A DNA stretch of 64,000 nucleotides from Canna indica. Taxonomy: Eukaryota; Streptophyta; Magnoliopsida; Zingiberales; Cannaceae. Position numbers and translations under genes: made by a program. Positions 1 to 64,000 of this stretch are shown here, piece after piece (positions within the stretch are counted from its first letter, which is position 1; each line of letters opens with the position of its first letter). Below the pieces are notes generated by a model that made no database searches, was not told the DNA's origin, and saw nothing but the letters and a program-made list of their open reading frames with translations. The DNA is taken from NCBI GenBank assembly GCA_034359265.1, contig CP136895.1, forward strand, positions 2,978,501 to 3,042,500, written 5' to 3'.

Positions 1-180
1 CCTAGTCATTGATGTTTCAGCTTTCGTCTATCGCTATTTTCTTATCTTCCCGCTCAAGAATGGATAGAAGATCATCATCACATCATGAAACACTTAAAAT
101 ATTGGTGGGCTTTATTGCTAGGATTTATTATCGGGGGGCAAATATAGTAATATATTAATATATATTGTCATCCCTAGATG

Positions 181-344
181 AAACACATCGATGTCGGATT
201 TTATTTTATTTAGGATATTCTTTTAAAATGAGAAATTAAGCTTTAGAAAATTGACAAATAACTCATAATCCTATAGATATATTGACTAAAGTTCTTTCGA
301 CGACCAAGTTTGATTATTACATGAATTTGATTAGGTTGATTTGA
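181..344 (+). pseudogene. Ty1/copia pol C-terminal relic (RNase H end)
   Basis: Translating from 181 gives KHIDVGFYFI followed by a stop, which matches the KHIDVRYHFI motif of copia RNase H. From 261, in another frame, it reads THNPIDILTKVLSTTKFDYY and onward to a TGA at 342-344, which matches the conserved NPADMLTK-type tail of copia polyproteins. A frame change and stops separate the two pieces, so this is a dead remnant. I see no LTR pair or polypurine tract that I could place with confidence. No function is expected. Confidence 0.75.
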
Positions 345-601
345 GGCATAGGTTAGCCCTACAAGGCTATTGGAAGAAGAAGAGAATGATACATCGATCT
401 CAAATTTTCATCAAACGAGAAAATTATGAAAGTTGACTCAATTTGACCCAAATAAGAAAGGGGCCAACTCACCGCACTAAATCCAAGAAGAAAAAAGGAG
501 TGTTTTTTCTATCGACAGGCTCAGCCCGCCCATTTGGGCCTGGCGATTGGCCCAAGCCTGCCCATGTGCCCACTATCCTTTGCCCGTTGCTAATGCATGT
601 G

Positions 602-1040
602 TAGGGGTGGAAATAAGTCAGACTAGACCTATATGATAGAAAATTGGCCTGAGCTTGGCCGGTGGCTTATTATAGGCTTTAGTTTTGACCTGAGATTGGC
701 TTGGCTTGGCCTGTGGCATATTAACGAAGCTTGTTTCTAATATAAAATTTTGGTTTGACTTAACTTGTAGCCTATGTTTTATTAAATTAAATTAATATTA
801 ATTATTATATTAAAATAATTTTAATGTAAATACGTAATAAAATAATATTATATATTATATTTATATATATATCATCTTAATTGGCTCAGGTCGGTCTATC
901 GGGCTCAATAAATTTTAAATTGAATTTGGACCTAACATGATTTAAAAAAAAGACATATTTTAAAGCAAAATTTTAAAAAATAGGTCATGCCAAATCAGAC
1001 CACTGGCTCTAACAATTCGCCTGACCTATTTTCACTCCTA
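602..1040. mobile_element. Small non-autonomous hAT-like element
   Basis: The ends are inverted repeats: TAGGGGTGGAAATAAGTC at 602-619 and, on the other strand, TAGGAGTGAAAATAGGTC at 1040-1023, 15 of 18 matching. The TAGGGGTG start is typical of plant hAT elements. The 8-bp flanks (TGCATGTG and CTCACGTG) agree at 5 of 8 positions, so the target duplication is decayed. The 439-bp interior is AT-rich in the middle and has no coding capacity. Confidence 0.65.
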
Positions 1041-1567
1041 CTCACGTGCCAGCTTCCTGCAGCTTGCTTGTGTGCCGGCGCCAACAGCAGCTGCTACAAC
1101 ATTAAAGGGTAAGGTTCTTTAAATCAAAATTGGGAATCAAACTGCATCAGAATTAAATTCTTTGGTCAAAATTGGAAATCAAGTTGCAGCTTTTAAATGC
1201 TCCGATTCAAAATTGGACATGAGAGGAAATGCAATGATTAACGGCGGATTAAAACCGGCCCATCATTAGCACCGGCCGATTTTAATTTAATTAAACCGGG
1301 TTTAATTAGAGTAAAACAGGCGCCGATTAACTTTCCCTTTCTCGTACATGGAGGCATATTTCGTCGTTCCCTTTCTCGTACATGGATGCATATTTTGTCA
1401 TGCTTATTTTTTCACTGATCACCTCCCCACCGAAAACATCTTTCCTCATCTCTTCTGAAAACCTAAACCCCACGTCGTTCTCCTCATCTCCTCCGAAAAC
1501 CTAAACCCCATGCCCGTTCTCCTCCGAAAACCCTAAACCTCATCTTCTCCTCTCCGTTCTTCTCCCC
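1041..1567. other. Promoter-like stretch with short tandem duplications and telo-box
   Basis: No gene is seen. A 34-bp segment is imperfectly duplicated at 1333-1400. A CT-rich block at 1430-1567 repeats a 'CTCCGAAAACCTAAACC' phrase about three times and contains AAACCCTAAA (1528-1537), a telo-box common in promoters of plant housekeeping genes. It ends at the ATG of the chimeric gene fragment, so it may be the captured 5' flank and leader of that gene. Confidence 0.4.
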
Positions 1568-2246
1568 ATGCCATCGTCATCTTCTCGATTTATGGCGATG
1601 ATGGCGGCGGCGACAAGACGGAAGGAGGCCACCTCCACCACTCTCCTTCGCACCCTCCGCCTAAGGCAGAGCCACGCCAAACCCTCCGCCCACTTCGTAG
1701 GCGCCCGCTCCACGACTTTGCCAACTTCGATGACTACTTGGACGAAGAGGGGGAAGAAGAGCAGGAGAGAAGGGAAGAGAGGTGGAAGCTGAAGTTCCTT
1801 CTCGGGTTGCCTCCTCGTGTTCTCCCTCTCATTGCAGTTAACCAGGTACATATTTTCATTTGCATCAATGTTAAATAATGCTTTTCATTCCAATTCTCCA
1901 TTCAGTGGAGACACTGATGGAAGAATCCCAGTCAACTCAACAAGATACACGCTGAACGAGCTTGGCCTCAAAACTATCCAAGAACGGAAACCATGCTACA
2001 ACCATAAGAAGGTAATCATTATTATACCTTGGATCTTAAAAGTAATTTGTATCTAACTTATGCCTTCAAAACCACTAAGCATTCTTGTTCACTGTGCAGG
2101 TAGGTGGCTGGACAATTGTCTTTGACGGACTAACATTTGTTACAGTCAGGGGTGCTGGACACCAAATTCTCACATTTGCTCTCGACAAGCTCCCCAGCTT
2201 ATTTATCATAATTTACCCCCACTTGTATTCCATTCATTTCTCTTGA
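1568..2246 (+). pseudogene. Chimeric fragment ending in serine carboxypeptidase-like exons
   Basis: Three exon-like blocks are visible. The first (1568-1845) starts MPSSSSRF and is GC-rich. From about 1711 its best frame is a different one (HDFANFDDYLDEEGEE..., ending LPLIAVNQ before GT at 1846), so it is frameshifted; I do not recognise this part. The second (about 1904-2011) encodes [17 protein letters not shown] and ends at GT, which is the peptidase S10 segment carrying the catalytic Asp. The third (2100-2246, after TGTGCAG) encodes [21 protein letters not shown], including the catalytic His, then diverges from the family and stops. The lid region and the Ser-containing two thirds of a carboxypeptidase (normally about 450 residues) are absent, so no active enzyme can be made. 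Transcription is possible because the splice sites and a promoter-like leader survive. Confidence 0.7.
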
Positions 2247-3131
2247 ATTAAAAAAAAGTATTATCCATAATTTCTTGGATAATCAAGAATTGCCTGACAC
2301 ACCATTCTAGCAATGGAGATTCCTCAAGTCCACATCTAAACAGTCATATTACCAGCTCCATACTCCCTACTTCATTTTATGAAATGTTTGTCTTCCCAAC
2401 CTAAGCAAAGCAATGAGATGATTGGAAATTGGTGTTGTATCAAGCTCCAAATTAAATACTTATTTCAGTTCATATGCTGGCTTCCTATGTTTTTTTTATA
2501 ATGGGACTTACCAAAATTAAGAATTAATTACATTCAGTTACTATTATTTTTTTAGTTTTTAATCAGATACATATTACTCTTAAATCAAACCCAAGTTGGA
2601 TTAAAGATGATTGTTTTATTCTTTTATTTTATTTTTTTGAGTTGTAATTTTTTTTTAGCTTATTAATGCAATTTGAACTGCGTCAACGTTTTATAGGTTC
2701 CAAAATAATATTTATCTCAATATATTAAATTCCAAATACAGAAACTCAATATTTAGTTGTTTTTGAATAGGATCAAATTATTTCAATTTTCTAGGCATTC
2801 CCAACATTCATTAACAAAAAAAAAAAATCAAACAAGTGGCTCAAGATCATACTTCATATAGGGTGCAAGGTTAAATAGTAAGAGAATACAAACATGTTTA
2901 TCAATTTAAGTATTATAATATTCATTGATGGACATATTTCTAGTATTTGTAGTTACTATCATATATAGTTGTCAAATAGAGATTTGAATCGTGAATCATT
3001 AGGCTGATTTTTGAATTGTGAATCGTGAATTGTATTGAATCTTAAAATTCAAATCATGTTGCCAGCAGTCGTGAAATCCAATGTGTCTCATCTCCACATT
3101 GCATATAAAACCAATTGTTGCAATTGTTGCC
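2247..3131. other. AT-rich intergenic DNA, no gene seen
   Basis: The stretch contains poly-A/T runs and degenerate repeats such as GAATCGTGAATC (about 2985-3030). At 3058-3131 lies a sequence repeated at 4608-4645 on the far side of the hAT element. I see no coding or RNA gene. Confidence 0.6.
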
Positions 3132-3305
3132 TAGGGATGGCACTGGGGCGGGTTTGGGACGGCGAAGCCAATCCTATCCCAAACCCATTAAGAAAATTCA
3201 ATCCTAAACCCGTCCCAAACCCGTTAGTATTTTGAAGGGTGATTCCCAAACCCATCCCACTAATTTAACGGGTACCCACTGGGAACCCGCTTTTCGCCCG
3301 TTAAC

Positions 3306-3373
<68 letters not shown>

Positions 3374-4471
3374 ACATATCACAACATAATTATCACAACA
3401 TTTAAACATAAATCATATAAATAGTAAGCTAATTTAAACAATGAAATCAATTATCTGAGCTAGTATCAATGACTATCGAGAGCTAGTAAAGACTATCAAT
3501 TATCTGGGAAAAAAAATGACTTCTTTCATGCAAAGAATCAATAGGAGCAGGCGGTAGGTAACAATTACAAAACAAGCAAGAAAAATAGCTTCTTTCATGC
3601 AAAAATCAACAGTAAATAATTGCAGGCAGCAGGTAAGAAAAAAGTAAACAAAAAAACAAAAAAAAACTTAAGAATCAGATCAAGGGGCGTTCGGCGTCTG
3701 CGTTGCAGCGTCAGGAGAAGCAGATCGCGGCGTCGGGTCCGTCAGGAGAAGCAATCATCAGAGTAGATCATGACATTGGGTTCGTCGGGAGAAGTAGATC
3801 GAGGCGGTCGACTACTGTTGAGAGGCGTCGGGAGAAGCAGTCGTCGGAGCAGATCGCGGCGTCGGGCCCGTCGGGCCCGTCGAGAGAAGTAGATTGAGGC
3901 GACCGGTTGCTGTTGAGAGGTGTCGGGAGAAGCAATCGTCGGAGAAGTACATCGATTGGCGGTCGGCTCTGTTGAGAGGCAATCGGCTGTTGTTGAGAGG
4001 CGTCGAGATTGAGCGACGGTCTCGAGAGAATCGGTCGTGTGATTGAGGAGCGGCGAGAGGGCGATCTAGTGAAAGGAGGGGCAGCGAGGCGGCGAGCGGG
4101 CTTGAGGGCAATCGAGCAAATGGCTGAGGCAGTGAGGCATCGGGTGACTGGGTGAATCAGGTGAATTAAAATAATGTATTATTAATTTATTTATATTATA
4201 TAATGGGTTAGGAATTAGGGTATAAGTAAAAAGACATAATTATCCCTATATAAGTATATATTAGATAATATGAAGGGTATTTAAGTAATTTTACCCTTAA
4301 CGGGTTTGGGACGGGTTTTAGACTAAAATCCTGGACCCGTCCCAAACCCTACAGGGTTTTTACCTCAAAATCCTATACCCGTCCCACGACCCAACGGGCA
4401 AAACCCGCTAATGACCTATCAGGGTCTGGGATGGGTAAATACCCATTTATACAAACCCATTGCCATCCCTA
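3132..4471. mobile_element. Non-autonomous hAT element with perfect 8-bp target duplication
   Basis: The terminal inverted repeats begin TAGGGATGGCA at both ends and agree at 15 of 16 positions. The element is flanked by identical 8-bp copies of TTGTTGCC (3124-3131 and 4472-4479), which is diagnostic of hAT insertion. Subterminal regions are rich in GGGTTTGGGACGGG-type motifs in opposite orientations. The interior has a TA tract and a GC-rich core (3680-4140) with short repeats of the GTCGGGAGAAG kind. Open frames in the core (3703-3897 plus; 3812-4111 minus) are not transposase-like. The core may descend from a GC-rich first exon of an autonomous parent. Confidence 0.88.
3310..3370. repeat. 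(TA)n microsatellite, about 30 repeats
   Basis: An uninterrupted alternation of T and A lies inside the hAT element. Length differs between units (about 60, 40, 38 and 40 bp), which makes it the most variable site of the array. Confidence 0.95.
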
Positions 4472-5438
4472 TTGTTGCCAGCAGTCCTAAATTGCATATA
4501 AAACCAATTGCATATTAATACCACATATAAAACCAATTGCATATTAAAACCAATTGCAGTCGTAATTCCACAAGAAGACAATTCCTAAATTGCATATAAA
4601 ACCAATTGTTGCCAGCAGTCGTGAAATCGAATGCGTCTCATCTCCTGACCCACATAGGCACATAGCAGGTGCGCACAGTCCTTTCTTTTGAATGATCAAA
4701 TAAAGATTAGACAATTTTTTTGCCAGAGGTAGGAGTGAGCCATCAATAAATTTTTAAATCTATCTATTAATATTGGTCTATCAAAATCATTAATCATAAA
4801 TTTCAATTTCAATTTTTTTGATTTAATTAATCAATATTTTTTTTAATATATTGAAACTACTTCAAAATAAAAGATACAAATTAAACATAATACTCATAAA
4901 TAAAAAAATTAAAGAAGAATAATATCTTTACAAACAATCGCAAGAATAAGATATTTTCATTATGAAATTCAAATATTTATTTAATAAAAATATGTATTAT
5001 AATATTTTAGAGATCCCCTTTATATCATAATATTTATTCATATTTAAAAAATATATATGATTGGTCAAATTTTGAAGAATGAAATATAATTTAAATATAC
5101 TTTAATATATTATTTTATATAAGTTTTAGAGAAAAAAATATTTTAAAAAAATTAGGAGCATAAAAATTAAAATATTATATATAAATCGATTAATCATTAT
5201 TTAACAATTAATCAGTACTCAAAAATTAAAAATTTAGAAAATAAAAATAGAAATTGAAACTATCGGATCGATTAATCTAAATATTCAATTCGATTTCGAA
5301 CCAATTTTTTAATTAACCATTCAAAAAAATATATCTACATATGCTACAGTAAAAGGAACTTGTTGAAAGAGCTTTGTTGAAATAGAAATAATTAAATAAC
5401 AATTAAGTAAAGAAAAAACAAATATGGGTCCTCGGTGA
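4472..5438. other. Intergenic: short local repeats, then AT-rich possible foldback
   Basis: At 4486-4610 the phrase 'GCATATAAAACCAATTG' recurs several times, alternating with GCAGTCGT. From about 4729 (TAGGAGTGAGCC) to about 5320 the DNA is very AT-rich. Its two halves look loosely complementary (GATTTAATTAATC and GATTAATC with TTTCAATTTC), as in decayed non-autonomous elements. I could not define ends. No gene is seen. Confidence 0.4.
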
Positions 5439-5588
5439 ATTCAAAGAGCTTTGTTGAAGTACGTATTTAACGATGGTCATGAAATGATCAACTTGTTGAA
5501 AAACCGTGGCTACATCATTGGTGATGCAGAGTCGGTGACAATAAACGGAACCATGGGTGATGATATTATCACCTACATTTATTACTAG
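5439..5588 (+). pseudogene. Unidentified exon-like coding fragment
   Basis: One frame reads about 49 residues containing LKYVFNDGHEMINLLKNRGY and then IIGDAESVTINGTMGDDI before TAG at 5586. The composition looks like real globular protein rather than random AT-rich DNA, yet it has no ATG at its start and no neighbouring exon that I can find. I do not recognise the family. It is probably the last exon of a lost gene. It lies 230 bp left of the CACTA insertion. Confidence 0.35.
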
Positions 5589-5821
5589 CGTGACATTCTA
5601 TTAGATAACACATTAGCATGTCATTATCAAACACGGTGCATTGTGATAGTTTTGACTGTCATTGAATAGCTTCGCCGACGATCTAGCGACAAGTTTAGCT
5701 ACTTGTAAACCTATTTATTCTAGTGGTATTTTCACATTTTGCATATTTCATGTGAACCAAATATATATATGTGTGTACCATATTTCCCAAGAAGTTAGAC
5801 TATATGCAAAACTTCATGTTA

Positions 5822-6240
5822 CACTACTAGAATTATGAGTATCAGCAACGGCTGATGCCGTTGCTGAGTCGTTGCTGAAGAGCATCAGCAACGGCCGAGC
5901 CGTTGCAATAGAGCCGTGACAGAAAGTCGCTTTGCTGATGACTATCAGCAACGGCCGCTCGGGCCGTCGCTAAAAATATTATCAGCAACGGCCGCTCGAG
6001 CCGTCGCTAAAAATATTATCAGCAACGGACACGAAGCCGTTGCTGATAACATTAATAGCAACGGACACGGCGTCGTTGCTGATAACATTAATAGCAACGA
6101 CCGCTGAGCCCGTAGCAAAGCCGTTAGTAAAAGCCCGTCGCTAAGCCGTTGCTGTAGGTCATCAGCAACGGCTTTCGATAAACTTTTAGCAACGGCTTTC
6201 CCACGGACGGCCGTGGGAAAGCCGTTGCTGATGATGCGTA
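5822..6240. repeat. CACTA subterminal repeat array, 3' side
   Basis: More than a dozen copies of AGCAACGG or its complement CCGTTGCT occur in both orientations. The innermost pair forms a perfect 19-bp hairpin, AGCAACGGCTTTCCCACGG (6188-6206) and its complement (6211-6229), with a 4-nt loop. In En/Spm such motifs bind the small accessory protein. Confidence 0.9.
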
Positions 6241-6456
6241 CCTGGTAACAGAAATATTAAAAAATTCTAATTTCCATTGATACATTCATTATCTGATACA
6301 TAACTCACACACTCATACACTCATACACACATTCATTCACATCACAAACACACCAAAATATACATCAAAACAATTATATTTATATTGATAATATTATCCA
6401 CGATACAATTCAAATGCAAAATTAAAATATCAATATCCAAACGAAAAATCTCACGA

Positions 6457-7971
6457 TCACGATGGAGGATGGTCTGGATCATATGGCGGGGTCTGGAGTG
6501 CTTGCGTGTACACCGGCGTGGACTGACTCGAGGACGATGGATTAGATGATGCCGAAGAGATGCCTGCTTCGGGATGACCTGACATGTTGCGTAGCATAGC
6601 ATGCATCTCCTCCATCATCTGACTCTGACGCGCGACCGTCTCCTCTAGAGTTCTTATTCTACTATTATGATCATAACTGGATCTAGATGTAGACGGCCGC
6701 TCACCAGCGACCGGAGGGGTCGGTGCCCCAAGTGGCCCTAGTACGGCCCGCGCATGACCACTATCTACAAAGCCATATACGCGGCCATGCTCCCAGCCAC
6801 CTGCGGCCTCGACCCACGATGCTGCGTCAAAGTCATCGGGGGTACCCCCGCGCTGCACCACCGTCTGGCTGTAGGTCTCCTACTCGAGTTTGATTTTTTG
6901 TTTAATATTTATCATAAAACTTAAATTATAAATATATAATAAATAATTTAAACAAATATATAATTACCATAATGTGTGCAGCGCGGTTGTCGATGTACTC
7001 CCCCGTCCCATATGCTCGACGGTGAGTCCGCTCAAACACCGCCATCGGGGAGGGTCGCTGGACACTCCCGTCATCCGACACCGTCGTCTACATTTACAAA
7101 ACAAATACATTAATTAGTACACATAATAACAAATAAAATATATAATTAAAAGATATACTTACCATACGGTTCGCGTGCACTGCAAATGCAACAGAACCGC
7201 CGGTGTGACGCGCTGCTCCCTCCGACATGCGATTTCTAGCCGCATTCCGGGAAACCTCCTTCCATCGATCCGTCGACCATATCCCCACGAGCTGGTCCCA
7301 TATATCCGGAGTAATCCAACTGGGGCCGTATCCCTGAGTCTCCGCGATGTTAGTGGTCTCAGCTCGGGCCATCGCCTGGGACCGAGCCTGCCCCAGCTGC
7401 CCGTTGTACCTTGCCCGGGAAATAGCCTCCCAGGCAACGTAAATGAAGGGCCTCTGGTCCTCGGCCCATGTATAGCGAGCCTGCAAAATAATAATATCAG
7501 TACCAATATTAATATATCATCATGCATGTAAAAAATAATAATAATACGTGCATCAAACTCGCGCCATAACATGTCGACGTGCTCGTTAGGCACGTGAGAC
7601 CACGTAGGCCATGCCCCGTGCATGTATCGTCGAATAGTAGAAGAAATGCTCCTCGGCACTTCTTCTTGCTCGAACTTGCACAACAAAAATAAAATTTAAT
7701 ATTATATTATGATATAATGAATTTGTAATGATTCATAATTCATGATATATTACCGCTCCCCAATCACGCTAATCAATCTACGTGACTCTGTGGCTGGTGG
7801 AGGCTGCCACCTGTTCGGCCCGCGTGGCCGCCTGCGTCTGGATGTACTAGCCTCGGCAGTCTCATCCTCATGAGGATCAGCAACAGGAGGATCAGCAGCA
7901 TGAGTAAGTGCTGGAGTCTCACCGATCGGAGACTCCGAAGCTCTCCTGCGTCGATAACCACGACCAGACAT
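6457..7971 (-). CDS. CACTA TNP1-like protein (Transposase_24 / Ptta type), five exons
   Basis: The accessory protein of CACTA elements is thought to bind subterminal repeats. The gene starts MSGRGYRRRRASESP at 7971. Exons by GT-AG borders are 7971-7754, 7674-7548, 7480-7163, 7087-6968 and 6879-6457, giving about 401 codons. Exon 3 has WITPDIWDQLVGIW and HTGGSVAFAVHANRM, a Transposase_24 signature. Exon 4 has MAVFERTHRRAYG. Exon 5 has the C-terminal coiled-coil segment IRTLEETVARQSQMMEEMHAM, shown here without further residues, and a Ser/Pro-rich tail. Oddity: the conserved frame of exon 2 (RRYMHGAWPTWSHVPNE) is not the one reached by canonical splicing, although total length stays in frame. 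A former acceptor one base upstream (CAG to CAA, G to A at 7676) would fix the first junction; the second would need a GC donor. The gene may be mildly damaged. Confidence 0.72.
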
Positions 7972-8048
7972 ATCTATCGAACAAACATATAATCAGATTA
8001 TTGTATAAATAGTAGAGATATATTTAATAAAATATATATACTTTACAA

Positions 8049-8687
8049 TTATTCCTCATCATCTGAATAATAGTCTTCGAATTTTTCTTCTTCTTCCTCT
8101 TCTTCATCTTCTTCATCTCCAGCTTCCTCAATTTCATGATCGTCATCATCAGCATATTCAACTTCTAATTGAATTGACGTTGTGTCTGCATCCTCGAGTA
8201 TTGGAATAATACGATCCACAGCAGGAAGATCATCTTCTTGATAGAAACCAGGAGGATCATTTTCTCCTACTATCGGATCAATTTTTCCTCTACTTTTTGT
8301 CTTACAGACTACACGCCAATCTGCTCTATCTTTATTTTGAGCCGGATACTTCGCGTAATATACTTGTTCGGCTTGTGATGCCAATATAAAAGGCTCATTT
8401 GCTGCCAATTTCGATTTATAATTAACCTCAACAAGTTTGTATTTTGGATGAACTTTCATGCCCCTTTCTGTTGTATCGAACCAATGACATCTAAATAGGA
8501 TCACTGATTTCAAGCCGAAGTAGTGCAACTCTATCACTTCTTCCACCAGTCCATAAAAATCCTTATCACATTCAACATAGGTTGTCCCTTTCACGCAGAC
8601 CCCAGCATTCATCGTCTTCTTTGTAAATGCATATTCAACCGTGTGAAATTTATACCCGTTAACAAAATATCCGCTATAGCACGACAC
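8049..8687 (-). pseudogene. CACTA transposase C-terminal piece (DUF4216)
   Basis: The 212-codon frame starts MSCYSGYFVNGYKFHT and contains GVCVKGTTYVEC, LFRCHWFDTTERGMKV and YYAKYP, the pattern of DUF4216, which normally forms the C-terminal part of TNP2-type transposases. It ends in a long acidic Glu/Asp tail. The frame is open upstream of its first Met (ERIFEFVSGPSRLVSCY) to about 8783, showing that the Met at 8687 is internal to an originally longer protein. Only 46 bp separate it from the stop of the N-terminal piece, in a different frame, with the DUF4218 region and most of the catalytic domain missing between. Confidence 0.8.
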
Positions 8688-8733
8688 AAGTCGTGACGGT
8701 CCACTAACAAACTCAAATATTCTTTCATCTATT

Positions 8734-10149
8734 TCAGCTCTGTGATCTTTGTTGTAAGTCTGAATTGAAGTTTTGCTGTATCATATGGCAGTTGAAGGTC
8801 CACAAGACCACGACCTTTAAATTGAAGTTTTGCTTCCGATGACAATCATAAGTGACAGCTCCCTCAGTCCACAATGTTTTCAATTCATCTATCAAGGGTT
8901 TGAGAAATATGTCAATTTCTTTTCGCGGACCCTTAGGACCCGGAATAATCATCGAAAGATAAATAAATTCATCTTTCATGCACATTGACGGTGGCAAATT
9001 ATAAACTGTCAGCAGCACTGGCCAAACTGAATAAGGAGTTGCAGAATGTCCAAACGGATTAAAACCATCTGTGCACAATCCCAATCTGATATTTCTAGTA
9101 TCCCTAGCAAATGAAGGATAACATGTATCCAAATGTTTCCATGCATCACTGTCAGATGGATGAGTCATTACTGTATCATCACGACTTCTTGCATGCCAAC
9201 TCATGTAGGGGGCTGTCTTTTCCGACATGAATAATCTTTGAAGCCTCGGTGTTAGTGGAAAATACCGAAGCACCTTAAACGGGATATTTTTCTGTCGGAC
9301 CGATTTCTTCTCCTTGTAACGAGGGTGTTGACATACAGGGCATTTATCCAACTGCATATTTTCTTTATAATATAAAATGCAGTTATTTTGGCACGCGTGT
9401 ATTTTTTCGTACCCAAGCCCCAATTTTCTCATTAGCTTTTTAGTCTTATAAAAAGTAGGCTCAAACTTATTATCAGTAGGCAGCATTCCAATAATCAATC
9501 CAGCAATCCGATCATACGCAACTCCGCTGATATTACAATCGACCTTGATGTTTAAGAGCTGTGTCATTGCTGAAAACCTAGTGTATTTAGGAAAATTCTC
9601 ATACAAAGGTTCATCGGCAGCTTTCAACATCTCGTAAAATTCTGCGGCTTCTTTATTCGATAATTCAATCTCTACCGCAGCCCCTACTTCTGTGATATCA
9701 ACTGCTGTAGTATCTGGTGGGACTGATGTCTGAAGAACTGGCCGATCAACATTATCATTCAGGTGGAATTGACCCCCAAGACTATCAAGTATTATAGTTC
9801 TATAGGGATTAGATTGACTGGATGAAGAAGCACCAGCAGAGGAAGATTCACCATATGTCTGAACGACAGGATTGCTCGACGTCCCGACTTCGCGTGACTC
9901 CCCGTGACAAGTCCATAGAAAATATCTTGGTGCAAATCCTTTGCTATATAGATGCAAAGTGTCAGTCTCCCGATCCAAAAATCGTCCATTTGAACAAATG
10001 CGGCACGGACATCGAATTTGATCACCCATGCTAACGAATTTCCGATTTGAATAGGCGAAATTTAGGAAGTACGTTACGCCTAATCGAAACTCATTCGTTA
10101 AAGCTCCACGATCAAGACGTCGGTACATCCAACTTCGATCAGCCGACAT
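8734..10149 (-). pseudogene. Truncated CACTA TNP2 transposase (Transposase-associated and Transposase_21)
   Basis: TNP2 is the DDE-type enzyme that cuts CACTA ends. I start at MSADRSWMYRRLD (10149), the usual family start, because TTGACAG four bases upstream looks like a splice acceptor; the frame is open from an ATG at 10170. Residues 1-85 are the transposase-associated domain with a CPCRIC cysteine motif (47-52). Residues 200-453 are the front of Transposase_21, with KCPVCQHPRYKEKK, LCTDGFNPFG (361) and YDCHRKQNFNL (434). The match stops at VLWTFN, where the family continues DFPAYG; 18 unrelated residues follow, then a stop. A 15-bp direct repeat (AATTGAAGTTTTGCT) at 8764 and 8821 flanks the scar. 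The protein has 471 residues against about 1000 expected. Residue 265 is Met here and Val in the other units. Confidence 0.88.
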
Positions 10150-10223
10150 GATTCTGTCAATCAATGACAATTTCTTTGGTTAATGTATTTAGGTGAGATT
10201 GTCCTATTCCATTCGGGATTTAT

Positions 10224-10413
10224 GTTATTTGAACTGCACTTACGTTTTTATTTTAACTGTTAACTAATTATTCTAAATTTCGGCAGGATCTCCCTATAGT
10301 TCTCCGAATACGCATATCATCTGGGCGCGTATCGGAGAACAAGAGAGATGTTGCCGAAATTTAGAATAATTAGATAACAATTAAAATAAAAACGCAAGTG
10401 CAGTACAAATAAC
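10224..10413. repeat. 190-bp foldback (hairpin) between transposase start and its leader
   Basis: The left arm from GTTATTTGAACTGCACTTACG through TTTCGGCAGG to TTCTCCGAATACGC is matched in reverse complement by the right arm ending CGCAAGTGCAGTACAAATAAC. Arms are about 85 bp with a few mismatches and a short loop at about 10312-10328. It lies in the presumed first intron of the CACTA transcript and could fold in RNA or act as a small-RNA source. Confidence 0.85.
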
Positions 10414-10621
10414 TATATTCCCAAATTGTCCAATCAGGGACAATTCAAGAATTGTACATCGTATAAAAGATAATCTACTTCTTTTACACGAACATACAAT
10501 CCCCGAACGGATCTAAGGTTTTGCTAAATCATATCCAACTCGTCGATGCGTACGTGAAACATATGAACTCGTCGGATGCATGATTATTTTCTAAATGTTT
10601 CGAGACCGTTCAAGTCCATAT

Positions 10622-10867
10622 TGGACGATTCCGGCGCGCGTCCGAAGTGGACGATTCCGGCGCGCGTCCGAAGTGGACGATACCGGCGCGCGTCCAAAGT
10701 GGACGATTCCTGCGCGCGTCCGAATTGGACGATTCCGGCGCGCGTCCGAAGTGGACGATTCCGGCGCGCGTCCGAATTGGACGATTCCGACGCGCGTCCG
10801 AAGTGGACGATTCCGGCGTGAGTCCGAATTGGACGATTCCGGCGCGCGTCCGAAGTGGATAATTCCG
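10622..10867. repeat. 26-bp GC-rich minisatellite, nine copies and a partial
   Basis: Copies begin every 26 bp from 10622 to 10830 with TGGACGATTCCGGCGCG followed by CGTCCGAAG or CGTCCGAAT, then break off at 10867. Each unit has a short GGACG...CGTCC palindrome. Because 26 is not a multiple of 3 and no stop arises, all three forward frames are open; these are not genes. Confidence 0.95.
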
Positions 10868-11007
10868 AAATTAATCTAAACCCTAAAAATTATTCTAACA
10901 AATTAAACAACTAATCTAAATAATTAATCTAAATAATTAATTAACAATTAAAAAACAATTAAAAAACAATTAAAAAGCAATAATAAAATATTATTAAACT
11001 ACAAATT

Positions 11008-11148
11008 CCGGCGCCGGAGTCAGGTGGACTCCGGCGCCGGCGCCGGCGTACACTGGCCGGACACACTGTCCGGCCAATGTACAAGGACCGGCGGCGGCCA
11101 TCGGCCGACCGCCGCCGGCCGAAACCCTATTTTTAGGGTTTCGGTCGG
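11008..11148. promoter_or_regulatory. Four consecutive stem-loops in CACTA 5' region
   Basis: Stem 1 is CCGGCGCCGGAGTC (11008-11021) with a perfect complement at 11027-11040. Stem 2 is GTACACTGGCCGGACA (11048-11063) against 11067-11082, one mismatch. Stem 3 is CCGGCGGCGG (11088-11097) against 11109-11118. Stem 4 is CCGAAACCCTA (11119-11129) against 11134-11144. They follow one another almost without gap, just inside the presumed first exon. The role is unknown; transcript structure or protein binding is inferred only. Confidence 0.8.
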
Positions 11149-11197
11149 ATTTTCTACCGGCCGCAACGGGAAGAGACGGCAGCCGGAGGACACATAC

Positions 11198-11340
11198 CTT
11201 ACAGTGTCGGCAGCAGCGGGAGGAGTCGTCGGCGTCGTCGGCAGCAGCGGCAGCGGCGGCGAGAGGTGAGGAGAGGAGCGGCGGCGGCAGCAGCGGGAGG
11301 AAGAAGGGGGCGGGCGCGATGCGTGCCCTATATTAACTTA
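11198..11340 (-). promoter_or_regulatory. Predicted CACTA promoter and GC-rich 5' leader exon
   Basis: Read on the minus strand, TTAATATAGGGC (about 11337-11326) is TATA-like. It is followed by a GC-rich leader of GCCGCC and CTGCTG repeats, then CACTGTAAG|GTATGTG, a good splice donor after 11198. This matches the En/Spm arrangement, where one promoter just inside the 5' subterminal repeats serves both proteins by alternative splicing. The acceptor at 10154 before the TNP2 ATG would be one partner. Confidence 0.55.
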
Positions 11341-11614
11341 TCAGCAACGGCTCACTCGCCCGTTAGAAAGCCGTTGCTGATAAGTTATCATCAGCAACGG
11401 CTCACTTGTCCGTTAGTAAGCCGTTGCTAATAAGTTATCATAAGCAACGGCTCACTTGTCCGTTAGAAAGCCGTTGCTAATAATTAACATTACCAGCAAC
11501 GGCTCGCATGTCCGTTAGAAAGCCGTTGCAGATACAACATATTTGCAACGGCTCGAGCGGCCGTATGAATGCCGTTGCTGATAGCCGTTGCTGAAGATCA
11601 AGTTTCTAGTAGTG
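11338..11614. repeat. CACTA subterminal repeat array, 5' side
   Basis: Five pairs of inverted CAGCAACGGCT and AGCCGTTGCTG motifs, each pair enclosing a (T/C)(T/C)GTCCGTTAG-like spacer, lead to the terminal TTCTAGTAGTG at 11604-11614. Confidence 0.9.
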
Positions 11615-11617
11615 TTA

Positions 11618-12446
11618 ACCTAATGCCCACCCTAAGAAACTAGTCATTGTTATGCCTTAAAGGGCCGTTTGGTATAATACTAAGTTACTAACATGTATAG
11701 TACTAATTTGTATTGTATTATTATACAATGTTTGATGCAGACATGTACTATAGCCTGTAGTGTACTATTATTATTATATGCAAGTGCCAAAACCTTATAA
11801 TCATGTATGTAATCATCATCATTCTTTGATCCATATCTATTCATTAAGCAAAAGAAGAGTATTAAAAAATAATCAATTAAAGTAACATCATGGGAGATAT
11901 TCAAAGACAAACCGGTGAGCAAACAATATTTCTATTCAATCAATTCTTTTTGCTATATATATTACTAGCAGCTAGTAATGCTTAATTAACCTCTGTGAAT
12001 GTTCCATCATTATTCTCATAATTAGCTTAGACTATTATCTTCAATGCTTCTGAATAATTCATAAACAAAATGCCTTGACCCGTACGTATGGTTAGAACTA
12101 TAGTTACCAGAATATCAGATTAATACTTATTCTGGTAATGCAATGGTGAGTAGAACATCCTAGGAATGTTTTATGTTGCTGATAGCTCCTAGGAATGTTT
12201 TTGTCTTTAAAACTGATTAAATCCACTACTTTACTGATTCCAAATTATTGGTGACAATAATTCATAGGCTTTTATAATTTGATGGTGATGGCACATGTTT
12301 GTGTCTGACCTGCAAAACCAAAATTATTGGTGAAGACTATTAACAGCTACCATCACCCCTCCTTTCCTACTAATCCTTATCCTCCATTCCCATTCCCATT
12401 CCCATTTGCTTTGCCTTTGCCACCAGAATAAAGCTTCTTTCCCACC
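11618..12446 (+). promoter_or_regulatory. NLR upstream region, MITE-like mosaic
   Basis: The start codon of the NLR is 830 bp from the CACTA end. AAAGGGCCGTTTGGTA (11659) resembles a Harbinger/Tourist MITE terminus, but its partner is missing. TTACCAGAATA (12104-12114) and its complement (12128-12138) form a hairpin, and CCTAGGAATGTTT occurs twice (about 12160, 12192). TTGACC at 12075-12080 is a W-box core, a WRKY binding motif common in defence promoters. CTTTTATAATT near 12269 is a possible TATA box. A (CATTCC)n tract lies at about 12384-12408. The transcription start is not known. Confidence 0.45.
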
Positions 12447-15122
12447 ATGTGTGCCCAAATTTCCATCGACGTTGGCAGAATCCTTGAGAGGATATGGGAT
12501 GCTACGGCAGGTCAACTCAACTACCTCCGACGGCCTCGACCTCGCATCAAAGAGTTGCACAAGGCTGCGGATGAATTAAGAGCCAAGTTGCAAGATGTTA
12601 ACAACACAATCGATCAGGCTCAACGCGAGGGACGAACCCAGACCAACGAAGCGCAAGATTGGAAGACGAAGGTGGAGGCGTTACAAAGGGAAGTGACTGC
12701 CATGCAAGATGATTATAGTCATAAAAGGCAGTATTGCCTTGGAGGCTGCTCATGGAATTGCTTTTGCATCAACCGAAGAGCCGCCAAGAAGCTCGATGAG
12801 ATCAATAAGTTGATCAACAAATTCGGCACAATTCAACCTACCACATGGCGGCCCCCACCACCAAATGTTCACCTCCCTATCTCAGAGACGTCAATAAAGG
12901 GGACAAATTCATATGTGAAGGAGATTTTGCATTACATCACCGACGAAAATATTAGCACCATCGGCATCCACGGTACGGGCGGAATTGGTAAGACAACTCT
13001 CTTAAAGCGCATCAACAATCTCCCAAAGATGTCCTCTATGTTTGATCATGTCATCTGGGTTGTCGCCTCTAAAGATTGCAAACTGGAGAAGCTTCAACTG
13101 GACATAGCAAAGAGATTGAAGCTGACTCTGGAGGAGAAAGACAACAGCGAAGCTAATGCTAGTAAGCTCTTTGACTTCCTTAGGAACAAGAGCTGCTTAT
13201 TGCTCCTCGATGACATTTGGGAGCATCAGGATCTTCAGTTGTTGGGGATGACAAATTCTGCGCTTGAACATAGCCAACAACTAAAACGTAAAGTGGTGGT
13301 GTTCACAACTCGGAGCGAGCAAGTATGTGGTGAAGTGAGGGCTGAGAAGAGGATCCAAGTCAAATGCTTGGGTCCAAATGAAGCATGGGAGCTATTCCAA
13401 AAGAATGTAGGCGGAGATGTCATCAACTCAGATGTTGGAATTTACCATATCGCCAAACAAATTGCCCAAGAATGTGCCGGTCTTCCGCTTGCTCTCGTCA
13501 CCGTTGCTAGCGCCATGTCCGCGAAGAAATCTTGGGAGGCATGGAAATATGCCCTAACACAGCTTAAGAATGGCCAGATGTCAGAAATCTCAGGTAAGAA
13601 AGAAAAAGATCCTATGTATTATGCCTTTAAACTTAGCTATGAAAACTTGGAAGATGACAACATGAGAGCTCGCCTCTTATGCTGCTCTTTATGGCCCGAA
13701 GATTATTCCATCACCAAAGAAGAACTCATAGACTGCTGGATGGGCCTTGGCCTAATTGAAGAATTCAATATGATCCATGAAGCTTACAACAGGGGATACT
13801 CGCATATTGATGCTTTGGTAGCTGCATCCTTATTAGAGCATAGCGATGGTTATGATAGTTACAATTCGGTGAAGATGCATGATGTCATTAGAGATATGGC
13901 ATTGTGGATGGCCTCCGATTGTGGAAAGAGCAAATACAAGTGGATCGTAAGAGCTAGAGTTGGATTGACACAGGTGCCAAAAGAAGTGGAATGGAGAGAA
14001 ACAGAGCGAGTATCACTCATGGATAACAACATTACCACATTACCCGAGCCAACTTTCATTTATCAAAAACTTTCAATGTTGATTCTACAACACAACTTTA
14101 AGCTAAAAGATATTTATGGGAAGCTTTTCGAGTGCATGCCCGCTTTGACATACTTGGATCTCTCGTATACGGGAATAAGAGAGGTTCCAAAAGAGATTGG
14201 CATGTTATCTGAGCTTCGGTACCTAAATTTAAATTATTCTGATATTAAAGCGTTGCCCAAAGAGTTGGGTATGCTCTCTAATAACTTGCAGTATTTGTTC
14301 TTAAGAAGTATACCACATCTTACATTCATACCCAAAGGAACAATATCCAACTTATCATCATTGAGATTGTTGGATTTATTTAGTAGTGATCAATACAATG
14401 ACTTGGGTGAGATAGAATGCTTACAAGGATGCCAAAAATTCATTGGAATTTCCATCAACACAATCGCCAACCTCCACCGCTTGTGCTCATTGCAAAATGT
14501 ATATATTTTGAAGCTCAAACTAGAGGAAATGTCAGATTTAGCCACTTGGGACGAACTCATGGAGGGTCTCTTAAGGAGCCACAACACGAAGCAGTACCTT
14601 GAGCAATTATCTATTTATAGGATCGAAATGGTCGAATTATTAATGCCTTGCTCTTTATCTAAAGAAGGATTTGACTATTTGAAGGAGCTTTTCCTTTTCA
14701 ATCTCGAGAACCTAACAGAGATCATTTGGAAAGAAGTCAAGGCTGAAATATTGTTTCCCAATCTCCGCAAGCTTATAATTATTTTTTGTCCAAGGATAAG
14801 GAATGTGACATGGATTATGCAATTACCATGCCTTAATTATTTGCTTGTATCATGTTGCAATGATATGAAAGAATTGATAAGTGATGCTGGAAGCTCCACT
14901 TCGTCGTCTTCTACCTTTGGTATCAAGATATTGGAATTGGATAATTTGCCAAACTTGAATTACATCACTCGGCAGCCGTTGAGTTTCCCCTACTTGGAGT
15001 TCATAAAGGTGACTGGTTGCAAGAAGTTCAAAAGGATTGCACCAATCGGAGTTGAAATATCTTTAGATATGAGCAAAGTAAAAGAGATTCGAAGTGAGAA
15101 AGATTGGTTGGACAATATGTAG
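12447..15122 (+). CDS. CC-NB-ARC-LRR immune receptor (RPS2/RPS5-like), copy 1
   Basis: Intracellular resistance protein that senses pathogen effectors directly or through a guarded host protein and triggers defence. It has 891 residues in one exon, and its ATG has A at -3 (CCACCATGT). Residues 1-130 are a coiled-coil region with the CLGGCSWNCFCINRRAAKKL block of the RPS2/RPS5 group and no EDVID motif. NB-ARC has GTGGIGKTT (176-184, Lys182), kinase-2 LLLLDDIWE (251-259, Trp258 typical of non-TIR NLRs), FTTRS (286-290), GLPLAL (345-350), RNBS-D CCSLWPEDYSITKEEL (412) and MHD (477-479). LRRs run from about 520 to 870. All key residues are present, so it is probably functional. No Gly2 myristoylation site like RPS5's, no integrated decoy and no membrane helix are seen. 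The specificity is unknown. A neighbouring CACTA lies upstream; copies 2 and 3 encode the same protein. Confidence 0.95.
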   Translation: MCAQISIDVGRILERIWDATAGQLNYLRRPRPRIKELHKAADELRAKLQDVNNTIDQAQREGRTQTNEAQDWKTKVEALQREVTAMQDDYSHKRQYCLGGCSWNCFCINRRAAKKLDEINKLINKFGTIQPTTWRPPPPNVHLPISETSIKGTNSYVKEILHYITDENISTIGIHGTGGIGKTTLLKRINNLPKMSSMFDHVIWVVASKDCKLEKLQLDIAKRLKLTLEEKDNSEANASKLFDFLRNKSCLLLLDDIWEHQDLQLLGMTNSALEHSQQLKRKVVVFTTRSEQVCGEVRAEKRIQVKCLGPNEAWELFQKNVGGDVINSDVGIYHIAKQIAQECAGLPLALVTVASAMSAKKSWEAWKYALTQLKNGQMSEISGKKEKDPMYYAFKLSYENLEDDNMRARLLCCSLWPEDYSITKEELIDCWMGLGLIEEFNMIHEAYNRGYSHIDALVAASLLEHSDGYDSYNSVKMHDVIRDMALWMASDCGKSKYKWIVRARVGLTQVPKEVEWRETERVSLMDNNITTLPEPTFIYQKLSMLILQHNFKLKDIYGKLFECMPALTYLDLSYTGIREVPKEIGMLSELRYLNLNYSDIKALPKELGMLSNNLQYLFLRSIPHLTFIPKGTISNLSSLRLLDLFSSDQYNDLGEIECLQGCQKFIGISINTIANLHRLCSLQNVYILKLKLEEMSDLATWDELMEGLLRSHNTKQYLEQLSIYRIEMVELLMPCSLSKEGFDYLKELFLFNLENLTEIIWKEVKAEILFPNLRKLIIIFCPRIRNVTWIMQLPCLNYLLVSCCNDMKELISDAGSSTSSSSTFGIKILELDNLPNLNYITRQPLSFPYLEFIKVTGCKKFKRIAPIGVEISLDMSKVKEIRSEKDWLDNM

Positions 15123-15196
15123 TTGAAGAAATTAGTGTTATATTAATGCTTTAAATATGCATGTGGCTTGTTTATTGTTTTCATGAAGAATAATTG

Positions 15197-15202
15197 AATA
15201 AA
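15197..15202 (+). terminator. Possible polyadenylation signal of NLR copy 1
   Basis: AATAAA lies 75 bp after the stop codon in AT-rich DNA, preceded by a TTGTTTATTGTTTT far-upstream-like element. The same sits at 32502 and 49807. Confidence 0.4.
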
Positions 15203-16345
15203 TTATTATTACCCCTCTTGTAGTTGTAGCTCTCGTGGTTACATTTTAACAATGGAAGAGTTAATCAATAAGAGTTATAATATATAGCCTTCTATTATTA
15301 ATTTTGGCTCTCATTTTTTTTTATAAAAAAATTAAGTTGCTGAATATATATGGTCGATCAGAAATAATTAATTGCCATTGAATGCAGCAACTTGTTGTTG
15401 AGGCACTATATAATTTGGTAAAAAAAGGCACTATATAATTAACAATCTAATTGTTCATTGTCTTAATTAATTAGTCTCTTGCAAATACTTACTATCAACT
15501 TTTAGGTTTTATTTTTTTTCTTTATTTTTTATAGGAATTAATGAATGACACCATTTGCGTGTGGTTTTGAAAGAGTGAATGAGAATTGGTACTGTTTGAT
15601 AAATTTGATAAGGAGATCTCAGAGTATCCACTCTAATTAATTAATTAGTTAACAATATCACTACTAGTTAATTATTCCTCCATATATAATTAAATTTCAC
15701 CCAATTCTTAAATCAATCTTTTACATTCATGATTCTCTAAACTGTTTTTTAATCAATTATATATGTCTCATCATTAATGTTAATTGATCTCAATTTTGCT
15801 AATGCTTATTCTTATACTTTTAATTCAGCAATTTCTAGAATATAAAATTTTAAAATTCTCTAAAATTGAATATAATATTTGAAAATTTCAAAATTATAAT
15901 CAAATTCAAAAATACCTAAAATACCCCTATATTAAAATTGTTTAAAATTATCATTTTGATTATGAAAATACATCCTAAAATATCTAAAAAGTCAAAATAA
16001 TTATAAATTATTGAATGTAATTTTTAATAATTTTTTTGAAATTTTAGAATATATTATTATGATTAAAATAGTCATTTAAATTTTTTGAAAGTGATCATTT
16101 GATCATGAAAATGCATTTTAAAATTTTTAAAAATTTATTTAAAAAATCATCGACTAATTTTAGGGTTTCTTGTTTGGGGGAGAAACATGATTTTAATTTT
16201 TGCCACAACTCACAATTAACAAACATATTGAGCCAATTAATTAACTATTCACGTACATAGACAAACCATTTCATTATAAATCCATGAAACGAATTGTAAA
16301 TAAATATATATATATAATAGCAAACTATAATAAATAAATAAATAA

Positions 16346-16377
16346 ATAAGATAAGATAAGATAAGATAATATGAAAA

Positions 16378-16412
<35 letters not shown>
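16346..16412. repeat. (ATAAG)4 and (TA)16 microsatellites
   Basis: Four ATAAG copies are followed, after AATATGAAAAGCA, by 32 bp of TA. Units 2 and 3 have three ATAAG copies and AGCAATAT instead of AGCATAT at the start of the TA tract. Confidence 0.9.
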
Positions 16413-16417
<5 letters not shown>

Positions 16418-17511
16418 TATAAATGAAAAATTATATATAAAAATATAATATAACATAATGAAATCTTCTCATGCAGTGCAGAGTATCACTCTAGCTTGAA
16501 TTCTCAATTAATTAACTTACAAACACCACTAATAGTTATTATTGCATAAACTTTATTTGTTTAATATCATATAATTCGTAGGGAGAAATGTTAATTTGGC
16601 ATCTTAAACGATTAAGCCTTAATTTCAATGTAACATATTTTTTATACTTTTGAAAAGTATAACTATATTATCACAATATCATAAATTATTGTGTAATATT
16701 AATAAATTAGTTTTAAGAAGAATAATAACCTGTTTTCATAATTAAACTATATATTTCAAAATATTATTTAAATTAAAACACTAACTAGCCATGTCAGATC
16801 ACTTGACAAGATGGATGAGAAGTTCAAATTAGCTCAATCTGATTAATTAGGATACTATATTTTATTTAAACTAAAACATATTAATTAATTTGACAATATC
16901 GATTTTGATAATCAAATGCTTAGTCTCAGTGCAGAATAAAAAAAACTCTAGTAGAAATTGATCGATTCTCGAAGGAAAGAAGTTAGAGTCTATAATTTTG
17001 GATCTAGTTATATTATATATTTCTTGAAATATTTATTGGTGAAAGAAATCATACTCGAAATCCAAAACACAGACTAAGAACCAAACACGCGATGAAACTG
17101 CTCATAGTGCAATTTCAACGCAGGTTGATTGATCGACCATTAATAGGTTATCGACAAGCGACAGTAACGGCAAGTTGGTCGATCATGGGGTTTTGACGTT
17201 TGGGGATAATGGGGAGGTACGAGAAATTAGAGTGACATATCAGACATACAAATTTTACATTACTTCTCTACTTGCAATATGATCTTTCCCTCAATCCTAC
17301 TATGGTGCTCTTCCTCTTCTTTGTCGATCTACCTAGTCATTGATGTTTCAGCTTTCGTCTATCGCTATTTTCTTATCTTCCCGCTCAAGAATGGATAGAA
17401 GATCATCATCACATCATGAAACACTTAAAATATTGGTGGGCTTTATTGCTAGGATTTATTATCGGGGGGCAAATATAGTAATATATTAATATATATTGTC
17501 ATCCCTAGATG

Positions 17512-17675
17512 AAACACATCGATGTCGGATTTTATTTTATTTAGGATATTCTTTTAAAATGAGAAATTAAGCTTTAGAAAATTGACAAATAACTCATAAT
17601 CCTATAGATATATTGACTAAAGTTCTTTCGACGACCAAGTTTGATTATTACATGAATTTGATTAGGTTGATTTGA
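17512..17675 (+). pseudogene. Copia pol C-terminal relic, unit 2
   Basis: Same two-frame remnant (KHIDVGFYFI, then NPIDILTKVL) as in unit 1; no difference noticed. Confidence 0.75.
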
Positions 17676-17932
17676 GGCATAGGTTAGCCCTACAAGGCTA
17701 TTGGAAGAAGAAGAGAATGATACATCGATCTCAAATTTTCATCAAACGAGAAAATTATGAAAGTTGACTCAATTTGACCCAAATAAGAAAGGGGCCAACT
17801 CACCGCACTAAATCCAAGAAGAAAAAAGGAGTGTTTTTTCTATCGACAGGCTCAGCCCGCCCATTTGGGCCTGGCGATTGGCCCAAGCCTGCCCATGTGC
17901 CCACTATCCTTTGCCCGTTGCTAATGCATGTG

Positions 17933-18371
17933 TAGGGGTGGAAATAAGTCAGACTAGACCTATATGATAGAAAATTGGCCTGAGCTTGGCCGGTGGCTTA
18001 TTATAGGCTTTAGTTTTGACCTGAGATTGGCTTGGCTTGGCCTGTGGCATATTAACGAAGCTTGTTTCTAATATAAAATTTTGGTTTGACTTAACTTGTA
18101 GCCTATGTTTTATTAAATTAAATTAATATTAATTATTATATTAAAATAATTTTAATGTAAATACGTAATAAAATAATATTATATATTATATTTATATATA
18201 TATCATCTTAATTGGCTCAGGTCGGTCTATCGGGCTCAATAAATTTTAAATTGAATTTGGACCTAACATGATTTAAAAAAAAGACATATTTTAAAGCAAA
18301 ATTTTAAAAAATAGGTCATGCCAAATCAGACCACTGGCTCTAACAATTCGCCTGACCTATTTTCACTCCTA
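17933..18371. mobile_element. Small hAT-like element, unit 2
   Basis: Ends and interior are as in unit 1. Confidence 0.65.
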
Positions 18372-18898
18372 CTCACGTGCCAGCTTCCTGCAGCTTGCTT
18401 GTGTGCCGGCGCCAACAGCAGCTGCTACAACATTAAAGGGTAAGGTTCTTTAAATCAAAATTGGGAATCAAACTGCATCAGAATTAAATTCTTTGGTCAA
18501 AATTGGAAATCAAGTTGCAGCTTTTAAATGCTCCGATTCAAAATTGGACATGAGAGGAAATGCAATGATTAACGGCGGATTAAAACCGGCCCATCATTAG
18601 CACCGGCCGATTTTAATTTAATTAAACCGGGTTTAATTAGAGTAAAACAGGCGCCGATTAACTTTCCCTTTCTCGTACATGGAGGCATATTTCGTCGTTC
18701 CCTTTCTCGTACATGGATGCATATTTTGTCATGCTTATTTTTTCACTGATCACCTCCCCACCGAAAACATCTTTCCTCATCTCTTCTGAAAACCTAAACC
18801 CCACGTCGTTCTCCTCATCTCCTCCGAAAACCTAAACCCCATGCCCGTTCTCCTCCGAAAACCCTAAACCTCATCTTCTCCTCTCCGTTCTTCTCCCC

Positions 18899-19577
18899 AT
18901 GCCATCGTCATCTTCTCGATTTATGGCGATGATGGCGGCGGCGACAAGACGGAAGGAGGCCACCTCCACCACTCTCCTTCGCACCCTCCGCCTAAGGCAG
19001 AGCCACGCCAAACCCTCCGCCCACTTCGTAGGCGCCCGCTCCACGACTTTGCCAACTTCGATGACTACTTGGACGAAGAGGGGGAAGAAGAGCAGGAGAG
19101 AAGGGAAGAGAGGTGGAAGCTGAAGTTCCTTCTCGGGTTGCCTCCTCGTGTTCTCCCTCTCATTGCAGTTAACCAGGTACATATTTTCATTTGCATCAAT
19201 GTTAAATAATGCTTTTCATTCCAATTCTCCATTCAGTGGAGACACTGATGGAAGAATCCCAGTCAACTCAACAAGATACACGCTGAACGAGCTTGGCCTC
19301 AAAACTATCCAAGAACGGAAACCATGCTACAACCATAAGAAGGTAATCATTATTATACCTTGGATCTTAAAAGTAATTTGTATCTAACTTATGCCTTCAA
19401 AACCACTAAGCATTCTTGTTCACTGTGCAGGTAGGTGGCTGGACAATTGTCTTTGACGGACTAACATTTGTTACAGTCAGGGGTGCTGGACACCAAATTC
19501 TCACATTTGCTCTCGACAAGCTCCCCAGCTTATTTATCATAATTTACCCCCACTTGTATTCCATTCATTTCTCTTGA
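18899..19577 (+). pseudogene. Chimeric carboxypeptidase-like fragment, unit 2
   Basis: Peptidase S10 exons lie at about 19235-19342 and 19431-19577 with the same splice borders and the same first-exon frameshift. Confidence 0.7.
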
Positions 19578-20462
19578 ATTAAAAAAAAGTATTATCCATA
19601 ATTTCTTGGATAATCAAGAATTGCCTGACACACCATTCTAGCAATGGAGATTCCTCAAGTCCACATCTAAACAGTCATATTACCAGCTCCATACTCCCTA
19701 CTTCATTTTATGAAATGTTTGTCTTCCCAACCTAAGCAAAGCAATGAGATGATTGGAAATTGGTGTTGTATCAAGCTCCAAATTAAATACTTATTTCAGT
19801 TCATATGCTGGCTTCCTATGTTTTTTTTATAATGGGACTTACCAAAATTAAGAATTAATTACATTCAGTTACTATTATTTTTTTAGTTTTTAATCAGATA
19901 CATATTACTCTTAAATCAAACCCAAGTTGGATTAAAGATGATTGTTTTATTCTTTTATTTTATTTTTTTGAGTTGTAATTTTTTTTTAGCTTATTAATGC
20001 AATTTGAACTGCGTCAACGTTTTATAGGTTCCAAAATAATATTTATCTCAATATATTAAATTCCAAATACAGAAACTCAATATTTAGTTGTTTTTGAATA
20101 GGATCAAATTATTTCAATTTTCTAGGCATTCCCAACATTCATTAACAAAAAAAAAAAATCAAACAAGTGGCTCAAGATCATACTTCATATAGGGTGCAAG
20201 GTTAAATAGTAAGAGAATACAAACATGTTTATCAATTTAAGTATTATAATATTCATTGATGGACATATTTCTAGTATTTGTAGTTACTATCATATATAGT
20301 TGTCAAATAGAGATTTGAATCGTGAATCATTAGGCTGATTTTTGAATTGTGAATCGTGAATTGTATTGAATCTTAAAATTCAAATCATGTTGCCAGCAGT
20401 CGTGAAATCCAATGTGTCTCATCTCCACATTGCATATAAAACCAATTGTTGCAATTGTTGCC

Positions 20463-20636
20463 TAGGGATGGCACTGGGGCGGGTTTGGGACGGCGAAGCC
20501 AATCCTATCCCAAACCCATTAAGAAAATTCAATCCTAAACCCGTCCCAAACCCGTTAGTATTTTGAAGGGTGATTCCCAAACCCATCCCACTAATTTAAC
20601 GGGTACCCACTGGGAACCCGCTTTTCGCCCGTTAAC

Positions 20637-20684
<48 letters not shown>

Positions 20685-21782
20685 ACATATCACAACATAA
20701 TTATCACAACATTTAAACATAAATCATATAAATAGTAAGCTAATTTAAACAATGAAATCAATTATCTGAGCTAGTATCAATGACTATCGAGAGCTAGTAA
20801 AGACTATCAATTATCTGGGAAAAAAAATGACTTCTTTCATGCAAAGAATCAATAGGAGCAGGCGGTAGGTAACAATTACAAAACAAGCAAGAAAAATAGC
20901 TTCTTTCATGCAAAAATCAACAGTAAATAATTGCAGGCAGCAGGTAAGAAAAAAGTAAACAAAAAAACAAAAAAAAACTTAAGAATCAGATCAAGGGGCG
21001 TTCGGCGTCTGCGTTGCAGCGTCAGGAGAAGCAGATCGCGGCGTCGGGTCCGTCAGGAGAAGCAATCATCAGAGTAGATCATGACATTGGGTTCGTCGGG
21101 AGAAGTAGATCGAGGCGGTCGACTACTGTTGAGAGGCGTCGGGAGAAGCAGTCGTCGGAGCAGATCGCGGCGTCGGGCCCGTCGGGCCCGTCGAGAGAAG
21201 TAGATTGAGGCGACCGGTTGCTGTTGAGAGGTGTCGGGAGAAGCAATCGTCGGAGAAGTACATCGATTGGCGGTCGGCTCTGTTGAGAGGCAATCGGCTG
21301 TTGTTGAGAGGCGTCGAGATTGAGCGACGGTCTCGAGAGAATCGGTCGTGTGATTGAGGAGCGGCGAGAGGGCGATCTAGTGAAAGGAGGGGCAGCGAGG
21401 CGGCGAGCGGGCTTGAGGGCAATCGAGCAAATGGCTGAGGCAGTGAGGCATCGGGTGACTGGGTGAATCAGGTGAATTAAAATAATGTATTATTAATTTA
21501 TTTATATTATATAATGGGTTAGGAATTAGGGTATAAGTAAAAAGACATAATTATCCCTATATAAGTATATATTAGATAATATGAAGGGTATTTAAGTAAT
21601 TTTACCCTTAACGGGTTTGGGACGGGTTTTAGACTAAAATCCTGGACCCGTCCCAAACCCTACAGGGTTTTTACCTCAAAATCCTATACCCGTCCCACGA
21701 CCCAACGGGCAAAACCCGCTAATGACCTATCAGGGTCTGGGATGGGTAAATACCCATTTATACAAACCCATTGCCATCCCTA
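20463..21782. mobile_element. Non-autonomous hAT element, unit 2
   Basis: Target duplication TTGTTGCC is perfect on both sides. It is 20 bp shorter than in unit 1, all in the TA tract. Confidence 0.88.
20640..20681. repeat. (TA)n microsatellite, unit 2
   Basis: About 20 TA repeats. Confidence 0.95.
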
Positions 21783-22749
21783 TTGTTGCCAGCAGTCCTA
21801 AATTGCATATAAAACCAATTGCATATTAATACCACATATAAAACCAATTGCATATTAAAACCAATTGCAGTCGTAATTCCACAAGAAGACAATTCCTAAA
21901 TTGCATATAAAACCAATTGTTGCCAGCAGTCGTGAAATCGAATGCGTCTCATCTCCTGACCCACATAGGCACATAGCAGGTGCGCACAGTCCTTTCTTTT
22001 GAATGATCAAATAAAGATTAGACAATTTTTTTGCCAGAGGTAGGAGTGAGCCATCAATAAATTTTTAAATCTATCTATTAATATTGGTCTATCAAAATCA
22101 TTAATCATAAATTTCAATTTCAATTTTTTTGATTTAATTAATCAATATTTTTTTTAATATATTGAAACTACTTCAAAATAAAAGATACAAATTAAACATA
22201 ATACTCATAAATAAAAAAATTAAAGAAGAATAATATCTTTACAAACAATCGCAAGAATAAGATATTTTCATTATGAAATTCAAATATTTATTTAATAAAA
22301 ATATGTATTATAATATTTTAGAGATCCCCTTTATATCATAATATTTATTCATATTTAAAAAATATATATGATTGGTCAAATTTTGAAGAATGAAATATAA
22401 TTTAAATATACTTTAATATATTATTTTATATAAGTTTTAGAGAAAAAAATATTTTAAAAAAATTAGGAGCATAAAAATTAAAATATTATATATAAATCGA
22501 TTAATCATTATTTAACAATTAATCAGTACTCAAAAATTAAAAATTTAGAAAATAAAAATAGAAATTGAAACTATCGGATCGATTAATCTAAATATTCAAT
22601 TCGATTTCGAACCAATTTTTTAATTAACCATTCAAAAAAATATATCTACATATGCTACAGTAAAAGGAACTTGTTGAAAGAGCTTTGTTGAAATAGAAAT
22701 AATTAAATAACAATTAAGTAAAGAAAAAACAAATATGGGTCCTCGGTGA

Positions 22750-22899
22750 ATTCAAAGAGCTTTGTTGAAGTACGTATTTAACGATGGTCATGAAATGATC
22801 AACTTGTTGAAAAACCGTGGCTACATCATTGGTGATGCAGAGTCGGTGACAATAAACGGAACCATGGGTGATGATATTATCACCTACATTTATTACTAG
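22750..22899 (+). pseudogene. Unidentified exon-like fragment, unit 2
   Basis: Same frame (NDGHEMINLLKNRGY) ending at TAG; identical to unit 1 as far as I could compare. Confidence 0.35.
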
Positions 22900-23767
22900 C
22901 GTGACATTCTATTAGATAACACATTAGCATGTCATTATCAAACACGGTGCATTGTGATAGTTTTGACTGTCATTGAATAGCTTCGCCGACGATCTAGCGA
23001 CAAGTTTAGCTACTTGTAAACCTATTTATTCTAGTGGTATTTTCACATTTTGCATATTTCATGTGAACCAAATATATATATGTGTGTACCATATTTCCCA
23101 AGAAGTTAGACTATATGCAAAACTTCATGTTACACTACTAGAATTATGAGTATCAGCAACGGCTGATGCCGTTGCTGAGTCGTTGCTGAAGAGCATCAGC
23201 AACGGCCGAGCCGTTGCAATAGAGCCGTGACAGAAAGTCGCTTTGCTGATGACTATCAGCAACGGCCGCTCGGGCCGTCGCTAAAAATATTATCAGCAAC
23301 GGCCGCTCGAGCCGTCGCTAAAAATATTATCAGCAACGGACACGAAGCCGTTGCTGATAACATTAATAGCAACGGACACGGCGTCGTTGCTGATAACATT
23401 AATAGCAACGACCGCTGAGCCCGTAGCAAAGCCGTTAGTAAAAGCCCGTCGCTAAGCCGTTGCTGTAGGTCATCAGCAACGGCTTTCGATAAACTTTTAG
23501 CAACGGCTTTCCCACGGACGGCCGTGGGAAAGCCGTTGCTGATGATGCGTACCTGGTAACAGAAATATTAAAAAATTCTAATTTCCATTGATACATTCAT
23601 TATCTGATACATAACTCACACACTCATACACTCATACACACATTCATTCACATCACAAACACACCAAAATATACATCAAAACAATTATATTTATATTGAT
23701 AATATTATCCACGATACAATTCAAATGCAAAATTAAAATATCAATATCCAAACGAAAAATCTCACGA

Positions 23768-25282
23768 TCACGATGGAGGATGGTCTGGATCATATGGCGG
23801 GGTCTGGAGTGCTTGCGTGTACACCGGCGTGGACTGACTCGAGGACGATGGATTAGATGATGCCGAAGAGATGCCTGCTTCGGGATGACCTGACATGTTG
23901 CGTAGCATAGCATGCATCTCCTCCATCATCTGACTCTGACGCGCGACCGTCTCCTCTAGAGTTCTTATTCTACTATTATGATCATAACTGGATCTAGATG
24001 TAGACGGCCGCTCACCAGCGACCGGAGGGGTCGGTGCCCCAAGTGGCCCTAGTACGGCCCGCGCATGACCACTATCTACAAAGCCATATACGCGGCCATG
24101 CTCCCAGCCACCTGCGGCCTCGACCCACGATGCTGCGTCAAAGTCATCGGGGGTACCCCCGCGCTGCACCACCGTCTGGCTGTAGGTCTCCTACTCGAGT
24201 TTGATTTTTTGTTTAATATTTATCATAAAACTTAAATTATAAATATATAATAAATAATTTAAACAAATATATAATTACCATAATGTGTGCAGCGCGGTTG
24301 TCGATGTACTCCCCCGTCCCATATGCTCGACGGTGAGTCCGCTCAAACACCGCCATCGGGGAGGGTCGCTGGACACTCCCGTCATCCGACACCGTCGTCT
24401 ACATTTACAAAACAAATACATTAATTAGTACACATAATAACAAATAAAATATATAATTAAAAGATATACTTACCATACGGTTCGCGTGCACTGCAAATGC
24501 AACAGAACCGCCGGTGTGACGCGCTGCTCCCTCCGACATGCGATTTCTAGCCGCATTCCGGGAAACCTCCTTCCATCGATCCGTCGACCATATCCCCACG
24601 AGCTGGTCCCATATATCCGGAGTAATCCAACTGGGGCCGTATCCCTGAGTCTCCGCGATGTTAGTGGTCTCAGCTCGGGCCATCGCCTGGGACCGAGCCT
24701 GCCCCAGCTGCCCGTTGTACCTTGCCCGGGAAATAGCCTCCCAGGCAACGTAAATGAAGGGCCTCTGGTCCTCGGCCCATGTATAGCGAGCCTGCAAAAT
24801 AATAATATCAGTACCAATATTAATATATCATCATGCATGTAAAAAATAATAATAATACGTGCATCAAACTCGCGCCATAACATGTCGACGTGCTCGTTAG
24901 GCACGTGAGACCACGTAGGCCATGCCCCGTGCATGTATCGTCGAATAGTAGAAGAAATGCTCCTCGGCACTTCTTCTTGCTCGAACTTGCACAACAAAAA
25001 TAAAATTTAATATTATATTATGATATAATGAATTTGTAATGATTCATAATTCATGATATATTACCGCTCCCCAATCACGCTAATCAATCTACGTGACTCT
25101 GTGGCTGGTGGAGGCTGCCACCTGTTCGGCCCGCGTGGCCGCCTGCGTCTGGATGTACTAGCCTCGGCAGTCTCATCCTCATGAGGATCAGCAACAGGAG
25201 GATCAGCAGCATGAGTAAGTGCTGGAGTCTCACCGATCGGAGACTCCGAAGCTCTCCTGCGTCGATAACCACGACCAGACAT
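23768..25282 (-). CDS. CACTA TNP1-like gene, unit 2
   Basis: Exons by analogy with unit 1: 25282-25065, 24985-24859, 24791-24474, 24398-24279 and 24190-23768. All GT and AG borders are as in unit 1, including the exon 2 frame problem. Confidence 0.72.
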
Positions 25283-25359
25283 ATCTATCGAACAAACATA
25301 TAATCAGATTATTGTATAAATAGTAGAGATATATTTAATAAAATATATATACTTTACAA

Positions 25360-25998
25360 TTATTCCTCATCATCTGAATAATAGTCTTCGAATTTTTCTT
25401 CTTCTTCCTCTTCTTCATCTTCTTCATCTCCAGCTTCCTCAATTTCATGATCGTCATCATCAGCATATTCAACTTCTAATTGAATTGACGTTGTGTCTGC
25501 ATCCTCGAGTATTGGAATAATACGATCCACAGCAGGAAGATCATCTTCTTGATAGAAACCAGGAGGATCATTTTCTCCTACTATCGGATCAATTTTTCCT
25601 CTACTTTTTGTCTTACAGACTACACGCCAATCTGCTCTATCTTTATTTTGAGCCGGATACTTCGCGTAATATACTTGTTCGGCTTGTGATGCCAATATAA
25701 AAGGCTCATTTGCTGCCAATTTCGATTTATAATTAACCTCAACAAGTTTGTATTTTGGATGAACTTTCATGCCCCTTTCTGTTGTATCGAACCAATGACA
25801 TCTAAATAGGATCACTGATTTCAAGCCGAAGTAGTGCAACTCTATCACTTCTTCCACCAGTCCATAAAAATCCTTATCACATTCAACATAGGTTGTCCCT
25901 TTCACGCAGACCCCAGCATTCATCGTCTTCTTTGTAAATGCATATTCAACCGTGTGAAATTTATACCCGTTAACAAAATATCCGCTATAGCACGACAC
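25360..25998 (-). pseudogene. CACTA DUF4216 piece, unit 2
   Basis: The 212-codon frame encodes the same protein as in unit 1. Confidence 0.8.
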
Positions 25999-26044
25999 AA
26001 GTCGTGACGGTCCACTAACAAACTCAAATATTCTTTCATCTATT

Positions 26045-27460
26045 TCAGCTCTGTGATCTTTGTTGTAAGTCTGAATTGAAGTTTTGCTGTATCATATGGC
26101 AGTTGAAGGTCCACAAGACCACGACCTTTAAATTGAAGTTTTGCTTCCGATGACAATCATAAGTGACAGCTCCCTCAGTCCACAATGTTTTCAATTCATC
26201 TATCAAGGGTTTGAGAAATATGTCAATTTCTTTTCGCGGACCCTTAGGACCCGGAATAATCATCGAAAGATAAATAAATTCATCTTTCATGCACATTGAC
26301 GGTGGCAAATTATAAACTGTCAGCAGCACTGGCCAAACTGAATAAGGAGTTGCAGAATGTCCAAACGGATTAAAACCATCTGTGCACAATCCCAATCTGA
26401 TATTTCTAGTATCCCTAGCAAATGAAGGATAACATGTATCCAAATGTTTCCATGCATCACTGTCAGATGGATGAGTCATTACTGTATCATCACGACTTCT
26501 TGCATGCCAACTCATGTAGGGGGCTGTCTTTTCCGACATGAATAATCTTTGAAGCCTCGGTGTTAGTGGAAAATACCGAAGCACCTTAAACGGGATATTT
26601 TTCTGTCGGACCGATTTCTTCTCCTTGTAACGAGGGTGTTGACATACAGGGCATTTATCCAACTGCACATTTTCTTTATAATATAAAATGCAGTTATTTT
26701 GGCACGCGTGTATTTTTTCGTACCCAAGCCCCAATTTTCTCATTAGCTTTTTAGTCTTATAAAAAGTAGGCTCAAACTTATTATCAGTAGGCAGCATTCC
26801 AATAATCAATCCAGCAATCCGATCATACGCAACTCCGCTGATATTACAATCGACCTTGATGTTTAAGAGCTGTGTCATTGCTGAAAACCTAGTGTATTTA
26901 GGAAAATTCTCATACAAAGGTTCATCGGCAGCTTTCAACATCTCGTAAAATTCTGCGGCTTCTTTATTCGATAATTCAATCTCTACCGCAGCCCCTACTT
27001 CTGTGATATCAACTGCTGTAGTATCTGGTGGGACTGATGTCTGAAGAACTGGCCGATCAACATTATCATTCAGGTGGAATTGACCCCCAAGACTATCAAG
27101 TATTATAGTTCTATAGGGATTAGATTGACTGGATGAAGAAGCACCAGCAGAGGAAGATTCACCATATGTCTGAACGACAGGATTGCTCGACGTCCCGACT
27201 TCGCGTGACTCCCCGTGACAAGTCCATAGAAAATATCTTGGTGCAAATCCTTTGCTATATAGATGCAAAGTGTCAGTCTCCCGATCCAAAAATCGTCCAT
27301 TTGAACAAATGCGGCACGGACATCGAATTTGATCACCCATGCTAACGAATTTCCGATTTGAATAGGCGAAATTTAGGAAGTACGTTACGCCTAATCGAAA
27401 CTCATTCGTTAAAGCTCCACGATCAAGACGTCGGTACATCCAACTTCGATCAGCCGACAT
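26045..27460 (-). pseudogene. Truncated TNP2 transposase, unit 2
   Basis: Same truncation after VLWTFN. The codon at 26668 is GTG (Val) where unit 1 has ATG (Met). Confidence 0.88.
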
Positions 27461-27534
27461 GATTCTGTCAATCAATGACAATTTCTTTGGTTAATGTATT
27501 TAGGTGAGATTGTCCTATTCCATTCGGGATTTAT

Positions 27535-27724
27535 GTTATTTGAACTGCACTTACGTTTTTATTTTAACTGTTAACTAATTATTCTAAATTTCGGCAGGAT
27601 CTCCCTATAGTTCTCCGAATACGCATATCATCTGGGCGCGTATCGGAGAACAAGAGAGATGTTGCCGAAATTTAGAATAATTAGATAACAATTAAAATAA
27701 AAACGCAAGTGCAGTACAAATAAC
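27535..27724. repeat. 190-bp foldback, unit 2
   Basis: Arms and loop are as in unit 1. Confidence 0.85.
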
Positions 27725-27932
27725 TATATTCCCAAATTGTCCAATCAGGGACAATTCAAGAATTGTACATCGTATAAAAGATAATCTACTTCTTTTACAC
27801 GAACATACAATCCCCGAACGGATCTAAGGTTTTGCTAAATCATATCCAACTCGTCGATGCGTACGTGAAACATATGAACTCGTCGGATGCATGATTATTT
27901 TCTAAATGTTTCGAGACCGTTCAAGTCCATAT

Positions 27933-28178
27933 TGGACGATTCCGGCGCGCGTCCGAAGTGGACGATTCCGGCGCGCGTCCGAAGTGGACGATACCGGCGC
28001 GCGTCCAAAGTGGACGATTCCTGCGCGCGTCCGAATTGGACGATTCCGGCGCGCGTCCGAAGTGGACGATTCCGGCGCGCGTCCGAATTGGACGATTCCG
28101 ACGCGCGTCCGAAGTGGACGATTCCGGCGTGAGTCCGAATTGGACGATTCCGGCGCGCGTCCGAAGTGGATAATTCCG
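27933..28178. repeat. 26-bp minisatellite, unit 2
   Basis: Nine copies and a partial, with the same internal variants in the same order as unit 1, so copy number has not changed since duplication. Confidence 0.95.
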
Positions 28179-28318
28179 AAATTAATCTAAACCCTAAAAA
28201 TTATTCTAACAAATTAAACAACTAATCTAAATAATTAATCTAAATAATTAATTAACAATTAAAAAACAATTAAAAAACAATTAAAAAGCAATAATAAAAT
28301 ATTATTAAACTACAAATT

Positions 28319-28453
28319 CCGGCGCCGGAGTCAGGTGGACTCCGGCGCCGGCGTACACTGGCCGGACACACTGTCCGGCCAATGTACAAGGACCGGCGGC
28401 GGCCATCGGCCGACCGCCGCCGGCCGAAACCCTATTTTTAGGGTTTCGGTCGG
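28319..28453. promoter_or_regulatory. Four stem-loops, CACTA 5' region, unit 2
   Basis: All four stems are retained; the spacer between stems 1 and 2 is 6 bp shorter than in unit 1. Confidence 0.8.
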
Positions 28454-28922
28454 ATTTTCTACCGGCCGCAACGGGAAGAGACGGCAGCCGGAGGACACAT
28501 ACCTTACAGTGTCGGCAGCAGCGGGAGGAGTCGTCGGCGTCGTCGGCAGCAGCGGCAGCGGCGGCGAGAGGTGAGGAGAGGAGCGGCGGCGGCAGCAGCG
28601 GGAGGAAGAAGGGGGCGGGCGCGATGCGTGCCCTATATTAACTTATCAGCAACGGCTCACTCGCCCGTTAGAAAGCCGTTGCTGATAAGTTATCATCAGC
28701 AACGGCTCACTTGTCCGTTAGTAAGCCGTTGCTAATAAGTTATCATAAGCAACGGCTCACTTGTCCGTTAGAAAGCCGTTGCTAATAATTAACATTACCA
28801 GCAACGGCTCGCATGTCCGTTAGAAAGCCGTTGCAGATACAACATATTTGCAACGGCTCGAGCGGCCGTATGAATGCCGTTGCTGATAGCCGTTGCTGAA
28901 GATCAAGTTTCTAGTAGTGTTA

Positions 28923-29751
28923 ACCTAATGCCCACCCTAAGAAACTAGTCATTGTTATGCCTTAAAGGGCCGTTTGGTATAATACTAAGTTACTAACATG
29001 TATAGTACTAATTTGTATTGTATTATTATACAATGTTTGATGCAGACATGTACTATAGCCTGTAGTGTACTATTATTATTATATGCAAGTGCCAAAACCT
29101 TATAATCATGTATGTAATCATCATCATTCTTTGATCCATATCTATTCATTAAGCAAAAGAAGAGTATTAAAAAATAATCAATTAAAGTAACATCATGGGA
29201 GATATTCAAAGACAAACCGGTGAGCAAACAATATTTCTATTCAATCAATTCTTTTTGCTATATATATTACTAGCAGCTAGTAATGCTTAATTAACCTCTG
29301 TGAATGTTCCATCATTATTCTCATAATTAGCTTAGACTATTATCTTCAATGCTTCTGAATAATTCATAAACAAAATGCCTTGACCCGTACGTATGGTTAG
29401 AACTATAGTTACCAGAATATCAGATTAATACTTATTCTGGTAATGCAATGGTGAGTAGAACATCCTAGGAATGTTTTATGTTGCTGATAGCTCCTAGGAA
29501 TGTTTTTGTCTTTAAAACTGATTAAATCCACTACTTTACTGATTCCAAATTATTGGTGACAATAATTCATAGGCTTTTATAATTTGATGGTGATGGCACA
29601 TGTTTGTGTCTGACCTGCAAAACCAAAATTATTGGTGAAGACTATTAACAGCTACCATCACCCCTCCTTTCCTACTAATCCTTATCCTCCATTCCCATTC
29701 CCATTCCCATTTGCTTTGCCTTTGCCACCAGAATAAAGCTTCTTTCCCACC
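28923..29751 (+). promoter_or_regulatory. NLR upstream region, unit 2
   Basis: Same W-box core (TTGACC, 29380-29385), hairpin (29409-29443) and MITE-like pieces as before copy 1. Confidence 0.45.
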
Positions 29752-32427
29752 ATGTGTGCCCAAATTTCCATCGACGTTGGCAGAATCCTTGAGAGGATAT
29801 GGGATGCTACGGCAGGTCAACTCAACTACCTCCGACGGCCTCGACCTCGCATCAAAGAGTTGCACAAGGCTGCGGATGAATTAAGAGCCAAGTTGCAAGA
29901 TGTTAACAACACAATCGATCAGGCTCAACGCGAGGGACGAACCCAGACCAACGAAGCGCAAGATTGGAAGACGAAGGTGGAGGCGTTACAAAGGGAAGTG
30001 ACTGCCATGCAAGATGATTATAGTCATAAAAGGCAGTATTGCCTTGGAGGCTGCTCATGGAATTGCTTTTGCATCAACCGAAGAGCCGCCAAGAAGCTCG
30101 ATGAGATCAATAAGTTGATCAACAAATTCGGCACAATTCAACCTACCACATGGCGGCCCCCACCACCAAATGTTCACCTCCCTATCTCAGAGACGTCAAT
30201 AAAGGGGACAAATTCATATGTGAAGGAGATTTTGCATTACATCACCGACGAAAATATTAGCACCATCGGCATCCACGGTACGGGCGGAATTGGTAAGACA
30301 ACTCTCTTAAAGCGCATCAACAATCTCCCAAAGATGTCCTCTATGTTTGATCATGTCATCTGGGTTGTCGCCTCTAAAGATTGCAAACTGGAGAAGCTTC
30401 AACTGGACATAGCAAAGAGATTGAAGCTGACTCTGGAGGAGAAAGACAACAGCGAAGCTAATGCTAGTAAGCTCTTTGACTTCCTTAGGAACAAGAGCTG
30501 CTTATTGCTCCTCGATGACATTTGGGAGCATCAGGATCTTCAGTTGTTGGGGATGACAAATTCTGCGCTTGAACATAGCCAACAACTAAAACGTAAAGTG
30601 GTGGTGTTCACAACTCGGAGCGAGCAAGTATGTGGTGAAGTGAGGGCTGAGAAGAGGATCCAAGTCAAATGCTTGGGTCCAAATGAAGCATGGGAGCTAT
30701 TCCAAAAGAATGTAGGCGGAGATGTCATCAACTCAGATGTTGGAATTTACCATATCGCCAAACAAATTGCCCAAGAATGTGCCGGTCTTCCGCTTGCTCT
30801 CGTCACCGTTGCTAGCGCCATGTCCGCGAAGAAATCTTGGGAGGCATGGAAATATGCCCTAACACAGCTTAAGAATGGCCAGATGTCAGAAATCTCAGGT
30901 AAGAAAGAAAAAGATCCTATGTATTATGCCTTTAAACTTAGCTATGAAAACTTGGAAGATGACAACATGAGAGCTCGCCTCTTATGCTGCTCTTTATGGC
31001 CCGAAGATTATTCCATCACCAAAGAAGAACTCATAGACTGCTGGATGGGCCTTGGCCTAATTGAAGAATTCAATATGATCCATGAAGCTTACAACAGGGG
31101 ATACTCGCATATTGATGCTTTGGTAGCTGCATCCTTATTAGAGCATAGCGATGGTTATGATAGTTACAATTCGGTGAAGATGCATGATGTCATTAGAGAT
31201 ATGGCATTGTGGATGGCCTCCGATTGTGGAAAGAGCAAATACAAGTGGATCGTAAGAGCTAGAGTTGGATTGACACAGGTGCCAAAAGAAGTGGAATGGA
31301 GAGAAACAGAGCGAGTATCACTCATGGATAACAACATTACCACATTACCCGAGCCAACTTTCATTTATCAAAAACTTTCAATGTTGATTCTACAACACAA
31401 CTTTAAGCTAAAAGATATTTATGGGAAGCTTTTCGAGTGCATGCCCGCTTTGACATACTTGGATCTCTCGTATACGGGAATAAGAGAGGTTCCAAAAGAG
31501 ATTGGCATGTTATCTGAGCTTCGGTACCTAAATTTAAATTATTCTGATATTAAAGCGTTGCCCAAAGAGTTGGGTATGCTCTCTAATAACTTGCAGTATT
31601 TGTTCTTAAGAAGTATACCACATCTTACATTCATACCCAAAGGAACAATATCCAACTTATCATCATTGAGATTGTTGGATTTATTTAGTAGTGATCAATA
31701 CAATGACTTGGGTGAGATAGAATGCTTACAAGGATGCCAAAAATTCATTGGAATTTCCATCAACACAATCGCCAACCTCCACCGCTTGTGCTCATTGCAA
31801 AATGTATATATTTTGAAGCTCAAACTAGAGGAAATGTCAGATTTAGCCACTTGGGACGAACTCATGGAGGGTCTCTTAAGGAGCCACAACACGAAGCAGT
31901 ACCTTGAGCAATTATCTATTTATAGGATCGAAATGGTCGAATTATTAATGCCTTGCTCTTTATCTAAAGAAGGATTTGACTATTTGAAGGAGCTTTTCCT
32001 TTTCAATCTCGAGAACCTAACAGAGATCATTTGGAAAGAAGTCAAGGCTGAAATATTGTTTCCCAATCTCCGCAAGCTTATAATTATTTTTTGTCCAAGG
32101 ATAAGGAATGTGACATGGATTATGCAATTACCATGCCTTAATTATTTGCTTGTATCATGTTGCAATGATATGAAAGAATTGATAAGTGATGCTGGAAGCT
32201 CCACTTCGTCGTCTTCTACCTTTGGTATCAAGATATTGGAATTGGATAATTTGCCAAACTTGAATTACATCACTCGGCAGCCGTTGAGTTTCCCCTACTT
32301 GGAGTTCATAAAGGTGACTGGTTGCAAGAAGTTCAAAAGGATTGCACCAATCGGAGTTGAAATATCTTTAGATATGAGCAAAGTAAAAGAGATTCGAAGT
32401 GAGAAAGATTGGTTGGACAATATGTAG
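29752..32427 (+). CDS. CC-NB-ARC-LRR immune receptor, copy 2
   Basis: The predicted 891-residue protein shows no difference from copy 1. Walker A, kinase-2, GLPLAL and MHD are intact and no stop or frameshift is present. The upstream 829 bp also matches copy 1, so expression control should be shared. Confidence 0.95.
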   Translation: MCAQISIDVGRILERIWDATAGQLNYLRRPRPRIKELHKAADELRAKLQDVNNTIDQAQREGRTQTNEAQDWKTKVEALQREVTAMQDDYSHKRQYCLGGCSWNCFCINRRAAKKLDEINKLINKFGTIQPTTWRPPPPNVHLPISETSIKGTNSYVKEILHYITDENISTIGIHGTGGIGKTTLLKRINNLPKMSSMFDHVIWVVASKDCKLEKLQLDIAKRLKLTLEEKDNSEANASKLFDFLRNKSCLLLLDDIWEHQDLQLLGMTNSALEHSQQLKRKVVVFTTRSEQVCGEVRAEKRIQVKCLGPNEAWELFQKNVGGDVINSDVGIYHIAKQIAQECAGLPLALVTVASAMSAKKSWEAWKYALTQLKNGQMSEISGKKEKDPMYYAFKLSYENLEDDNMRARLLCCSLWPEDYSITKEELIDCWMGLGLIEEFNMIHEAYNRGYSHIDALVAASLLEHSDGYDSYNSVKMHDVIRDMALWMASDCGKSKYKWIVRARVGLTQVPKEVEWRETERVSLMDNNITTLPEPTFIYQKLSMLILQHNFKLKDIYGKLFECMPALTYLDLSYTGIREVPKEIGMLSELRYLNLNYSDIKALPKELGMLSNNLQYLFLRSIPHLTFIPKGTISNLSSLRLLDLFSSDQYNDLGEIECLQGCQKFIGISINTIANLHRLCSLQNVYILKLKLEEMSDLATWDELMEGLLRSHNTKQYLEQLSIYRIEMVELLMPCSLSKEGFDYLKELFLFNLENLTEIIWKEVKAEILFPNLRKLIIIFCPRIRNVTWIMQLPCLNYLLVSCCNDMKELISDAGSSTSSSSTFGIKILELDNLPNLNYITRQPLSFPYLEFIKVTGCKKFKRIAPIGVEISLDMSKVKEIRSEKDWLDNM

Positions 32428-33678
32428 TTGAAGAAATTAGTGTTATATTAATGCTTTAAATATGCATGTGGCTTGTTTATTGTTTTCATGAAGAATAATT
32501 GAATAAATTATTATTACCCCTCTTGTAGTTGTAGCTCTCGTGGTTACATTTTAACAATGGAAGAGTTAATCAATAAGAGTTATAATATATAGCCTTCTAT
32601 TATTAATTTTGGCTCTCATTTTTTTTTATAAAAAAATTAAGTTGCTGAATATATATGGTCGATCAGAAATAATTAATTGCCATTGAATGCAGCAACTTGT
32701 TGTTGAGGCACTATATAATTTGGTAAAAAAAGGCACTATATAATTAACAATCTAATTGTTCATTGTCTTAATTAATTAGTCTCTTGCAAATACTTACTAT
32801 CAACTTTTAGGTTTTATTTTTTTTCTTTATTTTTTATAGGAATTAATGAATGACACCATTTGCGTGTGGTTTTGAAAGAGTGAATGAGAATTGGTACTGT
32901 TTGATAAATTTGATAAGGAGATCTCAGAGTATCCACTCTAATTAATTAATTAGTTAACAATATCACTACTAGTTAATTATTCCTCCATATATAATTAAAT
33001 TTCACCCAATTCTTAAATCAATCTTTTACATTCATGATTCTCTAAACTGTTTTTTAATCAATTATATATGTCTCATCATTAATGTTAATTGATCTCAATT
33101 TTGCTAATGCTTATTCTTATACTTTTAATTCAGCAATTTCTAGAATATAAAATTTTAAAATTCTCTAAAATTGAATATAATATTTGAAAATTTCAAAATT
33201 ATAATCAAATTCAAAAATACCTAAAATACCCCTATATTAAAATTGTTTAAAATTATCATTTTGATTATGAAAATACATCCTAAAATATCTAAAAAGTCAA
33301 AATAATTATAAATTATTGAATGTAATTTTTAATAATTTTTTTGAAATTTTAGAATATATTATTATGATTAAAATAGTCATTTAAATTTTTTGAAAGTGAT
33401 CATTTGATCATGAAAATGCATTTTAAAATTTTTAAAAATTTATTTAAAAAATCATCGACTAATTTTAGGGTTTCTTGTTTGGGGGAGAAACATGATTTTA
33501 ATTTTTGCCACAACTCACAATTAACAAACATATTGAGCCAATTAATTAACTATTCACGTACATAGACAAACCATTTCATTATAAATCCATGAAACGAATT
33601 GTAAATAAATATATATATATAATAGCAAACTATAATAAATAAATAAATAAATAAGATAAGATAAGATAATATGAAAAG

Positions 33679-33716
<38 letters not shown>

Positions 33717-34630
33717 TATAAATGAAAAATTATATATAAAAATATAATATAACATAATGAAATCTTCTCATGCAGTGCAGAGTATCACTCTAGCTTGAAT
33801 TCTCAATTAATTAACTTACAAACACCACTAATAGTTATTATTGCATAAACTTTATTTGTTTAATATCATATAATTCGTAGGGAGAAATGTTAATTTGGCA
33901 TCTTAAACGATTAAGCCTTAATTTCAATGTAACATATTTTTTATACTTTTGAAAAGTATAACTATATTATCACAATATCATAAATTATTGTGTAATATTA
34001 ATAAATTAGTTTTAAGAAGAATAATAACCTGTTTTCATAATTAAACTATATATTTCAAAATATTATTTAAATTAAAACACTAACTAGCCATGTCAGATCA
34101 CTTGACAAGATGGATGAGAAGTTCAAATTAGCTCAATCTGATTAATTAGGATACTATATTTTATTTAAACTAAAACATATTAATTAATTTGACAATATCG
34201 ATTTTGATAATCAAATGCTTAGTCTCAGTGCAGAATAAAAAAAACTCTAGTAGAAATTGATCGATTCTCGAAGGAAAGAAGTTAGAGTCTATAATTTTGG
34301 ATCTAGTTATATTATATATTTCTTGAAATATTTATTGGTGAAAGAAATCATACTCGAAATCCAAAACACAGACTAAGAACCAAACACGCGATGAAACTGC
34401 TCATAGTGCAATTTCAACGCAGGTTGATTGATCGACCATTAATAGGTTATCGACAAGCGACAGTAACGGCAAGTTGGTCGATCATGGGGTTTTGACGTTT
34501 GGGGATAATGGGGAGGTACGAGAAATTAGAGTGACATATCAGACATACAAATTTTACATTACTTCTCTACTTGCAATATGATCTTTCCCTCAATCCTACT
34601 ATGGTGCTCTTCCTCTTCTTTGTCGATCTA
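32428..34630. other. AT-rich NLR 3' flank, unit 2
   Basis: As in unit 1 but 6 bp shorter through the ATAAG and TA tracts (33651-33711). No gene is seen. Confidence 0.55.
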
Positions 34631-34810
34631 CCTAGTCATTGATGTTTCAGCTTTCGTCTATCGCTATTTTCTTATCTTCCCGCTCAAGAATGGATAGAAG
34701 ATCATCATCACATCATGAAACACTTAAAATATTGGTGGGCTTTATTGCTAGGATTTATTATCGGGGGGCAAATATAGTAATATATTAATATATATTGTCA
34801 TCCCTAGATG

Positions 34811-34974
34811 AAACACATCGATGTCGGATTTTATTTTATTTAGGATATTCTTTTAAAATGAGAAATTAAGCTTTAGAAAATTGACAAATAACTCATAATC
34901 CTATAGATATATTGACTAAAGTTCTTTCGACGACCAAGTTTGATTATTACATGAATTTGATTAGGTTGATTTGA
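34811..34974 (+). pseudogene. Copia pol C-terminal relic, unit 3
   Basis: Same remnant as in unit 1. Confidence 0.75.
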
Positions 34975-35231
34975 GGCATAGGTTAGCCCTACAAGGCTAT
35001 TGGAAGAAGAAGAGAATGATACATCGATCTCAAATTTTCATCAAACGAGAAAATTATGAAAGTTGACTCAATTTGACCCAAATAAGAAAGGGGCCAACTC
35101 ACCGCACTAAATCCAAGAAGAAAAAAGGAGTGTTTTTTCTATCGACAGGCTCAGCCCGCCCATTTGGGCCTGGCGATTGGCCCAAGCCTGCCCATGTGCC
35201 CACTATCCTTTGCCCGTTGCTAATGCATGTG

Positions 35232-35670
35232 TAGGGGTGGAAATAAGTCAGACTAGACCTATATGATAGAAAATTGGCCTGAGCTTGGCCGGTGGCTTAT
35301 TATAGGCTTTAGTTTTGACCTGAGATTGGCTTGGCTTGGCCTGTGGCATATTAACGAAGCTTGTTTCTAATATAAAATTTTGGTTTGACTTAACTTGTAG
35401 CCTATGTTTTATTAAATTAAATTAATATTAATTATTATATTAAAATAATTTTAATGTAAATACGTAATAAAATAATATTATATATTATATTTATATATAT
35501 ATCATCTTAATTGGCTCAGGTCGGTCTATCGGGCTCAATAAATTTTAAATTGAATTTGGACCTAACATGATTTAAAAAAAAGACATATTTTAAAGCAAAA
35601 TTTTAAAAAATAGGTCATGCCAAATCAGACCACTGGCTCTAACAATTCGCCTGACCTATTTTCACTCCTA
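35232..35670. mobile_element. Small hAT-like element, unit 3
   Basis: Ends and interior are as in unit 1. Confidence 0.65.
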
Positions 35671-36197
35671 CTCACGTGCCAGCTTCCTGCAGCTTGCTTG
35701 TGTGCCGGCGCCAACAGCAGCTGCTACAACATTAAAGGGTAAGGTTCTTTAAATCAAAATTGGGAATCAAACTGCATCAGAATTAAATTCTTTGGTCAAA
35801 ATTGGAAATCAAGTTGCAGCTTTTAAATGCTCCGATTCAAAATTGGACATGAGAGGAAATGCAATGATTAACGGCGGATTAAAACCGGCCCATCATTAGC
35901 ACCGGCCGATTTTAATTTAATTAAACCGGGTTTAATTAGAGTAAAACAGGCGCCGATTAACTTTCCCTTTCTCGTACATGGAGGCATATTTCGTCGTTCC
36001 CTTTCTCGTACATGGATGCATATTTTGTCATGCTTATTTTTTCACTGATCACCTCCCCACCGAAAACATCTTTCCTCATCTCTTCTGAAAACCTAAACCC
36101 CACGTCGTTCTCCTCATCTCCTCCGAAAACCTAAACCCCATGCCCGTTCTCCTCCGAAAACCCTAAACCTCATCTTCTCCTCTCCGTTCTTCTCCCC

Positions 36198-36876
36198 ATG
36201 CCATCGTCATCTTCTCGATTTATGGCGATGATGGCGGCGGCGACAAGACGGAAGGAGGCCACCTCCACCACTCTCCTTCGCACCCTCCGCCTAAGGCAGA
36301 GCCACGCCAAACCCTCCGCCCACTTCGTAGGCGCCCGCTCCACGACTTTGCCAACTTCGATGACTACTTGGACGAAGAGGGGGAAGAAGAGCAGGAGAGA
36401 AGGGAAGAGAGGTGGAAGCTGAAGTTCCTTCTCGGGTTGCCTCCTCGTGTTCTCCCTCTCATTGCAGTTAACCAGGTACATATTTTCATTTGCATCAATG
36501 TTAAATAATGCTTTTCATTCCAATTCTCCATTCAGTGGAGACACTGATGGAAGAATCCCAGTCAACTCAACAAGATACACGCTGAACGAGCTTGGCCTCA
36601 AAACTATCCAAGAACGGAAACCATGCTACAACCATAAGAAGGTAATCATTATTATACCTTGGATCTTAAAAGTAATTTGTATCTAACTTATGCCTTCAAA
36701 ACCACTAAGCATTCTTGTTCACTGTGCAGGTAGGTGGCTGGACAATTGTCTTTGACGGACTAACATTTGTTACAGTCAGGGGTGCTGGACACCAAATTCT
36801 CACATTTGCTCTCGACAAGCTCCCCAGCTTATTTATCATAATTTACCCCCACTTGTATTCCATTCATTTCTCTTGA
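36198..36876 (+). pseudogene. Chimeric carboxypeptidase-like fragment, unit 3
   Basis: Same exon pieces. The diagnostic G at 36999 lies 123 bp downstream. Confidence 0.7.
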
Positions 36877-37761
36877 ATTAAAAAAAAGTATTATCCATAA
36901 TTTCTTGGATAATCAAGAATTGCCTGACACACCATTCTAGCAATGGAGATTCCTCAAGTCCACATCTAAACAGTCATATTACCAGCTCCATACTCCCTGC
37001 TTCATTTTATGAAATGTTTGTCTTCCCAACCTAAGCAAAGCAATGAGATGATTGGAAATTGGTGTTGTATCAAGCTCCAAATTAAATACTTATTTCAGTT
37101 CATATGCTGGCTTCCTATGTTTTTTTTATAATGGGACTTACCAAAATTAAGAATTAATTACATTCAGTTACTATTATTTTTTTAGTTTTTAATCAGATAC
37201 ATATTACTCTTAAATCAAACCCAAGTTGGATTAAAGATGATTGTTTTATTCTTTTATTTTATTTTTTTGAGTTGTAATTTTTTTTTAGCTTATTAATGCA
37301 ATTTGAACTGCGTCAACGTTTTATAGGTTCCAAAATAATATTTATCTCAATATATTAAATTCCAAATACAGAAACTCAATATTTAGTTGTTTTTGAATAG
37401 GATCAAATTATTTCAATTTTCTAGGCATTCCCAACATTCATTAACAAAAAAAAAAAATCAAACAAGTGGCTCAAGATCATACTTCATATAGGGTGCAAGG
37501 TTAAATAGTAAGAGAATACAAACATGTTTATCAATTTAAGTATTATAATATTCATTGATGGACATATTTCTAGTATTTGTAGTTACTATCATATATAGTT
37601 GTCAAATAGAGATTTGAATCGTGAATCATTAGGCTGATTTTTGAATTGTGAATCGTGAATTGTATTGAATCTTAAAATTCAAATCATGTTGCCAGCAGTC
37701 GTGAAATCCAATGTGTCTCATCTCCACATTGCATATAAAACCAATTGTTGCAATTGTTGCC

Positions 37762-37935
37762 TAGGGATGGCACTGGGGCGGGTTTGGGACGGCGAAGCCA
37801 ATCCTATCCCAAACCCATTAAGAAAATTCAATCCTAAACCCGTCCCAAACCCGTTAGTATTTTGAAGGGTGATTCCCAAACCCATCCCACTAATTTAACG
37901 GGTACCCACTGGGAACCCGCTTTTCGCCCGTTAAC

Positions 37936-37981
<46 letters not shown>

Positions 37982-39079
37982 ACATATCACAACATAATTA
38001 TCACAACATTTAAACATAAATCATATAAATAGTAAGCTAATTTAAACAATGAAATCAATTATCTGAGCTAGTATCAATGACTATCGAGAGCTAGTAAAGA
38101 CTATCAATTATCTGGGAAAAAAAATGACTTCTTTCATGCAAAGAATCAATAGGAGCAGGCGGTAGGTAACAATTACAAAACAAGCAAGAAAAATAGCTTC
38201 TTTCATGCAAAAATCAACAGTAAATAATTGCAGGCAGCAGGTAAGAAAAAAGTAAACAAAAAAACAAAAAAAAACTTAAGAATCAGATCAAGGGGCGTTC
38301 GGCGTCTGCGTTGCAGCGTCAGGAGAAGCAGATCGCGGCGTCGGGTCCGTCAGGAGAAGCAATCATCAGAGTAGATCATGACATTGGGTTCGTCGGGAGA
38401 AGTAGATCGAGGCGGTCGACTACTGTTGAGAGGCGTCGGGAGAAGCAGTCGTCGGAGCAGATCGCGGCGTCGGGCCCGTCGGGCCCGTCGAGAGAAGTAG
38501 ATTGAGGCGACCGGTTGCTGTTGAGAGGTGTCGGGAGAAGCAATCGTCGGAGAAGTACATCGATTGGCGGTCGGCTCTGTTGAGAGGCAATCGGCTGTTG
38601 TTGAGAGGCGTCGAGATTGAGCGACGGTCTCGAGAGAATCGGTCGTGTGATTGAGGAGCGGCGAGAGGGCGATCTAGTGAAAGGAGGGGCAGCGAGGCGG
38701 CGAGCGGGCTTGAGGGCAATCGAGCAAATGGCTGAGGCAGTGAGGCATCGGGTGACTGGGTGAATCAGGTGAATTAAAATAATGTATTATTAATTTATTT
38801 ATATTATATAATGGGTTAGGAATTAGGGTATAAGTAAAAAGACATAATTATCCCTATATAAGTATATATTAGATAATATGAAGGGTATTTAAGTAATTTT
38901 ACCCTTAACGGGTTTGGGACGGGTTTTAGACTAAAATCCTGGACCCGTCCCAAACCCTACAGGGTTTTTACCTCAAAATCCTATACCCGTCCCACGACCC
39001 AACGGGCAAAACCCGCTAATGACCTATCAGGGTCTGGGATGGGTAAATACCCATTTATACAAACCCATTGCCATCCCTA
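37762..39079. mobile_element. Non-autonomous hAT element, unit 3
   Basis: Shortest copy (1318 bp); perfect TTGTTGCC duplications. Confidence 0.88.
37940..37978. repeat. (TA)n microsatellite, unit 3
   Basis: About 19 TA repeats, the shortest of the four. Confidence 0.95.
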
Positions 39080-40042
39080 TTGTTGCCAGCAGTCCTAAAT
39101 TGCATATAAAACCAATTGCATATTAATACCACATATAAAACCAATTGCATATTAAAACCAATTGCAGTCGTAATTCCACAAGAAGACAATTCCTAAATTG
39201 CATATAAAACCAATTGTTGCCAGCAGTCGTGAAATCGAATGCGTCTCATCTCCTGACCCACATAGGCACATAGCAGGTGCGCACAGTCCTTTCTTTTGAA
39301 TGATCAAATAAAGATTAGACAATTTTTTTGCCAGAGGTAGGAGTGAGCCATCAATAAATTTTTAAATCTATCTATTAATATTGGTCTATCAAAATCATTA
39401 ATCATAAATTTCAATTTCAATTTTTTTGATTTAATTAATCAATATTTTTTTTAATATATTGAAACTACTTCAAAATAAAAGATACAAATTAAACATAATA
39501 CTCATAAATAAAAAAATTAAAGAAGAATAATATCTTTACAAACAATCGCAAGAATAAGATATTTTCATTATGAAATTCAAATATTTATTTAATAAAAATA
39601 TGTATTATAATATTTTAGAGATCCCCTTTATATCATAATATTTATTCATATTTAAAAAATATATATGATTGGTCAAATTTTGAAGAATGAAATATAATTT
39701 AAATATACTTTAATATATTATTTTATATAAGTTTTAGAGAAAAAAATATTTTAAAAAAATTAGGAGCATAAAAATTAAAATATTATATATAAATCGATTA
39801 ATCATTATTTAACAATTAATCAGTACTCAAAAATTAAAAATTTAGAAAATAAAAATAGAAATTGAAACTATCGGATCGATTAATCTAAATATTCAATTCG
39901 ATTTCGAACCAATTTTTTAATTAACCATTCAAAAAAATATATCTACATATGCTACAGTAAAAGGAACTTGTTGAAAGAGCTTTGTTGAAATAGAAATAAT
40001 TAAATAACAATTAAGTAAAGAAAAAACAAATATGGGTCCTCG

Positions 40043-40050
40043 ACTCCTCG
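40043..40050. repeat. 8-bp insertion marking units 3 and 4
   Basis: GGGTCCTCG is followed by ACTCCTCG before GTGAATTC; units 1 and 2 lack these 8 bp. It looks like an imperfect tandem duplication of TCCTCG. Confidence 0.9.
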
Positions 40051-40054
40051 GTGA

Positions 40055-40204
40055 ATTCAAAGAGCTTTGTTGAAGTACGTATTTAACGATGGTCATGAAA
40101 TGATCAACTTGTTGAAAAACCGTGGCTACATCATTGGTGATGCAGAGTCGGTGACAATAAACGGAACCATGGGTGATGATATTATCACCTACATTTATTA
40201 CTAG
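40055..40204 (+). pseudogene. Unidentified exon-like fragment, unit 3
   Basis: Same reading frame as in unit 1, directly after the 8-bp insertion. Confidence 0.35.
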
Positions 40205-41072
40205 CGTGACATTCTATTAGATAACACATTAGCATGTCATTATCAAACACGGTGCATTGTGATAGTTTTGACTGTCATTGAATAGCTTCGCCGACGATCT
40301 AGCGACAAGTTTAGCTACTTGTAAACCTATTTATTCTAGTGGTATTTTCACATTTTGCATATTTCATGTGAACCAAATATATATATGTGTGTACCATATT
40401 TCCCAAGAAGTTAGACTATATGCAAAACTTCATGTTACACTACTAGAATTATGAGTATCAGCAACGGCTGATGCCGTTGCTGAGTCGTTGCTGAAGAGCA
40501 TCAGCAACGGCCGAGCCGTTGCAATAGAGCCGTGACAGAAAGTCGCTTTGCTGATGACTATCAGCAACGGCCGCTCGGGCCGTCGCTAAAAATATTATCA
40601 GCAACGGCCGCTCGAGCCGTCGCTAAAAATATTATCAGCAACGGACACGAAGCCGTTGCTGATAACATTAATAGCAACGGACACGGCGTCGTTGCTGATA
40701 ACATTAATAGCAACGACCGCTGAGCCCGTAGCAAAGCCGTTAGTAAAAGCCCGTCGCTAAGCCGTTGCTGTAGGTCATCAGCAACGGCTTTCGATAAACT
40801 TTTAGCAACGGCTTTCCCACGGACGGCCGTGGGAAAGCCGTTGCTGATGATGCGTACCTGGTAACAGAAATATTAAAAAATTCTAATTTCCATTGATACA
40901 TTCATTATCTGATACATAACTCACACACTCATACACTCATACACACATTCATTCACATCACAAACACACCAAAATATACATCAAAACAATTATATTTATA
41001 TTGATAATATTATCCACGATACAATTCAAATGCAAAATTAAAATATCAATATCCAAACGAAAAATCTCACGA

Positions 41073-42587
41073 TCACGATGGAGGATGGTCTGGATCATAT
41101 GGCGGGGTCTGGAGTGCTTGCGTGTACACCGGCGTGGACTGACTCGAGGACGATGGATTAGATGATGCCGAAGAGATGCCTGCTTCGGGATGACCTGACA
41201 TGTTGCGTAGCATAGCATGCATCTCCTCCATCATCTGACTCTGACGCGCGACCGTCTCCTCTAGAGTTCTTATTCTACTATTATGATCATAACTGGATCT
41301 AGATGTAGACGGCCGCTCACCAGCGACCGGAGGGGTCGGTGCCCCAAGTGGCCCTAGTACGGCCCGCGCATGACCACTATCTACAAAGCCATATACGCGG
41401 CCATGCTCCCAGCCACCTGCGGCCTCGACCCACGATGCTGCGTCAAAGTCATCGGGGGTACCCCCGCGCTGCACCACCGTCTGGCTGTAGGTCTCCTACT
41501 CGAGTTTGATTTTTTGTTTAATATTTATCATAAAACTTAAATTATAAATATATAATAAATAATTTAAACAAATATATAATTACCATAATGTGTGCAGCGC
41601 GGTTGTCGATGTACTCCCCCGTCCCATATGCTCGACGGTGAGTCCGCTCAAACACCGCCATCGGGGAGGGTCGCTGGACACTCCCGTCATCCGACACCGT
41701 CGTCTACATTTACAAAACAAATACATTAATTAGTACACATAATAACAAATAAAATATATAATTAAAAGATATACTTACCATACGGTTCGCGTGCACTGCA
41801 AATGCAACAGAACCGCCGGTGTGACGCGCTGCTCCCTCCGACATGCGATTTCTAGCCGCATTCCGGGAAACCTCCTTCCATCGATCCGTCGACCATATCC
41901 CCACGAGCTGGTCCCATATATCCGGAGTAATCCAACTGGGGCCGTATCCCTGAGTCTCCGCGATGTTAGTGGTCTCAGCTCGGGCCATCGCCTGGGACCG
42001 AGCCTGCCCCAGCTGCCCGTTGTACCTTGCCCGGGAAATAGCCTCCCAGGCAACGTAAATGAAGGGCCTCTGGTCCTCGGCCCATGTATAGCGAGCCTGC
42101 AAAATAATAATATCAGTACCAATATTAATATATCATCATGCATGTAAAAAATAATAATAATACGTGCATCAAACTCGCGCCATAACATGTCGACGTGCTC
42201 GTTAGGCACGTGAGACCACGTAGGCCATGCCCCGTGCATGTATCGTCGAATAGTAGAAGAAATGCTCCTCGGCACTTCTTCTTGCTCGAACTTGCACAAC
42301 AAAAATAAAATTTAATATTATATTATGATATAATGAATTTGTAATGATTCATAATTCATGATATATTACCGCTCCCCAATCACGCTAATCAATCTACGTG
42401 ACTCTGTGGCTGGTGGAGGCTGCCACCTGTTCGGCCCGCGTGGCCGCCTGCGTCTGGATGTACTAGCCTCGGCAGTCTCATCCTCATGAGGATCAGCAAC
42501 AGGAGGATCAGCAGCATGAGTAAGTGCTGGAGTCTCACCGATCGGAGACTCCGAAGCTCTCCTGCGTCGATAACCACGACCAGACAT
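41073..42587 (-). CDS. CACTA TNP1-like gene, unit 3
   Basis: Exons by analogy: 42587-42370, 42290-42164, 42096-41779, 41703-41584 and 41495-41073. The exon 4 donor is still GT. Confidence 0.72.
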
Positions 42588-42664
42588 ATCTATCGAACAA
42601 ACATATAATCAGATTATTGTATAAATAGTAGAGATATATTTAATAAAATATATATACTTTACAA

Positions 42665-43303
42665 TTATTCCTCATCATCTGAATAATAGTCTTCGAATTT
42701 TTCTTCTTCTTCCTCTTCTTCATCTTCTTCATCTCCAGCTTCCTCAATTTCATGATCGTCATCATCAGCATATTCAACTTCTAATTGAATTGACGTTGTG
42801 TCTGCATCCTCGAGTATTGGAATAATACGATCCACAGCAGGAAGATCATCTTCTTGATAGAAACCAGGAGGATCATTTTCTCCTACTATCGGATCAATTT
42901 TTCCTCTACTTTTTGTCTTACAGACTACACGCCAATCTGCTCTATCTTTATTTTGAGCCGGATACTTCGCGTAATATACTTGTTCGGCTTGTGATGCCAA
43001 TATAAAAGGCTCATTTGCTGCCAATTTCGATTTATAATTAACCTCAACAAGTTTGTATTTTGGATGAACTTTCATGCCCCTTTCTGTTGTATCGAACCAA
43101 TGACATCTAAATAGGATCACTGATTTCAAGCCGAAGTAGTGCAACTCTATCACTTCTTCCACCAGTCCATAAAAATCCTTATCACATTCAACATAGGTTG
43201 TCCCTTTCACGCAGACCCCAGCATTCATCGTCTTCTTTGTAAATGCATATTCAACCGTGTGAAATTTATACCCGTTAACAAAATATCCGCTATAGCACGA
43301 CAC
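42665..43303 (-). pseudogene. CACTA DUF4216 piece, unit 3
   Basis: Same 212-codon frame. Confidence 0.8.
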
Positions 43304-43349
43304 AAGTCGTGACGGTCCACTAACAAACTCAAATATTCTTTCATCTATT

Positions 43350-44765
43350 TCAGCTCTGTGATCTTTGTTGTAAGTCTGAATTGAAGTTTTGCTGTATCAT
43401 ATGGCAGTTGAAGGTCCACAAGACCACGACCTTTAAATTGAAGTTTTGCTTCCGATGACAATCATAAGTGACAGCTCCCTCAGTCCACAATGTTTTCAAT
43501 TCATCTATCAAGGGTTTGAGAAATATGTCAATTTCTTTTCGCGGACCCTTAGGACCCGGAATAATCATCGAAAGATAAATAAATTCATCTTTCATGCACA
43601 TTGACGGTGGCAAATTATAAACTGTCAGCAGCACTGGCCAAACTGAATAAGGAGTTGCAGAATGTCCAAACGGATTAAAACCATCTGTGCACAATCCCAA
43701 TCTGATATTTCTAGTATCCCTAGCAAATGAAGGATAACATGTATCCAAATGTTTCCATGCATCACTGTCAGATGGATGAGTCATTACTGTATCATCACGA
43801 CTTCTTGCATGCCAACTCATGTAGGGGGCTGTCTTTTCCGACATGAATAATCTTTGAAGCCTCGGTGTTAGTGGAAAATACCGAAGCACCTTAAACGGGA
43901 TATTTTTCTGTCGGACCGATTTCTTCTCCTTGTAACGAGGGTGTTGACATACAGGGCATTTATCCAACTGCACATTTTCTTTATAATATAAAATGCAGTT
44001 ATTTTGGCACGCGTGTATTTTTTCGTACCCAAGCCCCAATTTTCTCATTAGCTTTTTAGTCTTATAAAAAGTAGGCTCAAACTTATTATCAGTAGGCAGC
44101 ATTCCAATAATCAATCCAGCAATCCGATCATACGCAACTCCGCTGATATTACAATCGACCTTGATGTTTAAGAGCTGTGTCATTGCTGAAAACCTAGTGT
44201 ATTTAGGAAAATTCTCATACAAAGGTTCATCGGCAGCTTTCAACATCTCGTAAAATTCTGCGGCTTCTTTATTCGATAATTCAATCTCTACCGCAGCCCC
44301 TACTTCTGTGATATCAACTGCTGTAGTATCTGGTGGGACTGATGTCTGAAGAACTGGCCGATCAACATTATCATTCAGGTGGAATTGACCCCCAAGACTA
44401 TCAAGTATTATAGTTCTATAGGGATTAGATTGACTGGATGAAGAAGCACCAGCAGAGGAAGATTCACCATATGTCTGAACGACAGGATTGCTCGACGTCC
44501 CGACTTCGCGTGACTCCCCGTGACAAGTCCATAGAAAATATCTTGGTGCAAATCCTTTGCTATATAGATGCAAAGTGTCAGTCTCCCGATCCAAAAATCG
44601 TCCATTTGAACAAATGCGGCACGGACATCGAATTTGATCACCCATGCTAACGAATTTCCGATTTGAATAGGCGAAATTTAGGAAGTACGTTACGCCTAAT
44701 CGAAACTCATTCGTTAAAGCTCCACGATCAAGACGTCGGTACATCCAACTTCGATCAGCCGACAT
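43350..44765 (-). pseudogene. Truncated TNP2 transposase, unit 3
   Basis: Same truncation; Val at residue 265. Confidence 0.88.
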
Positions 44766-44839
44766 GATTCTGTCAATCAATGACAATTTCTTTGGTTAAT
44801 GTATTTAGGTGAGATTGTCCTATTCCATTCGGGATTTAT

Positions 44840-45029
44840 GTTATTTGAACTGCACTTACGTTTTTATTTTAACTGTTAACTAATTATTCTAAATTTCGGC
44901 AGGATCTCCCTATAGTTCTCCGAATACGCATATCATCTGGGCGCGTATCGGAGAACAAGAGAGATGTTGCCGAAATTTAGAATAATTAGATAACAATTAA
45001 AATAAAAACGCAAGTGCAGTACAAATAAC
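44840..45029. repeat. 190-bp foldback, unit 3
   Basis: Arms and loop are as in unit 1. Confidence 0.85.
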
Positions 45030-45237
45030 TATATTCCCAAATTGTCCAATCAGGGACAATTCAAGAATTGTACATCGTATAAAAGATAATCTACTTCTTT
45101 TACACGAACATACAATCCCCGAACGGATCTAAGGTTTTGCTAAATCATATCCAACTCGTCGATGCGTACGTGAAACATATGAACTCGTCGGATGCATGAT
45201 TATTTTCTAAATGTTTCGAGACCGTTCAAGTCCATAT

Positions 45238-45483
45238 TGGACGATTCCGGCGCGCGTCCGAAGTGGACGATTCCGGCGCGCGTCCGAAGTGGACGATACC
45301 GGCGCGCGTCCAAAGTGGACGATTCCTGCGCGCGTCCGAATTGGACGATTCCGGCGCGCGTCCGAAGTGGACGATTCCGGCGCGCGTCCGAATTGGACGA
45401 TTCCGACGCGCGTCCGAAGTGGACGATTCCGGCGTGAGTCCGAATTGGACGATTCCGGCGCGCGTCCGAAGTGGATAATTCCG
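45238..45483. repeat. 26-bp minisatellite, unit 3
   Basis: Nine copies and a partial, unchanged. Confidence 0.95.
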
Positions 45484-45623
45484 AAATTAATCTAAACCCT
45501 AAAAATTATTCTAACAAATTAAACAACTAATCTAAATAATTAATCTAAATAATTAATTAACAATTAAAAAACAATTAAAAAACAATTAAAAAGCAATAAT
45601 AAAATATTATTAAACTACAAATT

Positions 45624-45758
45624 CCGGCGCCGGAGTCAGGTGGACTCCGGCGCCGGCGTACACTGGCCGGACACACTGTCCGGCCAATGTACAAGGACCG
45701 GCGGCGGCCATCGGCCGACCGCCGCCGGCCGAAACCCTATTTTTAGGGTTTCGGTCGG
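45624..45758. promoter_or_regulatory. Four stem-loops, CACTA 5' region, unit 3
   Basis: Short-spacer form as in unit 2. Confidence 0.8.
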
Positions 45759-46227
45759 ATTTTCTACCGGCCGCAACGGGAAGAGACGGCAGCCGGAGGA
45801 CACATACCTTACAGTGTCGGCAGCAGCGGGAGGAGTCGTCGGCGTCGTCGGCAGCAGCGGCAGCGGCGGCGAGAGGTGAGGAGAGGAGCGGCGGCGGCAG
45901 CAGCGGGAGGAAGAAGGGGGCGGGCGCGATGCGTGCCCTATATTAACTTATCAGCAACGGCTCACTCGCCCGTTAGAAAGCCGTTGCTGATAAGTTATCA
46001 TCAGCAACGGCTCACTTGTCCGTTAGTAAGCCGTTGCTAATAAGTTATCATAAGCAACGGCTCACTTGTCCGTTAGAAAGCCGTTGCTAATAATTAACAT
46101 TACCAGCAACGGCTCGCATGTCCGTTAGAAAGCCGTTGCAGATACAACATATTTGCAACGGCTCGAGCGGCCGTATGAATGCCGTTGCTGATAGCCGTTG
46201 CTGAAGATCAAGTTTCTAGTAGTGTTA

Positions 46228-47056
46228 ACCTAATGCCCACCCTAAGAAACTAGTCATTGTTATGCCTTAAAGGGCCGTTTGGTATAATACTAAGTTACTA
46301 ACATGTATAGTACTAATTTGTATTGTATTATTATACAATGTTTGATGCAGACATGTACTATAGCCTGTAGTGTACTATTATTATTATATGCAAGTGCCAA
46401 AACCTTATAATCATGTATGTAATCATCATCATTCTTTGATCCATATCTATTCATTAAGCAAAAGAAGAGTATTAAAAAATAATCAATTAAAGTAACATCA
46501 TGGGAGATATTCAAAGACAAACCGGTGAGCAAACAATATTTCTATTCAATCAATTCTTTTTGCTATATATATTACTAGCAGCTAGTAATGCTTAATTAAC
46601 CTCTGTGAATGTTCCATCATTATTCTCATAATTAGCTTAGACTATTATCTTCAATGCTTCTGAATAATTCATAAACAAAATGCCTTGACCCGTACGTATG
46701 GTTAGAACTATAGTTACCAGAATATCAGATTAATACTTATTCTGGTAATGCAATGGTGAGTAGAACATCCTAGGAATGTTTTATGTTGCTGATAGCTCCT
46801 AGGAATGTTTTTGTCTTTAAAACTGATTAAATCCACTACTTTACTGATTCCAAATTATTGGTGACAATAATTCATAGGCTTTTATAATTTGATGGTGATG
46901 GCACATGTTTGTGTCTGACCTGCAAAACCAAAATTATTGGTGAAGACTATTAACAGCTACCATCACCCCTCCTTTCCTACTAATCCTTATCCTCCATTCC
47001 CATTCCCATTCCCATTTGCTTTGCCTTTGCCACCAGAATAAAGCTTCTTTCCCACC
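46228..47056 (+). promoter_or_regulatory. NLR upstream region, unit 3
   Basis: W-box core at 46685-46690 and hairpin at 46714-46748, as upstream of copy 1. Confidence 0.45.
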
Positions 47057-49732
47057 ATGTGTGCCCAAATTTCCATCGACGTTGGCAGAATCCTTGAGAG
47101 GATATGGGATGCTACGGCAGGTCAACTCAACTACCTCCGACGGCCTCGACCTCGCATCAAAGAGTTGCACAAGGCTGCGGATGAATTAAGAGCCAAGTTG
47201 CAAGATGTTAACAACACAATCGATCAGGCTCAACGCGAGGGACGAACCCAGACCAACGAAGCGCAAGATTGGAAGACGAAGGTGGAGGCGTTACAAAGGG
47301 AAGTGACTGCCATGCAAGATGATTATAGTCATAAAAGGCAGTATTGCCTTGGAGGCTGCTCATGGAATTGCTTTTGCATCAACCGAAGAGCCGCCAAGAA
47401 GCTCGATGAGATCAATAAGTTGATCAACAAATTCGGCACAATTCAACCTACCACATGGCGGCCCCCACCACCAAATGTTCACCTCCCTATCTCAGAGACG
47501 TCAATAAAGGGGACAAATTCATATGTGAAGGAGATTTTGCATTACATCACCGACGAAAATATTAGCACCATCGGCATCCACGGTACGGGCGGAATTGGTA
47601 AGACAACTCTCTTAAAGCGCATCAACAATCTCCCAAAGATGTCCTCTATGTTTGATCATGTCATCTGGGTTGTCGCCTCTAAAGATTGCAAACTGGAGAA
47701 GCTTCAACTGGACATAGCAAAGAGATTGAAGCTGACTCTGGAGGAGAAAGACAACAGCGAAGCTAATGCTAGTAAGCTCTTTGACTTCCTTAGGAACAAG
47801 AGCTGCTTATTGCTCCTCGATGACATTTGGGAGCATCAGGATCTTCAGTTGTTGGGGATGACAAATTCTGCGCTTGAACATAGCCAACAACTAAAACGTA
47901 AAGTGGTGGTGTTCACAACTCGGAGCGAGCAAGTATGTGGTGAAGTGAGGGCTGAGAAGAGGATCCAAGTCAAATGCTTGGGTCCAAATGAAGCATGGGA
48001 GCTATTCCAAAAGAATGTAGGCGGAGATGTCATCAACTCAGATGTTGGAATTTACCATATCGCCAAACAAATTGCCCAAGAATGTGCCGGTCTTCCGCTT
48101 GCTCTCGTCACCGTTGCTAGCGCCATGTCCGCGAAGAAATCTTGGGAGGCATGGAAATATGCCCTAACACAGCTTAAGAATGGCCAGATGTCAGAAATCT
48201 CAGGTAAGAAAGAAAAAGATCCTATGTATTATGCCTTTAAACTTAGCTATGAAAACTTGGAAGATGACAACATGAGAGCTCGCCTCTTATGCTGCTCTTT
48301 ATGGCCCGAAGATTATTCCATCACCAAAGAAGAACTCATAGACTGCTGGATGGGCCTTGGCCTAATTGAAGAATTCAATATGATCCATGAAGCTTACAAC
48401 AGGGGATACTCGCATATTGATGCTTTGGTAGCTGCATCCTTATTAGAGCATAGCGATGGTTATGATAGTTACAATTCGGTGAAGATGCATGATGTCATTA
48501 GAGATATGGCATTGTGGATGGCCTCCGATTGTGGAAAGAGCAAATACAAGTGGATCGTAAGAGCTAGAGTTGGATTGACACAGGTGCCAAAAGAAGTGGA
48601 ATGGAGAGAAACAGAGCGAGTATCACTCATGGATAACAACATTACCACATTACCCGAGCCAACTTTCATTTATCAAAAACTTTCAATGTTGATTCTACAA
48701 CACAACTTTAAGCTAAAAGATATTTATGGGAAGCTTTTCGAGTGCATGCCCGCTTTGACATACTTGGATCTCTCGTATACGGGAATAAGAGAGGTTCCAA
48801 AAGAGATTGGCATGTTATCTGAGCTTCGGTACCTAAATTTAAATTATTCTGATATTAAAGCGTTGCCCAAAGAGTTGGGTATGCTCTCTAATAACTTGCA
48901 GTATTTGTTCTTAAGAAGTATACCACATCTTACATTCATACCCAAAGGAACAATATCCAACTTATCATCATTGAGATTGTTGGATTTATTTAGTAGTGAT
49001 CAATACAATGACTTGGGTGAGATAGAATGCTTACAAGGATGCCAAAAATTCATTGGAATTTCCATCAACACAATCGCCAACCTCCACCGCTTGTGCTCAT
49101 TGCAAAATGTATATATTTTGAAGCTCAAACTAGAGGAAATGTCAGATTTAGCCACTTGGGACGAACTCATGGAGGGTCTCTTAAGGAGCCACAACACGAA
49201 GCAGTACCTTGAGCAATTATCTATTTATAGGATCGAAATGGTCGAATTATTAATGCCTTGCTCTTTATCTAAAGAAGGATTTGACTATTTGAAGGAGCTT
49301 TTCCTTTTCAATCTCGAGAACCTAACAGAGATCATTTGGAAAGAAGTCAAGGCTGAAATATTGTTTCCCAATCTCCGCAAGCTTATAATTATTTTTTGTC
49401 CAAGGATAAGGAATGTGACATGGATTATGCAATTACCATGCCTTAATTATTTGCTTGTATCATGTTGCAATGATATGAAAGAATTGATAAGTGATGCTGG
49501 AAGCTCCACTTCGTCGTCTTCTACCTTTGGTATCAAGATATTGGAATTGGATAATTTGCCAAACTTGAATTACATCACTCGGCAGCCGTTGAGTTTCCCC
49601 TACTTGGAGTTCATAAAGGTGACTGGTTGCAAGAAGTTCAAAAGGATTGCACCAATCGGAGTTGAAATATCTTTAGATATGAGCAAAGTAAAAGAGATTC
49701 GAAGTGAGAAAGATTGGTTGGACAATATGTAG
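47057..49732 (+). CDS. CC-NB-ARC-LRR immune receptor, copy 3
   Basis: The 891-residue protein shows no difference from copies 1 and 2. All NB-ARC motifs and the LRR region are intact. Confidence 0.95.
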   Translation: MCAQISIDVGRILERIWDATAGQLNYLRRPRPRIKELHKAADELRAKLQDVNNTIDQAQREGRTQTNEAQDWKTKVEALQREVTAMQDDYSHKRQYCLGGCSWNCFCINRRAAKKLDEINKLINKFGTIQPTTWRPPPPNVHLPISETSIKGTNSYVKEILHYITDENISTIGIHGTGGIGKTTLLKRINNLPKMSSMFDHVIWVVASKDCKLEKLQLDIAKRLKLTLEEKDNSEANASKLFDFLRNKSCLLLLDDIWEHQDLQLLGMTNSALEHSQQLKRKVVVFTTRSEQVCGEVRAEKRIQVKCLGPNEAWELFQKNVGGDVINSDVGIYHIAKQIAQECAGLPLALVTVASAMSAKKSWEAWKYALTQLKNGQMSEISGKKEKDPMYYAFKLSYENLEDDNMRARLLCCSLWPEDYSITKEELIDCWMGLGLIEEFNMIHEAYNRGYSHIDALVAASLLEHSDGYDSYNSVKMHDVIRDMALWMASDCGKSKYKWIVRARVGLTQVPKEVEWRETERVSLMDNNITTLPEPTFIYQKLSMLILQHNFKLKDIYGKLFECMPALTYLDLSYTGIREVPKEIGMLSELRYLNLNYSDIKALPKELGMLSNNLQYLFLRSIPHLTFIPKGTISNLSSLRLLDLFSSDQYNDLGEIECLQGCQKFIGISINTIANLHRLCSLQNVYILKLKLEEMSDLATWDELMEGLLRSHNTKQYLEQLSIYRIEMVELLMPCSLSKEGFDYLKELFLFNLENLTEIIWKEVKAEILFPNLRKLIIIFCPRIRNVTWIMQLPCLNYLLVSCCNDMKELISDAGSSTSSSSTFGIKILELDNLPNLNYITRQPLSFPYLEFIKVTGCKKFKRIAPIGVEISLDMSKVKEIRSEKDWLDNM

Positions 49733-50983
49733 TTGAAGAAATTAGTGTTATATTAATGCTTTAAATATGCATGTGGCTTGTTTATTGTTTTCATGAAGAA
49801 TAATTGAATAAATTATTATTACCCCTCTTGTAGTTGTAGCTCTCGTGGTTACATTTTAACAATGGAAGAGTTAATCAATAAGAGTTATAATATATAGCCT
49901 TCTATTATTAATTTTGGCTCTCATTTTTTTTTATAAAAAAATTAAGTTGCTGAATATATATGGTCGATCAGAAATAATTAATTGCCATTGAATGCAGCAA
50001 CTTGTTGTTGAGGCACTATATAATTTGGTAAAAAAAGGCACTATATAATTAACAATCTAATTGTTCATTGTCTTAATTAATTAGTCTCTTGCAAATACTT
50101 ACTATCAACTTTTAGGTTTTATTTTTTTTCTTTATTTTTTATAGGAATTAATGAATGACACCATTTGCGTGTGGTTTTGAAAGAGTGAATGAGAATTGGT
50201 ACTGTTTGATAAATTTGATAAGGAGATCTCAGAGTATCCACTCTAATTAATTAATTAGTTAACAATATCACTACTAGTTAATTATTCCTCCATATATAAT
50301 TAAATTTCACCCAATTCTTAAATCAATCTTTTACATTCATGATTCTCTAAACTGTTTTTTAATCAATTATATATGTCTCATCATTAATGTTAATTGATCT
50401 CAATTTTGCTAATGCTTATTCTTATACTTTTAATTCAGCAATTTCTAGAATATAAAATTTTAAAATTCTCTAAAATTGAATATAATATTTGAAAATTTCA
50501 AAATTATAATCAAATTCAAAAATACCTAAAATACCCCTATATTAAAATTGTTTAAAATTATCATTTTGATTATGAAAATACATCCTAAAATATCTAAAAA
50601 GTCAAAATAATTATAAATTATTGAATGTAATTTTTAATAATTTTTTTGAAATTTTAGAATATATTATTATGATTAAAATAGTCATTTAAATTTTTTGAAA
50701 GTGATCATTTGATCATGAAAATGCATTTTAAAATTTTTAAAAATTTATTTAAAAAATCATCGACTAATTTTAGGGTTTCTTGTTTGGGGGAGAAACATGA
50801 TTTTAATTTTTGCCACAACTCACAATTAACAAACATATTGAGCCAATTAATTAACTATTCACGTACATAGACAAACCATTTCATTATAAATCCATGAAAC
50901 GAATTGTAAATAAATATATATATATAATAGCAAACTATAATAAATAAATAAATAAATAAGATAAGATAAGATAATATGAAAAG

Positions 50984-51025
<42 letters not shown>

Positions 51026-51939
51026 TATAAATGAAAAATTATATATAAAAATATAATATAACATAATGAAATCTTCTCATGCAGTGCAGAGTATCACTCT
51101 AGCTTGAATTCTCAATTAATTAACTTACAAACACCACTAATAGTTATTATTGCATAAACTTTATTTGTTTAATATCATATAATTCGTAGGGAGAAATGTT
51201 AATTTGGCATCTTAAACGATTAAGCCTTAATTTCAATGTAACATATTTTTTATACTTTTGAAAAGTATAACTATATTATCACAATATCATAAATTATTGT
51301 GTAATATTAATAAATTAGTTTTAAGAAGAATAATAACCTGTTTTCATAATTAAACTATATATTTCAAAATATTATTTAAATTAAAACACTAACTAGCCAT
51401 GTCAGATCACTTGACAAGATGGATGAGAAGTTCAAATTAGCTCAATCTGATTAATTAGGATACTATATTTTATTTAAACTAAAACATATTAATTAATTTG
51501 ACAATATCGATTTTGATAATCAAATGCTTAGTCTCAGTGCAGAATAAAAAAAACTCTAGTAGAAATTGATCGATTCTCGAAGGAAAGAAGTTAGAGTCTA
51601 TAATTTTGGATCTAGTTATATTATATATTTCTTGAAATATTTATTGGTGAAAGAAATCATACTCGAAATCCAAAACACAGACTAAGAACCAAACACGCGA
51701 TGAAACTGCTCATAGTGCAATTTCAACGCAGGTTGATTGATCGACCATTAATAGGTTATCGACAAGCGACAGTAACGGCAAGTTGGTCGATCATGGGGTT
51801 TTGACGTTTGGGGATAATGGGGAGGTACGAGAAATTAGAGTGACATATCAGACATACAAATTTTACATTACTTCTCTACTTGCAATATGATCTTTCCCTC
51901 AATCCTACTATGGTGCTCTTCCTCTTCTTTGTCGATCTA
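49733..51939. other. AT-rich NLR 3' flank, unit 3
   Basis: Matches unit 2 apart from a TA tract 4 bp longer (50986-51020); three ATAAG copies at 50956-50970. No gene is seen. An open frame at 50855-51064 on the minus strand is low-complexity TA translation. Confidence 0.55.
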
Positions 51940-52119
51940 CCTAGTCATTGATGTTTCAGCTTTCGTCTATCGCTATTTTCTTATCTTCCCGCTCAAGAAT
52001 GGATAGAAGATCATCATCACATCATGAAACACTTAAAATATTGGTGGGCTTTATTGCTAGGATTTATTATCGGGGGGCAAATATAGTAATATATTAATAT
52101 ATATTGTCATCCCTAGATG

Positions 52120-52283
52120 AAACACATCGATGTCGGATTTTATTTTATTTAGGATATTCTTTTAAAATGAGAAATTAAGCTTTAGAAAATTGACAAATAA
52201 CTCATAATCCTATAGATATATTGACTAAAGTTCTTTCGACGACCAAGTTTGATTATTACATGAATTTGATTAGGTTGATTTGA
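52120..52283 (+). pseudogene. Copia pol C-terminal relic, unit 4
   Basis: Same remnant as in unit 1. Confidence 0.75.
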
Positions 52284-52540
52284 GGCATAGGTTAGCCCTA
52301 CAAGGCTATTGGAAGAAGAAGAGAATGATACATCGATCTCAAATTTTCATCAAACGAGAAAATTATGAAAGTTGACTCAATTTGACCCAAATAAGAAAGG
52401 GGCCAACTCACCGCACTAAATCCAAGAAGAAAAAAGGAGTGTTTTTTCTATCGACAGGCTCAGCCCGCCCATTTGGGCCTGGCGATTGGCCCAAGCCTGC
52501 CCATGTGCCCACTATCCTTTGCCCGTTGCTAATGCATGTG

Positions 52541-52979
52541 TAGGGGTGGAAATAAGTCAGACTAGACCTATATGATAGAAAATTGGCCTGAGCTTGGCCG
52601 GTGGCTTATTATAGGCTTTAGTTTTGACCTGAGATTGGCTTGGCTTGGCCTGTGGCATATTAACGAAGCTTGTTTCTAATATAAAATTTTGGTTTGACTT
52701 AACTTGTAGCCTATGTTTTATTAAATTAAATTAATATTAATTATTATATTAAAATAATTTTAATGTAAATACGTAATAAAATAATATTATATATTATATT
52801 TATATATATATCATCTTAATTGGCTCAGGTCGGTCTATCGGGCTCAATAAATTTTAAATTGAATTTGGACCTAACATGATTTAAAAAAAAGACATATTTT
52901 AAAGCAAAATTTTAAAAAATAGGTCATGCCAAATCAGACCACTGGCTCTAACAATTCGCCTGACCTATTTTCACTCCTA
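52541..52979. mobile_element. Small hAT-like element, unit 4
   Basis: Ends and interior are as in unit 1. Confidence 0.65.
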
Positions 52980-53506
52980 CTCACGTGCCAGCTTCCTGCA
53001 GCTTGCTTGTGTGCCGGCGCCAACAGCAGCTGCTACAACATTAAAGGGTAAGGTTCTTTAAATCAAAATTGGGAATCAAACTGCATCAGAATTAAATTCT
53101 TTGGTCAAAATTGGAAATCAAGTTGCAGCTTTTAAATGCTCCGATTCAAAATTGGACATGAGAGGAAATGCAATGATTAACGGCGGATTAAAACCGGCCC
53201 ATCATTAGCACCGGCCGATTTTAATTTAATTAAACCGGGTTTAATTAGAGTAAAACAGGCGCCGATTAACTTTCCCTTTCTCGTACATGGAGGCATATTT
53301 CGTCGTTCCCTTTCTCGTACATGGATGCATATTTTGTCATGCTTATTTTTTCACTGATCACCTCCCCACCGAAAACATCTTTCCTCATCTCTTCTGAAAA
53401 CCTAAACCCCACGTCGTTCTCCTCATCTCCTCCGAAAACCTAAACCCCATGCCCGTTCTCCTCCGAAAACCCTAAACCTCATCTTCTCCTCTCCGTTCTT
53501 CTCCCC

Positions 53507-54185
53507 ATGCCATCGTCATCTTCTCGATTTATGGCGATGATGGCGGCGGCGACAAGACGGAAGGAGGCCACCTCCACCACTCTCCTTCGCACCCTCCGCC
53601 TAAGGCAGAGCCACGCCAAACCCTCCGCCCACTTCGTAGGCGCCCGCTCCACGACTTTGCCAACTTCGATGACTACTTGGACGAAGAGGGGGAAGAAGAG
53701 CAGGAGAGAAGGGAAGAGAGGTGGAAGCTGAAGTTCCTTCTCGGGTTGCCTCCTCGTGTTCTCCCTCTCATTGCAGTTAACCAGGTACATATTTTCATTT
53801 GCATCAATGTTAAATAATGCTTTTCATTCCAATTCTCCATTCAGTGGAGACACTGATGGAAGAATCCCAGTCAACTCAACAAGATACACGCTGAACGAGC
53901 TTGGCCTCAAAACTATCCAAGAACGGAAACCATGCTACAACCATAAGAAGGTAATCATTATTATACCTTGGATCTTAAAAGTAATTTGTATCTAACTTAT
54001 GCCTTCAAAACCACTAAGCATTCTTGTTCACTGTGCAGGTAGGTGGCTGGACAATTGTCTTTGACGGACTAACATTTGTTACAGTCAGGGGTGCTGGACA
54101 CCAAATTCTCACATTTGCTCTCGACAAGCTCCCCAGCTTATTTATCATAATTTACCCCCACTTGTATTCCATTCATTTCTCTTGA
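53507..54185 (+). pseudogene. Chimeric carboxypeptidase-like fragment, unit 4
   Basis: Same exon pieces and frameshift; downstream it has G at 54308 (shared with unit 3) and a private G at 54560. Confidence 0.7.
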
Positions 54186-55070
54186 ATTAAAAAAAAGTAT
54201 TATCCATAATTTCTTGGATAATCAAGAATTGCCTGACACACCATTCTAGCAATGGAGATTCCTCAAGTCCACATCTAAACAGTCATATTACCAGCTCCAT
54301 ACTCCCTGCTTCATTTTATGAAATGTTTGTCTTCCCAACCTAAGCAAAGCAATGAGATGATTGGAAATTGGTGTTGTATCAAGCTCCAAATTAAATACTT
54401 ATTTCAGTTCATATGCTGGCTTCCTATGTTTTTTTTATAATGGGACTTACCAAAATTAAGAATTAATTACATTCAGTTACTATTATTTTTTTAGTTTTTA
54501 ATCAGATACATATTACTCTTAAATCAAACCCAAGTTGGATTAAAGATGATTGTTTTATTGTTTTATTTTATTTTTTTGAGTTGTAATTTTTTTTTAGCTT
54601 ATTAATGCAATTTGAACTGCGTCAACGTTTTATAGGTTCCAAAATAATATTTATCTCAATATATTAAATTCCAAATACAGAAACTCAATATTTAGTTGTT
54701 TTTGAATAGGATCAAATTATTTCAATTTTCTAGGCATTCCCAACATTCATTAACAAAAAAAAAAAATCAAACAAGTGGCTCAAGATCATACTTCATATAG
54801 GGTGCAAGGTTAAATAGTAAGAGAATACAAACATGTTTATCAATTTAAGTATTATAATATTCATTGATGGACATATTTCTAGTATTTGTAGTTACTATCA
54901 TATATAGTTGTCAAATAGAGATTTGAATCGTGAATCATTAGGCTGATTTTTGAATTGTGAATCGTGAATTGTATTGAATCTTAAAATTCAAATCATGTTG
55001 CCAGCAGTCGTGAAATCCAATGTGTCTCATCTCCACATTGCATATAAAACCAATTGTTGCAATTGTTGCC

Positions 55071-55245
55071 TAGGGATGGCACTGGGGCGGGTTTGGGACG
55101 GCGAAGCCAATCCTATCCCAAACCCATTAAGAAAATTCAATCCTAAACCCGTCCCAAACCCGTTAGTATTTTGAAGGGTGATTCCCAAACCCATCCCACT
55201 AATTTAACGGGTACCCACTGGGAACCCGCTTTTCGCCCGTTAACA

Positions 55246-55294
<49 letters not shown>

Positions 55295-56392
55295 ACATAT
55301 CACAACATAATTATCACAACATTTAAACATAAATCATATAAATAGTAAGCTAATTTAAACAATGAAATCAATTATCTGAGCTAGTATCAATGACTATCGA
55401 GAGCTAGTAAAGACTATCAATTATCTGGGAAAAAAAATGACTTCTTTCATGCAAAGAATCAATAGGAGCAGGCGGTAGGTAACAATTACAAAACAAGCAA
55501 GAAAAATAGCTTCTTTCATGCAAAAATCAACAGTAAATAATTGCAGGCAGCAGGTAAGAAAAAAGTAAACAAAAAAACAAAAAAAAACTTAAGAATCAGA
55601 TCAAGGGGCGTTCGGCGTCTGCGTTGCAGCGTCAGGAGAAGCAGATCGCGGCGTCGGGTCCGTCAGGAGAAGCAATCATCAGAGTAGATCATGACATTGG
55701 GTTCGTCGGGAGAAGTAGATCGAGGCGGTCGACTACTGTTGAGAGGCGTCGGGAGAAGCAGTCGTCGGAGCAGATCGCGGCGTCGGGCCCGTCGGGCCCG
55801 TCGAGAGAAGTAGATTGAGGCGACCGGTTGCTGTTGAGAGGTGTCGGGAGAAGCAATCGTCGGAGAAGTACATCGATTGGCGGTCGGCTCTGTTGAGAGG
55901 CAATCGGCTGTTGTTGAGAGGCGTCGAGATTGAGCGACGGTCTCGAGAGAATCGGTCGTGTGATTGAGGAGCGGCGAGAGGGCGATCTAGTGAAAGGAGG
56001 GGCAGCGAGGCGGCGAGCGGGCTTGAGGGCAATCGAGCAAATGGCTGAGGCAGTGAGGCATCGGGTGACTGGGTGAATCAGGTGAATTAAAATAATGTAT
56101 TATTAATTTATTTATATTATATAATGGGTTAGGAATTAGGGTATAAGTAAAAAGACATAATTATCCCTATATAAGTATATATTAGATAATATGAAGGGTA
56201 TTTAAGTAATTTTACCCTTAACGGGTTTGGGACGGGTTTTAGACTAAAATCCTGGACCCGTCCCAAACCCTACAGGGTTTTTACCTCAAAATCCTATACC
56301 CGTCCCACGACCCAACGGGCAAAACCCGCTAATGACCTATCAGGGTCTGGGATGGGTAAATACCCATTTATACAAACCCATTGCCATCCCTA
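55071..56392. mobile_element. Non-autonomous hAT element, unit 4
   Basis: Perfect TTGTTGCC duplications; two extra T precede the TA tract. Confidence 0.88.
55249..55290. repeat. (TA)n microsatellite, unit 4
   Basis: About 20 TA repeats after an AAATTT junction that is AAATT in the other units. Confidence 0.95.
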
Positions 56393-57355
56393 TTGTTGCC
56401 AGCAGTCCTAAATTGCATATAAAACCAATTGCATATTAATACCACATATAAAACCAATTGCATATTAAAACCAATTGCAGTCGTAATTCCACAAGAAGAC
56501 AATTCCTAAATTGCATATAAAACCAATTGTTGCCAGCAGTCGTGAAATCGAATGCGTCTCATCTCCTGACCCACATAGGCACATAGCAGGTGCGCACAGT
56601 CCTTTCTTTTGAATGATCAAATAAAGATTAGACAATTTTTTTGCCAGAGGTAGGAGTGAGCCATCAATAAATTTTTAAATCTATCTATTAATATTGGTCT
56701 ATCAAAATCATTAATCATAAATTTCAATTTCAATTTTTTTGATTTAATTAATCAATATTTTTTTTAATATATTGAAACTACTTCAAAATAAAAGATACAA
56801 ATTAAACATAATACTCATAAATAAAAAAATTAAAGAAGAATAATATCTTTACAAACAATCGCAAGAATAAGATATTTTCATTATGAAATTCAAATATTTA
56901 TTTAATAAAAATATGTATTATAATATTTTAGAGATCCCCTTTATATCATAATATTTATTCATATTTAAAAAATATATATGATTGGTCAAATTTTGAAGAA
57001 TGAAATATAATTTAAATATACTTTAATATATTATTTTATATAAGTTTTAGAGAAAAAAATATTTTAAAAAAATTAGGAGCATAAAAATTAAAATATTATA
57101 TATAAATCGATTAATCATTATTTAACAATTAATCAGTACTCAAAAATTAAAAATTTAGAAAATAAAAATAGAAATTGAAACTATCGGATCGATTAATCTA
57201 AATATTCAATTCGATTTCGAACCAATTTTTTAATTAACCATTCAAAAAAATATATCTACATATGCTACAGTAAAAGGAACTTGTTGAAAGAGCTTTGTTG
57301 AAATAGAAATAATTAAATAACAATTAAGTAAAGAAAAAACAAATATGGGTCCTCG

Positions 57356-57363
57356 ACTCCTCG
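57356..57363. repeat. 8-bp insertion shared with unit 3
   Basis: Same ACTCCTCG insertion before GTGAATTC. Confidence 0.9.
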
Positions 57364-57367
57364 GTGA

Positions 57368-57517
57368 ATTCAAAGAGCTTTGTTGAAGTACGTATTTAAC
57401 GATGGTCATGAAATGATCAACTTGTTGAAAAACCGTGGCTACATCATTGGTGATGCAGAGTCGGTGACAATAAACGGAACCATGGGTGATGATATTATCA
57501 CCTACATTTATTACTAG
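57368..57517 (+). pseudogene. Unidentified exon-like fragment, unit 4
   Basis: Same reading frame as in the other units. Confidence 0.35.
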
Positions 57518-58385
57518 CGTGACATTCTATTAGATAACACATTAGCATGTCATTATCAAACACGGTGCATTGTGATAGTTTTGACTGTCATTGAATAGCT
57601 TCGCCGACGATCTAGCGACAAGTTTAGCTACTTGTAAACCTATTTATTCTAGTGGTATTTTCACATTTTGCATATTTCATGTGAACCAAATATATATATG
57701 TGTGTACCATATTTCCCAAGAAGTTAGACTATATGCAAAACTTCATGTTACACTACTAGAATTATGAGTATCAGCAACGGCTGATGCCGTTGCTGAGTCG
57801 TTGCTGAAGAGCATCAGCAACGGCCGAGCCGTTGCAATAGAGCCGTGACAGAAAGTCGCTTTGCTGATGACTATCAGCAACGGCCGCTCGGGCCGTCGCT
57901 AAAAATATTATCAGCAACGGCCGCTCGAGCCGTCGCTAAAAATATTATCAGCAACGGACACGAAGCCGTTGCTGATAACATTAATAGCAACGGACACGGC
58001 GTCGTTGCTGATAACATTAATAGCAACGACCGCTGAGCCCGTAGCAAAGCCGTTAGTAAAAGCCCGTCGCTAAGCCGTTGCTGTAGGTCATCAGCAACGG
58101 CTTTCGATAAACTTTTAGCAACGGCTTTCCCACGGACGGCCGTGGGAAAGCCGTTGCTGATGATGCGTACCTGGTAACAGAAATATTAAAAAATTCTAAT
58201 TTCCATTGATACATTCATTATCTGATACATAACTCACACACTCATACACTCATACACACATTCATTCACATCACAAACACACCAAAATATACATCAAAAC
58301 AATTATATTTATATTGATAATATTATCCACGATACAATTCAAATGCAAAATTAAAATATCAATATCCAAACGAAAAATCTCACGA

Positions 58386-59900
58386 TCACGATGGAGGATG
58401 GTCTGGATCATATGGCGGGGTCTGGAGTGCTTGCGTGTACACCGGCGTGGACTGACTCGAGGACGATGGATTAGATGATGCCGAAGAGATGCCTGCTTCG
58501 GGATGACCTGACATGTTGCGTAGCATAGCATGCATCTCCTCCATCATCTGACTCTGACGCGCGACCGTCTCCTCTAGAGTTCTTATTCTACTATTATGAT
58601 CATAACTGGATCTAGATGTAGACGGCCGCTCACCAGCGACCGGAGGGGTCGGTGCCCCAAGTGGCCCTAGTACGGCCCGCGCATGACCACTATCTACAAA
58701 GCCATATACGCGGCCATGCTCCCAGCCACCTGCGGCCTCGACCCACGATGCTGCGTCAAAGTCATCGGGGGTACCCCCGCGCTGCACCACCGTCTGGCTG
58801 TAGGTCTCCTACTCGAGTTTGATTTTTTGTTTAATATTTATCATAAAACTTAAATTATAAATATATAATAAATAATTTAAACAAATATATAATTATCATA
58901 ATGTGTGCAGCGCGGTTGTCGATGTACTCCCCCGTCCCATATGCTCGACGGTGAGTCCGCTCAAACACCGCCATCGGGGAGGGTCGCTGGACACTCCCGT
59001 CATCCGACACCGTCGTCTACATTTACAAAACAAATACATTAATTAGTACACATAATAACAAATAAAATATATAATTAAAAGATATACTTACCATACGGTT
59101 CGCGTGCACTGCAAATGCAACAGAACCGCCGGTGTGACGCGCTGCTCCCTCCGACATGCGATTTCTAGCCGCATTCCGGGAAACCTCCTTCCATCGATCC
59201 GTCGACCATATCCCCACGAGCTGGTCCCATATATCCGGAGTAATCCAACTGGGGCCGTATCCCTGAGTCTCCGCGATGTTAGTGGTCTCAGCTCGGGCCA
59301 TCGCCTGGGACCGAGCCTGCCCCAGCTGCCCGTTGTACCTTGCCCGGGAAATAGCCTCCCAGGCAACGTAAATGAAGGGCCTCTGGTCCTCGGCCCATGT
59401 ATAGCGAGCCTGCAAAATAATAATATCAGTACCAATATTAATATATCATCATGCATGTAAAAAATAATAATAATACGTGCATCAAACTCGCGCCATAACA
59501 TGTCGACGTGCTCGTTAGGCACGTGAGACCACGTAGGCCATGCCCCGTGCATGTATCGTCGAATAGTAGAAGAAATGCTCCTCGGCACTTCTTCTTGCTC
59601 GAACTTGCACAACAAAAATAAAATTTAATATTATATTATGATATAATGAATTTGTAATGATTCATAATTCATGATATATTACCGCTCCCCAATCACGCTA
59701 ATCAATCTACGTGACTCTGTGGCTGGTGGAGGCTGCCACCTGTTCGGCCCGCGTGGCCGCCTGCGTCTGGATGTACTAGCCTCGGCAGTCTCATCCTCAT
59801 GAGGATCAGCAACAGGAGGATCAGCAGCATGAGTAAGTGCTGGAGTCTCACCGATCGGAGACTCCGAAGCTCTCCTGCGTCGATAACCACGACCAGACAT
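58386..59900 (-). pseudogene. CACTA TNP1-like gene with lost exon 4 splice donor, unit 4
   Basis: Exons by analogy: 59900-59683, 59603-59477, 59409-59092, 59016-58897 and 58808-58386. After exon 4 the donor reads ATG|ATAATT instead of ATG|GTAATT, because 58896 is T here and C in the other three units (G to A on the coding strand). Normal removal of intron 4 should fail. Retaining the intron adds a few codons and then an in-frame stop soon after, removing the exon 5 coiled coil. Confidence 0.7.
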
Positions 59901-59977
59901 ATCTATCGAACAAACATATAATCAGATTATTGTATAAATAGTAGAGATATATTTAATAAAATATATATACTTTACAA

Positions 59978-60616
59978 TTATTCCTCATCATCTGAATAAT
60001 AGTCTTCGAATTTTTCTTCTTCTTCCTCTTCTTCATCTTCTTCATCTCCAGCTTCCTCAATTTCATGATCGTCATCATCAGCATATTCAACTTCTAATTG
60101 AATTGACGTTGTGTCTGCATCCTCGAGTATTGGAATAATACGATCCACAGCAGGAAGATCATCTTCTTGATAGAAACCAGGAGGATCATTTTCTCCTACT
60201 ATCGGATCAATTTTTCCTCTACTTTTTGTCTTACAGACTACACGCCAATCTGCTCTATCTTTATTTTGAGCCGGATACTTCGCGTAATATACTTGTTCGG
60301 CTTGTGATGCCAATATAAAAGGCTCATTTGCTGCCAATTTCGATTTATAATTAACCTCAACAAGTTTGTATTTTGGATGAACTTTCATGCCCCTTTCTGT
60401 TGTATCGAACCAATGACATCTAAATAGGATCACTGATTTCAAGCCGAAGTAGTGCAACTCTATCACTTCTTCCACCAGTCCATAAAAATCCTTATCACAT
60501 TCAACATAGGTTGTCCCTTTCACGCAGACCCCAGCATTCATCGTCTTCTTTGTAAATGCATATTCAACCGTGTGAAATTTATACCCGTTAACAAAATATC
60601 CGCTATAGCACGACAC
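59978..60616 (-). pseudogene. CACTA DUF4216 piece, unit 4
   Basis: Same 212-codon frame. Confidence 0.8.
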
Positions 60617-60662
60617 AAGTCGTGACGGTCCACTAACAAACTCAAATATTCTTTCATCTATT

Positions 60663-62078
60663 TCAGCTCTGTGATCTTTGTTGTAAGTCTGAATTGAAGT
60701 TTTGCTGTATCATATGGCAGTTGAAGGTCCACAAGACCACGACCTTTAAATTGAAGTTTTGCTTCCGATGACAATCATAAGTGACAGCTCCCTCAGTCCA
60801 CAATGTTTTCAATTCATCTATCAAGGGTTTGAGAAATATGTCAATTTCTTTTCGCGGACCCTTAGGACCCGGAATAATCATCGAAAGATAAATAAATTCA
60901 TCTTTCATGCACATTGACGGTGGCAAATTATAAACTGTCAGCAGCACTGGCCAAACTGAATAAGGAGTTGCAGAATGTCCAAACGGATTAAAACCATCTG
61001 TGCACAATCCCAATCTGATATTTCTAGTATCCCTAGCAAATGAAGGATAACATGTATCCAAATGTTTCCATGCATCACTGTCAGATGGATGAGTCATTAC
61101 TGTATCATCACGACTTCTTGCATGCCAACTCATGTAGGGGGCTGTCTTTTCCGACATGAATAATCTTTGAAGCCTCGGTGTTAGTGGAAAATACCGAAGC
61201 ACCTTAAACGGGATATTTTTCTGTCGGACCGATTTCTTCTCCTTGTAACGAGGGTGTTGACATACAGGGCATTTATCCAACTGCACATTTTCTTTATAAT
61301 ATAAAATGCAGTTATTTTGGCACGCGTGTATTTTTTCGTACCCAAGCCCCAATTTTCTCATTAGCTTTTTAGTCTTATAAAAAGTAGGCTCAAACTTATT
61401 ATCAGTAGGCAGCATTCCAATAATCAATCCAGCAATCCGATCATACGCAACTCCGCTGATATTACAATCGACCTTGATGTTTAAGAGCTGTGTCATTGCT
61501 GAAAACCTAGTGTATTTAGGAAAATTCTCATACAAAGGTTCATCGGCAGCTTTCAACATCTCGTAAAATTCTGCGGCTTCTTTATTCGATAATTCAATCT
61601 CTACCGCAGCCCCTACTTCTGTGATATCAACTGCTGTAGTATCTGGTGGGACTGATGTCTGAAGAACTGGCCGATCAACATTATCATTCAGGTGGAATTG
61701 ACCCCCAAGACTATCAAGTATTATAGTTCTATAGGGATTAGATTGACTGGATGAAGAAGCACCAGCAGAGGAAGATTCACCATATGTCTGAACGACAGGA
61801 TTGCTCGACGTCCCGACTTCGCGTGACTCCCCGTGACAAGTCCATAGAAAATATCTTGGTGCAAATCCTTTGCTATATAGATGCAAAGTGTCAGTCTCCC
61901 GATCCAAAAATCGTCCATTTGAACAAATGCGGCACGGACATCGAATTTGATCACCCATGCTAACGAATTTCCGATTTGAATAGGCGAAATTTAGGAAGTA
62001 CGTTACGCCTAATCGAAACTCATTCGTTAAAGCTCCACGATCAAGACGTCGGTACATCCAACTTCGATCAGCCGACAT
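60663..62078 (-). pseudogene. Truncated TNP2 transposase, unit 4
   Basis: Same truncation; Val at residue 265. Confidence 0.88.
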
Positions 62079-62152
62079 GATTCTGTCAATCAATGACAAT
62101 TTCTTTGGTTAATGTATTTAGGTGAGATTGTCCTATTCCATTCGGGATTTAT

Positions 62153-62342
62153 GTTATTTGAACTGCACTTACGTTTTTATTTTAACTGTTAACTAATTAT
62201 TCTAAATTTCGGCAGGATCTCCCTATAGTTCTCCGAATACGCATATCATCTGGGCGCGTATCGGAGAACAAGAGAGATGTTGCCGAAATTTAGAATAATT
62301 AGATAACAATTAAAATAAAAACGCAAGTGCAGTACAAATAAC
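62153..62342. repeat. 190-bp foldback, unit 4
   Basis: Arms and loop are as in unit 1. Confidence 0.85.
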
Positions 62343-62550
62343 TATATTCCCAAATTGTCCAATCAGGGACAATTCAAGAATTGTACATCGTATAAAAGAT
62401 AATCTACTTCTTTTACACGAACATACAATCCCCGAACGGATCTAAGGTTTTGCTAAATCATATCCAACTCGTCGATGCGTACGTGAAACATATGAACTCG
62501 TCGGATGCATGATTATTTTCTAAATGTTTCGAGACCGTTCAAGTCCATAT

Positions 62551-62796
62551 TGGACGATTCCGGCGCGCGTCCGAAGTGGACGATTCCGGCGCGCGTCCGA
62601 AGTGGACGATACCGGCGCGCGTCCAAAGTGGACGATTCCTGCGCGCGTCCGAATTGGACGATTCCGGCGCGCGTCCGAAGTGGACGATTCCGGCGCGCGT
62701 CCGAATTGGACGATTCCGACGCGCGTCCGAAGTGGACGATTCCGGCGTGAGTCCGAATTGGACGATTCCGGCGCGCGTCCGAAGTGGATAATTCCG
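62551..62796. repeat. 26-bp minisatellite, unit 4
   Basis: Nine copies and a partial, unchanged. Confidence 0.95.
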
Positions 62797-62936
62797 AAAT
62801 TAATCTAAACCCTAAAAATTATTCTAACAAATTAAACAACTAATCTAAATAATTAATCTAAATAATTAATTAACAATTAAAAAACAATTAAAAAACAATT
62901 AAAAAGCAATAATAAAATATTATTAAACTACAAATT

Positions 62937-63071
62937 CCGGCGCCGGAGTCAGGTGGACTCCGGCGCCGGCGTACACTGGCCGGACACACTGTCCGGCCAA
63001 TGTACAAGGACCGGCGGCGGCCATCGGCCGACCGCCGCCGGCCGAAACCCTATTTTTAGGGTTTCGGTCGG
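62937..63071. promoter_or_regulatory. Four stem-loops, CACTA 5' region, unit 4
   Basis: Short-spacer form as in units 2 and 3. Confidence 0.8.
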
Positions 63072-63540
63072 ATTTTCTACCGGCCGCAACGGGAAGAGAC
63101 GGCAGCCGGAGGACACATACCTTACAGTGTCGGCAGCAGCGGGAGGAGTCGTCGGCGTCGTCGGCAGCAGCGGCAGCGGCGGCGAGAGGTGAGGAGAGGA
63201 GCGGCGGCGGCAGCAGCGGGAGGAAGAAGGGGGCGGGCGCGATGCGTGCCCTATATTAACTTATCAGCAACGGCTCACTCGCCCGTTAGAAAGCCGTTGC
63301 TGATAAGTTATCATCAGCAACGGCTCACTTGTCCGTTAGTAAGCCGTTGCTAATAAGTTATCATAAGCAACGGCTCACTTGTCCGTTAGAAAGCCGTTGC
63401 TAATAATTAACATTACCAGCAACGGCTCGCATGTCCGTTAGAAAGCCGTTGCAGATACAACATATTTGCAACGGCTCGAGCGGCCGTATGAATGCCGTTG
63501 CTGATAGCCGTTGCTGAAGATCAAGTTTCTAGTAGTGTTA

Positions 63541-64000
63541 ACCTAATGCCCACCCTAAGAAACTAGTCATTGTTATGCCTTAAAGGGCCGTTTGGTATAA
63601 TACTAAGTTACTAACATGTATAGTACTAATTTGTATTGTATTATTATACAATGTTTGATGCAGACATGTACTATAGCCTGTAGTGTACTATTATTATTAT
63701 ATGCAAGTGCCAAAACCTTATAATCATGTATGTAATCATCATCATTCTTTGATCCATATCTATTCATTAAGCAAAAGAAGAGTATTAAAAAATAATCAAT
63801 TAAAGTAACATCATGGGAGATATTCAAAGACAAACCGGTGAGCAAACAATATTTCTATTCAATCAATTCTTTTTGCTATATATATTACTAGCAGCTAGTA
63901 ATGCTTAATTAACCTCTGTGAATGTTCCATCATTATTCTCATAATTAGCTTAGACTATTATCTTCAATGCTTCTGAATAATTCATAAACAAAATGCCTTG
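63541..64000 (+). promoter_or_regulatory. Upstream region of an expected fourth NLR, cut by window end
   Basis: Matches 11618-12077 of unit 1 to the last base. By the constant offset the start codon of copy 4 would fall at about 64370. Confidence 0.5.

Follow-up and report, generated by a model that had tools for sequence, protein, structure and literature searches.

A ~160-kb tandem array in the Canna indica genome carries ten NLR genes as assembled, and it is best explained, with a probability that we put at about 0.75, by very recent growth from a two-gene locus through repeated unequal crossing-over between misaligned units. The 64 kb analyzed here (the window, C6:2978501–3042500 of a 752.9-Mb assembly in nine contigs) consists of head-to-tail repeat from the interior of this array, as established by self-BLAST and by fetching the surrounding genome. 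An earlier note on the same DNA had proposed a very recent tandem expansion, and this proposal held up: whole units, including a transposon, differ by few bases, and their markers can be read as successive unequal crossovers.

Extent and organization of the array

Self-BLAST of the window revealed three off-diagonal matches of 46.7, 29.4, and 12.1 kb, 99.7–99.9% identical, which fall at multiples of 17.3 kb and reach the window ends; their length and identity rule out chance. The repeat periods measure 17331, 17299, and 17309 bases, followed by the beginning of a fourth unit, bearing out the four near-identical head-to-tail units that the earlier note described. The spacing of its unit starts (1, 17332, 34631, and 51940) was correct, but the first of them merely coincides with the edge of the window, making the unit phase arbitrary. 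Its count of only four base substitutions was reproduced as four single-base sites, to which length changes at five places are added. The units in the window are:

1..17331 (C6:2978501–2995831), array unit U1, with its phase fixed by the window edge
17332..34630 (C6:2995832–3013130), array unit U2
34631..51939 (C6:3013131–3030439), array unit U3
51940..64000, first 12061 bases of array unit U4, which ends at C6:3047755, beyond the window

We compared the region C6:2908501–3172500, within which the window lies. The near-identical array extends from ~C6:2971.7 kb to 3133.5 kb and consists of a partial unit, U0, and nine full ~17.3-kb units, U1–U9, starting at C6 positions 2978501, 2995832, 3013131, 3030440, 3047756, 3065245, 3082557, 3099863, and 3117340. 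The array first noticed in the window is real and larger than claimed, running past both window ends. All nine full units are mutually distinct, and the right and left flanks of the array are unlike each other. Past 3133.5 kb, the repeat goes on as a 91–97% alike copy to ~3137.1 kb; on the left side, U0 passes into a flank that is only ~91% alike, over 0.34 kb. We read the diverged copies at both edges as an older tandem pair beneath the young array. No tRNA genes were found in the window and no Rfam families in its positions 1–17400.

An intact receptor gene and its broken paralogue

The ten NLR genes belong to three sequence types, A, A9, and B, and follow the order B0 A1 A2 A3 A4 B5 A6 A7 B8 A9. 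NLR-A has an intact 891-residue frame in all seven copies, six of which are DNA-identical. Three complete copies lie in the window:

12447..15122, plus strand, NLR-A copy 1, a single open frame of 891 aa with CC, NB-ARC (res. 158–400), winged helix, and RPS2-type LRR
29752..32427, plus strand, NLR-A copy 2, DNA-identical to copy 1
47057..49732, plus strand, NLR-A copy 3, DNA-identical to copy 1

The earlier note had these three genes encoding the same protein, and they proved identical base for base; the fourth that it predicted outside the window exists, starting at C6:3042870 (window position 64370). Its description of an array of one NLR is incomplete: the B paralogue, absent from the window itself, is interleaved three times with two premature stops. 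NLR-B has 77% protein identity to A. In B0 the two in-frame stops fall at residues 570 and 713, and all three B copies share this broken frame; a 569-residue product could still be made, containing the NB-ARC and the first part of the LRR. The B genes carry ~1.2 kb of upstream sequence that A is without, which holds a fragment that matches the tubulin-tyrosine-ligase family. B5 and B8 end in a tail of their own, in which ~0.95 kb is deleted, and a transposon-bearing spacer precedes them. Apart from two matches with E-values of 2.8 and 6.2, no second NLR fragment was found within the 17.3-kb unit.

A9, at the right edge of the array, differs from the other A copies by 20 bases and 15 residues. 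Eighteen of the 20 changes cluster in one 188-bp tract (CDS 948–1135) within the NB-ARC, where A9 has the B base at 11 of 18 sites and another base at the other 7. None of seven other paralogous sequences compared shares more than 11 of these 18 changes, and no donor was found among the fetched paralogues or in a DNA search of the plant's own genome (22 matches), where the best other match to the tract, at 94%, was the A copies themselves. The tract looks like a conversion from a relative absent among the sequences compared.

Outside the array, the closest full-length relatives lie at C6:3.45–3.58 Mb (81, 80, and 71% identity), and no full-length match elsewhere in the plant's own genome exceeded 81% among the 51 of 390 first-look candidates that were scored; the remaining scored candidates were partial, stop-bearing, or at most 41% identical. 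NLR genes within a cluster are usually diverse, and these relatives indicate that the cluster does hold the usual diverged paralogues besides the array. The dN/dS ratio of A against four paralogues ranges from 0.51 to 0.68 overall and from 0.70 to 1.05 in the LRR.

Domain matches to NB-ARC (2.5e-57), WH_DRP, LRR_8, and LRR_RPS2 identify NLR-A as a predicted plant CC-NB-ARC-LRR receptor, with the CC label drawn from the PDB match and position. The motif patterns used for the P-loop, kinase-2, GLPL, and MHD place these elements at residues 176, 251, 345, and 477. The best PDB match of A is 9h2l, which we take to be WAI3 (residues 68–864, E 4.3e-74), with MLA13 at 2.8e-29. An EDVID-like motif was not found in the A protein by the regular expression [ED]D[VILM][IVLM][DE]. 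In the part of the review PMC12856790 drawn on here, CCG10-NLRs are described as having no EDVID motif in the CC domain, and CCG10 receptors as forming octamers and driving calcium influx. The missing motif and the RPS2-type LRR, which A shares with RPS2/RPS5/WAI3-type CCG10-NLRs along with the best match to 9h2l, suggest less surely that A is of RPS2/RPS5 (CCG10) type, although it is only moderately similar to these receptors and was compared by match rather than by tree.

One CACTA insertion shared by the full units

The spacer in each full unit contains a CACTA (En/Spm) transposon with intact inverted-repeat ends, CACTACTAGAA and TTCTAGTAGTG, a 3-bp TTA target duplication, and a tnp2 (Transposase_21) transposase on the minus strand:

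5822..11614, minus strand, CACTA (En/Spm) element in U1
23133..28919, minus strand, the same insertion in U2
40438..46224, minus strand, the same insertion in U3
57751..63537, minus strand, the same insertion in U4

Both ends, flanked by TTA on each side, are present in all nine full units, and in A units the element sits ~0.8 kb upstream of the ATG. The corresponding site in U0 is empty, with a single TTA. Most simply, the transposon entered the spacer once, before amplification, and was then copied along.

Unit mosaics and a proposed history of unequal exchange

Three joints are mosaic: the B/A stop codon in U0, the transposon-containing spacer that precedes B5 and B8, and U6, which is U9-like on its left and U1-like on its right. 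Two stretches of the unit frame the NLR gene at these joints:

11615..12190, 576-bp tract upstream of NLR-A, the exchange place upstream of the B genes
15123..17331, region 3' of NLR-A, also present behind the B gene of U0

In U0, 40 B-state sites (2975902–2976268) are followed by 10 A-state sites from 2976302, mapping the switch from B to A to 33 bp at the NLR stop codon. Beyond the switch, U0 has 0 substitutions relative to U1 up to the unit end, over ~2.2 kb. The 576-bp tract shows 0–1 differences across U1–U9 and one mismatch in 580 bases in U0, which is only ~91% alike to the left of it. U6 has 0 substitutions relative to U9 over u1–5821, with a 1-bp deletion at 666 common to both, and 0 relative to U1 over the CACTA element, with 9357T, the third CCGGCG, and the tail lengths alike.

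The remaining units form close pairs and groups. U7 has 0 substitutions relative to U2 over the whole unit and two gap runs, both in the tail, where its lengths equal those of U4. U5 and U8 are separated by one substitution and one 12-base gap. The TA stretch measures 44 in U8 versus 56 in U5, and 48 in U6 versus 47 in U9; 2784T in U5 falls outside the marker scheme. U3 and U4 alone share 2369G and an 8-bp insertion. Within the window alone, the 8-bp difference at u5428 could be taken for a loss from U1 and U2; comparison of all nine units led us to drop this, as the extra bases occur only in U3 and U4, where an insertion would be the simpler reading. U2–U3–U4 look like a tripled form of what U7 has singly.

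Together, these marker mosaics suggest a stepwise history of unequal crossing-over. Its two-gene start, the order of its events, and the nature of the joints as crossovers are what we infer. The older locus would have held two genes, B and then A, separated by spacer M and lying between a left flank and the right flank R. Exchange at the gene edges would have produced the B/A switch in U0 and placed the transposon-bearing spacer before B5 and B8, followed by an intermediate five-gene array, B0 A1 A2 B A9. An exchange between the U9 and U1 spacers, between u4176 and u8694, would then have generated U6, with U7 (as U2) and U8 (as U5) resulting, and U2 would have tripled into U2, U3, and U4. Simple crossovers would not account for the A9 tract or for base 2784 of U5, which would need conversion or recurrent mutation in addition. 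Some microsatellite states, among them several TA-tract lengths, depart from the proposed scheme. If two haplotypes had been falsely joined, the result would look the same as the U6 joint. With every unit able to pair with every other, copy number may change readily between haplotypes, a point of which we are less sure.

Age and selection

U1–U4 contain four substitution sites in 69,255 bases. With mutation rates of 6.5e-9 to 7e-9 per site, a star tree dates the array to ~8,000–9,000 generations or years (95% 2,200–23,000); at an alternative rate of 3e-8, the estimate falls to ~1,900. Gene conversion would make the array seem younger than its true age.

The six units with identical A carry 8 substitution sites in 14.7 kb of non-NLR sequence (microsatellites excluded). 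The corresponding expectation for the NLR is 1.46 substitutions, with 0 observed (P(0) = 0.23), so the identity of the receptor is by itself no evidence for selection. The earlier suggestion of selection for dosage finds no support here, as zero change is what the low overall rate predicts. The open A frames (7/7) and a B gene broken before copying fit a benefit of A, which is unproven.

Competing explanations of the assembled array

The U9-left, U1-right makeup of U6 would also arise if two real arrays had been falsely joined within the U6 spacer, haplotype 1 with seven NLRs (B0 A1 A2 A3 A4 B A9) and haplotype 2 with five (B0 A1 A2 B A9). The resemblance of U7 to unexpanded U2–U4, the near-copies U5 and U8, and the sum 7 + 5 − 2 = 10, as assembled, agree with such a join. 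However, a real unequal crossover predicts an identical joint, and the markers that distinguish the two spacer sources, u4176 and u8694, lie ~4.5 kb from each other, a distance spannable by 15–20 kb reads. Moreover, U5 is set apart from U8 by 2784T and by TA length, and the private changes of U9 are missing from U6. We consider the false join unlikely, though it keeps appreciable weight; were it true, the amplification would be real, the count of ten inflated, and the plant heterozygous for copy number. The crossover and two-haplotype versions both require tandem A copies.

The near-identity of the units is also a known trap for assembly, and the earlier note had raised misassembly of one locus or of two haplotypes. 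A partial mis-join of haplotypes is the part of that concern that keeps some probability. It is very improbable that the assembler simply repeated one single-copy locus or a small circle of DNA: all nine full units differ, the NLRs fall into three sequence types, and the array has mosaic joints and dissimilar flanks. So many unit types are more than a single locus or a pair of alleles could supply. The array could instead be old, with ongoing gene conversion keeping its units uniform; this would explain the conversion-like tracts, namely the 18 changes in A9 and 2784T in U5. It seems improbable to us, as near-uniformity extends over all 17.3 kb of the unit and takes in a transposon whose ends are intact, the markers change in long crossover-like blocks and not in short patches, and a difference of ~3–9% has persisted both in the sequence that follows the rightmost A and in the old repeat at the flank. 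Recent growth by unequal crossing-over is the reading that we carry forward.

Precedents and a possible role in dosage

Barley Mla7 is the closest precedent. It natively has three identical copies, and at least two transgene copies are needed for resistance and four for the full effect (PMC12537499, which in the part used here also cites similar findings for Mla3); droplet PCR gave at least three copies (PMC8617247, in part). Like Mla7 and Mla3, the Canna array places identical NLR copies in one haploid genome, with six DNA-identical A genes in the assembly. Unlike Mla7, it has seven A copies, regular 17.3-kb units, an interleaved broken paralogue, and a transposon per unit; A is also less related by PDB match, and dosage in the array is putative. 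The Mla locus of Morex has a 39.7-kb tandem duplication carrying NLRs (PMC8617247, same part), likewise segmental but a single duplication of a three-family block rather than a multi-unit array. In mutant Arabidopsis plants, the RPP5 cluster was altered by recombination, with a 13.3-kb deletion and a partial duplication; a multi-unit near-identical array is absent from the part of that description considered here (PMC10462705).

Outside the NLR family, two loci resemble the array in having tandem copies kept uniform, although the link between copy number and a trait is theirs. At soybean Rhg1, tandem copies are kept alike and copy number is tied to a trait. The same is described for Arabidopsis halleri HMA4, in a paper that sets these copies, which evolve in concert, against the diversity of R genes (PMC3749932, in part).

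The copy effect of Mla7, together with the CCG10 features of A, makes a dosage role of the array plausible but unproven. Several identical promoter–gene cassettes could raise the level of one RPS2/RPS5 (CCG10)-type receptor that would oligomerize on effector sensing. More tentatively, the array might act as a natural dosage dial, whose joints at or beside the NLRs (33 bp at the stop codon, 576 bp upstream) move promoter–gene cassettes, allowing stepwise gain and loss of copies with the broken sister gene carried along, and whose copy number would be polymorphic and under selection. With seven intact copies of one receptor and exchange joints still legible, the array offers a record of resistance-gene copy-number growth and a setting in which a link between higher copy number and stronger resistance, as with barley Mla7, can be tested.

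Sequences flanking the array and elements within its units

Outside the NLR frames, the 17.3-kb tandem array on C6 and its surroundings contain the following features, together with a pair of matches on C8:

C6:2908612-2926029 and 3138061-3147140, long reverse-transcriptase-type ORFs, one region on each side of the array
C6:2954776-2957769, open reading frame of 998 codons on the opposite (minus) strand, lying ~14 kb to the left of the array
C6:2962971-2970704, copia-like retrotransposon, apparently with a second CACTA inside, left of the array
C6:2972265-2973471, B-specific upstream stretch of ~1.2 kb, with counterparts 5' of B5 and B8
Window 10614-10867 (unit U1), 26-bp minisatellite within the array's CACTA
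C8:75203923 and C8:75236311, NB-ARC matches with 32.4 kb between them

The 998-codon frame probably encodes a distant NLR, because a stretch of it is 25.5% identical to residues 234–631 of NLR-A, the intact receptor of the array. The paired matches on C8, located within a large NLR cluster (C8:75.0-76.1 Mb), have the same score and the same frame length, and may represent a second recent tandem duplication. The ~1.2 kb found 5' of the B genes, the paralogues with two in-frame stops, is absent from the A genes; part of it matches the tubulin-tyrosine ligase family (PF03133, 5e-12) and is perhaps captured gene debris.

The ORFs on both flanks resemble those of an endogenous pararetrovirus or other retroelements. 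The retrotransposon to the left appears copia-like from a reading of its ORFs, and seems to be split by the second CACTA, which is shorter than the array's own and 85–96% like it in aligned pieces. Within the array's CACTA, the minisatellite carries one additional repeat in units U5, U8, and U9 compared with the other six, providing a convenient length marker for the units.
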